DNA of 64,000 nucleotides from the NCBI GenBank assembly GCA_026770025.1, contig JAMXDE010000016.1, positions 62,001 through 126,000 on the forward strand, written 5' to 3'. This DNA comes from Craspedostauros australis (taxonomy: Eukaryota > Bacillariophyta > Bacillariophyceae > Mastogloiales > Achnanthaceae). Below, one piece after another: positions 1 through 64,000 of the stretch (position 1 is its first letter; every line of letters starts with the position of its first letter). A program made the translations under genes and the position numbers. A model generated the notes under the pieces. It saw only the letters and a program-made list of their open reading frames with translations. It ran no database searches and was not told the origin of the DNA.

Positions 1-3000
1 AGCTCGCTGCGTTGGTGATTGTGGCAGGCGCTTCGGCAAAAGGCTGTCGATCTTCTCAAGGAGGTGATTGGTGTCGTCATCAACACTGTCTGGATTACGA
101 ACCCAGTTCACGATGTCTTCGTGTTCTTGTGCCTTCGACGGTGGCTCAGCGCGTGTCGACAACGGCAACTGTGGTTGGCGCTTGAAGTCAGTGTTATCAG
201 GGTCCTCGTCAACTTCCACACGGTTGTTCCTCATCCAATCAAGCGACCCCTCGATCTGTCTTGCGCGTTCGACGGGGTTCTCCTTGCTGCGCGAAGGCAA
301 CATCTGGTCGATCTTCTTGAACTCGCCAGTGGGGTCCAACGAATCAGGCTTGCCGTTGCGAGCCCAGTTAAATGCTTTTTCTGCATCGGTTGCACGCTCT
401 TCCGGAGAGCGGCGAGACACTGGGATGGATCCGAGCTTGTCGAATGGAACATCACTCTCATCCACATCCTCAGGACGTCGGTTGCGAGACCAGTCAAGGG
501 CACTCTCGATGTCTCGAGCACGGTCCTCTGGGGTCTGACCTGGACGGGTTGGCATCAGCTGGTCGATCTTCTTGAACTCTCCAGTTGGATCCAACGAATC
601 AGGCTTGCCATTGCGCATCCAGTTCAACACGTTGTTCACATCCTCAGAGCGTTCCTCTGGGGAGCGACGAGACACTGGAATGGATCCAATCTTGCTGAAT
701 GGAACGTCGACATCGCCGTCATCGTCATCGGTTGGCTTCGTGTTGCGCATCCAGTCAAGGGCGCTTTCGATGTCACGAGCACGATCCTCTGGAGTCTGGC
801 TCTTCTTCTGTGGAAGCATCTGATCGATCTTCTTGAATTCGCCGGTTGGGTCCAACGAATCAGGCTTGCCATTGCGAGCCCAGTTCAGGACGTTGTCGAT
901 GTCCTTGGAGCGGCCCTCTGGTGAGCGCTTCGACACTGGAATCGATGCCAGCTTGTCGAAGGACGGGATCGAATCCTCATCAGGCTTCAATCCCTTGTTG
1001 CGCATCCAGTCAAGGGCGCTCTCGATGTCGCGAGCACGCTCTTCTGGAGTCTGGCTCTTTCGCTGAGGCATCATCTGGTCGATCTTCTTGAACTCACCAG
1101 TTGGGTCGTCTTCAGCATCCTTCCCGCTGCGCATCCAGTTGAGCACGTCGTCGATGTCCTGCTCTCTGTCTTCTGGGGAGCGACGAGACACTGGAATGGA
1201 TCCAAGCTTGTCGAATGGGGCAACAGAATCGTCGCTGTCGTCGGGCTTCAGCCCCTTGTTGCGCATCCAGTCGAGAGCACTCTCGATCTCCCGAGCACGA
1301 TCCTCTGGAGTCTGGCTCTTCTTCTGTGGGAGCATCTGGTCGATCTTCTTGAACTCGCCAGTTGGGTCGTCCTCATCGTTCTTGCCGTTGCGAGCCCAGT
1401 TCAGGACATCGTCGATGTCCTTGCTGCGTTCTTCTGGAGAGCGGCGAGACACTGGGATGGAGTTGAGCTGATCGAAGGAAGGCACATCATCAGTGACAGG
1501 GTTCACGTCGTGATTGCGCATCCAGTCAAGGGAGTTCTCGATGTCGCGCACACGTTCACGTGGAGTCTGACCTGGACGGGTTGGGATCATCTGGTCGATC
1601 TTCTTGAATTCACCGGTTGGATCCAACGAGTCAGGCTTGCCATTGCGCATCCAGTTCAACACGTCATCGATGTCCTTGCTGCGCTCCTCTGGGGAGCGAC
1701 GAGACACTGGAATAGATGCCAGCTTGTCGAATGGAACGTCGGCATCGCTGTCATCAGCATCGGTTGGCTTCGTGTTGCGCATCCAATCAAGGGCGCTTTC
1801 GATGTCTCGGGCACGATCCTCTGGAGTCTGGCTCTTCTTCTGTGGGAGCATCTGGTCGATCTTCTTGAACTCGCCAGTTGGGTCGTCCTCATCGTTCTTG
1901 CCATTGCGAGCCCAGTTCAGGACATCATCAATGTCCTTGCTGCGTTCTTCCGGAGAGCGGCGAGACACTGGGATGGATCCGAGCTTGTCGAATGGAACAT
2001 CACTCTCGTCCACATCCTCGGGACGTCGGTTGCGAGACCAGTCAAGGGCGCTCTCGATGTCGCGAGCACGGTCCTCTGGAGTCTGACCTGGACGGGTTGG
2101 CATCAGCTGGTCGATCTTCTTGAATTCGCCGGTTGGATCCAACGAGTCAGGCTTGCCATTGCGCATCCAGTTCAGCACGTTGTTCACATCCTCAGAGCGT
2201 TCCTCTGGGGAGCGACGAGACACTGGAATGGATCCAATCTTGCTGAATGGAACGTCGGCATCGCCGTCATCGTCATCGGTCGGCTTCGTGTTGCGCATCC
2301 AGTCAAGGGCGCTTTCGATGTCACGAGCACGATCCTCTGGAGTCTGGCTCTTCTTCTGTGGGAGCATCTGATCGATCTTCTTGAATTCGCCGGTTGGGTC
2401 CAACGAATCAGGCTTGCCGTTGCGAGCCCAGTTCAGGACATCATCAATGTCCTTGCTGCGTTCTTCCGGAGAGCGGCGAGACACTGGGATGGATCCGAGC
2501 TTGTCGAACGGAACATCACTCTCATCCACATCCTCAGGACGTCGGTTGCGCATCCAGTCAAGGGCGCTCTCGATGTCGCGAGCACGGTCCTCTGGAGTCT
2601 GACCTGGACGGGTTGGGATCAGCTGGTCGATCTTCTTGAACTCTCCAGTTGGATCCAACGAATCAGGCTTGCCATTGCGCATCCAGTTCAACACGTTGTT
2701 CACATCCTCAGAGCGTTCCTCTGGGGAGCGACGAGACACTGGAATGGATCCAATCTTGCTGAATGGAACGTCGGCATCGCCGTCATCGTCATCGGTCGGC
2801 TTCGTGTTGCGCATCCAGTCAAGGGCGCTTTCGATGTCACGAGCACGATCCTCTGGAGTCTGGCTCTTCTTCTGTGGAAGCATCTGATCGATCTTCTTGA
2901 ATTCGCCAGTTGGGTCCAACGAATCAGGCTTGCCATTGCGAGCCCAGTTCAGGACGTTGTCGATGTCCTTGGAGCGGCCTTCTGGTGAGCGCTTCGACAC

Positions 3001-6000
3001 TGGAATCGATGCCAGCTTGTCGAAGGACGGGATCGAATCCTCATCAGGCTTCAATCCCTTGTTGCGCATCCAGTCAAGGGCGCTCTCGATGTCGCGAGCA
3101 CGCTCTTCTGGAGTCTGGCTCTTTCGCTGAGGCATCATCTGGTCGATCTTCTTGAACTCACCAGTTGGGTCGTCTTCAGCATCCTTCCCGCTGCGCATCC
3201 AGTTGAGCACGTCGTCGATGTCCTGCTCTCTGTCTTCTGGGGAGCGACGAGACACTGGAATGGATCCAAGCTTGTCGAATGGGGCAACAGAATCGTCGCT
3301 GTCGTCGGGCTTCAGCCCCTTGTTGCGCATCCAGTCGAGAGCACTCTCGATCTCCCGAGCACGATCCTCTGGAGTCTGGCTCTTCTTCTGTGGGAGCATC
3401 TGGTCGATCTTCTTGAACTCGCCGGTTGGATCCAACGAATCAGGCTTGCCGTTGCGAGCCCAGTCGAGGACATCATCGATGTCCTTGCTGCGTTCTTCTG
3501 GAGAGCGGCGAGACACTGGGATGGAGTTGAGCTGATCGAAGGAAGGCACATCATCAGTGACAGGGTTCACGTCGTGATTGCGCATCCAGTCGAGGGAGTT
3601 CTCGATGTCGCGCGCACGTTCACGTGGAGTCTGACCTGGACGGGTTGGGATCATCTGGTCGATCTTCTTGAATTCACCGGTTGGATCCAACGAATCAGGC
3701 TTGCCATTGCGCATCCAGTTCAACACGTCATCGATGTCCTTGCTGCGCTCCTCTGGGGAGCGACGAGACACTGGAATAGATGCCAGCTTGTCGAATGGAA
3801 CGTCGGCATCGCCGTCATCAGCATCGGTTGGCTTCGTGTTGCGCATCCAATCAAGGGCGCTTTCGATGTCTCGGGCACGATCCTCTGGAGTCTGGCTCTT
3901 CTTCTGTGGGAGCATCTGATCGATCTTCTTGAACTCGCCAGTTGGGTCGTCCTCATCGTTCTTGCCGTTGCGAGCCCAGTTCAGGACATCATCAATGTCC
4001 TTGCTGCGTTCTTCCGGAGAGCGGCGAGACACTGGGATGGATCCGAGCTTGTCGAATGGAACATCACTCTCGTCCACATCCTCGGGACGTCGGTTGCGAG
4101 ACCAGTCAAGGGCGCTCTCGATGTCGCGAGCACGGTCCTCTGGAGTCTGACCTGGACGGGTTGGCATCAGCTGGTCGATCTTCTTGAATTCACCGGTTGG
4201 ATCCAACGAGTCAGGCTTGCCATTGCGCATCCAGTTCAGCACGTTGTTCACATCCTCAGAGCGTTCCTCTGGGGAGCGACGAGACACTGGAATGGATCCA
4301 ATCTTGCTGAATGGAACGTCGGCATCGCCGTCATCGTCATCGGTCGGCTTCGTGTTGCGCATCCAGTCAAGGGCGCTTTCGATGTCACGAGCACGATCCT
4401 CTGGAGTCTGGCTCTTCTTCTGTGGAAGCATCTGATCGATCTTCTTGAATTCGCCAGTTGGGTCCAACGAATCAGGCTTGCCGTTGCGAGCCCAGTTCAG
4501 GACGCTGTCGATGTCCTTGGAGCGGCCTTCTGGTGAGCGCTTCGACACTGGAATCGATGCCAGCTTGTCGAAGGACGGGATCGAATCCTCATCAGGCTTC
4601 AATCCCTTGTTGCGCATCCAGTCAAGGGCGCTCTCGATGTCGCGAGCACGCTCTTCTGGAGTCTGGCTCTTTCGCTGAGGCATCATCTGGTCGATCTTCT
4701 TGAACTCACCAGTTGGGTCGTCTTCTGCATCCTTCCCGCTGCGCATCCAGTTGAGCACGTCGTCGATGTCCTGCTCTCTGTCTTCTGGGGAGCGACGAGA
4801 CACTGGAATGGATCCAAGCTTGTCGAATGGGGCAACAGAATCGTCGCTGTCGTCGGGCTTCAGCCCCTTGTTGCGCATCCAGTCGAGAGCACTCTCGATC
4901 TCCCGAGCACGATCCTCCGGAGTCTGGCTCTTCTTCTGTGGGAGCATCTGGTCGATCTTCTTGAACTCGCCGGTTGGATCCAACGAATCAGGCTTGCCGT
5001 TGCGAGCCCAGTTCAGGACATCATCGATGTCCTTGCTGCGTTCTTCTGGAGAGCGGCGAGACACTGGGATGGAGTTGAGCTGATCGAAGGAAGGCACATC
5101 ATCAGTGACAGGGTTCACGTCGTGATTGCGCATCCAGTCGAGGGAGTTCTCGATGTCGCGCGCACGTTCACGTGGAGTCTGACCTGGACGGGTTGGGATC
5201 ATCTGGTCGATCTTCTTGAATTCACCGGTTGGATCCAACGAATCAGGCTTGCCATTGCGCATCCAGTTCAACACGTCATCGATGTCCTTGCTGCGCTCCT
5301 CTGGAGAGCGACGAGACACTGGAATGGATGCCAGCTTGTCGAATGGAACGTCGGCATCGCTGTCATCAGCATCGGTTGGCTTCGTGTTGCGCATCCAATC
5401 AAGGGCGCTTTCGATGTCTCGGGCACGATCCTCTGGAGTCTGGCTCTTCTTCTGTGGGAGCATCTGGTCGATCTTCTTGAACTCGCCAGTTGGGTCGTCC
5501 TCATCGTTCTTGCCATTGCGAGCCCAGTTCAGGACATCATCAATGTCCTTGGTGCGTTCTTCTGGTGAGCGGCGAGAAACTGGAATGGAGTTGAGCTGAT
5601 CGAAGGATGGGATCGAATCCTCATCAGGCTTCAATCCCTTGTTGCGCATCCAGTCAAGGGCGCTCTCGATGTCTCGAGCACGGTCCTCTGGAGTCTGACC
5701 TGGACGGGTTGGGATCAGCTGGTCGATCTTCTTGAACTCTCCAGTTGGATCCAACGAATCAGGCTTGCCATTGCGCATCCAGTTCAGCACGTCATCGATG
5801 TCCTTGCTGCGCTCCTCCGGGGAGCGACGAGACACTGGAATGGATCCAATCTTGCTGAATGGAACGTCGGCATCGCCGTCATCGTCATCGGTCGGCTTCG
5901 TGTTGCGCATCCAATCAAGGGCGCTTTCGATGTCACGAGCACGATCCTCTGGAGTCTGGCTCTTCTTCTGTGGAAGCATCTGATCGATCTTCTTGAACTC

Positions 6001-9000
6001 GCCGGTTGGGTCCAACGAATCAGGCTTGCCATTGCGAGCCCAGTTCAGGACATCATCAATGTCCTTGCTGCGTTCTTCCGGAGAGCGGCGAGACACTGGG
6101 ATGGATCCGAGCTTGTCGAATGGAACATCACTCTCATCCACATCCTCAGGACGTCGGTTGCGCATCCAGTCAAGGGCACTCTCGATGTCTCGAGCACGGT
6201 CCTCTGGAGTCTGACCTGGACGGGTTGGCATCAGCTGGTCGATCTTCTTGAATTCGCCGGTTGGATCCAACGAGTCAGGCTTGCCATTGCGCATCCAGTT
6301 CAGCACGTTGTTCACATCCTCAGAGCGTTCTTCTGGGGAGCGACGAGACACTGGAATGGATCCAATCTTGCTGAATGGAACGTCGACATCGCTGTCATCG
6401 TCATCGGTCGGCTTCGTGTTGCGCATCCAGTCAAGGGCGCTCTCGATGTCACGAGCACGATCCTCTGGAGTCTGGCTCTTCTTCTGTGGGAGCATCTGAT
6501 CGATCTTCTTGAATTCGCCAGTTGGGTCCAACGAATCAGGCTTGCCATTGCGAGCCCAGTTCAGGACGTTGTCGATGTCCTTGGAGCGGCCTTCTGGTGA
6601 GCGCTTCGACACTGGAATCGATGCCAGCTTGTCGAAGGACGGGATCGAATCCTCATCAGGCTTCAATCCCTTGTTGCGCATCCAGTCAAGGGCGCTCTCG
6701 ATGTCGCGAGCACGCTCTTCTGGAGTCTGGCTCTTTCGCTGAGGCATCATCTGGTCGATCTTCTTGAACTCACCAGTTGGGTCGTCTTCAGCATCCTTCC
6801 CGCTGCGCATCCAGTTGAGCACGTCGTCGATGTCCTGCTCTCTGTCTTCTGGGGAGCGACGAGACACTGGAATGGATCCAAGCTTGTCGAATGGGGCAAC
6901 AGAATCGTCGCTGTCGTCGGGCTTCAGCCCCTTGTTGCGCATCCAGTCGAGAGCGCTTTCGATCTCCCGAGCACGATCCTCTGGAGTCTGGCTCTTCTTC
7001 TGTGGGAGCATCTGGTCGATCTTCTTGAACTCGCCAGTTGGGTCGTCCTCATCGTTCTTGCCGTTGCGAGCCCAGTCGAGGACATCATCGATGTCCTTGC
7101 TGCGTTCTTCTGGAGAGCGGCGAGACACTGGGATGGAGTTGAGCTGATCGAAGGAAGGCACATCATCAGTGACAGGGTTCACGTCGTGATTGCGCATCCA
7201 GTCGAGGGAGTTCTCGATGTCGCGCGCACGTTCACGTGGAGTCTGACCTGGACGGGTTGGGATCATCTGGTCGATCTTCTTGAATTCACCGGTTGGATCC
7301 AACGAATCAGGCTTGCCATTGCGCATCCAGTTCAACACGTCATCGATGTCCTTGCTGCGCTCCTCTGGGGAGCGACGAGACACTGGAATAGATGCCAGCT
7401 TGTCGAATGGAACGTCGGCATCGCCGTCATCAGCATCGGTTGGCTTCGTGTTGCGCATCCAATCAAGGGCGCTTTCGATGTCTCGGGCACGATCCTCTGG
7501 AGTCTGGCTCTTCTTCTGTGGGAGCATCTGATCGATCTTCTTGAACTCGCCAGTTGGGTCGTCCTCATCGTTCTTGCCGTTGCGAGCCCAGTTCAGGACA
7601 TCATCAATGTCCTTGCTGCGTTCTTCCGGAGAGCGGCGAGACACTGGGATGGATCCGAGCTTGTCGAATGGAACATCACTCTCGTCCACATCCTCGGGAC
7701 GTCGGTTGCGAGACCAGTCAAGGGCGCTCTCGATGTCGCGAGCACGGTCCTCTGGAGTCTGACCTGGACGGGTTGGCATCAGCTGGTCGATCTTCTTGAA
7801 TTCACCGGTTGGATCCAACGAGTCAGGCTTGCCATTGCGCATCCAGTTCAGCACGTTGTTCACATCCTCAGAGCGTTCCTCTGGGGAGCGACGAGACACT
7901 GGAATGGATCCAATCTTGCTGAATGGAACGTCGGCATCGCCGTCATCGTCATCGGTCGGCTTCGTGTTGCGCATCCAGTCAAGGGCGCTCTCGATGTCAC
8001 GAGCACGATCCTCTGGAGTCTGGCTCTTCTTCTGTGGAAGCATCTGATCGATCTTCTTGAACTCGCCGGTTGGGTCCAACGAATCAGGCTTGCCGTTGCG
8101 AGCCCAGTTCAGGACATCATCAATGTCCTTGCTGCGTTCTTCCGGAGAGCGGCGAGACACTGGGATGGATCCGAGCTTGTCGAACGGAACATCACTCTCA
8201 TCCACATCCTCAGGACGTCGGTTGCGCATCCAGTCAAGGGCGCTCTCGATGTCGCGAGCACGGTCCTCTGGAGTCTGACCTGGACGGGTTGGGATCAGCT
8301 GGTCGATCTTCTTGAACTCTCCAGTTGGATCCAACGAATCAGGCTTGCCATTGCGCATCCAGTTCAGCACGTTGTTCACATCCTCAGAGCGTTCCTCTGG
8401 GGAGCGACGAGACACTGGAATGGATCCAATCTTGCTGAATGGAACGTCGGCATCGCCGTCATCGTCATCGGTCGGCTTCGTGTTGCGCATCCAGTCAAGG
8501 GCGCTTTCGATGTCACGAGCACGATCCTCTGGAGTCTGGCTCTTCTTCTGTGGAAGCATCTGATCGATCTTCTTGAATTCGCCAGTTGGGTCCAACGAAT
8601 CAGGCTTGCCGTTGCGAGCCCAGTTCAGGACGCTGTCGATGTCCTTGGAGCGGCCTTCTGGTGAGCGCTTCGACACTGGAATCGATGCCAGCTTGTCGAA
8701 GGACGGGATCGAATCCTCATCAGGCTTCAATCCCTTGTTGCGCATCCAGTCAAGGGCGCTCTCGATGTCGCGAGCACGCTCTTCTGGAGTCTGGCTCTTT
8801 CGCTGAGGCATCATCTGGTCGATCTTCTTGAACTCACCAGTTGGGTCGTCTTCTGCATCCTTCCCGCTGCGCATCCAGTTGAGCACGTCGTCGATGTCCT
8901 GCTCTCTGTCTTCTGGGGAGCGACGAGACACTGGAATGGATCCAAGCTTGTCGAATGGGGCAACAGAATCGTCGCTGTCGTCGGGCTTCAGCCCCTTGTT

Positions 9001-12000
9001 GCGCATCCAGTCGAGAGCACTCTCGATCTCCCGAGCACGATCCTCCGGAGTCTGGCTCTTCTTCTGTGGGAGCATCTGGTCGATCTTCTTGAACTCGCCA
9101 GTTGGGTCGTCCTCATCGTTCTTGCCGTTGCGGGCCCAGTCGAGGACATCATCGATGTCCTTGCTGCGTTCTTCTGGAGAGCGGCGAGACACTGGGATGG
9201 AGTTGAGCTGATCGAAGGAAGGCACATCATCAGTGACAGGGTTCACGTCGTGATTGCGCATCCAGTCGAGGGAGTTCTCGATGTCGCGCGCACGTTCACG
9301 TGGAGTCTGACCTGGACGGGTTGGGATCATCTGGTCGATCTTCTTGAATTCACCGGTTGGATCCAACGAATCAGGCTTGCCATTGCGCATCCAGTTCAAC
9401 ACGTCATCGATGTCCTTGCTGCGCTCCTCTGGAGAGCGACGAGACACTGGAATGGATGCCAGCTTGTCGAATGGAACGTCGGCATCGCTGTCATCAGCAT
9501 CGGTTGGCTTCGTGTTGCGCATCCAATCAAGGGCGCTTTCGATGTCTCGGGCACGATCCTCTGGAGTCTGGCTCTTCTTCTGTGGGAGCATCTGGTCGAT
9601 CTTCTTGAACTCGCCAGTTGGGTCGTCCTCATCGTTCTTGCCATTGCGAGCCCAGTTCAGGACATCATCAATGTCCTTGCTGCGTTCTTCCGGAGAGCGG
9701 CGAGACACTGGGATGGATCCGAGCTTGTCGAATGGAACATCACTCTCATCCACATCCTCGGGACGTCGGTTGCGCATCCAGTCAAGGGCGCTCTCGATGT
9801 CTCGAGCACGGTCCTCTGGAGTCTGACCTGGACGGGTTGGGATCAGCTGGTCGATCTTCTTGAACTCTCCAGTTGGATCCAACGAATCAGGCTTGCCATT
9901 GCGCATCCAGTTCAGCACGTTGTTCACATCCTCAGAGCGTTCCTCTGGGGAGCGACGAGACACTGGAATGGATCCAATCTTGCTGAATGGAACGTCGGCA
10001 TCGCCGTCATCGTCATCGGTCGGCTTCGTGTTGCGCATCCAGTCAAGGGCGCTTTCGATGTCACGAGCACGATCCTCTGGAGTCTGGCTCTTCTTCTGTG
10101 GAAGCATCTGATCGATCTTCTTGAATTCGCCAGTTGGGTCCAACGAATCAGGCTTGCCGTTGCGAGCCCAGTTCAGGACGCTGTCGATGTCCTTGGAGCG
10201 GCCTTCTGGTGAGCGCTTCGACACTGGAATCGATGCCAGCTTGTCGAAGGACGGGATCGAATCCTCATCAGGCTTCAATCCCTTGTTGCGCATCCAGTCA
10301 AGGGCGCTCTCGATGTCGCGAGCACGCTCTTCTGGAGTCTGGCTCTTTCGCTGAGGCATCATCTGGTCGATCTTCTTGAACTCACCAGTTGGGTCGTCTT
10401 CTGCATCCTTCCCGCTGCGCATCCAGTTGAGCACGTCGTCGATGTCCTGCTCTCTGTCTTCTGGGGAGCGACGAGACACTGGAATGGATCCAAGCTTGTC
10501 GAATGGGGCAACAGAATCGTCGCTGTCGTCGGGCTTCAGCCCCTTGTTGCGCATCCAGTCGAGAGCACTCTCGATCTCCCGAGCACGATCCTCCGGAGTC
10601 TGGCTCTTCTTCTGTGGGAGCATCTGGTCGATCTTCTTGAACTCGCCAGTTGGGTCGTCCTCATCGTTCTTGCCGTTGCGGGCCCAGTCGAGGACATCAT
10701 CGATGTCCTTGCTGCGTTCTTCTGGAGAGCGGCGAGACACTGGGATGGAGTTGAGCTGATCGAAGGAAGGCACATCATCAGTGACAGGGTTCACGTCGTG
10801 ATTGCGCATCCAGTCGAGGGAGTTCTCGATGTCGCGCGCACGTTCACGTGGAGTCTGACCTGGACGGGTTGGGATCATCTGGTCGATCTTCTTGAACTCT
10901 CCAGTTGGATCCAACGAATCAGGCTTGCCATTGCGCATCCAGTTCAACACGTCATCGATGTCCTTGCTGCGCTCCTCTGGGGAGCGACGAGACACTGGAA
11001 TGGATGCCAGCTTGTCGAATGGAACGTCGGCATCGCTGTCATCAGCATCGGTTGGCTTCGTGTTGCGCATCCAATCAAGGGCGCTCTCGATGTCACGAGC
11101 ACGATCCTCTGGAGTCTGGCTCTTCTTCTGTGGGAGCATCTGGTCGATCTTCTTGAACTCGCCAGTTGGGTCGTCCTCATCGTTCTTGCCGTTGCGAGCC
11201 CAGTTCAGGACATCATCAATGTCCTTGGTGCGTTCTTCTGGAGAGCGGCGAGAAACTGGGATGGAGTTGAGCTGGTCGAAGGATGGGATCGAATCCTCAT
11301 CAGGCTTCAATCCCTTGTTGCGCATCCAGTCAAGGGCGCTCTCGATGTCTCGAGCACGGTCCTCTGGGGTCTGACCTGGACGGGTTGGCATCATCTGGTC
11401 GATCTTCTTGAACTCGCCGGTTGGGTCATCCTCGGTATCTTTGCCGCTGCGCATCCAGTTGAGCACGTCATCGATATCGTTCGCGCGCTCCTCTGGAGAG
11501 CGGCGGGACACCGGAATGGATCCAAGCTTGTCGAATGGGGCAACAGAATCGTCGCTGTCGTCGGGCTTCAGCCCCTTGTTGCGCATCCAGTCAAGGGCGC
11601 TTTCGATGTCTCGGGCACGATCCTCTGGAGTCTGGCTCTTCTTCTGTGGGAGCATCTGGTCGATCTTCTTGAACTCGCCAGTTGGGTCGTCCTCATCGTT
11701 CTTGCCGTTGCGCATCCAGTTGAGCATTCTTTCGATATCCTTGCTGCGTTCCTCTGGAGAGCGCTTCGACACTGGGATGGAGTTGAGCTGATCGAAGGAA
11801 GGCACATCATCAGTGACAGGGTTCACGTCTTGGTTGCGCATCCAGTCAAGGGCGCTCTCGATGTCGCGAGCACGTTCTCGCGGGCTCTGGCCTGGTCGAG
11901 TTGGGATCATCTGGTCGATCTTCTTGAATTCGCCGGTTGGATCTTCGCCGTCATCCTTGCCGCTGCGCATCCAGTTGAGGACATCATCGATGTCCTTCGT

Positions 12001-15000
12001 ACGCTCCTCTGGTGATCGGCGGGATATTGGCAACATGGAATGTGCTTGGAAAGATGGGTCGGTCTCGTCTTGGTCCACGTTACTGGGCTGGTTGCGCATC
12101 CAGTCAAGGGCGCTCTCGATCTCCCGAGCACGATCCTCCGGAGTCTGACTCTTCTTCTGTGGGAGCACCTGATCGATCATTCTGAACTCGCCAGTTGGGT
12201 CCAAGTCATCGTCGTTCTTGCCCTTGTTCCGAAGCCAGTTCAAGATGTCATCGACATCCATGCCTCGTTCTTCAGGAGATCGCTTCGATCCTGGAATGTG
12301 GGACGAGGGAGCCGGCAAGTCGCTTTGCGAAGCGGCAACGTCCAAGGGTGCTCCAGTGTTTCGGATCCAATCCAGTGCACGTTCGATGTCGTTTGCTCGA
12401 TCATCCAACGATTGCTTGGGCTTGAATGGCAGCTGCTGGTCGATTTTGCGGAATTCTTCAGATGCGTCGTCATTTGTCGGTTTCCCGTTTCTGAGCCATG
12501 TGAGTATCTGGTTCTTGTCGTTGAGCCTGTCCTCTGGTGTGCGCAGGGTCACTGGAAGCGACTTGATTGTCTTGAACGGCTTGTTCTTGGCAGTGGCGGA
12601 AGGTTGGACGCCTTGGTTTCGCATCCAATCCATGGCTGCTTCAATATCCTTCGCTCTATCATCTGGAGACTGGCGGCTCTTTCGTGGCATGGCTGCGTCG
12701 ATCAGCTTCATCGTGCCACCAGGATCCATGTTGGCTGGTTTCCCATTTCTGATCCACTCAGCGATTTTTGAGGCTTCGTTGAACCGATCTTCAGGGCTGT
12801 TCTTCGTGGCTGGGACAAATCCCGCTGCTCTGTTGAACTCGTCCACGAAATCATCAGTGGGTTGGAGACCTCTGTTGCGGAGCCAGTCCAACGCCCCTTC
12901 TATCGCTTGCGCTCTGTCGCTGGAAGATTGGCTACGCTTGTGAGGAATGATTTGATCAACCTTGTTGAACTCTCCTGTTGGGTCATCGGAGTCTGACTTT
13001 CCACCTCGGATCCAAGAGAAAATCTTGTCTAGGTCATCGGTACGTTGCTCTGGGGTACGCCGAGGCATGTTGATGCTTCCTTTCTTTTCGAACGAATCAA
13101 CGTCCTCGTCAGGCGTGCGGAATCCATTGTTTCGAATCCAATCAATCGCACCTTCGAGTTGCTTCGCTCTTTTCTTTTTCGACTGCTTCTTTGGGCGTGA
13201 CATGAGTTGATCAACCTTCTTAAATTCGCCCACTGGGTCCAAACTTGCGGACTTCTGGTTGCGCAGCCAGTCCAAGATCTGCGCTTCAGTTCCAGCGCGT
13301 TCTTCCGGAGATCGCGCAGAAGATGGGAATGTGCCAAGCGGTTTGAAAGCTACGCCACAAGGCTCGTTCTCAGCACCCAGGTTTTGAGCTTGTCGCAACC
13401 AATCCAATGCCCCCTCGATGCTACGAGCGCGATCTTCTGGTGATTCACCACGCTTCTTGGGAAGAACGGAATCCAATTTGCGGAATTCGCCAGTTGGATC
13501 GAACAAGTCATCATCCTTGCCCTTGTTGCGCATCCAGTTCAGAGCATCTTCGGTGTCCTGGGCACGTTGCTCAGGGGTGCGAATTGAGCTTGGAATCATC
13601 CCAAGCTTGTCCAACACCGATTCGGTATCATTGTCGTCTGGGGCCAGGTCGTTGTTACGCAACCAGTCCAATGCACCCTCGATGTCACGAGCGCGATCTT
13701 CGGGGGACTGGCCACGCTTGATTGGCATCATGGCATCCAGCTTGCGGAACTCGCCGGTCGGGTCCAGGAGGTCATCGTTCTTGCCCTTGTTGCGCATCCA
13801 GTTCAGGGCGTCTTCCATGTCCTGGGCACGTTGCTCAGGGGTGCGACGTGGTGCTGGGACTGCTCCGAGCTTCTCGAAGTCGAGGATGGCATCGACACCA
13901 TCAGCGCCAACGCTCTCATTTCTCAGCCAATCCATCGCGCCCTCGATGTCACGAGCGCGATCTTCAGCAGACTGGCCACGCTTGATTGGCATCATGGCAT
14001 CCAGCTTGCGGAACTCGCCGGTCGGGTCCAGGAGGTCGTCGTTCTTGCCCTTGTTGCGCATCCAGTTCAGAGCATCTTCCATGTCCTTCGAGCGCTGCTC
14101 TGGCGTGCGACGGGACATTGGCACGGAGCCAATAGCATCAAAGCCTGGAATGGCATCGACATCATCAGGACCCACACCCTTGCTTCGCATCCAGTCAAGA
14201 GCACTCTCGATGTCACGAGCGCGATCTTCGGCAGACTGGCCACGCTTGATTGGCATCATGGCATCCAGCTTGCGGAACTCGCCGGTCGGGTCCAGAAGAT
14301 CGTCGTTCTTGCCCTTGTTGCGCATCCAGTTGAGCGCGTCTTCCATGTCCTGTGCACGTTGCTCTGGCGTGCGACGGGACATTGGCACGGAGCCAATGGC
14401 ATCAAAGCCTGGAATGGCATCGACATCATCGGCACCCATACCCTTGCTTCGCATCCAGTCAAGAGCACCCTCGATGTCACGGGCACGATCTTCGGCGGAC
14501 TGGCCACGCTTGATTGGCATCATGGCATCCAGCTTGCGGAACTCGCCAGTTGGATCCAAGAGGTCATCGTTCTTGCCCTTGTTGCGCATCCAGTTCAGCG
14601 CATCTTCCATGTCCTGTGCACGTTGCTCAGGGGTGCGACGTGGTGCTGGGGCGGAACCCAACTTGTAGAAGTCTGGGATGGCATCGACATCATCGGCACC
14701 CACACCCTTGCTTCGCATCCAGTCAAGAGCACCCTCGATGTCACGGGCACGATCTTCGGCAGACTGGCCACGCTTGATTGGCATCATGGCATCCAGCTTG
14801 CGGAACTCGCCGGTCGGGTCCAGAAGATCGTCGTTCTTGCCCTTGTTGCGCATCCAGTTGAGCGCGTCTTCCATGTCCTTCGAGCGCTGCTCTGGCGTGC
14901 GACGGGACATTGGCACGGAGCCAATGGCATCAAAGCCTGGGATGGCATCGACATCATCGGCACCCATACCCTTGCTTCGCATCCAGTCAAGAGCACTCTC

Positions 15001-18000
15001 GATGTCACGAGCGCGATCTTCGGCAGACTGGCCACGCTTGATTGGCATCATGGCATCCAGCTTGCGGAACTCGCCAGTTGGGTCCAGAAGATCGTCGTTC
15101 TTGCCCTTGTTGCGCATCCAGTTCAGGGCATCTTCCATGTCCTGGGCACGTTGCTCAGGGGTGCGACGTGGTGCTGGGGCGGAACCCAACTTGTAGAAGT
15201 CTGGAATGGCATCGACATCATCGGCACCCACACCCTTGCTTCGCATCCAGTCAAGAGCACCCTCGATGTCACGGGCACGATCTTCAGCAGACTGGCCACG
15301 CTTGATTGGCATCATGGCATCCAGCTTGCGGAACTCGCCGGTCGGGTCCAGAAGATCGTCGTTCTTGCCCTTGTTGCGCATCCAGTTCAGAGCATCTTCC
15401 ATGTCCTGTGCACGTTGCTCAGGGGTGCGACGGGACATTGGCACGGAGCCAATGGCATCAAAGCCTGGAATGGCATCGACATCATCGGCACCCATACCCT
15501 TGCTTCGCATCCAGTCAAGAGCACCCTCGATGTCACGGGCACGATCTTCGGCAGACTGGCCACGCTTGACGGGCATCATGGCATCCAGCTTGCGGAACTC
15601 GCCAGTTGGATCCAAGAGGTCGTCATTCTTGCCCTTGTTGCGCATCCAGTTGAGCGCGTCTTCCATGTCCTGGGCACGTTGCTCAGGGGTGCGATGGGAC
15701 ATTGGCACGGAGCCAATGGCATCAAAGCCTGGGATGGCATCGACATCATCGGCACCCATACCCTTGCTTCGCATCCAGTCAAGAGCACCCTCGATGTCAC
15801 GAGCGCGATCTTCGGCAGACTGGCCACGCTTGATTGGCATCATGGCATCCAGCTTGCGGAACTCGCCAGTTGGGTCCAGAAGATCGTCGTTCTTGCCCTT
15901 GTTGCGCATCCAGTTCAGGGCATCTTCCATGTCCTGGGCACGTTGCTCAGGGGTGCGACGTGGTGCTGGGGCGGAACCCAACTTGTAGAAGTCTGGAATG
16001 GCATCGACATCATCGGCACCCACACCCTTGCTTCGCATCCAGTCAAGAGCACCCTCGATGTCACGAGCGCGATCTTCAGCAGACTGGCCACGCTTGATTG
16101 GCATCATGGCATCCAGCTTGCGGAACTCGCCAGTCGGATCCAAGAGGTCATCGTTCTTGCCCTTGTTGCGCATCCAGTTCAGGGCATCTTCCATGTCCTG
16201 GGCACGTTGTTCAGGGGTGCGACGGGACACTGGCACGGAGCCGATGGCATCAAAGCCTGGAATGGCATCGACATCATCGGCACCCATACCCTTGCTTCGC
16301 ATCCAGTCAAGAGCACCCTCGATGTCACGAGCGCGATCTTCAGCAGACTGGCCACGCTTGATTGGCATCATGGCATCCAGCTTGCGGAACTCGCCAGTTG
16401 GATCCAAGAGGTCATCGTTCTTGCCCTTGTTGCGCATCCAGTTGAGCGCGTCTTCCATGTCCTGGGCACGTTGTTCAGGGGTGCGACGGGACATCGGGAC
16501 GGAGCCAATAGCATCAAAGCCTGGGATGGAGGCGTCACTGTCGGCGATAATGCCCTTGCTTCTCATCCACGACAAGACATTTGCCATATCCTCTGCGGTC
16601 TGCTCTGGTGATTCGTGTCCTTGTGTTGGGAGAGATGCGTGGATCTTTCGGAATGCTCCTGTCGGATCACACTCATCATCGTTGGTCCCCTCATTGCGCA
16701 ACCAGTTCATGATATTCGCAATATCCGAGGATCTCTGTTTTGAGTCTTGGTCCAGAAATTCCATGGACTGCAGTTCTTCCAAAGAAGGGATTGCGTGATC
16801 ACTGTCAGGGATCAAGCCCTGGGACCTCATCCAGTTCATAGAGTTGAGGATATCGCTTGCTCTGTCTTCGTCGCTTTGGCCAGGCTTGTTTGGCAACGAA
16901 GCATCGATCTTGGCAAACAACCCAGCGTGGTCAAAGTCTGGTCCTGCGACCTCTTTGTCGCTTCTGATCCAGTTGAGGATATCATCGTATGTGCTCTCGT
17001 CGTATGCTGGTGAGCGATTCGTCGCAGAAAAATCAGTGTTCTTACCGAAGACGTCATCCTCGTCGTCGTCATCGAATCCTGGGGCCAGACCGCGGTTGCG
17101 CATCCACGACAGGCCGTCCAGAATCTGATTTGCGCGTTCGGTTTCACTCTGCCCGCTCTTCGCGGGCAAAGCGGCATCGAGCTGGGCGAACATGCCGGTT
17201 GGATCCAGCGAGTCGTTCTTGTCACCTCTCAACCAATTGAGAATATTCTGAAGGTCCTGATTGTTTCCAACGCCACCTGCCGCAGCGGCAGCTGTTCCGA
17301 ATGGCATCGTGACCATCGCGTCGCTTTCGATGGTACCAAAGTCATCGAGGTCAACACCATTCTCGCGCAACCAGTTCAACGCATTTTCCATGCCCTTGGC
17401 TCTGTCCTCGGCATCTTCGCCTTCCTTCTTGGGAAGCATGAGATCGAGTTTAGAGAAAACGTCGGCAAAGTCGAGGACATTGTCGTTGCTTTCGCCTCTG
17501 AGCCAGTCGAGGGCCGCGTCAGTGTCGGACGATCTCTGCTCAGCTGTGCGGTACTCGATGGGTGCATCGCCCGACTTGGGGAAGAATGTGATTCCGTCCT
17601 CCGGATCCTCATCAACAAGGCCTTGGGAACGCAGCCAGTTGAGCGCGCCCTCCATATCTGCGGCCCTTTCATCGAACGATTCATAATCCCCTGGTGGGAT
17701 CAAATCTTCAAGTGCGGCGAAGGGCGAGATCGGATCGTTATCGGTTCCACCCTCACGAAGGAAGTCGAGAATGTTGTCGAGGTCTTCTTTTCTGGCCTCG
17801 GCAGATCTCGCCTTGATTGGCATCGAAGATGAGAGCAGGTCGAAGGTGGGGACGAATTCGTTGTCGTCAACATCCAGTCCCTGAGATCTGAGCCAGCTGA
17901 GAGCGTTTTCCATCTCCTTGGCTCTGTCTTCATCGGATTGACCGCTCTTCTTTGGTAGAAGCGCGTCGATCCTGTTGAACTTGGAGTCGTCGTCGTCGTC

Positions 18001-21000
18001 ATCGTCGTCAGCGCCACCCTTACCTCTCAACCATGCCAGTGCGCCTTCGAGGTCATCTGCTCTCGAGCCGGCAAGGTCGCCTTCGATCTTGCCAAACTCA
18101 TCGAATTGGATATCAGAAGTGATGTCGTCACCCACATCCGTGCCATTCTTGCGCAACCAGTTGAGCGCGTTGGACATGGCCTCTGCGTCTCGTTCCTCCT
18201 TCGATTTGACGCCAAAGCCAGGCATCATCGAGAATGGATCGTCGGTGTCGTCCAAGGACTCGGCATCATGGTTGCGGAGCCAGTCAAGGGCGTTGGCCAT
18301 TTCCTTGTTCCTCTCGTCGGGGCTGCGTCCGAGTGCATCGATGGTGCCAAACTTCTCATCCAAGCCAGAAAAGTCTGGAGACTCCTGATCGAAGTCTGCG
18401 CCGTTCTTGCGAAGCCAGGCCAAAGCTCTCTCCATCTCCTTGGCCTTTCGCTGTTCTGCAGTACTCATGCCGGAGAGGCCGAGTTCAGGCGAGTCGTCTT
18501 CGTCGATGTCGTTCAGTGAAGCTGGTTGTTCGTTCTTGCGCAGCCATCCGAGCGCGCTCTCGAAGTCGGAGTCCTTGCCCAGACCTCCTGGGATGGACAT
18601 GCTGTCCAAAGACTCGAAGCCTGCGAGGGATGGGTCGGCATCGGCATTGTCTCCCACCGAGGCATTGTTCTGACGGAGCCAATCCAAGGATCGGGCCATT
18701 TCGTTGGCGCGCTTCTGTTCTGCGGTTTCGGGGAGAACCGGTACGAACGATGAAAGGTCGTCAGCCTTGGTGGATTGATCATCAATGCCTGGCACGGACG
18801 ACTGTTGGCGCGAGCGCATCCAGTCAAGTGCGGAGGCGAGGTCGCTGTTGGTTTCCCCCGTCGGGATCCCTCCTGCGATCTTCTTGAAGCTCGCGACCGA
18901 CATGGCAACCGACATTTCGTCGTCCATGTCAAGTTCGGCGTCATTGGTTCTCAACCAATCAAGCGCGTTCGCCATCTCTGCGGCACGCTTCTCCTCCTCC
19001 GTCATCGCACCAAACGCTCTGGATGCCATCGGCGTGGCGGGACCTGCAGAAGCTTCGTCGTCATCGTCCGCTCCGCGCTTGCGGAGCCAGTCGAGGGCGC
19101 TGCCGAGATCACTTGAACCTCCGGCGGCGCCACGTCCACCGGCCTTGCTGAGCACGGAGTCGATCTTCTTGAAACTTGCGACAGTCTCATCGTCGACGTC
19201 GGTTTTGGTCCGGAGCCAGTTGAGGGCGTTGTCTAGACTGGGGGGACCATCGTTGTCGGCAGACTTCGGCATGAGAGAGTCGATCTTCTTGAAAGTGGCG
19301 ACGGAGAATGCGACCGACATGTCGTCGTCCATGTCGAGCTCTGCGTCGTTGTTCTTCAGCCAATCCAACGCGCTCGACATCTCCTGGGCACGCTTCTCTT
19401 CTTCGGTCAGTGGCCCGGACGGTTTCTTCACGGTCTCCTTCGGCTTCGGAGCTGGTTGGTTCTCGGAGTTGTACCAGGTGAACGTGTCGTTCAGCTGCTT
19501 GGCCATGTCCAGATCCATTGCAAGGTGGTTGTTGCGGAGCCAGTCGATCTGTCCGTCCTCGGACATGCCGCGTCTGATGTCCGCCCAGAGCTTGGCGAGT
19601 GCGTCGATCTTCTTGAGCTTCTCCTTGTCGGATTTGCCCATGCCAGCATCGTCCATGGTGAACTTCTTCTTTCTCCACCACGAAAGCGCCTCCTCGATTT
19701 CCTTGATGGTCTTCTTGTCCTTGCCCTTCTTACCACCCCACGCCTGGAGGATCTTGCGGAGCTTGCTGGCCTCGGGCTCGTCGGAATCGTCGAGGTGGAA
19801 TCCCTTGCTCTTGTTGCGGAACCAATCGAACACGGTGGTGATCTCGTCGGCGATCGTCTCCAAGTCTTCGGGGCTTGTGTCCGTCTTCTGCCAGAAGTGG
19901 GCAAGCTGTTGGGCTTTGACGTATTTGTCGGCATCCTCCATCGCCTTGTCGATCTTGATGTTCTTGCCGTTTCTCTTCCACCAGCCCATGGCATCATCGA
20001 GCTCCTTCGCGGTTCTCTTCGCCTCCTTGGCAGAGAGATGCTTGAACTCGTGCTCGGCAAGACCGAGGTCGCTGTGCCATTCGGAGACGGCATCGAAGAG
20101 GTGCTTTTGACGTGTCATGGCAGGAACGGCGTCGAGACGCATCTCAACATCGTCGTAGTCCTTGCCCTTGTTCTTCCACCAGTTCATGGCGTTGATCATG
20201 TCCTTCACAGTCTTCTCGGACTGCTCTGAATCGAAGTTGTTTGCATTCATGCGGCACCATTCCATCATGCAGTCCTTGAGGCGCATCAATTCCTGGCGCT
20301 GGGCTGGTGTGATGTCCATGCTTGCAAAGTCGAAGTGTTGCCCGTTTGCGCGCCAAAGATCGATTGCGGAGACAAGCTCCTTGGTGAGGGCCTTGGAACG
20401 CTTCCAAGTGAAGTCCTGGCCGATCTCACGAGGCTTCCAGATGTCCAACAGTCCCTTGATGTTGTTCACGTTGACGATGTCGAAAGGCGAGGCCGTTTCG
20501 ATGTCGAACTTGTCGCCGTTCTTGCGCCACCAGGACAGGGAGCCCAGGATGTCATCCGCGACATCGTCAGCGGCGTCTTCGTCGAGACTTTCGGCTGCGG
20601 TCAAGCGCCAATCGATCATGGCCTGTTGAAGTCGGCGGAACTTCTCGCCTTCCTCGCCCTCCATCTCAAACACGGCAGTGTCGTACTTGTTGCGGCGGAA
20701 CATGATGAGGGAATCCGCGATGTCCTTCAAGTTCTTGGAGGTGCAGTTTGCTTTGTATCCCCAAACGGACATGAGGCCCTGAGCCTTCTTGAACTTGGCA
20801 ACCTCTTGCGGGCTGGCCGCGTCAAGGTTGAGCTTGTATCCAGTGCTCCTGTACCACTGCATGACCTCCGTCATCTCCTCTCCCATCATCTTGACCGCAC
20901 GAGGGTCCAACTCGTCGCGGCGAAGCTGGATGAGGGCGTGCTTCACCTTCTTCAAGGCTTCGGCCTGGAGCGGGTCAAGGTCTCCCACCGGGGTGTCCTT

Positions 21001-22818
21001 GTACTTGGCCCACATGGAAAGTGCGCTCTTGATCTCCTTCATGCGCTGATCCAGAGGATCGCCGTGCTTGAACCCGAAGTGTGCCAAGAGGCTCTGCGCC
21101 TTGCGGAACATCTCCTCCTCCTCCGCCGTGGCGGCCATGGGGTCGTAGGTTTCGGCGTTCGCGCGCCACCAGGAGACGGCATCCTGGATATCGCGAGCGC
21201 TGTTGTCTTCGTTCAAACGCCAGTCCACGAAGAGGTCCTGCACACGCTGCATGGGGTCGGACTTGTAGAACGGATCGTTCAGGTCCAAATCACCGGACAT
21301 GAACAGCCCGAGAGAGCCGAGTATGTCCTTCGAGAGCTGCTGGGCTCGTTTAACGTCGTCAGACGGATCGAAGCTCTCCCAGTTCTGCTGGGGCAAGTCG
21401 ACGAGGTCCCACGACCCGAAGAGTTGATTGACCTTCTTGAACTTGGCCTGTTCCTGTTCAAATTCCTTCATGTCCTCGACGTGCTCGTCTCCTCTCTTCT
21501 CCCACCAGGTGAGCGAGTCGCGGATCTCGCGTGCCTTGCGCTCAGCCTCGTTGCCGATCTTGTCCCACTTGCTCATGGCGTTGCTGACCTTGATGGCCTT
21601 CTTCACCGTGGGGTCGTAGTCCTCGGACGACGGCGGAACGTAGTCCTGGTTCATGGAGCACCACTCGACGATCTTCTTCATGCCTTCGATGCCACCGAAG
21701 TCCTTACCGAGACTTGCCGCGAGGTCATCGGCGTCGTCAGCGGCGTCGTCGACGGTGTGGTTCCACCAATCCACGGCATTGCGCATCTTCTTGGTGCGCT
21801 TCTCCACTTCGGCGGTTGGGAGGTCCGCCTTTCCGGTCTTGGAGGCCTTCCCGCCTCCGCCTTCGGGACCAGGTAAAGCCGAACGCAGCTCTCGCTCTTT
21901 CGCGTTCTCCTCCTGCTTGGCCTTGAGCATGCTCATGAGGTCAGGCATCTCCTCGGTCTTGAACTCCGTCTGGTTGGAGAAGATGGACATGCCATCGTCC
22001 ACCGTGGACGTGTCATCTATCTCCCACCAGTTGTCACTGCCGGAGGTCTTGGCCTTCTTGGCGGCCCCTCCTGCCTCCTTCGGCTTGCTGGCCCCTCCAG
22101 ATCCTCCAGGATCGGTACCGGCACCGTCACCTGCACCGTCTTCCTCCGCGGCTTCTGGCCTGGTGAGCCATGCCATCGCGCTCGCCATCTCCATGGCACG
22201 TTGCGTGGCCTCGTCCGCGTTGGACTTCGCCTTGACAGTCGAAGATCCCTGACCGGGGTACTTCGCGGACATGGATGTTCCGACCGAGCGGTCGTCATCG
22301 AAAGCCGATTGCTTGGGACCAGCCCCCAACATGCGAGTCAAGCTCGCCATGAGGGAAGGTCCTTGGGGTGCCTCCTCCGGGCGCGGCGGCGGCGATTCGG
22401 GGTGTTGAATCAGCGCCGGCGGCGGCCCGATTGGCACGTCCACAGGCTCCGGAGCCGGTGGCTGCGGCGGTGCGGGCTGATGGCGACCCGCCACTCGCAC
22501 AGGCGAAGACACCGCAGCCGCAGGTCTGGACCCACGCTGCGCGCCCGGTCCAGGGGCCTGTCCCTGCTTCGGCTTGCGAAGCTCGGGTGGGATCTCCATC
22601 CCAGGCCCGAAGATCGGCGCCGGACGTCTTGGTCGGAACAGCTCCGGCGGCGGATCGGGTGCCCTGAAGGTTGCGCGGCGGTTAGGCGGCACATAGGGCA
22701 TGCGGGTGGTCACCACAGGCACGCGGCGACGTTCGCGGTCACGGCGTTGCTGCTCGATGCGCTCGGCAGCCTGCCTTTCCTCCTCTTCCTCCTCGGGTCC
22801 AAGTGTCCACCAAGCCAT
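1..22818 (-). CDS. Giant tandem-repeat protein, partial (C-terminus outside window)
   Basis: The minus-strand frame is open from the ATG at 22818 down to base 1, giving at least 7,606 residues with no stop or intron needed. I translated the first ~560 bases, 12.0-12.8 kb and the last ~380 bases codon by codon and read the rest by pattern. The N-terminus (MAWWTLGPEEEEEE) is not a signal peptide, so the protein is probably intracellular. About 190 Pro/Arg-rich residues come first. Then come units of about 40-45 residues, each with a tryptophan core: WWK/WWR up to about residue 1100, then ALDWLR, then ALDWMR or VLNWMR. Units are joined by acidic linkers and by a DPTGEFKKID...PK segment. Most units contain an (S/T)PE(E/Q)R or EDRA(R/K)DIE helix. 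I do not recognise the family. A cytoskeletal or scaffold role is only a guess. The right flank is a 2.8 kb divergent promoter region shared with a kinesin gene. Confidence 0.9.
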   Translation of the reverse strand, partial: MAWWTLGPEEEEEERQAAERIEQQRRDRERRRVPVVTTRMPYVPPNRRATFRAPDPPPELFRPRRPAPIFGPGMEIPPELRKPKQGQAPGPGAQRGSRPAAAVSSPVRVAGRHQPAPPQPPAPEPVDVPIGPPPALIQHPESPPPRPEEAPQGPSLMASLTRMLGAGPKQSAFDDDRSVGTSMSAKYPGQGSSTVKAKSNADEATQRAMEMASAMAWLTRPEAAEEDGAGDGAGTDPGGSGGASKPKEAGGAAKKAKTSGSDNWWEIDDTSTVDDGMSIFSNQTEFKTEEMPDLMSMLKAKQEENAKERELRSALPGPEGGGGKASKTGKADLPTAEVEKRTKKMRNAVDWWNHTVDDAADDADDLAASLGKDFGGIEGMKKIVEWCSMNQDYVPPSSEDYDPTVKKAIKVSNAMSKWDKIGNEAERKAREIRDSLTWWEKRGDEHVEDMKEFEQEQAKFKKVNQLFGSWDLVDLPQQNWESFDPSDDVKRAQQLSKDILGSLGLFMSGDLDLNDPFYKSDPMQRVQDLFVDWRLNEDNSARDIQDAVSWWRANAETYDPMAATAEEEEMFRKAQSLLAHFGFKHGDPLDQRMKEIKSALSMWAKYKDTPVGDLDPLQAEALKKVKHALIQLRRDELDPRAVKMMGEEMTEVMQWYRSTGYKLNLDAASPQEVAKFKKAQGLMSVWGYKANCTSKNLKDIADSLIMFRRNKYDTAVFEMEGEEGEKFRRLQQAMIDWRLTAAESLDEDAADDVADDILGSLSWWRKNGDKFDIETASPFDIVNVNNIKGLLDIWKPREIGQDFTWKRSKALTKELVSAIDLWRANGQHFDFASMDITPAQRQELMRLKDCMMEWCRMNANNFDSEQSEKTVKDMINAMNWWKNKGKDYDDVEMRLDAVPAMTRQKHLFDAVSEWHSDLGLAEHEFKHLSAKEAKRTAKELDDAMGWWKRNGKNIKIDKAMEDADKYVKAQQLAHFWQKTDTSPEDLETIADEITTVFDWFRNKSKGFHLDDSDEPEASKLRKILQAWGGKKGKDKKTIKEIEEALSWWRKKKFTMDDAGMGKSDKEKLKKIDALAKLWADIRRGMSEDGQIDWLRNNHLAMDLDMAKQLNDTFTWYNSENQPAPKPKETVKKPSGPLTEEEKRAQEMSSALDWLKNNDAELDMDDDMSVAFSVATFKKIDSLMPKSADNDGPPSLDNALNWLRTKTDVDDETVASFKKIDSVLSKAGGRGAAGGSSDLGSALDWLRKRGADDDDEASAGPATPMASRAFGAMTEEEKRAAEMANALDWLRTNDAELDMDDEMSVAMSVASFKKIAGGIPTGETNSDLASALDWMRSRQQSSVPGIDDQSTKADDLSSFVPVLPETAEQKRANEMARSLDWLRQNNASVGDNADADPSLAGFESLDSMSIPGGLGKDSDFESALGWLRKNEQPASLNDIDEDDSPELGLSGMSTAEQRKAKEMERALAWLRKNGADFDQESPDFSGLDEKFGTIDALGRSPDERNKEMANALDWLRNHDAESLDDTDDPFSMMPGFGVKSKEERDAEAMSNALNWLRKNGTDVGDDITSDIQFDEFGKIEGDLAGSRADDLEGALAWLRGKGGADDDDDDDDSKFNRIDALLPKKSGQSDEDRAKEMENALSWLRSQGLDVDDNEFVPTFDLLSSSMPIKARSAEARKEDLDNILDFLREGGTDNDPISPFAALEDLIPPGDYESFDERAADMEGALNWLRSQGLVDEDPEDGITFFPKSGDAPIEYRTAEQRSSDTDAALDWLRGESNDNVLDFADVFSKLDLMLPKKEGEDAEDRAKGMENALNWLRENGVDLDDFGTIESDAMVTMPFGTAAAAAGGVGNNQDLQNILNWLRGDKNDSLDPTGMFAQLDAALPAKSGQSETERANQILDGLSWMRNRGLAPGFDDDDEDDVFGKNTDFSATNRSPAYDESTYDDILNWIRSDKEVAGPDFDHAGLFAKIDASLPNKPGQSDEDRASDILNSMNWMRSQGLIPDSDHAIPSLEELQSMEFLDQDSKQRSSDIANIMNWLRNEGTNDDECDPTGAFRKIHASLPTQGHESPEQTAEDMANVLSWMRSKGIIADSDASIPGFDAIGSVPMSRRTPEQRAQDMEDALNWMRNKGKNDDLLDPTGEFRKLDAMMPIKRGQSAEDRARDIEGALDWMRSKGMGADDVDAIPGFDAIGSVPVSRRTPEQRAQDMEDALNWMRNKGKNDDLLDPTGEFRKLDAMMPIKRGQSAEDRARDIEGALDWMRSKGVGADDVDAIPDFYKLGSAPAPRRTPEQRAQDMEDALNWMRNKGKNDDLLDPTGEFRKLDAMMPIKRGQSAEDRARDIEGALDWMRSKGMGADDVDAIPGFDAIGSVPMSHRTPEQRAQDMEDALNWMRNKGKNDDLLDPTGEFRKLDAMMPVKRGQSAEDRARDIEGALDWMRSKGMGADDVDAIPGFDAIGSVPMSRRTPEQRAQDMEDALNWMRNKGKNDDLLDPTGEFRKLDAMMPIKRGQSAEDRARDIEGALDWMRSKGVGADDVDAIPDFYKLGSAPAPRRTPEQRAQDMEDALNWMRNKGKNDDLLDPTGEFRKLDAMMPIKRGQSAEDRARDIESALDWMRSKGMGADDVDAIPGFDAIGSVPMSRRTPEQRSKDMEDALNWMRNKGKNDDLLDPTGEFRKLDAMMPIKRGQSAEDRARDIEGALDWMRSKGVGADDVDAIPDFYKLGSAPAPRRTPEQRAQDMEDALNWMRNKGKNDDLLDPTGEFRKLDAMMPIKRGQSAEDRARDIEGALDWMRSKGMGADDVDAIPGFDAIGSVPMSRRTPEQRAQDMEDALNWMRNKGKNDDLLDPTGEFRKLDAMMPIKRGQSAEDRARDIESALDWMRSKGVGPDDVDAIPGFDAIGSVPMSRRTPEQRSKDMEDALNWMRNKGKNDDLLDPTGEFRKLDAMMPIKRGQSAEDRARDIEGAMDWLRNESVGADGVDAILDFEKLGAVPAPRRTPEQRAQDMEDALNWMRNKGKNDDLLDPTGEFRKLDAMMPIKRGQSPEDRARDIEGALDWLRNNDLAPDDNDTESVLDKLGMIPSSIRTPEQRAQDTEDALNWMRNKGKDDDLFDPTGEFRKLDSVLPKKRGESPEDRARSIEGALDWLRQAQNLGAENEPCGVAFKPLGTFPSSARSPEERAGTEAQILDWLRNQKSASLDPVGEFKKVDQLMSRPKKQSKKKRAKQLEGAIDWIRNNGFRTPDEDVDSFEKKGSINMPRRTPEQRTDDLDKIFSWIRGGKSDSDDPTGEFNKVDQIIPHKRSQSSSDRAQAIEGALDWLRNRGLQPTDDFVDEFNRAAGFVPATKNSPEDRFNEASKIAEWIRNGKPANMDPGGTMKLIDAAMPRKSRQSPDDRAKDIEAAMDWMRNQGVQPSATAKNKPFKTIKSLPVTLRTPEDRLNDKNQILTWLRNGKPTNDDASEEFRKIDQQLPFKPKQSLDDRANDIERALDWIRNTGAPLDVAASQSDLPAPSSHIPGSKRSPEERGMDVDDILNWLRNKGKNDDDLDPTGEFRMIDQVLPQKKSQTPEDRAREIESALDWMRNQPSNVDQDETDPSFQAHSMLPISRRSPEERTKDIDDVLNWMRSGKDDGEDPTGEFKKIDQMIPTRPGQSPRERARDIESALDWMRNQDVNPVTDDVPSFDQLNSIPVSKRSPEERSKDIERMLNWMRNGKNDEDDPTGEFKKIDQMLPQKKSQTPEDRARDIESALDWMRNKGLKPDDSDDSVAPFDKLGSIPVSRRSPEERANDIDDVLNWMRSGKDTEDDPTGEFKKIDQMMPTRPGQTPEDRARDIESALDWMRNKGLKPDEDSIPSFDQLNSIPVSRRSPEERTKDIDDVLNWARNGKNDEDDPTGEFKKIDQMLPQKKSQTPEDRARDIESALDWMRNTKPTDADDSDADVPFDKLASIPVSRRSPEERSKDIDDVLNWMRNGKPDSLDPTGEFKKIDQMIPTRPGQTPRERARDIENSLDWMRNHDVNPVTDDVPSFDQLNSIPVSRRSPEERSKDIDDVLDWARNGKNDEDDPTGEFKKIDQMLPQKKSQTPEDRAREIESALDWMRNKGLKPDDSDDSVAPFDKLGSIPVSRRSPEDREQDIDDVLNWMRSGKDAEDDPTGEFKKIDQMMPQRKSQTPEERARDIESALDWMRNKGLKPDEDSIPSFDKLASIPVSKRSPEGRSKDIDSVLNWARNGKPDSLDPTGEFKKIDQMLPQKKSQTPEDRARDIESALDWMRNTKPTDDDDGDADVPFSKIGSIPVSRRSPEERSEDVNNVLNWMRNGKPDSLDPTGEFKKIDQLIPTRPGQTPEDRARDIESALDWMRNRRPEDVDESDVPFDKLGSIPVSRRSPEERSKDIDDVLNWARNGKNDEDDPTGEFKKIDQMLPQKKSQTPEDRARDIESALDWMRNTKPTDADDSDADVPFDKLASIPVSRRSPEERSKDIDDVLNWMRNGKPDSLDPTGEFKKIDQMIPTRPGQTPRERARDIENSLDWMRNHDVNPVTDDVPSFDQLNSIPVSRRSPEERSKDIDDVLDWARNGKNDEDDPTGEFKKIDQMLPQKKSQTPEDRAREIESALDWMRNKGLKPDDSDDSVAPFDKLGSIPVSRRSPEDREQDIDDVLNWMRSGKDAEDDPTGEFKKIDQMMPQRKSQTPEERARDIESALDWMRNKGLKPDEDSIPSFDKLASIPVSKRSPEGRSKDIDSVLNWARNGKPDSLDPTGEFKKIDQMLPQKKSQTPEDRARDIESALDWMRNTKPTDDDDGDADVPFSKIGSIPVSRRSPEERSEDVNNVLNWMRNGKPDSLDPTGEFKKIDQLIPTRPGQTPEDRARDIESALDWMRNRRPEDVDESDVPFDKLGSIPVSRRSPEERSKDIDDVLNWARNGKPDSLDPTGEFKKIDQMLPQKKSQTPEDRARDIESALDWMRNTKPTDDDDGDADVPFSKIGSIPVSRRSPEERSEDVNNVLNWMRNGKPDSLDPTGEFKKIDQLMPTRPGQTPEDRARDIESALDWSRNRRPEDVDESDVPFDKLGSIPVSRRSPEERSKDIDDVLNWARNGKNDEDDPTGEFKKIDQMLPQKKSQTPEDRARDIESALDWMRNTKPTDADDGDADVPFDKLASIPVSRRSPEERSKDIDDVLNWMRNGKPDSLDPTGEFKKIDQMIPTRPGQTPRERARDIENSLDWMRNHDVNPVTDDVPSFDQLNSIPVSRRSPEERSKDIDDVLDWARNGKNDEDDPTGEFKKIDQMLPQKKSQTPEDRAREIESALDWMRNKGLKPDDSDDSVAPFDKLGSIPVSRRSPEDREQDIDDVLNWMRSGKDAEDDPTGEFKKIDQMMPQRKSQTPEERARDIESALDWMRNKGLKPDEDSIPSFDKLASIPVSKRSPEGRSKDIDNVLNWARNGKPDSLDPTGEFKKIDQMLPQKKSQTPEDRARDIESALDWMRNTKPTDDDDSDVDVPFSKIGSIPVSRRSPEERSEDVNNVLNWMRNGKPDSLDPTGEFKKIDQLMPTRPGQTPEDRARDIESALDWMRNRRPEDVDESDVPFDKLGSIPVSRRSPEERSKDIDDVLNWARNGKPDSLDPTGEFKKIDQMLPQKKSQTPEDRARDIESALDWMRNTKPTDDDDGDADVPFSKIGSIPVSRRSPEERSKDIDDVLNWMRNGKPDSLDPTGEFKKIDQLIPTRPGQTPEDRARDIESALDWMRNKGLKPDEDSIPSFDQLNSIPVSRRSPEERTKDIDDVLNWARNGKNDEDDPTGEFKKIDQMLPQKKSQTPEDRARDIESALDWMRNTKPTDADDSDADVPFDKLASIPVSRRSPEERSKDIDDVLNWMRNGKPDSLDPTGEFKKIDQMIPTRPGQTPRERARDIENSLDWMRNHDVNPVTDDVPSFDQLNSIPVSRRSPEERSKDIDDVLNWARNGKPDSLDPTGEFKKIDQMLPQKKSQTPEDRAREIESALDWMRNKGLKPDDSDDSVAPFDKLGSIPVSRRSPEDREQDIDDVLNWMRSGKDAEDDPTGEFKKIDQMMPQRKSQTPEERARDIESALDWMRNKGLKPDEDSIPSFDKLASIPVSKRSPEGRSKDIDSVLNWARNGKPDSLDPTGEFKKIDQMLPQKKSQTPEDRARDIESALDWMRNTKPTDDDDGDADVPFSKIGSIPVSRRSPEERSEDVNNVLNWMRNGKPDSLDPTGEFKKIDQLMPTRPGQTPEDRARDIESALDWSRNRRPEDVDESDVPFDKLGSIPVSRRSPEERSKDIDDVLNWARNGKNDEDDPTGEFKKIDQMLPQKKSQTPEDRARDIESALDWMRNTKPTDADDGDADVPFDKLASIPVSRRSPEERSKDIDDVLNWMRNGKPDSLDPTGEFKKIDQMIPTRPGQTPRERARDIENSLDWMRNHDVNPVTDDVPSFDQLNSIPVSRRSPEERSKDIDDVLDWARNGKPDSLDPTGEFKKIDQMLPQKKSQTPEDRAREIESALDWMRNKGLKPDDSDDSVAPFDKLGSIPVSRRSPEDREQDIDDVLNWMRSGKDAEDDPTGEFKKIDQMMPQRKSQTPEERARDIESALDWMRNKGLKPDEDSIPSFDKLASIPVSKRSPEGRSKDIDNVLNWARNGKPDSLDPTGEFKKIDQMLPQKKSQTPEDRARDIESALDWMRNTKPTDDDDGDADVPFSKIGSIPVSRRSPEERSEDVNNVLNWMRNGKPDSLDPTGEFKKIDQLIPTRPGQTPEDRARDIESALDWMRNRRPEDVDESDVPFDKLGSIPVSRRSPEERSKDIDDVLNWARNGKPDSLDPTGEFKKIDQMLPQKKSQTPEDRARDIESALDWMRNTKPTDDDDGDADVPFSKIGSIPVSRRSPEERSEDVNNVLNWMRNGKPDSLDPTGEFKKIDQLMPTRPGQTPEDRARDIESALDWSRNRRPEDVDESDVPFDKLGSIPVSRRSPEERSKDIDDVLNWARNGKNDEDDPTGEFKKIDQMLPQKKSQTPEDRARDIESALDWMRNTKPTDADDSDADVPFDKLASIPVSRRSPEERSKDIDDVLNWMRNGKPDSLDPTGEFKKIDQMIPTRPGQTPRERVRDIENSLDWMRNHDVNPVTDDVPSFDQLNSIPVSRRSPEERSKDIDDVLNWARNGKNDEDDPTGEFKKIDQMLPQKKSQTPEDRAREIESALDWMRNKGLKPDDSDDSVAPFDKLGSIPVSRRSPEDREQDIDDVLNWMRSGKDAEDDPTGEFKKIDQMMPQRKSQTPEERARDIESALDWMRNKGLKPDEDSIPSFDKLASIPVSKRSPEGRSKDIDNVLNWARNGKPDSLDPTGEFKKIDQMLPQKKSQTPEDRARDIESALDWMRNTKPTDDDDGDVDVPFSKIGSIPVSRRSPEERSEDVNNVLNWMRNGKPDSLDPTGEFKKIDQLMPTRPGQTPEDRARDIESALDWSRNRRPEDVDESDVPFDKLGSIPVSRRSPEERATDAEKAFNWARNGKPDSLDPTGEFKKIDQMLPSRSKENPVERARQIEGSLDWMRNNRVEVDEDPDNTDFKRQPQLPLSTRAEPPSKAQEHEDIVNWVRNPDSVDDDTNHLLEKIDSLLPKRLPQSPTQRA
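244..12200 (-). repeat. 258-bp coding tandem array with higher-order periods
   Basis: The basic period is 258 bp (86 residues, two related 43-residue half-units), always a multiple of three so the frame is kept. A marker half-unit (plus-strand text beginning gggttcacgtcgtgattgcg) recurs just before positions 1510, 3574, 5122, 7186, 9250 and 10798, with a diverged copy near 11830. The spacings are 2064, 1548, 2064, 2064, 1548 and 1032 bp, which are 8, 6, 8, 8, 6 and 4 units. A second marker (the half-unit at 833, 2897, 4445, 6509, 8573 and 10121) gives the same series. Long blocks differ at only a few bases between copies. The leftmost ~240 bases of the window are much more diverged. Confidence 0.93.
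13460..16540 (-). repeat. 264-bp coding tandem array (about 11 units)
   Basis: The plus-strand text catcatggcatccagcttgc recurs every 264 bp from about 13727 to 16367, eleven times. The 264 bp unit encodes 88 residues in the giant protein: an EGALDWMRSKG half and an EDALNWMRNKGKNDDLLDPT half. Two variants of the first linker occur, one reading IPGFDAIGSVP and one reading IPDFYKLGSAP. The second variant appears near 14661, 15189 and 15981. This array is separated from the 258-bp array by about 1.3 kb of diverged units (12.2-13.4 kb). Confidence 0.9.
16540..21790 (-). repeat. Diverged N-terminal repeat units of the giant protein
   Basis: The protein repeat continues here but DNA identity between units is largely lost. 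From about 16.5 to 19.4 kb the units read ALDWLR, ALNWLR or ILNWLR followed by acidic linkers with FxKIDSLxP. From about 19.5 to 21.8 kb the core changes to WW(R/K), MWAK, LWRA or WYRS (for example AMNWWKNKGKDY, AIDLWRANGQHF, SLSWWRKNGDKF), with spacing of about 55-80 residues. The boundaries are approximate. Confidence 0.75.
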
Positions 22819-25607
22819 GATGAGATGAAGTTGATGTTCAGTTGGATTGTCCTTGCACGTTCAAAGAAAACGATAGATCCGAATCGATCCTTGTCTGTCC
22901 TGTCCTGTCCTGTCTTGCGATGTGCTTTGCTTTGCTGTGTTGCGTTGCGTTGCGTTGTGCTGTCTCGTGCTGTCTCGTGCTGTCCTGTACGAGTAATCGA
23001 GCGTGCCGAATACCTATACTCTTCTACACGTTCCTACACTTTCCTACACTACCTACACTACTACACTTCAAAGCTATCAATACGAAGCTGGGATGGGTCC
23101 TGTCCTGCGTTGAATCGATGAAAAGACTTGTCTTTCCAAGATGCCGTCGTCGTCGTCGTCGTCGTTGCTGTTGCTTTCGCCGTTGCTGTTGCTGTTGCTG
23201 CTGTCGCCAAAGGCTTCGGTAGCTCCTGCTCCTGCTCTTGCTCTTCTCTGTTCAGATGCCAAGTACCAACGATGCACACGATATGAAACCGTCTGCACAA
23301 TCGATACCTACGTTCGTTTGCACGCTTACAAGCTCGCTTGCTTTTTATTTGTTTTTGTTTGTTTTTAGGTTGCTTGCTTGCTTGTCTGCGGGCGTACGCT
23401 CTTGCTCTGTATGATAGAAACTTGTTATCTGCTCTTTGCAAACTGTTGTCTGCTCCTTGCTCTTACACTTTCCTGTCTGCATCTGCTATGAGACGATCGG
23501 CGGAGAGAGGTGCTGGGGAAAGGTTTGCGACACGGGAAACCGCGGAGATGAACCAAAAACCCGCTGTTGCTCGCTTCTCCTCGTGGTTGGTCCCCGCACA
23601 AGCATCAGCACCCACACGGATAGCCGTACGAGCCACGAGTATTGCCGCACCGGAGAGGGGAAGAAAACGCGGAACGAAGAGACCCAAAGTGTCACAACCA
23701 CACACCAGCACCGAGCGCGAGACGTGACACAAGGAAAGCCAAAACAGTCGTCGTACACAAGAACCACACAAACAAACCTAAACGGCGACAAAGACCTCCG
23801 CCAGCGGCGCGGCCAGAGGAGTGAAGAGCGAAGGCAAGAGACCGAGGAAGGCCAGTGCTAGTGCGTACTGCGCGTCGCAGCAAAGCGAATACTCCACGCT
23901 CAGATCGGCCGCACAGAGGTACGAGCTGCGAGTGCGGTCATTCATCCTTGGGACATCGAATCCGCGCCCGCTCCATGGCACGCCCATACCATCCTCGTAC
24001 AATATGTACCACACCCTCGTGGACCACCCAGCACCAACTCTCGCGTGTGACAAAAACACAACGAAAATAGGATCGGCAATCCGGACGCCCAAAGCCGTTC
24101 ACAAGACTGTTGTTTGACGATTGCGCCGTTTTGGGTGACACACAACGGGACATTAAATCCTCCCTTTCGTAGATTTGTACGCAGAAGCCTACCGAAGGTG
24201 CCCAAGGCGAGATTTGGCGACGAACTGCTTTGAGCACGGCCTGGCGTGTCCCAAACGTGTCACTGCATGGTCATAGCAAGAACGAGAAAAGACTGCTGTG
24301 TAGAAATCTACGTGAGGAGCAGCAGTAGAAGGGTGATAGTTGTGCCGACGCCGATGTTCCTGTTTCTGACAGTTTCGCTCTGGCGTTGTTCCGTTGGTTG
24401 TCGAAACAGGAGGACGTGTGGAACCTCTGCTTCTTCTACCACTTCGGAGAGCAGACGGAGAATGCAAAACACCGAAGGGGCGCTGCATGGCGGCAGTGCT
24501 GACCCTTGTCGCTCGTATCGCGCATCCTCACACCCGTTCCCTTGCGGAGGAAGTTGGATGAACCACGAGCTGAAGCCCAACGCCGGTTTGTTTGCGCCGA
24601 GAGGAAGTCTGTTGGGCGTAGATATGAGTCACGAGAGAAGAATAGTCACACAAAGCGAAAGAATGCCCTTATGCGGTCGTACGTGTCGAACGGCTTTGTA
24701 TTCCCACTTGTCGAATTGTCGACTCGCACGAACATATGTCTTGATTGACATTTCGGACGGCCAAAAAAACAGACACAGACACAGGCACAAATGGAGAAGG
24801 GGATGCACGATAAACCGAAAAAGACATGACTCAATTTCGGCAGCACGGTGCAACAACGAGTTTGGTACAATCTCGAAGCACCGCGCTGTGACACTGCGGG
24901 GACGATCTTGCGCACCTGTCGTCTTGGTGTGGCGATGATCGTGGTGGTAGTACGACTAGTTGTGGTACTGTGCGGGGTGGATGTGGATGTGGGTGACACG
25001 ATTTGTGACCACAGTGACTACTGTAAACACACAGAGTAACAGATCCCAAATCGGAACAACGCCCCAATTCCAACACTGCTGTCCCAAGCACATACGGCTA
25101 CGACGACGGCGACGACGACGGCCACGAACACGAGGAGGACGAGAAAAGCAAAAAGCACAAGAGATCAAGAGGCCAACGACGTCCCCAGAGGCGGATCCAC
25201 TTGTGATACCGACATCGATATCGCCATCAACATCGACATCAACATCCACACCCATTACGTCGGTTGAGACTTTTGCTTGCGCTTAGCTCTTGGACGCGAG
25301 CTTGAATCCTGGGTGCAACGGGCAGAGCCTGAATGCGTGCCGCGTGCGTTGGCGGGTTGGGCGTGGACGCTGGTTCGGATACTGGCCCAGGCATCGGTCA
25401 CGAAGCTGGCATCGAGAGCACGGCGCGCGTCTGCAGGACCTGAGGCGGGAGGGAGGAGAATCGAGGGAGTGCGCGAATCGGCGCACTGTCTGCGGCATCG
25501 TCCTCGCCATCCGCTCTTGTCGGGTCTGCCTCTGGTTCTGACGCGCAGAACAGGATATTCCAGACGACGGCGTCCGCGTCAGCATCAGCATCAGCAACGC
25601 AGATACG
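22819..25607. promoter_or_regulatory. Divergent intergenic region between giant gene and kinesin
   Basis: About 2.8 kb separates the two divergent start codons. It holds simple-sequence tracts: a tgtcctgtcc/gcgttgcgttg stretch at about 22895-22985, a ctacact-like stretch at 23025-23070, and cgt/ctg-rich trinucleotides at 23140-23215. A gac/gat-rich stretch lies at 25095-25150. Open frames here (up to 230 codons at 24246-24938) have arginine-rich, compositionally odd translations and resemble no protein. I see no gene. Promoters for both neighbours must lie here, but no defined element was recognised. Confidence 0.5.
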
Positions 25608-28600
25608 ATGGGCGCCCCTCCATCGGCCGACGGCACCAGCGAAGATGATGACTCCAGGATACGCGTTTACTTCCGGCTGCGGCCAATGAACAACCTGGAA
25701 AAGTCACGGAGGTCCAAAGACTGCGTTGAGCTGCATGACGACCCCAAGATACTCACGGTCGATGCTCCGCTGCAAGGGGAATACGACTTCTCGTGCGACA
25801 TGGTACGTTCCACATTGTAGCTGGCGAGTGCTGGGAGCTTCGTGTGGGAATGGTGAATCTTGATGCATGAACGCAAATCACCCAGGACTCAGGCGGCCAG
25901 TGACGAGGAGGGAAAGCAGGCCACGCTGTCGTTGAGCTGTGATCTCGAACGCATTCAATGGAGTTGGCTCATGCCATTTTGGGTGAGGAGCGTTCGAATG
26001 ATCTCTCAATCCTTCACCGTGCACAACCTCAACCGTCGCTGGCTTCAAACTTGTCTCCAACAACAAAAATGGCGAAATGGGTTACTGGGTGCGTCACTGG
26101 ACGGCACCATCTATCGACCTTGAAATTGTTCACGTCATCACCACCAATATCATATACTCTAATACCGTTGCCAATCATATCATACCATGCCATATCATAC
26201 CATACCATACACGCAAAACCAGGTCTTCGATGAAGGTGCATCACAAGATGAAGTCTACCACGAAGCTATCTCTGGCATTCCCCGTCGATTAATGCGAGGG
26301 ATGAATTGCGCAGTCGTTGCGTATGGACAGACTGGGACAGGAAAAACTCACACAATGATCGGAGAAGGGCTAGGTGCTGAACTCAACGCAAAAACGAGGC
26401 ACCTTCGAAATCAACCATACAACGAGAATGGCAACGAAAGCAGGAGCAGCGACAACAGCAACAATAACGACAACGACGATGGCACGCTCGAGACTACCCA
26501 CGGGAGCAACGAAAGGACTGCAGGCGCAGGCATCGCCGCACATAAAGAGAGCGACCCGTCAAGGTCAGAAGGGATAGTTCCACGGGCCGTTGCAGACATG
26601 TTCGATTTGATCCGCCAGGAACCCAAGTCAGTCGAGTACGTTGTGCGGTGCTCCTTCGTGGAGATATACCTCGAGAAGATTGTCGATCTGCTCAACCCCG
26701 CATCAACGGAAGCCATCGGCATTCACAGAGATTCGGAGGGCTTCACCAACGTGTACGGCGCCTCGGAGGTTTGTTGCGTCAAGCCAATGGACGTCATCTG
26801 TTTGCTCGCACGTGGAAATGCGCACCGGACGCAGTCGTCCACAAATCAGAATGCGGATTCCAGCCGATCGCACGGGCTGGTTACTTTGCGGGTAGATCGA
26901 ACCGACACTGCGACTGGGCAACACCGCACCAGCCGATTGCAAATGCTTGATCTGGCAGGCAGCGAGCTGGCGCGGACCAAATCATCACGGCAGATCGAAA
27001 GCGCGGTGATGGCCGAAGGCAAGATGATCAACCAATCGCTGGCCTGTCTTTCCAACATGATCCGAGCGACCCTGGCAAACCAGGGCAAAGACCGCGCGGC
27101 TGTCCATCCTGATAAATACGCAAATGCCTCGAAGCTGGCGAAACTGTTGCAGCCGAGCTTCGGAGGCAACATGTTCACGACGATCATATGCACTGCCTCG
27201 CCGTCAAGCTACAATATCGGCGAAACGATCAACACAGTACGGTTCGCGCAACGAGTTCAGAGGATACGCAATTCGCCAAAGATCTGCGAAAACCTCACGG
27301 TCCATGCCTGTCGACAAAAGCTAGCCGCATCGCAAAACAACGTGGATGGTCTGAGCACGCTCGTCAAAGTTCTGGCAAAGGAATGCAACAAGTTCGCCAA
27401 GGCGAACTCGGCAGCGGGCGTGCATATCACCAGCAAGACAGTTTCGAATATAGTTGACCAACTGGCGGAGCTAAGTCAAGATGATGAAACCGACGTAGGT
27501 GATGGCATCGACATCATCATCAAGCCAAAGCACGGCACTACACAGCATGGCGGTGGTGATGGTAACGATGACGATGATGGCCAGGGCGACGGCAACGATT
27601 TTGTACCGGCCGCGAACGAATTCAGCGAACGTGCACGGAGGGAGATCGAAAGCGCCAACCAGGCCAGAGATCGGGCCGAGAATACCACCAGGGATATAAT
27701 GTCTGAGCTCACTGCCCTCAGAAGCCAAAATGAGATCCTCCTGAAGGAGAAGGAGAAGCTGGAGAATGAAATGAGTGACACCAAAACAGAAATGAGGAGC
27801 CTAACCTCCCGGATGGCTGAAACTGAACACAACCTACGAACCAGCCAATTCCGAGAGAACGAGGCAACGACGTTCCTTCGGCTCTTCCGCAGCTTCTACC
27901 TCCGCCTGCTCAAGCACAAGGCGGCGCAAGGCAACAACGATACCAGCGCCATTTATGCTGAAGAGATGAATCGCAAAATCCCAGGCGTTCCGGAACTGGA
28001 GGATCTGATCGACATCGATACACTGATGATGGCAAGCGGCCTCATCGAAGAAGATGAGGTCGGACAAGACGCCAATGCCCCAGACTACGTCCCCTCCAAT
28101 GATGCGCTGTCACGAAGCGGGGCGGAAGCAGAGCAGGCAAAGCAGAGGGAGACAGAACTCGTCGAAGCCATGAACAGCTCGGATAAGCACGCCGAAAGCA
28201 ACGGCGCTTCATCAGGGGAATTGCTGTCCGCAGTCCACCGTGCCGAGCCCGCGCAATTGACCAGCTACCGACAGAAGCTGGTGCAATCGCCCGCGGGGCT
28301 CCTGGCGATGAAAAAGGAGAAGGAGCTGGAAAGGGAGCTTCTTGATTTGTCATCCAAGTGTATCAACCTCCAGAACGCCGTCAACGCTGAAAAGGCCATG
28401 GTCGAGGCCATGTCCTCGAGGCAAGGCGCGCTTGGCAAGATCAAGACCGCGCAAGAAATGAACACGCTGCGGCAAGAGCTTGAACGCAAGTCAAACGACC
28501 TCCAAGCAATCGTGCTCAAGATGAACGAGCTGCACCTAGTAAACAAGACATTCGACGAGAAGGTGGAAGCCAGGGAAAGGCATGCATCGTACCTCGAGGA

Positions 28601-31142
28601 ACATCTCTCAGACTTGCAATCCAGAAATAGACGATTGGTCATCGAAAGGCAGGAGGCTGAGAAGCGGTTACGGGAGGAAAATTTGCACCTGAAGAATCTT
28701 TTGGATGGGTATTCGGTCCGGGTTTGGCAGATGGATGCAAGCGAAGGTGGAGCTTCGGATATTGATCAGAAGCTCCGTCTGTTAGTCCCATTCAATGGTC
28801 CCACACTATCTGAGCAGCAACAGGATGAGGGCAAAGCGGAACGACGATACTCCATCGAACAAGCCCTGGAGGACATCGCGATGCCTGAGATGGCGGAGCT
28901 AGTATCCGCGTCAGCTCAGACTGACGAATCGAACCTCAACCGCGAGAAGGTGGAATGGATCGAAACCTCGATCCAAACTGACCCTCCGCCCGAAGGTGTA
29001 GACAGCGAGGTACAAACTGAGGCTCCTGAACAACAAGACACCTCGATACAAACAGAGACTGTGGCCACATCCGATTTTTCTCTACAAACGGAGACCGTGG
29101 CCATGTCTGACTTCTCCCTGCAAACTGATGCGGTGGCGCTAGCCGACACCTCGGCGCAGACGAGCGATGTGGTGCTGGCAGATTTCTCAATTCAAACAGA
29201 CGACATTCCATCGCAAAGCATTTCCTGCCAAACAAACACAATCGAATTCCGTGCTGTTGAAGCGCAAACGGATGAGCCACCGGAGCCGCGCGATGTGCAC
29301 ATCCAGACGGACGAAATCCTCAGTCCAGAGACGAACGACTGCTCCGCGCAAACGAACGACCAGCCAACAATGAACGAGGTTTGCATCCAGACCGAAATTA
29401 CGGGGGAGATATCTGAAGGACAGCCTGCACACTCTGCACCACCCGATGATGCCAATGTAGAGGCAGCGCAGGAGGAAGAACAAGAGGACACGGCGACGAA
29501 GCAGCAGCAGGAAGCAAGAAAGCAAACGGAGATGGTGGAAATGGCGATTCAAACGGAGACCGAGCAGGGCATTGATCAAGCGATGCAGACAGAAGAAAAA
29601 GAAGAAGCAACAGCAGCAGTTGCTGAAGCCCCCGTAATCACAGTAGAATTCGGCGCGCAGACGGATGAAGAAGTTGTCGATGCGCCCGCAGCCACGGTGG
29701 AATTCGGCGCGCAGACAGATAAAAGCGGTGAACTGCAAGCTGTGCCCAACATCGAGACGGCAACAGTGGCAACCCAAACTGACCTTGAGGAGACGGAAGA
29801 GGAAGGTGAGGAGAAGGCGAATGCGCATGCAAATACGAAGGAGGAGAAGCCCCCTTGTTCAGAAATTGCGATTCAAACCGACGAGCTGCCGTATGTCATC
29901 GATGTGGCTGGGAGCCGATCGGTTGACACCGGTTCTCTGGCTGATTCCGATCATCACCCGCATCCGACCACCAGCAAGGCTGCCCAACAATCCAGGTACA
30001 GTCACTCGCACGAGGCGAATTTTGAAGGATCGATGACAAGTATTGGCGACAGGTGGAAGCAACCGCGGCATTCTGCCATGTCGCACAATACGAAGTCGGG
30101 AGATGAAAGCGACGATTCGCTGACGATCCCAAGCATAACACAGCTGAAGGGAAAGTTCTCTAAGATGGCGAACAACAGCTCCGCCGACACATACGCGAAG
30201 GCCAATTCGTCGATGTCCTCGTTCGGCAAGCTCACGCCTGTGTCATCAAAGTATAGCGATGGTCCGTCTCACAAGGAATTAGTCACGCTATCACGAGCGT
30301 CGGTGGCACGTCCGCCGCTATCGCAGGGCATACACCATCCAGCACATGCAACAGCAGCCGCGGTGAGTGGCGTTGGCGGGGTCAGCGTGCGAAGACGGTC
30401 AGCGAAAGATGGCGCGGACACTTCCGGCGTCCCGGAATGGATGTCCAAGCGCAAGGAGATGGGGCTCCAACCAGATGACGGGGTGAAGAATCCCGCTCGG
30501 GCTGCGGCGGGCAAGGCCCACGTGAGGAAGAATAGCATGGAATTCGGCAGCCCGTCTCAACTTGGCTTGTCGCCAAGACGCAGTCCAAAGCCCGTGATCA
30601 AACCGAGCATGGGAGGTGGAAGTCAGGTGGAATGGATGCAAAAGCTGAAGCAGATGGGCAAGAAGGTCGACGATGATTCCACTTCCACTGCATCATCTGT
30701 TCATGAATCAAAGTCACCGGTCCCTCCTCCGAAGTCGCCCGTCTCAAAGCAGCAGCAGGGTTCGCAGCTGGAATGGATGGAGCGCTTCAAGCAGATCGGA
30801 ATGAAAGGCGAGGAGACTGTAATCGAGGCGTCGGGCACAATACCAAGTACGCGTCAGCATGATGACGACGACGACGACGGGCTTGTAGCAGACGATGGGC
30901 AACCGGAATGGAAGAAGCGGTACAAGCAGATCGGTCAGAAAGGAGTGGAGGAAGTTGTTATTGTGGAGAAGGCACACAGAGGTCGGGCTTCCGGCTTCGA
31001 CCCGCAGCGCTTTGCCGGCGAAGGCCATGACGAAGAGGAGCTGGAGCGCATCAGAAAGGAGGAGAAGCGGGCAAGGAAAAAAGAACGCAAGGCGATGAAG
31101 AAAGCCAAGAAGGCTCAAGAACGGATGCAGGCCGAATATTAG
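25608..31142 (+). CDS. Kinesin motor protein with LC8-type motif array (join 25608..25802, 26223..31142)
   Basis: Two exons encode 1,704 residues. Exon 1 carries the first motor strand (RIRVYFRLRPMN). Exon 2 carries the P-loop GQTGTGKT (about 100-107), switch I NQNADSSRSH (273-282) and switch II DLAGSE (308-313), so this is an ATP-driven microtubule motor with an N-terminal motor. Between the P-loop and GIVPRAV there is an unusual Asn/Asp/Ser-rich insert of about 70 residues. Coiled-coil-like segments follow (about 530-640 and 740-900). Residues about 960-1282 hold 20 QT(D/E/N/S) motifs. The end has four EWMxxxKQxG-like repeats (about 1468-1640) and a highly basic tail. The subfamily is unclear. 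The start at 25608 is the ATG that joins directly to the conserved first strand. Confidence 0.93.
25803..26222 (+). other. Kinesin intron
   Basis: This is a 420 bp phase-0 intron with donor gtacgt and acceptor ccag. Joining the exons restores the kinesin sequence CDM-VFDEGASQ, matching the conserved FxFDxVF...Q region. The reading frame is not open across the intron. Confidence 0.9.
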
Positions 31143-32437
31143 TGAGAATGTAGCATAATTGTGGGTACACCGTCGAAAACTAGATACTATGTCACATTGC
31201 GTAGAGTGTAGCATGCACGAGTGCAACTGGGAGTGGCAAAAGGTGGTTTCGGACACTCCATAATTGTGCGCGTGGATTCTCACACGTACGAATACGAGTG
31301 CCGCGATCATCATTTGCCTTGCATGTGCCGGTACGGGACCGCCACCGTCTGCATGCCAATATGTCTGCGTGCCTCTCTTTTCACCATAGATCATACCCCT
31401 CGTCTGGTTGCCCACATTTCTCCTCACTGTCTGAGCCTCCATCAGCATTGGCCTAATACACAATGTGATGGGTCCCTATTTCCCCAGCTACGTGTTCGGC
31501 GGCCTCATTCCACTTCACCACAATGGAGAGACTCCAGCAAGCCAGGCCAATGCTGTTGGCTCTTCAAACAGGAGGGACTCTTTCCCTGATGAACAAAGGA
31601 GCAGGCCTTGACTGGATGTCGTCTCCTGCTCTCCATGTTATAACATGTCCATCCTCCGGCAGAAATGGAATACACAGACATCCAGAACAAGAGGAATGGT
31701 GAGCAAACTGGATGCAAGTTGTGCAGGTTCTATTCCGGTTGACTGCAGACGGTTGCGATGACATATAACAGCAGCTTCCAAAGGGTCGCCCCGCGCGTCA
31801 TACAAATACATATTCACTTATAACATGTCATGTCGCAGCGAATGAACAACAACCGTTGGGAATCCGGTCATGCCTGTGTCTCCTTACTGAATTCAATTTC
31901 AACATGCCGCAGCTTACACAAACGCTACAGAGCCGGATGAGTTTCGTTCTTCGAATTGTCATCGTTCGATAGATGAAGTCGATCTATCCAACGGACAGTC
32001 CAGAAACGGGGGATGTCCAGACGAAGAGAAGAAACGCATGATGTCGGACACGTCAGCCGACACAATCGTCCACGTTCTGATGTGTGAGAACTACTTGGTG
32101 AATTCTGTGACGCCAGCTCCGGTTTTGATGTGATAGGGCAAGAAGGAACACCACGGAGATGAAGGTGACGATGGTGCGTGAACGGTCGGTTTTGAGAAGC
32201 AGACAGCCGTTTGGACAGTGTTGAGCGCAATGGCAGATAGCTGAATGGAGTACGCGAAGTAGGGGTAGTCGAGTGCTCCGTTTCTGTGCCTGCATACCCT
32301 TTACCGATTGCGGATCAGGACTCACGAGAGCGGAAGACTTGGGGCCATCTGCTCTCTCTCTCTCTCTCTGCGTGTCTCTGTGTGTCTGTGTGTGTGTCTC
32401 TGGAAAGTATTCAAGAAGTGGCTGCATCCTTCCCATC
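31143..32437. other. Intergenic region, no gene seen
   Basis: This is the 3' flank of the kinesin and the 5' flank of the plastid-targeted gene. It contains two ttataacatgtc-like words near 31638 and 31829. A pyrimidine run followed by tgtgtctctg/tgtgtg lies at about 32352-32400, just upstream of the next start codon. No credible coding frame or RNA gene was recognised. Confidence 0.5.
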
Positions 32438-33259
32438 ATGGCAGTGCCCCAATCGGCGCGGCTTCTCTTGATTTGCTGCGTCGCTCTTCATGCAGGGCGA
32501 GCGGCGTTGTGCGATGCCCTCGCGCCCGGATGGCACGTGATGCCGAGCGCAAGCACGGGTTCACGCCCAGGTTCTGGCGCGCCGCCGGGTGCGAACCTGA
32601 GAGGCAAGACCGAAGGCCAGGGACAACCATGGCAGCAGCGACGGTGGCAGAGCAGAAGGATACGGAGATGGCCAGCATCCGCAGTTGGAAGCACATCGGT
32701 TCTGTTCATGAAAGATGGCTGGTTCGCGCCTGAGGAGCCGGAGGAAGGAGAGTTGGTGACGAGGGAGATGCTGCTGCGCGACATGCTGGAGGATCCCGTC
32801 GTGCGGAAGAAGCGCAAGGGCAAGAACAAGGGCGGCTACAGACCTTTGGACAATCGGGACAACCTCCCATTCGTCATCAAGCAAACCACGCCCGATCCCT
32901 ACACGCACCCAGAGAAGAAGAAGGCCAAGGTCACCAAGCCGCCACCGCTCCGTCGCACGGATCTGGATCAGCACCTGACGCCGTCCAAGCTGTACGAGAA
33001 GGACGGCGACGCGTCGACCTTGTTAGGTGAATTCAAGCTTGACAAGTCGACGACGAGCGGCGATGTCATCATCATCGGCAGTCACGAATTCGAGGTCCAG
33101 AAGGCTCGTTGCCAGTACAAGTATGTTGGCGGGAAGAGGTTTGTCATGGTGCGGAAGATTCTGGAGGTCAAGGAAGTCGCGAGAGTCGCACAAGAGGACT
33201 TCATCTCTCAGCAGTTCCATCAAAGCGACGAACTCGATCACCCTCCCAAGCTAACATAG
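32438..33259 (+). CDS. Conserved plastid-targeted protein, function unknown
   Basis: The protein has 273 residues. I chose the ATG at 32438 because it begins MAVPQSARLLLICCVALHAG, a good signal peptide. It is followed by CDA-LAPG, which resembles the diatom ASA-FAP plastid cleavage motif with Leu at +1. The upstream in-frame extension is low-complexity (CVSLCVCVCVS) and looks like 5'UTR. The mature part has a Lys-rich segment. A compact conserved-looking C-terminal domain follows: GDVIIIGSHEFEVQKARCQY, then KYVGGKRFVMVRKILEVKE. I recall similar RFVMVRKxxEVKE sequences in plastid proteins of plants and algae but cannot name a function. It probably acts in the plastid stroma. Confidence 0.75.
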   Translation: MAVPQSARLLLICCVALHAGRAALCDALAPGWHVMPSASTGSRPGSGAPPGANLRGKTEGQGQPWQQRRWQSRRIRRWPASAVGSTSVLFMKDGWFAPEEPEEGELVTREMLLRDMLEDPVVRKKRKGKNKGGYRPLDNRDNLPFVIKQTTPDPYTHPEKKKAKVTKPPPLRRTDLDQHLTPSKLYEKDGDASTLLGEFKLDKSTTSGDVIIIGSHEFEVQKARCQYKYVGGKRFVMVRKILEVKEVARVAQEDFISQQFHQSDELDHPPKLT

Positions 33260-33588
33260 GTACATACGAGTGCGCTGGCACATTGGCGTGTCTCCGCTCT
33301 TGCTCAATCATCGTACTCGTACGTATGGTGGGTTGTAGATAGAGTGCTGTTGGTACTAATATGTTAGTACATACCTGCCAGACTATTCGAGTTATAAGAC
33401 AAAGGGAGAGCGTGTGTGTGTGCGGATTAGAGTGAAGTACTCCAATAGAGTCCGTGCTTATCTTCAAGCAACACCATGCTCGACTTCTCCATAGTATTAC
33501 TTGCACCTACCTACTACCAACAGTGCACTCACAGTACACCCGCAGTACACCCACAGCTATACCTACGAGTACGCACTCGAGGACCCGC
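33260..33588. other. Intergenic, convergent 3' ends
   Basis: This lies between two convergent genes. The right end (from about 33556) belongs to the duplicated segment shared with about 36976. It contains several tacgagta/tactcgta words. No gene was seen. Confidence 0.5.
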
Positions 33589-34738
33589 TCAGTCCTCTGG
33601 CAACTTGGGCCTCCATGCGCAATATGTGGCAAGCCCCACTGCTGGAAGCAACAACGTGGACAGTGCGATCATCGTCGCCTTCTTGTCGATGTCATCAACG
33701 GAAGCATCTGAGGTGTCGCTGACACGAAGCTTGTAGTCCAGGGGGATCATGGCGGCACCTGCTACGTTCAGAACAACGAAATCGACCGAGCTGACACAGC
33801 CAAATTGCGATGTCGAAAGGAGGGACTTGTACCCATCCAGTAGTTCCCGAAAATTGTCGATGTTGTCAACGATACCCATGGAAAACGGGAGGCTGAAGAG
33901 AGCAGCGATAACTCCATAGTTGACGACCTTGTTCTCCAATACGTTGCGGCTGAACCATGCCATTTCAGACAGCGTTTTCTTCTCAACGGGCTTTGCCCGA
34001 AACGTCAGGTATGGGGCTTGGATGAAGAAACAGGATGACGGTAAGGGGCAAGGAGTGGAAGAGATGGTATTATGAGCATGGAGACTCACATGATGCCGAT
34101 GTCATTCAATCATACTACGAGTAGGATGCACACACCAGGAAGCATCAGGTTGCGAGGTCCGCTTGCTGTGGACAGAGCAATCTCATTCACGTACCAACAC
34201 CGATATAGCCTAAACCGACCGATGATGCTGCGAACGGCGTGATCGGCAATCCACGCTTTGACCCCTGGGGCACCGCCAAGCAGGCGATGATGATGGGCAT
34301 GATGCCCAGAGAGTTGAAAATGACCAGAAACAGTTCATTGATGCCCTGCGGCTTGGCGGGGTTGGCGAAGACTGCCTGTAGCATGTTCTTGTCGAGATCC
34401 GGAGATTCTGGCGACAGAAACAAGATGACGATCAACAAGGCAACCCAAAGACCTCCGAAGACTGGATTGAAGTCCCAGCTGGGTTCGTCGTCATTTCCGC
34501 CCTCGACAGACGAAGCCTTCGATGTTGTCGCCTGAAGACAAGTGTTGGTAGTCTTCATACTTCGCTCGAGTGGATGCGAGCATGGCGACTTGTTGCAAAT
34601 CTGCTGCTGCTGCTGCTGCTGCTGCAGGTGCATGGTTCTGGCGGAATGCGAACGTCCCACGATGACGAAGCCATCGGATCTGCCTTGCCACAGGCAAGCC
34701 AGCAAGGCCGAGAGCATGAATGATGGAGCAATACGCAT
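33589..34738 (-). CDS. Plastid-targeted polytopic membrane protein, copy A (exons 34195..34738 and 33589..34016)
   Basis: Two exons on the minus strand encode 323 residues. The N-terminus (MRIAPSFMLSALLACLWQG, then SDG-FVIVG) fits a signal peptide plus plastid transit peptide, followed by a poly-Gln stretch (CAG repeat). The mature part begins WDFNPVFGGLWVALLIVILF. It has several hydrophobic segments: FNSLGIMPIIIACLAVPQG, a second after KRGLPITPF, NYGVIAALFSLPF, one around VVLNVAGAAMIPL, and ALSTLLLPAVGLATYCAW. This suggests four to six membrane spans in a plastid membrane. The splice (GTT-G / CC-CCA) gives GYIGV-APYLTFRAKPVEKK. I do not recognise a function. A near copy lies at 37009-38138. 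Confidence 0.85.
34017..34194 (-). other. Intron of copy A
   Basis: This is a 178 bp phase-1 intron with donor GTACGT and acceptor CAAG on the minus strand. The corresponding intron in copy B is 167 bp with the same phase and position. Confidence 0.88.
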
Positions 34739-35767
34739 GGTGCTTGCCGATCGCGCTTGTATACTCGTGTAGTATTGTACTCGTACGAATGATGAAGAAT
34801 GTGCAAGTGTTGGCGTTGGCGTTGGCGTTGGCGTTGGCGTTGTGCGAGTACGAGTACGAGTACGGTAGAGACATTCGACTGTGTGAATAGATCGTATTTG
34901 TGTGGAGTTCGTGGTACTTGTTGGAGTGGCTTGCGCTGACTCTCTCTCGGGACGGAGCAAGGAAGAAAGAGAGTACGACTATGTACGTACGCACGCGACA
35001 ACTCGGTGGTGGGCGCAATGCTCGTTTTGGCCACCAGGGGAGTGAGGCGTCGGATCTTTGGAATGTTGATGCCAAAACAACTTTGAATCTTTTCCTCACC
35101 CAAATCATCGCAGGCGCGAGCCACCGCAGTCTACTCTAAGGAGTAATACATGAAAGCACATAGAACCCTCAAACAAGCGAAAGCATATGCAAACAAGGTG
35201 ATCGCATAGAATAAAATGATAGCTTAAAACTCTAGTTTCTGACTTGACAAACTGTTTTGTGTCAGACCATGCTATCTCCCTAGTAGCTGATGTTGTACAG
35301 ACTGCATTGGTTTCCAATGTTCCCCTGTCCACTTTTTGGGTTTTTGCCTCTCCTTTCACATTTGTTGTTTTCCCTTGTGGTATCCAACATGTTATTGCTG
35401 CACGATTTCCACAACTTGTGCAGATGAATGTAAAAGTTGTGGGACTCTCCTCTGTGGTTGGACTTCAAAATATCGATTGCAGCCAGCTCTCCACGGAGAA
35501 AGAGAGAGAGCAATTGTATTTCTCCACTCTAATTGACTTGATGCCGTTGTTTATTACTTTGGTGATGTTTTTTCGACAAGTGGGGTTGACCGGTTTTGCG
35601 TGGCTGATGATGAGCACCACTGGAGAGTACGAGTATGGTTGTGGTGCGTGCCGTCGCCTCCTTCTTCGAGTAGTATTCTCGCCATTGGAATAAATGCGTT
35701 CATCGTTGACGCGGTCGCTGCCGTGGGCTAACGCTCTTTGCGGACGACGCAGATGGTTCTCGGCATG

Positions 35768-36013
35768 TTATTCGTCTGCGTGACGGAACCAAATCACCGC
35801 GCAAGCACCACGACACGTGGTGGAGTGAAGATGGTAATCCTTCTGCAACGGTTGCGGAACTATCTGGTCGTGCAGGTGGCGGTGTGATCCCATCGTGAGC
35901 GTCGTTCGCCTGGCCAACTCGTATGCCTCGAAGATGGCCTTGGCGCTGTCCCCTCGTTTCATCAGTTGGATACAGACTGCGTCTCTTCGGCGTTTGGCGT
36001 TGTCCTTTGCCAT
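35768..36013 (-). CDS. Small hypothetical ORF, possible gene or element remnant
   Basis: The frame has 81 codons. The first half (MAKDNAKRRRDAVCIQLMKR, then GDSAKAIFEAYELARRTT) is compositionally like a short helical or DNA-binding segment. The second half is rich in His and Cys and less convincing. It may be a fragment of a decayed mobile element or a small gene. Nothing around it supports either reading. It sits in the spacer between the two duplicated membrane-protein genes. Confidence 0.25.
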   Translation of the reverse strand: MAKDNAKRRRDAVCIQLMKRGDSAKAIFEAYELARRTTLTMGSHRHLHDQIVPQPLQKDYHLHSTTCRGACAVIWFRHADE

Positions 36014-36630
36014 TCCGTCGTTCTGGTTGAAAATGTGAGCGCGTGGTTTTGCTCTTCTGAATTTGGCGCACTTCTGTCCATCGATTTCTAAGTGATGTCC
36101 TACCTGATATTTATTTAGCTACACCATGGGCCAATTATTTGTCGCTCGGACTGCAAAAGGTGCGCTGAAGCACGATTATTTTCATGGTAAGCCCGTAATG
36201 AGACGTTAAGTTGGACAATGATTGGAGAGATTACTCGCAGAAAACCAGGCGATACGACACAACGAAACTCGTCACACAAAACTGGGCCCACCAGCGATCG
36301 CCCACCACAGCCTCGCTCGCGATGTCCGCCATCTCCACTACTCCGCGGATGCCGTCATAGCATTACTCTGTGCATGTGCTTCCTCGTCTGGTGCGTTTCA
36401 CATCTCCGAAATGGCGTGTTGCAGAATGGCGCTTCCTTGCTGTTTCTTGGCTTCGCCATTTCTCTCTCTCTCCGCTTCGTCCACTCTATTTGCTTGTGTA
36501 GTCGTAATGGTAGAGCAGAGTACGTCCCAAGGTGTCGTAGATCCGCGAAATGTTGCATTTGCTTTGTGATGCGTTGTTGGTGGGTAGTGATTCCAGTCAT
36601 CCCTGCCGCTGAATTGTTTGCTATTATAGT

Positions 36631-36664
36631 AGAATATAATATATAATATATTAATATATTATAC
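36631..36664. repeat. A/T-only tract
   Basis: A run of tata/atta words, almost free of G or C, in the spacer between the two paralogous plastid genes. It may be a simple repeat or a matrix-attachment-like stretch. No function is shown. Confidence 0.5.
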
Positions 36665-37008
36665 ATCCTTCGTCGACATCTACTGATCCAGTTGACATCC
36701 CCTCCCTTCCGCTCTCATTCTTATTGCAGTCTGCGGTCGGTACAATCCTTTTTCGTTCGGATGCACGTATATGCATGAAGCCAGTCAGGCAACTACGATG
36801 CAATACTGTATCATGGCATACGGCACGAAAACGCGTGAATTTGAGTCATGTACGAGCTATTATATGTTTGTAGTGCTCGCTCACTCTCAAGCAGCGGCAT
36901 CATGCTCTACTCCTATTTCTGCAATCGTACATCCGTCCGAGACTATCCCAAGGACTATCTGCCTTCACCCACAACGCTATACCTACGAGTACGCACTCGA
37001 GGACCCGC

Positions 37009-38138
37009 TCAGTCTTCTGGCAACTTGGGCCTCCACGCGCAGTATGTGGCAAGCCCCACTGCTGGAAGCAACAACGTGGACAGTGCGATCATCGTCGCCT
37101 TCTTGTCGATGTCATCAGCGGACACATCTGAGGTGTCGCCGACACGGAGCTTGTAGTCCAGGGGAACCATGACCGCACCTGCTGCGTTCAGAACTAGAAG
37201 ATCGACTGAGCTGACACAGCCCAATTGCGATGTCGAAAGGAGGGACTTGTACCCGTCCAATATTCCTTGAAAGTTGTCGATGTTCTCAACGATGCCAAAG
37301 AAATATGGGAGGCTGAAGAGAGCAGCGATAACTCCATAGTTGACGACCTTGTTCTCCAATACGTTGCGGCTAAACCATGCCATTTCAGACAGCGTTTTCT
37401 TCTCAACAGGCTTTGCTCGAAACGTCAGGAACGGGGCTGGACGAGGAGAACGAGTTTGGGTGACGAAGAAGTGGAAGAAGGTGGCAGTGTGAGCATGGAG
37501 ATTCACATGATAGATCAAGGCATTCTACGTCCCATGGCACACACCCACAAGCAGCAGTTCGCGGGGTTCGCTTGGCATGGACAGAGCAACCTCGTGCACG
37601 TACCGGTGGTGAAGTATCCCAAGAAGATCGATATCACTGCGAACGGCGTGATCGGCAATCCACGCTTTGACCCCTGGGGCACTGCCAAGCAGGCGATGAT
37701 GATGGGCATGATGCCCAGAGAGTTGAAAATGACCACGAAGATTTCATTGACGCCCTGTGGATTGGTAGGACTGGAAATGAACGTCCACAGCATGTTCTTG
37801 TCGAAATCCGGAGAGTATGGCGTAAGGAAGAAGCTGAAGATCAACAAGGCCACCCAAAGACCTCCGAAGACTGGATTGAAGTCCCAGTTGGGCTCGTCGT
37901 CATTTCCGTCCTCGACAGACGAAGCCTTCGACGTTGTCGCCTGAAGACAAGTCTTGGCAGTCTTCATACTTCGCTCGAGTGGATGTGGACATGGCGACTT
38001 GTTGCAAATCTGCTGCTGCTGCTGCAGGTGCATGGTTCCAGCGGAATGCGAACGTCCCACGATGACGAAGCCATCGGATCTGCCTTGCCACAGGCAAGCC
38101 AGCAAGGCCGAGAGCATGAATGATAGAGCAATACGCAT
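37009..38138 (-). CDS. Plastid-targeted polytopic membrane protein, copy B (exons 37604..38138 and 37009..37436)
   Basis: Two exons encode 320 residues. The layout matches copy A: bipartite plastid-targeting N-terminus (MRIALSFMLSALLACLWQG), short poly-Gln, WDFNPVFGGLWVALLIFSFF, then FNSLGIMPIIIACLAVPQG. The splice ACC-G / CC-CCG gives GYFTT-APFLTFRAKPVEKK. Exon 2 has exactly the same length as in copy A (428 bp). Changes cluster in the loop after the first span (SPYSPDFDKNMLWTFISSPT against SPESPDLDKNMLQAVFANPA), at the exon 1/intron boundary and in scattered loop residues. Both copies are open, so both may be functional. Confidence 0.85.
37437..37603 (-). other. Intron of copy B
   Basis: This is a 167 bp phase-1 intron with donor GTACGT and acceptor CCAG on the minus strand. 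It lies at the same position as in copy A but is visibly more diverged than the exons. Confidence 0.87.
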
Positions 38139-38959
38139 GGTGCTTGCCGATCGCGCTTGTATACTCGTGTAGTATTGTACTCGTACGAATGATGAAGAAT
38201 TGTTTTAATTCTGCGAAGAATGGCGAAAGAGATCGATCGATCCATCATTTGCTCTCTTCCTGCTCTTGGTGGATGTTCTTTCCCTTCACCCGGAGGCGGG
38301 TGGATACCGTACTCGTACAATGGAGTCATGCGTTTGTTGCATAGGTCGTGGCTCGTGCCTTGCATAGCTCGTACTGTGGTACATGACAGTGCGAATGGAG
38401 AAGAACTCAGTCATTGCATTTGTTGGGGAAGATCACATCAAACTTGAAGGTGCACACATGGTGGAAGTTCCACTCTCTCCTGATCCAGAACAACGAGAAG
38501 CCATTCGCCACAGGACGTGCAGAGCAATAAATCCCAAGGGGGTGCCGCTGGAAGAACAAACCCGTTTCTGAGAAACGTTGATGTGTGGCAGTATCTTGTG
38601 ATGTCTTCTTTTCTCCAAGCAGTCGAGTTTGTCGATGAATAGGTCACGAGTAACCACGATAGATCGAGCGAACACACATCAAACCAACCAGAGAGGATGC
38701 GCGAGAGAAGATCCACCCGCCTGTGCCTCCATCATCCACACCACAACCACAACAAGCCACAATCTGCCAAGTCAATCAAGAGCAGAGAAAGAGCGCGACA
38801 ATGCGTTGTGCACCAAGGATACGAGAGATCACGCGGATGCGTCGTCAAGTTCAGGCTGTCCCAGCCAGAAGACTGGTACATCTGCGCCGTTCCGCTGCAA
38901 GGATCTGCGGCGTCTCCCATTTGCTTGGCTCTTCTTCTTCTCATTCTCCGAGTACTAGT
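38139..38959. promoter_or_regulatory. Divergent spacer between copy B and the GatC-like gene
   Basis: This is about 0.8 kb between divergent starts. The left 60 bases are shared with the copy A promoter. A small plus-strand frame at 38383-38571 (62 codons, starting MTVRMEKNSVIAFVGEDH) is open but unrecognised. The frame of the next gene is open back to 38723, but that part is Arg/Ser-rich and probably 5'UTR. Confidence 0.45.
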
Positions 38960-39610
38960 ATGTCTCGCAGTTCGTCATCATATGCGAGTTGTCTGGTTCG
39001 ACAGAGTCCAGTCCGGAGGTACAGCGAGACGCGGGCAAGCCTTCAGACAAGTGGGGGCAGCAACGGCAGCAGCGACGGTATCTTTGTGAGAATACCAGAT
39101 CCGACATGGTCGTTGGAAGACTTGGAATTGACTAAATCCCAGGAACCTGTCGCTTTGGTTGAATTGAAGGATTTGGCGCGAAAATCGCTGCTTCGGATTG
39201 ACGAAAATGGCACCGATAGCAGAAGCGACAACGACTTGTGTTCGAGTCTTCAGCAGGATCTGGGGAATATGCTTCACATGGTGGAGCAGGTGCATTCGTA
39301 TTCTCTGTCGCAAAAAGAAGCTACTGATGACCACGGCAACAACGATATCGACGGCGATGGCCGTGAGCTTTCAGCAACGCAGAAGCAAAGGCAAGACAGC
39401 GAGATCTACGACCGTGTGCGCGGCGTGACAAAGGCTCCGGTTCGACGGAGCGATTCCGCGGGAGACACATCTGCTTCCAGCCACACCGAAAGCCAGAGCG
39501 GTGTTGTCGATGATATGGAAGCCCATGCAATCTGGGAGAGCATGCTGAAGCCGAAGACCAAGAGGGTTGGAGGAGGCCATCACTATTTCTCCGTCATCAC
39601 GAAGGACTGA
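38960..39610 (+). CDS. gatC: Glutamyl-tRNA(Gln) amidotransferase subunit C-like protein, probably mitochondrial
   Basis: The protein has 216 residues from the ATG at 38960. This start gives a typical mitochondrial presequence (MSRSSSSYASCLVRQSPVRR). An earlier in-frame ATG at 38723 would give 295 residues. The core has the GatC pattern: a helix LVELKDLARKSLLRIDE, an acidic/polar linker, LQQDLGNMLHMVEQVHS, and a C-terminal GGHHYFSVITKD that corresponds to the usual FxVPK end. GatC stabilises GatA and GatB, which convert Glu-tRNA(Gln) to Gln-tRNA(Gln) in organelles. The linker of about 90 residues before the C-terminal motif is long compared with bacterial GatC (about 95 residues in total). The fold assignment is by pattern, not by search. 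Confidence 0.65.
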   Translation: MSRSSSSYASCLVRQSPVRRYSETRASLQTSGGSNGSSDGIFVRIPDPTWSLEDLELTKSQEPVALVELKDLARKSLLRIDENGTDSRSDNDLCSSLQQDLGNMLHMVEQVHSYSLSQKEATDDHGNNDIDGDGRELSATQKQRQDSEIYDRVRGVTKAPVRRSDSAGDTSASSHTESQSGVVDDMEAHAIWESMLKPKTKRVGGGHHYFSVITKD

Positions 39611-40103
39611 TGAGATACTTGATGGCGAGCAGTGCTCCTGCTCCTCTCTCTAGAGAGTCTTCATGTATGCTCATTGCAGTGGAGTACGAGTCGACGACTC
39701 CACAGAGGACTGGTTGCCGTGTTCGCAGCCAATGTCTCCATGGGATCCGCCCAGCTATTCCTGTACGGATCCGCCTCCTCCTCGTGCTCACACACAGCGC
39801 AATGATAGTTACTGCACCACCACAATCTTCTGCACACCAAACAGAAAATAATGAGGCGGCGCGAATCATGATCTTCGGGCTGCTCCTATCATACCACCCT
39901 ATGCATCCTCCCATCAAGCTTCGAATGCCATACTCCGGTACTCCACAATTCTTGCATTGTCAAACTAACTAATGATATCGCACTGTCAATGGCACCATAC
40001 TACTCCACTCCAGTATATCGTTGTTTTACATATGTGCTTATATGCTGCCCACAGTTCATCATCATCATCTTGCCTGCTCTGTATCATTTTCCTCTACTTT
40101 GCT
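39611..40103. other. Intergenic, convergent 3' ends
   Basis: About 0.5 kb between the GatC-like gene and the Sae2/CtIP homologue, which converge. Presumably it holds both 3'UTRs and polyadenylation signals. No gene or clear element was seen. Confidence 0.5.
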
Positions 40104-42914
40104 CTACTTGTCTCTCTCATCGACGAACGAAAGTTCCCAAAAATCAACAGGTGTAGATGGCGGCGAGAATTGTGCGCGATGTCTGCAGTGGTACTGGAAG
40201 TCCTTGTCCTTTCCAAATGCCTTAGCGCCCTTGCCTTCCATCAGAGCACGATAGAAGTCAGCACACTCCCTGCATTCGAAGGTTGGCATCTTCTTGCGCT
40301 CTGCGCGTTCTCTGACAACTTCGTTGAACTTGAATGCTGGGTCAGGGTCTGGATGTGACTTTGGCTGCGGTGACGACTCTGGATGTGGCTGCGGTGATGG
40401 CAGAGGCACCGGCATGCACAACGACAACATCGACGGCTTGCCTCGTGGTGATCGGGTTTCCCGCAACGCGCTGTGGCTCTTGCCATCCATCCGCATCGGC
40501 ATCTTCGGTTGCTTTTTTGGGTTGTGCTTGACTTGAGCTGGTGCGGGCTTGGCAAACTTTGCAGATGTTGATCTCTTTGTTGGGGTGTTTGTGCTTCTGT
40601 TCGACTTGTATGGATTGATGATGGTTGGCTTCTTCGGCGTAGCGTTTGCCCTTCTCTTCGTTTGCGGTGTTGCGACCACGCACTGAAGCTTGCTTTGCCT
40701 GTATGTAGCCTTCGGAGCGTTCACAAAGTCTCTCGCGTTCTGATTGCAGATCCAGCCGTCGCTGTTGCTCACTTCCTTTGATTCCTTTGCAGGTTGCAGC
40801 ATCCGTTGGATGAACCGCCTCGTAGCCGGAGTTGTTTCAGCCTTGCTATCGTTGCTTTTGCTGCCACCGCCATCATCGCTGGTGTTGCTGTCAGCGCCTT
40901 CTCTGGCATTGTCCCTCTTTGGGTTGGCCACTTCGCAGGATGGCGGGACAGCTCCATGGCCATCTTCTTGATGCAACGAGACGGAATCGGACGCCTTTGC
41001 TTGCGATGGCTGATGTTGAACCTTGCACACATTTCCAACGGTTTGAGACGTCGTTCTGGACATCGCGCAGTTATCGACTTCGTCAGTGGTGATGAATTCT
41101 GGTGTGCCGTTGGTGGGAGGGGATGTTGCGACACCATTGGCAGCACCATCGCCAGCATCACCATCGCCACCGCCATTCGCTTCGTCAGCGTCGTTGCTTG
41201 TGTTGGATTTGAGTTTAGTGACATCGCTGTTGAGTGTACACACGCTGGGATCATCACACTCCACGGCATGGTTGTTATCATCTTCATGATTGGCGCGAAC
41301 ACTTCTGCTTTTGGTGGCATTGGCATTGGCGTTGTTGTTGACGCTGTTGATGGAAGGGAGGAGGTTGCGTCGCAGCATCTTCACCGTCCGCTTTTGATGC
41401 GAAACAGCGACGGGGTTACACTTGGCGAGGTTGTCCAGCGGGGCTGTCGGAGTCTTGTAGATCACAGTGGAATGACGCCGTGTATTTCGGGGCTGGTCAG
41501 GGATGACGAATTCGTTGATGAGCGTTGATTGGAGTGTGCTGATCCAGGGCACCATCCCAAGAGTTTGCGTCTGCGTTTGTGTCTCTGCGTCATCGGGGTA
41601 TTCATCTTCTGGGCTGACCGTTCTTGGCACGGGTGGGAAGATTGGGCGCAACGGGCGGAAGTCGGGCGTCACGATCTGGCTTTCGCTGTTTTCTGCATTT
41701 GTGATTGCATGCAAGGCAGTGTCACCGTCAACAGGAAGAGATTGGTTCTGTTCGTGAGTGGATTTTGACGCAGAGGCGACGGATGGCTTGTGTGGTGTCG
41801 TCAGTGGGTGTGGTGGAGTTGAAATCCGAAGCGGGTATTGCTGAGACGTGGGATTGATGCGACACTGAACCGGTTTGGACAACGGTTGCTGCAGCCGTCG
41901 CTCCCGATCTTCCGTCGCTGTTGCATACTGTTGGAATGTGGATTTGATGAGGCCGTACTTGGACTGTACCTTCGCATACTGCTCGTACGCTAGAGCAGCC
42001 AAAGGCCAACCAAACAAGATGCAGTAGAGCTGAGGGATGGAATGGATGGCCGCACTAGTGTGAGTGGCTGTGCTTGCGCCAACGGAGGCAGCAACGTCAC
42101 GAGGCTCTTTGAGAGATGGCGGTGCCACCGAACGCGATCGGAGATGCTGCTGACGCGGAGACTGTCGTGCTCTCCACGTCTTGCTTCTGCCATTGGGATC
42201 ATCCCTGTCACTGTCACTGTTGCTGTCACTGTCGCCATTGGTGTAATGATCACCACATTCGTCATTGCGGTGTTTTCGCCGATTCGAGAGCCTCCGCTGG
42301 TAACGTGATGCCGCAGGAACGGACCGTCGCGGTCTCCGTGGTTCCTGGCGTGATTTCTCTGGTTGGTCTATTTGTTCCTGTTGCGCTTGCATCCGACGGC
42401 GAATCTCACGTTGGGCCCAAGGGTTCGGAAGGGATGGAAAGCGCAACGGCGGTTGCTGGGGACAAAGTTGCCCTTGGCTTGTTGCATCGCTCGCACGAGT
42501 GGAATCCTGATTTCGCTGCGGACATCGTTTGCGACAATGCGAAATCACGGGCGATGAAACGCATGGTGCAGATGGGATTGCTTGTGGCGCATGCTGGGAT
42601 GCTGAGGAAGGTGGAAGCAATGGCACGGGCAATGACGAAGGTTGCGGCGTTACGGCGCGCCGTCTTCGCTTTCTGTTGTGCTTGCAGTCAGGCTCGTCTT
42701 CTTCTCGTTGCTTTGGACGTTCGTTCTTGTGGCTGCGTCGTCCAACGCGCTGCTGCTCATCATGGGATGATGATGACACCGGCAGATCAGGAAGCGGCGT
42801 GTCGGTCTGCCTCTTCTTGACGCGTCCACGGCGTCGTATCTCAGCGACGATGTCCAGAGGCATGGTGGCTCTTGTTCTCCCCATCGTTCTTGCCGTGACT
42901 GCCAATACTAGCAC
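40104..42914 (-). CDS. CtIP: Sae2/CtIP/Com1-family DNA end-resection protein
   Basis: The frame encodes up to 936 residues, close to the human CtIP length. The diagnostic part is the C-terminal ~70 residues. It has FNEVVRERAERKKMPTFECR, then ECADFYRAL with a CxxC pair, and CRHRAQFSPPSTPVDFWELS. This corresponds to the CxxC...RHR...PPxTPxxFW signature of the CtIP/Sae2 C-terminal domain, which activates the Mre11-Rad50-Nbs1 nuclease at double-strand breaks. The rest is low-complexity, Ser/Pro/Asn-rich and Lys/Arg-rich, as expected for a disordered adaptor. A TQTQTQT stretch lies near residue 441. Several SP/TP sites suggest kinase control, but this is inferred. The start may instead be a nearby internal Met (MGRTRAT or MPLDIVA). 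No intron is needed. Confidence 0.82.
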   Translation of the reverse strand: MLVLAVTARTMGRTRATMPLDIVAEIRRRGRVKKRQTDTPLPDLPVSSSSHDEQQRVGRRSHKNERPKQREEDEPDCKHNRKRRRRAVTPQPSSLPVPLLPPSSASQHAPQAIPSAPCVSSPVISHCRKRCPQRNQDSTRASDATSQGQLCPQQPPLRFPSLPNPWAQREIRRRMQAQQEQIDQPEKSRQEPRRPRRSVPAASRYQRRLSNRRKHRNDECGDHYTNGDSDSNSDSDRDDPNGRSKTWRARQSPRQQHLRSRSVAPPSLKEPRDVAASVGASTATHTSAAIHSIPQLYCILFGWPLAALAYEQYAKVQSKYGLIKSTFQQYATATEDRERRLQQPLSKPVQCRINPTSQQYPLRISTPPHPLTTPHKPSVASASKSTHEQNQSLPVDGDTALHAITNAENSESQIVTPDFRPLRPIFPPVPRTVSPEDEYPDDAETQTQTQTLGMVPWISTLQSTLINEFVIPDQPRNTRRHSTVIYKTPTAPLDNLAKCNPVAVSHQKRTVKMLRRNLLPSINSVNNNANANATKSRSVRANHEDDNNHAVECDDPSVCTLNSDVTKLKSNTSNDADEANGGGDGDAGDGAANGVATSPPTNGTPEFITTDEVDNCAMSRTTSQTVGNVCKVQHQPSQAKASDSVSLHQEDGHGAVPPSCEVANPKRDNAREGADSNTSDDGGGSKSNDSKAETTPATRRFIQRMLQPAKESKEVSNSDGWICNQNARDFVNAPKATYRQSKLQCVVATPQTKRRANATPKKPTIINPYKSNRSTNTPTKRSTSAKFAKPAPAQVKHNPKKQPKMPMRMDGKSHSALRETRSPRGKPSMLSLCMPVPLPSPQPHPESSPQPKSHPDPDPAFKFNEVVRERAERKKMPTFECRECADFYRALMEGKGAKAFGKDKDFQYHCRHRAQFSPPSTPVDFWELSFVDERDK

Positions 42915-43523
42915 GTGTATGGTGTACGTAGCACGAAGGTCTCGCGGTGATGGTCTATTGATTTATGGATGTGATCGTTGGCTTCACTTCCTGGAGAACA
43001 TGGTGGGAACACCACTCCGGCTCAATGTTGTCGGAATGGAGAGATTGGGACACCACCTCCGATGTTTGTCGCCATGCCACGCCATGACACAACAGAGAAC
43101 TTCCACCACAAAACTCGAATCACCTCTTGGCATCAACTTTTGCCACGGTCGTGACTCTCTTGGCCCGTTTGAATCTGGCGGCAATTTTGGGCGCGAGGGT
43201 TCTAATCGATCGAATCAAACACGCGCAATCGCGCGTTACGTGTTTGGACCACGGGAACAACCTCAGCAAACACACAATCTGAACTACTCGTGGAGAGTAC
43301 ACGTTGTTGTGGAGCAGAACAGACCAGAGCTGGGCACATCAAAGGAGCATGTACGAGTAAACGTAGAGTGTACCATATTTGTACATTGTCATGTATGGCA
43401 TAATATTATAGAATACTCTATTCTATATATGTTATCATATTGTATTGTACAATAGTATTCCGCGCTATTTTACGCGCGCACTTGCAACTCGCTGCCGTAC
43501 CACACCAACACTTCATGTCATCT
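42915..43523. other. Spacer upstream of the Sae2/CtIP gene
   Basis: About 0.6 kb holds the promoter of the Sae2/CtIP homologue and the 3' end of the methyltransferase gene. An A/T-rich stretch lies at about 43398-43458. A long plus-strand frame (42529-43455) crosses this spacer but overlaps the CtIP gene antisense and looks non-coding. Confidence 0.5.
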
Positions 43524-44891
43524 TCATTTCTCATGCATCCGTGTGACGAGAGGCAGCTTTCGGAACCTCCCCTGAACCCACACACGGCGTCGCTTCGTTC
43601 GCGTGCCGTGATTGACGTAAATCCTGCGGATGTAGTCCAGCTCCAGCACTTCGAATCCGGCATCGACGAATAATTGCCGCACATCTTCAGTGGTGAAGTA
43701 AAAGCACTTGGTGCCATCGTGCTTCTGGTAGAAGTTCTCCTTCACCCGCTTCCCGCGCGACGTCCCCAGCTTCAGCTGGACCTCATCGTACCGCCCGAAA
43801 TCTCGAAAGACCAGCACCCCGTTGGGCTTGAGGGCGGAGGCAACATTGCTCGCCGCCGTTGGCATTTCTGCTGGATCTATGGCGGACAGGCAGAACAGCA
43901 GTGATGTGACGTCTGCCGCTCCGATGCATTCTGGTGGCATCGTTGTTGTGAGATCGCACACCATGCCAAACGCTCCTCCTTTCACACGATCGCCGGCATC
44001 GGAGATGACCATCCTGCCGTCCGCGTTTTCTTGGTCATCGCGTGTTGCCTCTCTTTCCGTCGCATCGGCATTCGCAGACTCCGCTATCCTTCGGTTGTAT
44101 TCGACGAAACGCTCGTCCTGCTTCATGAGCTCGATCGCTGTCCGGCTCAAATCCAATCCGTAGATGGTCGAAAACCGAAACCTCATGGGCTCATCATCAG
44201 CATCATCTCCCTTCTCAGCGCTCGCCCTCATTTTCGCCAGATTCTCCTCCAGGAATGGGAACAACGCGTTGCCAACCCCGCATCCCAATTCCATCATCGT
44301 CCGGTTGCATCTCAACCCTTCGCCAGATCCATCGCTGCTCTGCATGGAAAAGTCGTTGGGAAAGGCCTTCTCGAGATAGTGCCGATCCTTGAAGAAGCCG
44401 GTTCCGTGGTTGGAGTAAAAGAGATCCCAGATGCGGTCCTCGGATCGGAGCTGCGAGTGCGCGGTGCTCGGGATTGCGCATTTCTCATCGTTGTCATCGA
44501 GCAAGTTCTGCACCCGCTCTTGTTCCTCCTTGCTCCAGCCTTCATCCACGATCCACACTTCGTGCTGCAGCACCTTCTCATCTTCGAGCGTGAGATTACC
44601 CTCGCCCGTCGCCCTAGCTGCTGCGGTGCTCGTTGCGGTGCTCGTTGCGGTGCCCGATGATGACGAAGCCACAGCCGTTGGGATTGCCACGGCAGAGGAT
44701 GGTCCATTGGCGTTGCTCAAGTTGTGAAACAGGGCACAATATCGCGCGGCCACGGACGTTTCTGAATGTGTTTGCACCCTTCCAGATCCTCCATCCAGGT
44801 GGTCCCGATCTCGATGTCGGCGAGAGTCTTCCAATGTCGCCATCCTCGTAGTTCTTCCCTCTTCCTTCCTGATATGGGCTGCGACCTGCAA
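43524..44891 (-). CDS. METTL2/6/8-family tRNA 3-methylcytidine methyltransferase
   Basis: The protein has up to 455 residues. The fold is a class I SAM methyltransferase. WDLFYSNHGTGFFKDRHYLE (from residue 155) is the typical METTL2/6/8 entry motif. ELGCGVGN (201-208) is the SAM-binding loop and GLDLSRTAIELMK is motif II. LFCLSAIDPAEM and LKPNGVLVFRDFGRYDEVQL follow. YIRRIYVNH...RRRVWVQGRF forms the family C-terminal end. Members methylate C32 in the anticodon loop of Ser, Thr or Arg tRNAs, which helps decoding. Which tRNA is served cannot be told here. The N-terminal ~110 residues are Ser/Thr/Ala-rich. A start at Met17 (MATLEDS) is also possible. Confidence 0.88.
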   Translation of the reverse strand: MQVAAHIRKEEGRTTRMATLEDSRRHRDRDHLDGGSGRVQTHSETSVAARYCALFHNLSNANGPSSAVAIPTAVASSSSGTATSTATSTAAARATGEGNLTLEDEKVLQHEVWIVDEGWSKEEQERVQNLLDDNDEKCAIPSTAHSQLRSEDRIWDLFYSNHGTGFFKDRHYLEKAFPNDFSMQSSDGSGEGLRCNRTMMELGCGVGNALFPFLEENLAKMRASAEKGDDADDEPMRFRFSTIYGLDLSRTAIELMKQDERFVEYNRRIAESANADATEREATRDDQENADGRMVISDAGDRVKGGAFGMVCDLTTTMPPECIGAADVTSLLFCLSAIDPAEMPTAASNVASALKPNGVLVFRDFGRYDEVQLKLGTSRGKRVKENFYQKHDGTKCFYFTTEDVRQLFVDAGFEVLELDYIRRIYVNHGTRTKRRRVWVQGRFRKLPLVTRMHEK

Positions 44892-47255
44892 TGGCCAGCG
44901 ATGCGCTATTCAAGTCTTCCTACTCGCAGAGAGTTGCCTTGATTGTCCTTGACTCCCTTGGATTCCGTGGTGGACTGTTCGGTTGGCAGAGGTCTGCATC
45001 ATCTCGCCTCGCCTCGCCTCATCAGGTTGTTGCGCTGTCGTTGGTTGCCACGAACACGACCCATGATTTTGGATCTCGTTGTTCTGTGTGGTTGGTGTGT
45101 TGTTGGTTGGCTTTGTTTGTTTGCGGCCACACATTTTTGTGTGGTGGTTGGTTTGTCAAACAGGTGGAGTTCTGGACTCGCGCAAGGCGCCAACCCTGAC
45201 GTACCTAGGACAGACGGTGGCTTCCGAAGAACAAAGGGTGATGCTGTCGTTAATTGTTTCCATCTGGAAGAAGTCCGATCAGGGTATTTTTAATTGGACA
45301 ACCTTCGGTGAAACCTGGCGAAATACGCTAATTCACCAATCATAGCCGAGTTCGTCATCTGCTCCGTGATATATGAGTACCGTTCCAGTGGTGCACGGGA
45401 CGAACAATCTGTCGAATGCCATCAATGACAAAAATGGCCGAATCGTTGATAAAAAGCCGCCGCCTCCTTTGACAGCCCAAAAGCCTACAAGAGAAGATGT
45501 GTCTTCTTGTCTTGACATGACCATGGGACTTGCGCGCTCCTCCATCCACACGCCAACACGAACAGCCCGTTCGAGCATTGGAACAGAGAGGCAACAGAAT
45601 CCGCAACGAAAGCGACAACGATGCGCGTTCGATGTCCCGTGCGACACAGCTCCAGAGAACAGGATTCGGGAGAGGCCTTTGATGTATTCGGCTTGGAATC
45701 ACCTTGCCCACAATGGCCCCGCTTGGTCTTGGAATTGGTTGTGACCGAGAAACCGGGAAGACTTCTTCTGCGCTTTGGTTGCGTCGCCGCCTCTTTCGCT
45801 TTCGCCATCGCCACAGGTGGTGGACACCACCAGCGTCGTCGCCCAGGCCGCGTGCATTGTTGGTGCGCTCGTGGAGCGGAGTTCCGACACCAGCAACAAT
45901 AGCGAAAGTTAAATACTTGCGCGGCTCCTCTTGTGTTGGTGTGAGTCTTTGCTCCCAACACCATCACACACATCGCACACATCACACACATCATTCTCAC
46001 TGTGGTCATCAGCGCCAACGACCTTTGGAGCCAGACACCGTGCGCCTCCTGTTGGATCTAGGACATTGCAAGATCATTTCAGCAACCTCGTCCATTCCTC
46101 CATTCCTCCCATCATCATTCACAACCACAGCGCCCTTGGGAACACAGAGCACAACAGACTCCAGAAAAGGAACACAGATACAGATACAGATACAGACAGT
46201 TCGTGCAGATACTTGACGACAAGACAGATAGAGTTGGCAACTGCGGAACATAGCAGAGGTGAGTTGATGAATCCTTTGCATCATGGCATCATGGCATCAT
46301 GGCATCATGACACTACTACCATACAGCTCGTCGAGGCCCGCAGATCAGGCGCCAAAATCAAGGGCGAAATGACCAAACGTCGTGCATCGGAAGGAACGGG
46401 GGCGCTGGGATGGCGCTCTGGATCTCTGCAACACTTGCAACGCGAAAGCGCAAGGAGCAGCATTGCCCATGATTCATTCGTCAGATCATCGGCTTGAGCT
46501 TAGGCTTGAGCTTCAGCTTAAGCTTGGCTTTGCCTGACACATCACCGCACAGGACAGCATCGTCAGGACAGCATCGTCAGGAATTGCAGGACCCTTCACG
46601 AAGTCGTCAGACCTCCATCGACAGACAACAAGGTCACAACAGAGTACTCCACTCTATTGCAGATGGCCGCACTCTATTTGGAGAGCCCAATCAGCTGCTG
46701 CACCAGGCGAGGCACAACTATGTGCCTCTGCCGGCAGTTGGCGCTCATATTTCGCAACGGATGATTGACGGGCATGGCCATGCCAGCACCGCAAGCCATC
46801 GCGCCAAGTACTTCCAACATACATTACTCTGGACACCTCTGATGCGATGGCGGGAGCTCGTAAGCCACGCGCCGATGAGTGGCAGACTTGCTCAAAATGA
46901 AGACAACCTGAGCCCCGGCTCCTCGTTCTCGCTGGGAAGCCCCAACTCAGTCACCAACTCACACTCTCCGCGTTCATATCTCTCACTCTATTGACACAAA
47001 GCACGTATCACTGCTCTGCTCAATTCTACGCTGCTCTATTTCACTGTCTGCTCTGCGCACTCATTTGGAACCCCATGCAAGCAGGTATCTGAACGCCACC
47101 ACACCATCCTCCACCAGAGTACAGCAGAGTACGTCTCTGAATCGTACCTGCGCAGTACACCTCATCCAATTGCCGAGCACAGCATAGCCGCAGCAATACC
47201 GAAGTACGAGTCGATCAAAAACAACTCACATCGAGCCAAACCGGCAGCCCATAGC
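44892..47255. other. Intergenic region, no convincing gene
   Basis: This is about 2.4 kb. It has cac/aca-rich simple sequence at 45960-46000, a repeated gcatcatg word at 46278-46310, and a gcttgagcttaggcttgagc repeat at about 46493-46520. The longest frames (177 codons on minus at 45485-46018, 166 on plus at 46494-46994) have Arg/Ser/Cys/His-rich translations without conserved motifs. I see no tRNA. Confidence 0.45.
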
Positions 47256-48845
47256 ATGCCACCTCTTTCCAGCACTTCATCCATCATGCCGACCAACTCA
47301 TCAGCGACACCGCCGATCCGGCCATCGCCACGTATCCCGGTCGAGTTGCAAAAGGTATTCCTGGCATCCCAGGCCGGCGCAAATGTCGAGGAAATCAGTG
47401 CGCCGAAGAGGGGTCTCGGGTTCAAGATCTTCCGTCGTCTTGGCATGGGCACCGCCAACAAGCGGAAGAAATTCGCCAAGATGAGAGCCCCATCGTTTTC
47501 ATCCCTCATGTCCGAACGCAGTTCCGAGACCGCAGGTTCGCAATCCAAGCGGATCATCCAGCGTCAAGAACAAAAACAGGTGCGTCGAACTGTCGCTGCT
47601 CTGCTCCCTTCCACATTGTGCTACGAATACTGCACGTTCATCTCCCGCAGACTTGCGCCTAAGTACATTGGATGTTGTTGCCCGCTTTTCATCCTGCGTG
47701 CACCACGAATGATGCCACAAGGGGTTCAAGTGCAACGAAACAAATGACACGAAACGAAGTGATGCACAGCAAACTCATCGATCCGCATTCATTTCTCTTT
47801 GTCGCTCTGCCTATTCGTACTCGTGGGAGTATCATACATCGCATTGCTCTACCCTACCCTACTCTACTCCACTCCGCATTTCATCGGGATCATCCCAACT
47901 TTTGGCGCGTGCTCTGTGGCGGTGCAGAAAAAAGTCGTTGAACTTGATTCTCCGCAAACCTTCCTGGACAAAGAATTGCAAGCAAGAGGGTACTCCATAA
48001 AGAAGTACTGCAGCTTGGAGGGCGGGTACTACTGCCGACCAACGTCCTTGCAGCAAGCAAGCTACGGAAGCGCCCTCAGCCAGGCCGTGCGAGCATCCGA
48101 TGCCTCCACCCTTCGAAAAATCTTTGACGCTGGACTGTCCCCAAACCCATGCAACAACTACGGAGAATCCTTGGTCCACATGGTCTGTCGCCGAGGCGAC
48201 GCCAAGCTGCTGCGCGTCATGCGCAGCGCCGGTTGTTCTATGCAAGTGACTGATGATTACGGCAGGACGCCGTTGCATGATGCATGCTGGAGAGCAGACG
48301 CAAACTTTGAAGCCGTGAGCATGATCCTGGAGGCGGACAAGAATTTGATCAATCTTCTGGATTGTCGTGGCGCCGCCCCGTTATCCTATGTCGGAAGTGA
48401 GAGGTACGGCGTCTGGATTGAGTTCTTGAAGTCCAAGCTCGACCGCTACTGGCCCCGCCGGCAGATACTGCCAGGAGAAGACCCATTCGATGACATGCCG
48501 CCATTATGCCGCAGACAACCTCATTCGACACCCATTCAGGATCCAGATCACGCCCTCCCCCTGGACGTCGCGGCGCTGGTGGCCAATGGGCGGATGAAAC
48601 CTGAAGATACACTGTACCTGGACGATGACTCGGACGATAGCTCTTGTGGCTCCTACGATAGCTCCTACGACGGCAGCGACAGCGAGTTTGACGACGACGA
48701 CAGCTACGACAGCGACGAGGATTCGACATCGGACTTTGATGAGACAGAAATGGCCGAGTTCTGCCTCCGAGCTGGAGGGCCAATGGCTGTCGCAAATAAA
48801 TGCTTCGGCGGAATGGAACGTGGCATGCCTCTCAAGACCCAGTGA
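47256..48845 (+). CDS. Ankyrin-repeat protein, paralogue A (join 47256..47579, 47928..48845)
   Basis: Two exons encode 413 residues. Exon 1 has one copy of a short motif, PRIPVELQKVFLASQAGANV, followed by a basic stretch. Exon 2 starts with LDSPQTFLDKELQARGYS and a Cys/Tyr-rich linker. About three to four ankyrin repeats follow (about 154-278). They include YGESLVHMVCRRGD and YGRTPLHDACW. An Asp/Ser/Tyr-rich acidic linker comes next, then a C-terminal motif EFCLRAGGPMAVANKC. The repeats probably bind a protein partner. No enzyme domain, signal peptide or membrane segment is visible. It is clearly paralogous to the gene at 55891-57744, with the intron at the same place (phase 0, just before the LDSPQ segment). 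Confidence 0.87.
47580..47927 (+). other. Intron of ankyrin gene A
   Basis: This is a 348 bp phase-0 intron with donor gtgcgt and acceptor gcag. It lies at the same coding position as the 231 bp intron of paralogue B. Confidence 0.85.
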
Positions 48846-50122
48846 TGCGAATCATGTCACTGACTTCACTCCTCCATATTGGCGCACAGGCAGTGGGCTC
48901 GTCATGATCGCACCATGGCATCCACGCCATGTATAACAAGAGACGTCGTGCACGATCGCACCGTCGTCGCAGTCATGACTGGAATGGCCGCAGCAGCAAG
49001 GACAAGGGAAGTCCACCGTCGCACACAGATGATGGTGTTGCTTCAGCATCGTGCGTTGGCACAAGAATGGGGAAAAGAAGAAAACTGCACCAACAGCAGG
49101 TCTACAGGAAAACCGACAGGGGAGCCATCGGCAAGGAATACGCACGTATTATGCACAGGAAGCACAACCTCGAGGAGTCCAGCAGGGTGAGCCGATGAGA
49201 AGGGCAGAGATGCGAGGATGATGGCGTTGAGTACGGCAATGCCGCGGCAACGGTATGTCTTCACAACCAAACAAAAAGTGCACGAGTCAAAATTACCGGC
49301 TTTACTTCCAACTACTCTCCACATCTTCCTTGGAAGATGTGGAGAGGACGTCGAGAGCACTTTTTGGTGAGACACACCTCTCCATACGAGTAGAGTCCGC
49401 GCAGAGCTTTTAGAGACGGTGCAACTGCGTCGATCGTGACTGCGTTGATGATGATGATGATGATCCTCATCGTCATCATGATCTCCATGATCGCTATCGC
49501 AGTTGCACACAAACGTCATGGAACAATCTGCAGCACTTACATGCAGCACGTATCACCAACGACGTGACGGTGTGTTTGTGCAGCAGTATTGGATCTTCGA
49601 ACGAAAGCGAGCCGGAGCAGAGACCTGGTAAGCCTGCCAGCGACAATTCCTCACGCCGAAATCATCCTTTCCAGGAAGACGCCAAACGACGGAGTCACAA
49701 CATCCTACAAGTACTCACGTACTTGTTGGATCACTCTGTTCTACGTACATCGTTTCGTGTCGTAATACCAATGCTGAGGGAAAGAAATCCGCATCCACGC
49801 ATGCGCGCACATACATGCATACTAGTACATAATGGCACGAGTGAATAGCACATCAGAACATGGTACATACTGCGCATCGACTCCCGCACATGATACATAC
49901 GTAGGCGTAGAGTGGGTACAAACACAAAGGATGCCGACATACTGTGTATCAGACCTACCTACATACGAGTATGTACAACGAGCAGAATGGTCTCCAGCTG
50001 GTTGGATTATGAGAGTACTTTCTGCAGTTAGTTGAAGGGTGGTCATAGCCTCCCCTTGATGGAATCGAGGCGTAACATGCTCTGGAACAATCAACATTGC
50101 GGAGATCGTACGGCTAGAGATA
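48846..50122. other. Intergenic, convergent 3' ends
   Basis: About 1.3 kb lies between ankyrin gene A and the Nudix gene. It holds a 32 bp near-perfect palindrome (separate entry) and a gat/cat-rich stretch at 49446-49495. Many tacgta/tacgag words occur from 49700 to 50160. No credible gene was seen. Confidence 0.5.
49315..49346. repeat. 15-bp perfect inverted repeat with 2-nt spacer
   Basis: The arms are ctctccacatcttcc and ggaagatgtggagag, separated by tt. As RNA or extruded DNA it would form a very stable hairpin. It could be part of a 3' end, a small-RNA precursor or the trace of an element. The flanks do not decide between these. Confidence 0.7.
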
Positions 50123-51451
50123 TCACAGCAGCGGACGTTGGTAATCGTACGAGGAAGAGTACTCGTACTCGCATGGTGGCATGAATAGTTCTTCCAGCGC
50201 AAAGAGACTGCCTTGTGCCAAGCCGAAGACATCCGGAGAGCTACTGTTGCTACCACCAACGGCACTTCTGCATGTCACCCGTGGGTAAATGCCAACCAAT
50301 TCATTCATCCCAACAGCTGTTTCAGAAGGCAATGCTGTCGCTGTAGCTATAGAGGCAGCTGTAGTTGTATCAAATGGTGTGGATGGTACCGCAGGCAAGC
50401 GTGCAGGCAGCTTTACTTCTTGCAAAGCTCGCATCAGTTCGTCTTCGCTTGGTGTCATGGAGGCTGATATAATTCGCTGACATTGCTCTCGTGAAGCCCA
50501 CACGGCACATTCCACTTCCTCCGGGCAAAGATCGAGTTCATCGCCGATGCCAGCCACGCCGTGATACCTCACTGAAACCTTCCCTCGACAATACACAACA
50601 ATATGATGAGCCTTGATTGGCGTACCCGCTTCGGACATTGTGGGATAGACCGACTCCCAGATGCAAGTGGGTTGGATGGAACCACGATCCATGATCAAAC
50701 CAGTCTCTTCCTTCACTTCCCTGCAAACCGCATCTAGGATCGACTCGTTCGGTTCCAGGGTTCCGCCCGGAAGCACCCACGCGCCTGGGAATGATCGCAT
50801 GTAGCGAGGACGACGCGTGATGAGGATTCGTCCATCGTCATCCATCGGGATCCCGACCACCGCCAGCTGAACGAACTCTTTCCGCAACGATCCGTCGGCT
50901 ACTGCCTTTTCTGTTGCCCGGCGTGCAGCATCTTGGGTCGTTGGGCATGGCATAGAGCTCATCGTTGGGAAGTCCCGTGCACGACCGAATGGAATCCACT
51001 GCCGCGTCTGCTGCTGCTGCTGCGCCATCATGGAGGTATCATTCTTCCCGGTTGCGAGGCTAGTATCCCCGGCATTTGGATCCGTCTGTGATGGTTGCTG
51101 CGAGTGGGAGAAAGAATGATCAGGACTCGGGGCGCACTGTTCCAGACTCAGGGCATCGCTGACAGAAGCAAACGATGGGGGCAAACGTGTTAGCATTCTA
51201 TCATAATGAGACGGTCGTCGTTGCCGCTTCTGCTGTTGCTCCTGCTCACGCCGTTGCTGCGATGCGGACTGACAGACCGCATAGTGCAACACACGGTTAT
51301 CACTCGTGTGGCTGCTGTCTGTGACGAAAGGATCTGTTCTGTCGACCTGCGCTTGTCGCAAAGCATCAAAGACAGACATGCCGAATCGACACGGCTGCGA
51401 GCCAACGAAGACTTGTGCCTTGGGAGCATTGCGCATGAACGGGACGATCAT
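50123..51451 (-). CDS. NUDT17: NUDT17-like Nudix hydrolase
   Basis: The protein has 442 residues from the ATG at 51451. The frame is open up to 51565, but MIVPFMRNAPKAQVFVG fits the N-terminus better than the Cys/Trp-rich extension. The Nudix box is seen as GGTLEPNESILDAVCREVKE followed by ETGL (about 229-252), with all Glu residues needed for metal binding. It is preceded by ILITRRPRYMRSFPGAWVLP and followed by IWESVYP and KAHHIVVYCRGKV. This order (TRR...W-PGG...WESxYP...HHIVxY) matches the animal NUDT17 group, whose substrate is uncertain (mRNA cap or nucleotide diphosphates). A long Gln/Ser-rich insert of about 120 residues separates the N-terminal segment from the Nudix core. Confidence 0.82.
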   Translation of the reverse strand: MIVPFMRNAPKAQVFVGSQPCRFGMSVFDALRQAQVDRTDPFVTDSSHTSDNRVLHYAVCQSASQQRREQEQQQKRQRRPSHYDRMLTRLPPSFASVSDALSLEQCAPSPDHSFSHSQQPSQTDPNAGDTSLATGKNDTSMMAQQQQQTRQWIPFGRARDFPTMSSMPCPTTQDAARRATEKAVADGSLRKEFVQLAVVGIPMDDDGRILITRRPRYMRSFPGAWVLPGGTLEPNESILDAVCREVKEETGLIMDRGSIQPTCIWESVYPTMSEAGTPIKAHHIVVYCRGKVSVRYHGVAGIGDELDLCPEEVECAVWASREQCQRIISASMTPSEDELMRALQEVKLPARLPAVPSTPFDTTTAASIATATALPSETAVGMNELVGIYPRVTCRSAVGGSNSSSPDVFGLAQGSLFALEELFMPPCEYEYSSSYDYQRPLL

Positions 51452-51973
51452 TGCGATTGTTGTGTGTGCGCATGTGCATGCCTTTTTTCGTTCTGTTCTT
51501 ATGGGGCGAATTGATGGCAAAGATACCATACTATCGTACTCGCACCACCACAGTACGACTAACATAGTCGTACACCTACAAATACCGGCGTGCGACTACT
51601 CGCAGTTGTATTTTAGATCGTCTCATGGCTCGTACTACAATGAAATCAAGGCGCCACTCGTTTTGAGAGTATTCCAGGTCGCACAAGAAGCTCTGCTGCA
51701 GCATGTTGCTCAATTGCATCTCAAGAAGGCATTCCAATACGTCATGAAATGACCACCACTTCTAACATGCTGTGCACATATAATACTAGTACTTTTACCC
51801 TACTGGATTATGCTTGACAATGGTTAGCGCCCTTCCCTCTTGTCGACCATCGATGGCACTTCGCATGCTTTGTGTAAAAACTTCTCTCTTTTTGCCAAAC
51901 ACACTCACACTCACTCACTCATGGAGGGGAGTGTAGAGCAAGCAGTCCTCCTCAACACCACGAGTGGTTGAGC
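51452..51973. promoter_or_regulatory. Spacer upstream of the Nudix gene
   Basis: About 0.5 kb holds the Nudix promoter and the 3'UTR of the TPR gene. It contains tcgtactcgcacc and actagtac words and an acactcactcact run at about 51903-51920. No gene was seen. Confidence 0.45.
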
Positions 51974-54124
51974 TCATGGACTCTGAACCTGCGGGACAGC
52001 CCGCACTGCTTCCATCATGGCTGGATCGGACATGGCCTTCCTAGCTATGCTTTGCATCTCTGGATCCTCCATGAGTTCAGAGTTGGGATTGTTCAGTGCC
52101 TTCTTCGCCATCAGGTGCATGTCCGGGTCGTTCAGGAGTCGCCTGACATCCGAGTGAACCTTGCCGCCCTTCTGGTTGTTCTGCTGCTCCAGCTTCAGCT
52201 TGGCCTTTGCAAGGTACGACTTCGACGCTGCGTTCTCAGGATCGTGCTGCAATGCGGATGTGTAGGCCCGGATGGCGCCCTTGAAGTCGTTCATGAAGAA
52301 TCGCGACAGCCCCAGCCTGGCGTGGGCCTTGCCGTAGGAGGGCTTCATCTTCAACGCCTGTTCCGAATCATTGGCCGCCTCCGCGTATCTTTCGAGGTAG
52401 CACAGTGCTGCCGCACGGTTTGAGTAGTAGACATGAGAGTGCGGTCCCTTCGGGCTCAGGTCCAGGGCGGCCGAGTAGGCCTCGTACGCCATCTTGTACT
52501 CCCTGTTGGCCATGTGCGCGTTACCTCGCACCTTGTGCTTCTCTGCTTCCTTCAGATCGAGCTTGGCGTCGTAGTGCGTGCGGGTATCCTGCGACGATTT
52601 ACGACCTCTCTGCGACTTGTCCCATTCGGAAACGACCGAGAAGCTCTGCCCAGCCAGGCTCATGTTGTCCACGGCATCACCGCTCGCTGCCAGTCGCTTG
52701 GCCGCCTTCTCTAGGTAGGATTTCGAGCTTTTGTTATCGGGTTCGTATTTCAAGGCGACCGTGTACGCCTCCATCGCAAGTCTGTAGTTTCCCAGAAGGA
52801 AGTGTGCAAGTCCAAGACGCGCATGGGCCTTGCCGTAGTTCGGCTTCAGGGCGAGGGAACGCTCCGAGTCCAAGATCGCCTCGTTGAACTTCTTCATGCT
52901 CAGCAGCGCCGCTGCTCGATTGCTGAAGTAAACGTGCGAGTTGGGACCAGATGGGCTCAGCTTGAGCGCCTTTGTGTACGCATTGGCCGCCTCCTGGTAC
53001 TCCTTCTTTTGCATGTACGCGTTCCCATTGGACTTCAGCTTCTCCGCCTCCTCGAGATCTTCTGGATTGACCGCTGGAGCTGGTTCTGACGACTTCGATC
53101 CGCGGCCGGAAGGTGCCAGTCGTTTCGACAAGTCTGAAACGGCAGAAGGTTGTGAAGCTGCGCGTGGTTGCTGCTGCTGTTGCTGATGATGGTACGCCAT
53201 GGTGTGGGCACCCTCGTCATCCTCTCCGCGGCGTTGACGCACCGAGCGGATGCGATCCATCCGACGTTGCTGCACCAAATCGAAGCTTTCCGAGACCACA
53301 GAAGCCTGCATGTCGCCCGAGCGTGCCTTTGATGCCAGCTTAGTGCGGAATTTGGCCACGACCTTCGAGAAGCGGTCTTCGTACACCTCCTTCTTTCGCG
53401 CGATGCGGTGGGCCTCGTCCGTTGGATCCGCTCGCGGTGTCTCGTTGTCCGGGTCGCGGAAGAAGCCCTTGCTCTTGACAGCGTGCACAAACTGCTCGAA
53501 CAACGGCGATGTGATCATCTCGCTTTCCGCTCTGGCTCTGCTCCTGCCTTGCAGTGCGGAGAGACCCGCAGCCGCGATCTCCGCCAGACCGAGCGGGCCA
53601 TGCAATGATGGGCCACTGGCCAGCCCGTTGAGCGGGTACTGACGATGGAGGTTGGATGGATGGCTGTCGTCGTAATCGTACCACCCGTAGTTGTGCTCCT
53701 GATTCTTCTCCTCCTCGTGCGGGCTCTCGCTGTACAGCACTTCCCTCGTCATTGTCTCGATGTCAGGGAAGTGCGTGACGTCGTCGAAGATGTCCGGATG
53801 CGGCAGCTCCTTGCGGAAGTCTGAGATCTGCTCTCGCGTCCTCTCTATGAAGGGATCGTTGCTGTTGACGACATGCAGCGTCGGCGGCCCCACGAACGCC
53901 CTGTTGAGGCTGTAGATGGCAACGCTGAGATAGTCTGCGTGCAGTCCCTCCGCCTCGAACAGGTCCTGCGGATCGTAGGAGCGGCGCAGCTCGCGGAGGT
54001 AGTCCAAGCAGAGGAGCACCATCTCGGCCTCCGACGGGATGTCGACCTCATCCATCATCTCGTCCATGCCGCCGTCTTGTTGCTCGTTCATCCTTGATGG
54101 TGGTGGCTGACGATATTCCTCCAT
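51974..54124 (-). CDS. SGT-like co-chaperone with two TPR domains
   Basis: The protein has 716 residues. An N-terminal helical part (VLLCLDYLRELRR ... YLSVAIYSLNRAF, about 30-80) resembles the SGT dimerisation domain. A long variable region follows. Two TPR triplets come next, at about 351-460 and 520-625. They share NAYMQKKEYQEAANAYTKAL / NAHMANREYKMAYEAYSAAL, HVYFSNRAAALLSM / HVYYSNRAAALCYL and YGKAHARLGLAHF / YGKAHARLGLSRF. A C-terminal DP-rich segment (RRLLNDPDMHLMAKKALNNP, then DPEMQSIARKAMSDP) is of STI1/DP type. Such proteins link Hsp70/Hsp90 or hydrophobic clients during folding and tail-anchored protein delivery. Ordinary SGT has one TPR domain, so this one looks internally duplicated. 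Cytosolic: no signal peptide. Confidence 0.85.
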   Translation of the reverse strand: MEEYRQPPPSRMNEQQDGGMDEMMDEVDIPSEAEMVLLCLDYLRELRRSYDPQDLFEAEGLHADYLSVAIYSLNRAFVGPPTLHVVNSNDPFIERTREQISDFRKELPHPDIFDDVTHFPDIETMTREVLYSESPHEEEKNQEHNYGWYDYDDSHPSNLHRQYPLNGLASGPSLHGPLGLAEIAAAGLSALQGRSRARAESEMITSPLFEQFVHAVKSKGFFRDPDNETPRADPTDEAHRIARKKEVYEDRFSKVVAKFRTKLASKARSGDMQASVVSESFDLVQQRRMDRIRSVRQRRGEDDEGAHTMAYHHQQQQQQPRAASQPSAVSDLSKRLAPSGRGSKSSEPAPAVNPEDLEEAEKLKSNGNAYMQKKEYQEAANAYTKALKLSPSGPNSHVYFSNRAAALLSMKKFNEAILDSERSLALKPNYGKAHARLGLAHFLLGNYRLAMEAYTVALKYEPDNKSSKSYLEKAAKRLAASGDAVDNMSLAGQSFSVVSEWDKSQRGRKSSQDTRTHYDAKLDLKEAEKHKVRGNAHMANREYKMAYEAYSAALDLSPKGPHSHVYYSNRAAALCYLERYAEAANDSEQALKMKPSYGKAHARLGLSRFFMNDFKGAIRAYTSALQHDPENAASKSYLAKAKLKLEQQNNQKGGKVHSDVRRLLNDPDMHLMAKKALNNPNSELMEDPEMQSIARKAMSDPAMMEAVRAVPQVQSP

Positions 54125-54822
54125 CGTCTTGCACGGTGCTCGCGCCAGAGTCCTCTTGTGTTGCTGCTGCTGTTGCTGCTGCTGCTGTTGCTGCTGTCTG
54201 TGTTCTTCGAGATACGAATGCCAATTCGAGTACTCTGCTGGTGGTCGTGGTGCTGATGGTGTCTTGCGGATTGAATGCTTCTGCTTCTGTTGCTCGACGC
54301 AAGTCCACTCAACTCAAGTGAGGCAAAGTCACGGCAGCACGGGGCAAGGTAAGACGAGGTAAGACGAGACAAGTCCGGGAAGAAAGTTGTGGTGGGATAC
54401 GTGCGCGTCTTTCTGTCTTCACTCACACCACCTCGTCTCTTGCGGCAACTGATGTCGAGCCAATGGTTTCCAATGATACCACACGCCACACGAACAAACT
54501 GAGGTTTCAAACCTCGCCTTCGTGACGCAACGCATGGTTAATACTATACAAAACGTCTATTTAACGGATAAATGGACACAACCTCGCTAACTTACAATCG
54601 GGCAATGGTTGCCTGCTGCGGAAGAACGGAAAGCACATGTATGTCAACGGATGCAAATAGCCGAAAAAGGACCGTTGGGCGTGAGGCTGATTGATTTGAG
54701 AAATTCGAACGCAGTCTTCCATCACAAGGCGAGATTTCGAACTGGGATGTGATGAACCTGGAGAACGGTAACTTGAGTGATAGTATAGTAGAGTATGATA
54801 GTACACATTAAGGCAAAAATCT

Positions 54823-54851
54823 AGAGAGAGAGAGAGAGAGAGAGTGTGTGT
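54823..54851 (+). repeat. (AG)n/(TG)n microsatellite
   Basis: An uninterrupted ag run followed by gtgtgtgt, in the spacer upstream of ankyrin gene B. Confidence 0.85.
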
Positions 54852-55783
54852 ACTTCACTCCCTTCTCCGCTTTACTCTACTCTACTCGCTCTATCTATCT
54901 ATCCATCTGTCTCTTTGGAGAGGCTCTCGTTCCCATCCACAAGCGTGGCCGTTCTCCTTTTTCCTTCGCTCGTGCAACAGCAACACGCCTCTTTTTCATG
55001 TTGGGTTCTCGTTGTTGGTCTGAATCGTGCCAGCAAATTGGGAATCGTGTTGTGGTCTGTATCCATAGACTGCCATCGAATGTAGGAGTAGGGTCGACGA
55101 CACACTTCGTTTTGCTCTCGTCGCTCGTGTCGCATTCATGCGTTGGCGAGATGCTGTGCCACTCGTGGTGGTTTGTGCCCACGCTCGTATGTACGTACTA
55201 GTACGACCTACCTTGCAAACGCGCGCAGTACACACAAACAAGCACCAGATGGCCACAGAAAAAGAGCCGTTTCACGATCTATCCCGTTTTCTTTCCAATA
55301 TTTAACCTGCAGAAAGTGCCGCTTCCCACAAACACGCAGCACTTTTGTCGTCACAGGTCATACCACGTTTCCTGACATGGCATCGGCCAACGCTCAGACG
55401 ATGACCACGACACGAAATGCACTTTTCTTCGCACACAACACGCATTTGTTCGTATCTCCTCGTCTCTGACGTGTCCACACCCGTCACATTTTCACCTCCC
55501 GAACGCAAATGAAGAAGCGACGCTCCAACACACGCCACACTCCGTGCGAAAGAGTCAGAGAAGGTTGCGGGAAGTCTGTGCTGAAGAGAGGCGTTTGTGT
55601 TGCAACTTCCGCAAGAGGAGCTGATCGACTTCGACCTGGCAACAACGCACTCTTGCTTGTCGACCACGAGGCAGAGAGTTGTACGTGCATACTCTGCATA
55701 AAAACAACTCCCATCAGAAACACAACATCGAAGCAACGAAGCATCGCCACCACCCAGCAGATCATCTCTTGCTTCCATCGCCT

Positions 55784-55818
55784 CAATTCAATTCAATTCA
55801 ATTCAATTCAATTCAATT
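55784..55818 (+). repeat. (AATTC)n pentanucleotide repeat
   Basis: About seven direct aattc units just upstream of the start codon of ankyrin gene B, probably in its 5'UTR or core promoter. It is a likely length-variable site. Confidence 0.88.
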
Positions 55819-55890
55819 GGAGTACTCCAATCCAATTCACACACTCAGTTCACCACTTCTTCTCCGTACACCAACGCAACACTCGCAAAG

Positions 55891-57744
55891 ATGGGAGGCC
55901 CACGCGTTCCGAAGGCGCTGCAGAAGATCTTCCTCATGGCCCAGAGAGGACATGATGTCGACAAGCCACCAGAAAGCCTAGGCAGCAAAATCTTCCCTCA
56001 CAGATACGCCAAGCGCAAGAGCAAAGGACCTCGTATCCCCGCTGCTCTGCAAAATATCTTCCTCAGGTCGCAGAAGGGCGAGGATGTGGTGGAAGCACCG
56101 AAGAATGGCGTGGCCACCAAGACCTTCAACGGCTTCGTGAGCGATGCTGAGTCCTCTGTTGGGACTGCAACCTTGCAACGCCGCGAGACTGCAGCGGAGG
56201 CAAGCCGCAGAGCCATCAAGAACAAGCCGAAGGAGGCGAAGAATGAGGTGAGTTGGTTTGAATGAAAAGTGCGAGGCGCTGGTTGTTGTGGAGTATACTC
56301 GTGGCACTATTCTCGTTGCCAGAGTGCCACATGTGAGTCTGGCTTTGTGTTGGACCTTGAACACGTATATCTGGCCCTGGAGGCTCACACACCACACATC
56401 AATGTTCCATCCCCTACCCTCTGTGCCCAACTACGCCAACCAACGAACAAACCGCCTACACACAACTTCCAATCACAGGCATCCCTGGACTCGCCTCAAG
56501 CTTTCCTTGACAAGGAACTCACCGAGAGAGGTTACTCGACCAAGAAGTACTGCAGTCTGGAAACGGCCTACTTCAACAGACCTACCGAATACCAGACGTC
56601 CAGCTACGGAAGCGTACTCAAGGCTGCCGTCTGCAAATCGGATGCCGTTCTCCTCCAGAAGCTTCTGGACACTGGTCTCTCACCCAACCCTTGCAACAGC
56701 TTCGGAGAATCTTTGGTCCACATGGTGTGTCGCAAGGGTGATCACAGAGTGCTGCAGGTCCTCCTGCGATCCAACTGCTCCCTCCAGGTCACAGACGACT
56801 TCGGGAAGACGCCGTTGCACGATGCCTGCTGGAGGGCGGAGCCATCCTTCGATACCCTGTCCCTGATCCTGGACAGCGACCGGGACTTGGTGAACATCCT
56901 GGATACTCGCGGGTCATCCCCACTGTCCTACATCCGGCGTGAGAACTACGCAGCGTACATCAACTTCTTCCGATCGAAGATGGATCAATTCTGGCCACGC
57001 AGGGATGTGGCAGCGGAAGGCGAAGAGCTGGCGCCGTTGCTATGCACGCGCAAACCTCATTCAATGCCAATCCGCGATCCTCCCGGTGCATTGACGATGC
57101 ACATGGCGAAGATGGTGTCGAATGGGCAGATCCCGCCCGAGGACATTCTGAATGCAGCGAATGAGTCTGACAGTGACACGGCATCGTACATGACATTCAG
57201 CTCTCGAGGAGTCAGCACATATGCTGGGTCATATGCTGGATCACGCGAGGACAACGATGATGACTCTTTCAGCGATAGTGACAGCGATAGCAGCTACTAC
57301 AGTGATGACGACGAATACGACAGCGACAGCGACGATGATAGTGAGCTGTATCGAGATGCCGAACGCATCGTGGGCGGTGGCAGAATGGGTGGAGGCGTTG
57401 GCACTGGAGCTGGAGTTAGAGCTGGCACGGTCATCAAAAATTTTCCCGCGCTTCAAGCACGCCTGCAGCTGCCACTGGAGCCTCAGCCTAGCATCCAGAC
57501 TAGCATCCCACAAAAGGAACGACAGCAGCAGGAGCAACAGCCTCGGCCCGCATTCCCAACCCCTCCGGTGACACACGTGTCGAAGATGGTCTATCTCAGT
57601 GATGATAGCGACTACAGCTCGGATGATTATTCCGATTACTACGAGAACGAGATCGACAATGACGAGTTGCGAGAGTTCTCGATGCGTGCAGGAGGGCCGC
57701 TGGCTGTGGCACGAAGATGCATCGCGAGGCAGGAAAGAGATTGA
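55891..57744 (+). CDS. Ankyrin-repeat protein, paralogue B (join 55891..56247, 56479..57744)
   Basis: Two exons encode 540 residues. Exon 1 has two copies of the N-terminal motif seen once in paralogue A: PRVPKALQKIFLMAQRGHDV and PRIPAALQNIFLRSQKGEDV. Exon 2 carries LDSPQAFLDKELTERGYS and ankyrin repeats at about 162-290. They include FGESLVHMVCRKGD and FGKTPLHDACW. A long Asp/Ser/Tyr acidic region, a Gln/Pro stretch, a second acidic run and the C-terminal motif EFSMRAGGPLAVARRC follow. The intron (phase 0) sits at the same place as in A. A protein-binding role is likely. No catalytic domain, signal peptide or membrane span is seen. The C-terminal half is about 115 residues longer than in A. 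Confidence 0.88.
56248..56478 (+). other. Intron of ankyrin gene B
   Basis: This is a 231 bp phase-0 intron with donor gtgagt and acceptor acag. The frame happens to be open through part of it, but splicing aligns the protein with paralogue A. Confidence 0.87.
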
Positions 57745-58060
57745 GTCGTCAAATTGGAAGAGGAAGAGTAGAATACGAAGTGCACACTTGAAGAATAATA
57801 GCTGTTCAACGTTAGAAAGTATGCAGAGTGATGCTCACCGTTGTACTCTGCTCTGCACGCAACGTGTTTCACGGCACGTGCAACTACGTATGTATTGCAT
57901 GTACTCTACTCGTCTGCAAGCACCATTTCGCACTCATGCATAGTCTTCTCCCACCGCAATGGCGCCAAGAGCAGCAGCATATTTCTATCGACGTAGTGGA
58001 CCATTGTTTGCCAATGTACGGGTATGCAGATATGGGACATACCCACACCGTCGTTCTAAT
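57745..58060. other. Intergenic, convergent 3' ends
   Basis: A short spacer between ankyrin gene B and the glycosyltransferase gene. It contains only 3'UTR-like sequence; no gene was seen. Confidence 0.5.
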
Positions 58061-60135
58061 CTACAGCAACTGATCCACCTGCAAGAACGCCACCTCTCGC
58101 TCCAGCGATAGCCGTGACTCGAGTTGCTTCCATTCCCGCGCTGTCGGCGTCGTCGCTCTTTCCGGATACGGATACTCCACGTCAGCCGGCAACGCGCAGC
58201 TCTGTCTCCACTGCTCTATCATCTTCAGCAGAGCATCGCGTACACTAGGCAACCGCGTGCACACCTTCTGGCGTTTGCCTTTCATGAGTCTTCGGACGAA
58301 CAACAGTTGGATTTCCTGTTGGAGATTTCCGCTGGTCATGTACAAGTAGCCGTGGTTAAGCCCAGACGAGATGGCAAGCGATCCAAAGTACTGCGGCAGG
58401 ACGTATCCAGGAGCAAAGAGTTCCAAGATGGCACCACGCGGTGGTAGGAATGGAAGCGTTGCCAACTGGGCACCGTGCGGCGAGATGACGATGTCGTAGG
58501 ATGAAAAGAACGCGATCTGCTCTTGCATCGTCTTGTTCTCGAAGAACACCATGGGGACGTCGTCCAAGCCGGGTATTTCTCGTTTGAGGTACTTGATCAT
58601 CGAGACGTCATTGAGCAGACTTCGGGCGATGTTCCGCTGTCGATTGAGGATGGCGATCTTGGGCATGGTTCCGGCTTGCAGTGGCTCGCCGGTCGTGGGA
58701 CATCCTGCTTGCAATGGAATATCGTAACGCTTCCGAACTGCATCTCCCAAGACCTGCATGTCTGTCGGTCGGTACACATTGTAGGGATACATGTCGATGT
58801 CTTCGATGAAAGGCGAGCAGTCCAGCATGCCAACCCGGGGACTGACGGTTTTGCGATGCACGTCATCCGAGGACGTGACAATCCGCACCTGAAAGGCTTC
58901 CTGGAGTATCGTGAGGAACGATTGCGAACCCCGATAGAGGTTGGGGCCTGGGTTTTGAAAGTGCGCCGGCCATTGTTGGGGGTGGTTTGGATACACGAGG
59001 ACGCGTTCCTTGTCTGGATTTTGGACCCAAAAAGAGACGCAGCGCACCATCTGCTGCAGGAAGTGTGGGAAATGGATAGTCCAGGGCATGCGGATTGGTT
59101 TGCTGAAGCGGCATGCGGCGACATTGGGAGCATCCGCAGGGACCGGGTTCTTTTCTAGGTACTCTGACTGGCTGATCAATGCTCCATTCTCCGTCGGTAC
59201 CGCCGTTTGGTTGACTATGACGCGCATATCTCGAAACTGAGGCATCGTCAGGTGCATGAGCTCCGATGTTTCCTTTTGGCAAAAGTTGGGGTCATTCGGA
59301 TATGGGTGATTCTGTATCGGAATCTCCTTCTGTGCAGCATCCGCACCATCAGTCGTACTCGTATTGCTGGCAATTGCGCTTGTCATTGCTGCTGCTGTTG
59401 TCGTCGAAGTTGTTGTTGTTGTTGCCGTCGTCGTTGCGGCTGCCTCGTGGAGAGCAGCAGCTCCGCCAGCTTGGTTGGATAATCTCGCATCGTCGACTGT
59501 ATTCGCGTGAGAAGCATTCAGTTGGTCCGCATCGTCCAGCCGCGCATCGTCCTTGGTGAGTGTCGGGGGAGGAGCCAGCATTGCATCCTCCAGTGCCAAG
59601 TCCTCCTTTTGCGCTCTGAGGTAAGCATCGCCAGTGGCTTGGGTTGCGAACTGCGGGCGCAAACATAAATGTCATGCATGTACGAGTATGCATGTGTGTG
59701 AGTGCGAGTGTGCGTTGGCGAGAGTGGGATGAGGATGATGGTGGCGTGAGATAGTGTGCTCCGCGATTTCACTCAATGAATTGTCGCCGCGCACTCCTGT
59801 TGACTGATCAAGGCAAAGCGATGAAAAGCAAAGCGATGAAAGGCAAGGCAAGGCAACCTTGATCGATTCGAGTCAGATGAGGCCACACGAGACAAGATCA
59901 AACAATGCGACAGAAGGAAGCCAACGTTTTCGCCATTGCTGCTGCCGCCGCTGCTGTCGCCACGCACCCTCAATGCATTGGCAGATAGCCCAATGCCCAC
60001 AAGAATGTACGGAACAATGTAAAGGAGTTGCTTTGAGCTGTTGTTGCTTGCTTCTTTGTTCGCAGACTGGCCTTTCTTCGCCAGTTTCTTGTCCTTCTTG
60101 GCCTTCTTCTTGGGTTCGGTCGATGCATCCATCAT
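58061..60135 (-). CDS. GT61-type glycosyltransferase, type II membrane protein (exons 59968..60135 and 58061..59650)
   Basis: Two exons on the minus strand encode 585 residues. Exon 1 gives a Lys-rich cytoplasmic tail and one membrane span, LLYIVPYILVGIGLSANAL, as in Golgi type II enzymes. Exon 2 begins FATQATGDAYLRAQ. A Thr/Ala-rich stem follows, then a catalytic region. Its key segment SPHGAQLATLPFLPPRGAIL, then ELFAPGY (about 445-475), matches the DUF563/GT61 signature found in plant xylosyl/arabinosyltransferases and in EOGT. The RQRN segment (ILNRQRNIARSL) and the YDIVISPHGAQL strand also fit. It probably transfers a pentose or GlcNAc in the Golgi or ER; the donor cannot be told. The exon 1 donor (GTGCGT) is inferred from frame and membrane-anchor logic. 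Confidence 0.82.
59651..59967 (-). other. Intron of the GT61-type gene
   Basis: This is an inferred 317 bp phase-0 intron with donor GTGCGT and acceptor CGCAG on the minus strand. Joining gives SANALR-FATQATG. A different donor within exon 1 cannot be excluded. Confidence 0.7.
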
Positions 60136-61358
60136 TCTCGTTCGTCGTTCATTGATGTGAAGTGATTGGGGCTGGAGAAGGGTCAGTGGCTCTCTTGGGA
60201 GTGCTGGGCGAGTAGTCGTATTGTATCTCCATCACTTGTCCAAAGTATGGCCGTTGCTGGGTTGTGGTGTGTCATCATTTGCTCGGTTGCGACCGACGCA
60301 CATTCATCTGTTTTTTTGTTGCCGTTTCATTGTCTTAAATTATTGAAAGGTATTTTATTTTGACTTAGCTTACTAATGTTCATTCATGCGAATGTTATTC
60401 GTAAGGGTGCGGAGATATGGATAAATATCGTATAACTTCGAACGCAACAACCGCATCGAGTCCGTCATTCATGTGACTGAATTGATCCCGCACGATCCAG
60501 CCTGACCAAGTGTGTTCTGTTTCTCCTGCGGTTGTTGTGGTGGTGGTGGCCTTGTGCGACGAACATCCACGAGATTGGGGACGTAAACGAGGATTGCGTG
60601 CTGTTGGTGGACCAACGAACCGATACGAACCAAGATCGCCATCAGAGAGCCTCCGCTGAGGCGCAGTCAGGAAGATCATAGTTCGTCTCAAGGTCGTACG
60701 ACTACAATACCCACCCTCCCGCACTGGACCAGGGCCCTCCAGCCGACACAATACGACTGCAGCAACGGATACAGATACAGATACAGATATAATACATACA
60801 TAATACATACGGACGGAGACACATAGTGCCGATACGTATGGTACGGATACGCTCATCTACTCTGTTGCCACTCTGCTTCACAAGTATAAGTCCATTGCAC
60901 GTAGCATCCGTGCGAGCTGCGAGTACAAGTTGAGTGCTCCATACCAACACGCGCAGGGTCTACTCTCCAGCATCGATCACATAATATTATAATAGAATAG
61001 GATAGACCGCAGCTCGCACCGGAGGACGAGTGCAGGTCGTTGCCCAAAACCCCGTCAGGGCCCTGCTTGCCCAACAGAATCTGACCGAAGCACGTCAGAA
61101 GAGGGAACGGATACGACTAGTAGTGCTATACGGTCCACACGTTCATCGTTGGGCCATTGGGTGATCTTGGAGACCGAAGCGACAAGATTGGCCACCACGC
61201 CGAATCCCGCTCATTACGCCATCGCCTCCACACGAGTATCGTACAGCCCCGCCAAGTCCCCCACTGCTCGTACGACTACTCGCACTCGCAGGTACACCAT
61301 ACGATCGCAGAACGGCCGCGTCCAGAACTGCAAGCACAAAGCAGTCGCGGTGCACACG
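60136..61358. promoter_or_regulatory. Divergent spacer between GT61 and TVP15-like genes
   Basis: About 1.2 kb. It contains gatacagatacagata repeats at about 60768-60790, atacatac repeats around 60790-60812, and an A/T-rich aatattataatagaatag stretch near 60980. The frame of the next gene is open back to 61149 but that extension is Arg/Thr-rich and probably 5'UTR. No gene was seen. Confidence 0.5.
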
Positions 61359-62519
61359 ATGGCTGCCGAACCACGATTGTCGGCCCACGACGTGCTGGAC
61401 GCACTCAGCTTCGGACCCTCGCAGAGCCCAAGGAACGAATCGAATGCATCCAGCCAAAATGGAAACAACGAGGATCCCAGGCAGCAGCACCAGCGGTTCA
61501 GCGCAAACGCAGGCATGTATGGAGCATCGTCATCGTCTTTCCCCACGCAACCGTACAAAGACCAAGCGGTGTTCGATCCCTTGGCACTGCCACCGGCTGC
61601 CCCACCGCCACCTCCACCGCCCAGCGACTCTGATGCTGCGTCCGTGCGTTCCATTACCACTGTAGAATCCCTCTCCGGCGAAGCGTCCAACAACAAAGCC
61701 ATGCGCTCGCAACAAAAGAATGCCGGTGCTTTGCCTGATTACCCAGTCACGTACCAGGAAGGAGCCGGTGCGCAGCCGACGACCTACATGGACCGCAGAG
61801 GCTTCGGCAGCACCGGGTACACGGAGCAGTTCACGAGCAATCGCTCCCGAGCGGCTTTTTCCAGCACCAATCCCAACAGCGGTAGCAACGACGATCCCAA
61901 CCACTTGCTGCTCCACAGCGGCGGAGACGTCAACATTCGACCCAACACCGGCGAGACTAATGATGAATACGGCGGCATCGGCAGCCTCCGGGAGATCACG
62001 ACGCGGCTGCGTTGGCTCACGATCATCACCTGCGGTGCTTCCATCGTTTGGGAAGGCTTCGCATTCCCCATGCGGCTGCTCGTCGACACATGGGTGCACC
62101 CTGCCCAGGTTGTCCTCGGTGGCTACCTTGCCGTCTTCTGCCTGCTCCTGCTCAGCGTCGAGCTCAACTTCAAGCTTCGCGAAAACTTCGGCTTCCTCTA
62201 CCATCCCTTGGGCCGCGCCTGGCTGCTTTTCCTCATGAGCGGCATGTGCTTCTGCATCCTGGCGGCATGGTGGGAGACGATACTTGGCGTGGCATTCCTC
62301 GTCTGCTTTCTTGGCTACGCCTTTGCGTACTGGAAGTACCCCGAGTACCGCGCCTGGCAATCCTACAGCGACAACGAGGTTTGGAACGACGTGCAGCAAG
62401 CCACCAGCCGCAGCGGCATCACATCCTGGGCCAACCCCTACAACCACGATCCATCGTCGCTGCCAAATCTGCCATCGACGTTGAGCCAAGAGCGATCGTC
62501 GTTGTTGACGAAGTTCTAG
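61359..62519 (+). CDS. COPI-associated/TVP15-like Golgi membrane protein
   Basis: The protein has 386 residues from the ATG at 61359 (MAAEPRLSAHDVLDALSFG). The N-terminal ~215 residues are hydrophilic and Pro/Ser/Asn-rich, with an uninterrupted run of prolines. The C-terminal part has four membrane spans at about 218-240, 250-275, 290-310 and 312-330. It shows RLRWLTIITCGASIVWEG, LGGYLAVFCLLLLSVELN and FGFLYHPLGRAWLLFLMSGM. The LELN/FGFLYxxLGR pattern matches the COPI-associated (TVP15/CLC-like) family, which sits in Golgi and endosomal membranes and takes part in vesicle traffic. The short cytosolic tail has tyrosines (YWKYPEYRAWQSY). The assignment rests on the pattern of spans and on the GFLY-LGR motif. 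Confidence 0.75.
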   Translation: MAAEPRLSAHDVLDALSFGPSQSPRNESNASSQNGNNEDPRQQHQRFSANAGMYGASSSSFPTQPYKDQAVFDPLALPPAAPPPPPPPSDSDAASVRSITTVESLSGEASNNKAMRSQQKNAGALPDYPVTYQEGAGAQPTTYMDRRGFGSTGYTEQFTSNRSRAAFSSTNPNSGSNDDPNHLLLHSGGDVNIRPNTGETNDEYGGIGSLREITTRLRWLTIITCGASIVWEGFAFPMRLLVDTWVHPAQVVLGGYLAVFCLLLLSVELNFKLRENFGFLYHPLGRAWLLFLMSGMCFCILAAWWETILGVAFLVCFLGYAFAYWKYPEYRAWQSYSDNEVWNDVQQATSRSGITSWANPYNHDPSSLPNLPSTLSQERSSLLTKF

Positions 62520-63622
62520 AAAGACAGAGAAAGAGAGAGAGAGTAGTCAAATCCATGTCAGTGAAATGTAGTAAACGAAACGATACGAAACGCAAGCCAT
62601 CCACATCGATGTGGTGCAACATGTTATGCCATGAGATGCTCACTCTCTCCTCGCACAAGGAGTGTGCGTATTCAGCAATAGAATGGAGCAAGTCCAAGCA
62701 AGGGACACCATGAATGGAATGCGCCTATGTGCTGTGTATGCTATGTACGAGTACGTGTGGTGGCTTACGACCTAGAGTATGGTCATGTCCCCTGGTGGAG
62801 ACACGAAGTTCATGAAAGGCCGTAGAGAAATCCGTGAAGATGTGGTGGCTCGAGGCGGCATCTGAGCGTTCTCCTCCGTACTACACGCATCACGTGCGCG
62901 CCAAACCCGTGCCCACCATCGTCTGCTCTATTGGCACTGTACGAGCTACGAACATGCAATTGTGTTCCACGTAGGTCATCCCTCCTCTGGCTGGTACATA
63001 TTCCACACCACAAGTCCTCTATGTACATCCCCATCTCAGTGCGAGGCTTCTTCACCATTTTGAGTTGGTTATTGTTAGAGTAATGATACAGTTATCGCGG
63101 TTGTTGTGGATGCTTTGCATACGTATGTACGCGCACGTGTACTAGTATGGCATGGCACATCACCCGTCGTTCCCCTCTTCTGGCCTTGCTCGTGATGGCC
63201 TTTGGTTGGTATGGTACTTGTGGGGATGGTGGAATGCACCTTGGGAGTGCTTGTCTGTTGGTCTGTTTGGTTTGGTCGTGCATGTTAGTTGGCTGGCCGA
63301 TTATGTGCTTCCTGTTTGTTCTTTGATCGGCGCCGCCGCCTGCTTTCTTGCCACGGTCGCAAGGCTTCTTTGTCTTCGTTGTCTCTTGGGGCCACCTTGC
63401 CCTCTTCTCGTGTGTAGTTGTGGGGTACACTCATTTGCTGATGTGGATGTATGCCTAGTTCTCATAGCGCATGTAGGGATGGATACGGCCGTTCATGAGC
63501 AATGTGGCACTCGGTGCATTTTGTTGCGCTTTGTGCATTGCGCCTTGAACTTGCTGCTTGCTTCTTTGGTTGCGGCGCATCGTGGATAGATGCTCCGTAC
63601 CTACTCGTAGGAATATGCAGTG
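62520..63622. other. Intergenic, convergent 3' ends
   Basis: About 1.1 kb lies between the TVP15-like gene and the LRR gene. It contains an agaaagagagagagagag run after the stop (62527-62543) and tacgagtacg near 62746. Frames such as 63152-63589 (145 codons, Cys/Leu/Val-rich) do not look like a real protein. No gene was seen. Confidence 0.5.
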
Positions 63623-64000
63623 TTAGCAATCGTGGCGGTATTCTTTGAGTTGCAGCCCGTTCCTGAGGAACCAGTGCAGGACGTTCGGGTCTTGGTCGGT
63701 GGCCGCCCTGACGACAACCGTTTGCCACGGAAGACCCTCCGTCCTTGCGAGGGGGTCGTTGACGACGACGTTCCGGCCGCACCTATTGAGCTTCAACCAG
63801 TAGTGCATGGGCTTGAGGAATTTCCGGTACTGCAGTTCGCAATCGATCAGGAACTGTGTTAGGTTGTAGTTGGCCTCCATTGCCTCAGCGACAGCGAGGA
63901 CGGCCTTCTTGGGAAGAGGACTTGTCTCCTTGGGATTGTTGAGCACGAGGCTCTTGAGCGATTTGTTGTTGCGGATGCAGTTGACCAGCGGGACTTCGTC
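63623..64000 (-). CDS. Leucine-rich-repeat protein, C-terminal fragment (start outside window)
   Basis: The frame is open from the right edge to the stop at 63623, giving 126 residues. It shows ends of RNI-type leucine-rich repeats: LVNCIRNNKSLKSLVLNNP, then AVAEAMEANYNLTQFLID. These are followed by a capping region, HYWLKLNRCGRN. A C-terminal tail PNVLHWFLRNGLQL ends the protein. The YWLxLNRxGR end followed by a DxNVLxxxLR segment is common in diatom and other stramenopile LRR proteins, from my recollection. It is probably a protein-interaction scaffold. Nothing can be said about the N-terminal part. Confidence 0.75.
   Translation of the reverse strand, partial: DEVPLVNCIRNNKSLKSLVLNNPKETSPLPKKAVLAVAEAMEANYNLTQFLIDCELQYRKFLKPMHYWLKLNRCGRNVVVNDPLARTEGLPWQTVVVRAATDQDPNVLHWFLRNGLQLKEYRHDC

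Follow-up and report, generated by a model that had tools for sequence, protein, structure and literature searches.

The 64,000-nucleotide window analysed here corresponds to C14:62001-126000 of the Craspedostauros australis genome (74.8 Mb, 90 contigs) and contains the first part of a giant gene on the minus strand. The frame opens with an ATG at window position 22818 and runs for 11,544 codons without an internal stop as far as its stop codon at C14:50184. Codons 1-7606 are within the window, where the frame is open from 22818 to 1, and the gene extends 11.8 kb beyond the window edge to its stop. A separate ORF search around the gene put the open frame at 11,558 codons. The encoded protein of 11,544 aa has a calculated mass of 1,301 kDa (1.30 MDa) and a pI of 4.52. 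An earlier note on this DNA had described a single frame of more than 22.8 kb and more than 7,600 residues, which agrees with the 7,606 open codons in the window and the full length given above. In line with its statement on this point, hydropathy gives no evident signal peptide, the best 10-residue value near the N-terminus being 0.41. The likening in size to titin was overstated, as the protein has about 11.5 thousand residues and titin is about three times as long.

Head to head with the giant gene is a kinesin gene (PF00225; window 26187-31142, plus strand). The ORF as listed begins 3.4 kb from the giant gene; since its motor domain is incomplete at the front, the true start of the kinesin gene is probably closer. 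Tandem repeats with open frames of HPQQLEQPSTPTEAV-type units were identified on the minus strand at C14:22001-25000 and are probably a satellite.

Between its N-terminus and an LRR domain the giant protein is built of about 240 units in tandem, mostly 42-45 aa long (window coordinates below are on the minus strand). Residues 1-340 (21799-22818) are Pro-rich (13.8%), hydrophilic and, from composition and hydropathy, probably disordered. Residues 341-1140 (19399-21798) hold about 15 longer, divergent, W-rich helical units with WW or W-x-R helices, supported by the unit list, AF2 models and hhalign (starts were chosen by eye and are 36-67 aa apart). These units are the most degenerate relatives of the main W-R repeat, R1. 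The R1 zone spans aa ~1141-7780 overall, with units of the form xLxW-x-R and 152 spacings between them. Its early units (aa 1141-2076; 16591-19398), as seen in the unit list, are divergent and acidic, with an xALxWLR core. At aa 2077-3138 (13405-16590) the units are paired in 88 residues (264 bp); TRF reports a period of 264 at 13412-16529 (11.8 copies), and a lag scan of aa 2075-3000 also shows the 88-residue pairs. From aa 3700 to the window edge at aa 7606 (1-11721), spacing, TRF and lag scan identify four-unit super-repeats of 172 residues (43-44-43-42). Beyond the window are the R2 zone (aa ~7780-10960), with proline-rich units and 72 spacings, a hydrophobic segment recognised by hydropathy (aa ~11147-11171) and the C-terminal LRR domain (aa 11172-11544), recognised by Pfam and its PDB relatives.

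In the window part we counted 99 instances of the strict core [AV]LxW[MLW][RK]; 200 residue shuffles gave 0.035 on average and never more than 1. With two looser definitions of the core the counts are 130 and 153, so the earlier count of more than 100 units stands for the looser cores and fails for the strictest one. The unit length of about 43 residues given at the same time is matched by a mean R1 core spacing of 43.7; 151 of the 152 spacings fall within 40-50 residues, and the lone exception is an 86-residue double unit. R2 spacings average 45 residues (71 of 72 within 40-50). Among units with spacings in this range, 80 of 151 R1 sequences and 21 of 71 R2 sequences are distinct. R2 is apparently a proline-rich derivative of R1 that retains W-x-R and F..[PL]..[LV].SIP.R, and units at the junction of the two zones (aa ~7790-7940) are mixed, with an R1-like start and an R2-like end, which argues for one continuous protein. 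Comparison by hhalign linked the N-terminal units (aa 341-1140) to R1 (94%) and late R1 to R2 (65.5%). Early R1 and the N-terminal units gave 1.6% and 0.1%, respectively, against R2, which is linked to these weakly or not at all. The highest probability among 20 column-shuffled controls per pair was 1.7%.

The register in the later part of R1 is strict: at aa ~3,600-7,600 there are 22 perfect 43-44-43-42 cycles of 172 residues each, extending over 3,784 residues. Larger R1 duplications are superimposed on this, with 86-93% DNA identity and lags of 1548, 2064, 3612 and 5676 bp. By comparison, R2 at aa 7960-9960 consists of 90-residue pairs that are 99.6% identical in DNA at a lag of 270 bp. Growth by tandem duplication was thus old in R1 and recent in R2. 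Exact DNA repeats of 1,094 bp are present in R1 and of 2,426 bp in R2. The number of units in the R2 array, where copies are nearly identical, depends on the assembly and may be an assembly choice.

We compared equal-length units in pairs of at least 70% DNA identity, omitting identical pairs and classes with fewer than four distinct sequences. Values of dN/dS were 0.06-0.44 across all seven length classes compared. Six classes have synonymous differences (pS) of 0.27-0.41 and non-synonymous differences of 0.03-0.15. The seventh (45-residue R2 units, 5 distinct of 45) has a pS of 0.09, a pN of 0.01 and a dN/dS of 0.12. Unit pairs are not mutually independent, and the sign is the same in seven of seven classes. 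The repeat units evolve under purifying selection, and the agreement in sign across the classes is strong evidence that the giant frame is translated and that the sequence of the unit matters.

These data bear on the possibility that the repeats are a largely neutral, satellite-like expansion, kept in frame within a functional TM-LRR gene, with a length that has no role. Recent growth is certainly evident, given the near identity of the R2 pairs and the long exact repeats in both zones. However, synonymous sites differ far more than non-synonymous ones in six of the seven classes, and the frame is stop-free across 34.6 kb, whereas in the window part alone stops number 163 and 397 in the other two frames on the same strand (all five remaining frames have 26, 81, 163, 185 and 397 stops, with a longest open run of 1,007 codons). 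We consider a neutral origin of the length improbable.

AF2 models of several consecutive units, a check that the earlier note had proposed, indicate that the units are helical. The model of four R1 units (aa 2115-2290; mean pLDDT 70.6, pTM 0.46) predicts one long helix per unit (e.g., 45-61) and one short helix (29-36, the EFRKLDAM region), and that of three N-terminal units predicts six helices (pLDDT 70.8, pTM 0.34). The alignments consisted of the protein's own repeats only, the confidence is middling, and the packing of units is not settled by the models. The four-unit block alignment used 21 of 134 distinct blocks (alignments from overlapping blocks were discarded as misaligned) and the three-unit block alignment used 11 non-overlapping blocks in one register (aa 376-1983). 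An N-cap-like motif, [ST]PE.R, is found at the start of the long helix, with 106 occurrences in the giant protein.

The repeat has no coherent match to a named family, in line with the earlier note. Pfam (scan of 11,543 of the 11,544 residues) yielded no family with a self-standing stretch above the cut-off in the repeats. Six families (PF24899 UBA_DHX29, PF09242, PF16225, PF13041 PPR_2, PF07797 and PF01553) exceeded it only as sums over repeats; their best single stretches cover 11-48 residues and none passes alone. For PF24899, sums over many repeats reached 27-94 bits (cut-off 27) in three of the six pieces scanned, with a best single stretch that covers 11-22 of 55 positions (20 of 55 for the 94-bit score) and does not pass. 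In the R1 model each unit shows two main helices, as compared with three in a complete UBA domain (PF24899, PF22562). A distant UBA-like origin of the W-R unit is a weak lead, and we do not assign the unit to the UBA domains. NCBIfam gave only matches far below the cut-off in the five pieces searched (all but aa 2301-6806). Matches to PDB sequences were sought with three pieces of the repeat part: aa 1-2272 and aa 3607-7606 gave none at E 1, and the best for aa 7607-10939 were four FKBP chains at E about 0.3 (0.31) over 21 residues. None of the 43 Foldseek matches of the R1 model to the PDB reached E 0.001.

Spectrin repeats have three helices and about 106 aa; no Pfam match to them was identified, the unit spacing here is 43-45 aa and the R1 model has no PDB fold match at E 0.001. 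Also lacking by Pfam, over the same 11,543 residues, are the Ig and FN3 domains of the titin class. Searches for relatives of the W-R repeat confirmed none of 1 and none of 94 pattern stretches in viral contigs, and none of 34 in prokaryote genomes.

The part of the gene beyond the window changes the picture of the protein. The segment at aa ~11147-11171 is the sole stretch in the giant protein that exceeds a KD hydropathy of 1.6 (1.82; the next best is 0.93). It is Ala/Gly-rich, its hydropathy is modest and it lacks the basic cluster of the paralogues described below, with one R shortly before it where the paralogues have clear basic residues (KRR, RRR). The LRR domain that follows is supported by Pfam (LRR_1 at 5.1e-21, LRR_8 and LRR_4), and its PDB relatives are plant LRR ectodomains (GSO1, FLS2 and others). 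A kinase domain was not identified by Pfam in 11,543 of the 11,544 residues. Most probably the protein spans the membrane once, in type II orientation, and carries a very large acidic tail in the cytoplasm; this topology, with the tail inside and the LRR domain outside or in a vesicle lumen, is suggested by the family relationship of the LRR end, which is well supported. Cysteines number 10 in the 372 residues after the membrane segment, 4 in the 800-residue N-terminal helical part, 2 in 6,640 R1 residues and 0 in 3,220 R2 residues, a distribution that is broadly as expected for a chain that crosses a reducing/oxidising boundary. The earlier note had envisaged an intracellular giant of a new structural or cytoskeletal type. 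The hydrophobic segment and the LRR domain do not support this, and we rejected a soluble cytoskeletal giant on account of this end of the protein. We also set aside a pyrenoid-linker type protein, as no plastid-targeting N-terminus is evident and the TM-LRR end is present.

The LRR end has many relatives in the same genome, with at least 165 matching pieces (pieces rather than genes) at E 0.001 or better when 104 of 448 candidates were scored. The closest among the matches listed is a neighbour on the same strand (C14:37981-39864; E 2.8e-73, 47% over 281 residues), which encodes a short acidic tail, KRR, a TM segment and an LRR domain, and has G[VI]PCA in the TM segment in common with the giant. 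Four further TM-LRR genes are clustered at C4:2269769-2302570, each a single frame of 1402-2323 codons, with a disordered-looking tail, basic residues before the TM segment (four of four), mostly a P/S/T stalk, and LRR. Their tails are long, of low complexity and mutually unlike (SGSG/ETSG, SSKS and other types). None contains the W-R repeat (WxR/K counts of 0, 1, 1 and 1). Across the five paralogues examined, tails range from fewer than 100 to about 1,700 residues and have other sequences than that of the giant. Expansions of LRR genes are known in diatoms, as in Seminavis (PMC7335047), and the MRP2 and MRM2 proteins of Pseudo-nitzschia are TM-LRR proteins without a recognizable kinase that were proposed to be pheromone receptors or adhesion molecules (PMC6261938). 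Thus the TM-LRR end is of a known diatom kind. In the literature searched, as far as its text was available, we recognised no description of the W-R repeat or of the giant protein, and the giant W-R tail was found described nowhere in it.

Given these relatives, the protein could be a diatom TM-LRR receptor at the cell surface, for mating or for microbe or wall sensing, with a tail swollen by tandem duplication that serves as a disordered spacer or signalling platform and docks on no filament. The numerous LRR-end matches, the long and mutually unlike low-complexity tails of the C4 genes, and MRP2 and MRM2 are all consistent with this. We nevertheless regard it as unlikely, although with a real chance of being correct, because purifying selection on the units and a strict 172-residue register over 3,784 residues exceed what a passive spacer needs, and because the W-R unit recurs in a protein of different layout.

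That protein is encoded at C2:2067664-2075598 (a frame of 2,645 codons), the one further place in the genome where the W-R repeat was found. It has four IQ motifs (PF00612, 4.4e-18), about a dozen acidic repeats of the GPIEWVVDDD type in its middle and four R1-like units at its C-terminal end; an LRR was not identified by Pfam. In hhalign comparisons its units matched R1 at 98.6% and 98.2%, and the N-terminal units at 63% over 20 columns (the C2 profile has five rows, one of which, c239, is a mis-cut unit). The IQ motifs hint, and only hint, at a calcium- or myosin-related setting. R2 has no confident match elsewhere in the genome, with one at E 0.155. In the tail of the neighbouring kinesin, xxQTD/xxQTE repeats are numerous and four EWM/EWK motifs look similar to the W-R unit. 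The EWMxxxKxMG repeats of this tail were rejected as relatives, with hhalign probabilities below 1% in five of five comparisons.

We favour, at about even confidence, the interpretation that the giant protein is a multivalent, membrane-anchored scaffold or tether of the diatom, nebulin-like in its layout and not by homology. That the units form a multivalent docking array is suggested by their number, regularity and conservation. The LRR domain would face the cell exterior or the lumen of a vesicle, holding wall material, matrix or a partner ligand, and the 11,100-residue tail would be in the cytosol. Each R1 unit is predicted to form two helices, an amphipathic one with an N-cap ([ST]PE.R...ALxWxR) and a short second one (F-x-K-[IL]-D-x-x-x-P), and may dock one site of a partner that is itself repeated or filamentous, by analogy with nebulin repeats on actin, with the 172-residue super-repeat setting the register. 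The R2 zone, which is proline-rich, acidic and adjoins the membrane, could be an extensible spacer. In this way a very large number of weak contacts would link an outside or lumenal anchor to an extended assembly in the cytoplasm.

Binding of the units to actin, microtubules or a myosin-associated partner, if it occurs, would make the protein a candidate for the membrane-spanning connection in diatom gliding. Gliding models postulate such a connection, and in the available portions of two papers that set them out no protein is named for it (PMC11420354, PMC11962607). In the most specific form of this idea, the giant would supply the transmembrane linker that is missing from a force-transmission complex in diatoms: its external LRR domain would hold adhesive or wall material, the W-R repeats would wind along submembrane filaments as a nebulin anchored in the membrane might, with the IQ/W-R protein as a calcium- or myosin-related partner, and the units would constitute a new class of filament-binding repeat. 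Taken as a whole, this reading is very unlikely.

The genome has 88 matches to the silicon transporter family (PF03842), 28 of which are nearly full length and stop-free by our own count, on contigs C2, C9, C11, C24, C37, C61 and others. Silicon transporter genes are present in single-digit numbers in model diatoms. This looks like a large expansion, although assembly haplotypes could inflate the count. The rbcL gene on contig C90 is likewise that of a diatom: it matches five Rubisco large chains in the PDB at 1049-1072 bits, with the next at 926. The top four (1072, 1071, 1071 and 1066 bits) are Rubiscos of Phaeodactylum and centric diatoms, and these scores do not separate raphid, gliding species from others.

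Binding to actin, microtubules or a myosin-associated partner would alternatively make the protein a candidate for the proposed link between the cytoskeleton and the silica deposition vesicle, in which the LRR domain would be in the lumen, the tail on the cytoskeleton, and the protein would help to shape the wall. Transmembrane interactions of this type have been proposed, with the SAP family put forward (PMC5647440), and silicon transporter matches are numerous in this diatom genome. However, SAPs have an ER signal peptide and a Ser-rich N-terminal part that is predicted to be inside the vesicle (PMC5647440), unlike the giant, with its hydrophilic N-terminus and no evident signal peptide, and no feature identified here ties the giant gene to silica. 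We rate a silica-vesicle role as distinctly unlikely.

The scaffold or tether that we favour can be placed among known systems as follows. As in other diatom TM-LRR proteins, there is one TM segment, an LRR domain and no Pfam kinase, and the many relatives are partly clustered; unlike in those proteins, the cytoplasmic tail consists of about 11,100 residues of tandem repeat. The IQ motif protein shares units of the R1 kind with the giant but adds the IQ motifs and EWVVDDD repeats and has no LRR match by Pfam. The LRR domain is of the ectodomain type of plant LRR receptor-like kinases (PDB matches to GSO1 and FLS2). Those receptors are ordered as signal peptide, LRR, TM and kinase, whereas the giant is ordered as tail, TM and LRR, without a kinase or an evident signal peptide. 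Nebulin, of about 6,669 aa, contains 179-239 simple repeats that are 35-40 residues long and form super-repeats of seven, and every simple repeat is regarded as a site that binds actin (PMC7109182). The giant resembles it in size and in having about 240 units, most of 42-45 aa, in super-repeats of four. It differs in that SDxxYK and WLKGIGW each occur 0 times in 11,544 aa, there is no nebulin match by Pfam and the chain is putatively membrane-anchored. The giant protein unites two things rarely seen in one molecule, namely a membrane protein with LRRs like those of plants and some 240 helical units strung together in nebulin fashion with a strict super-repeat.
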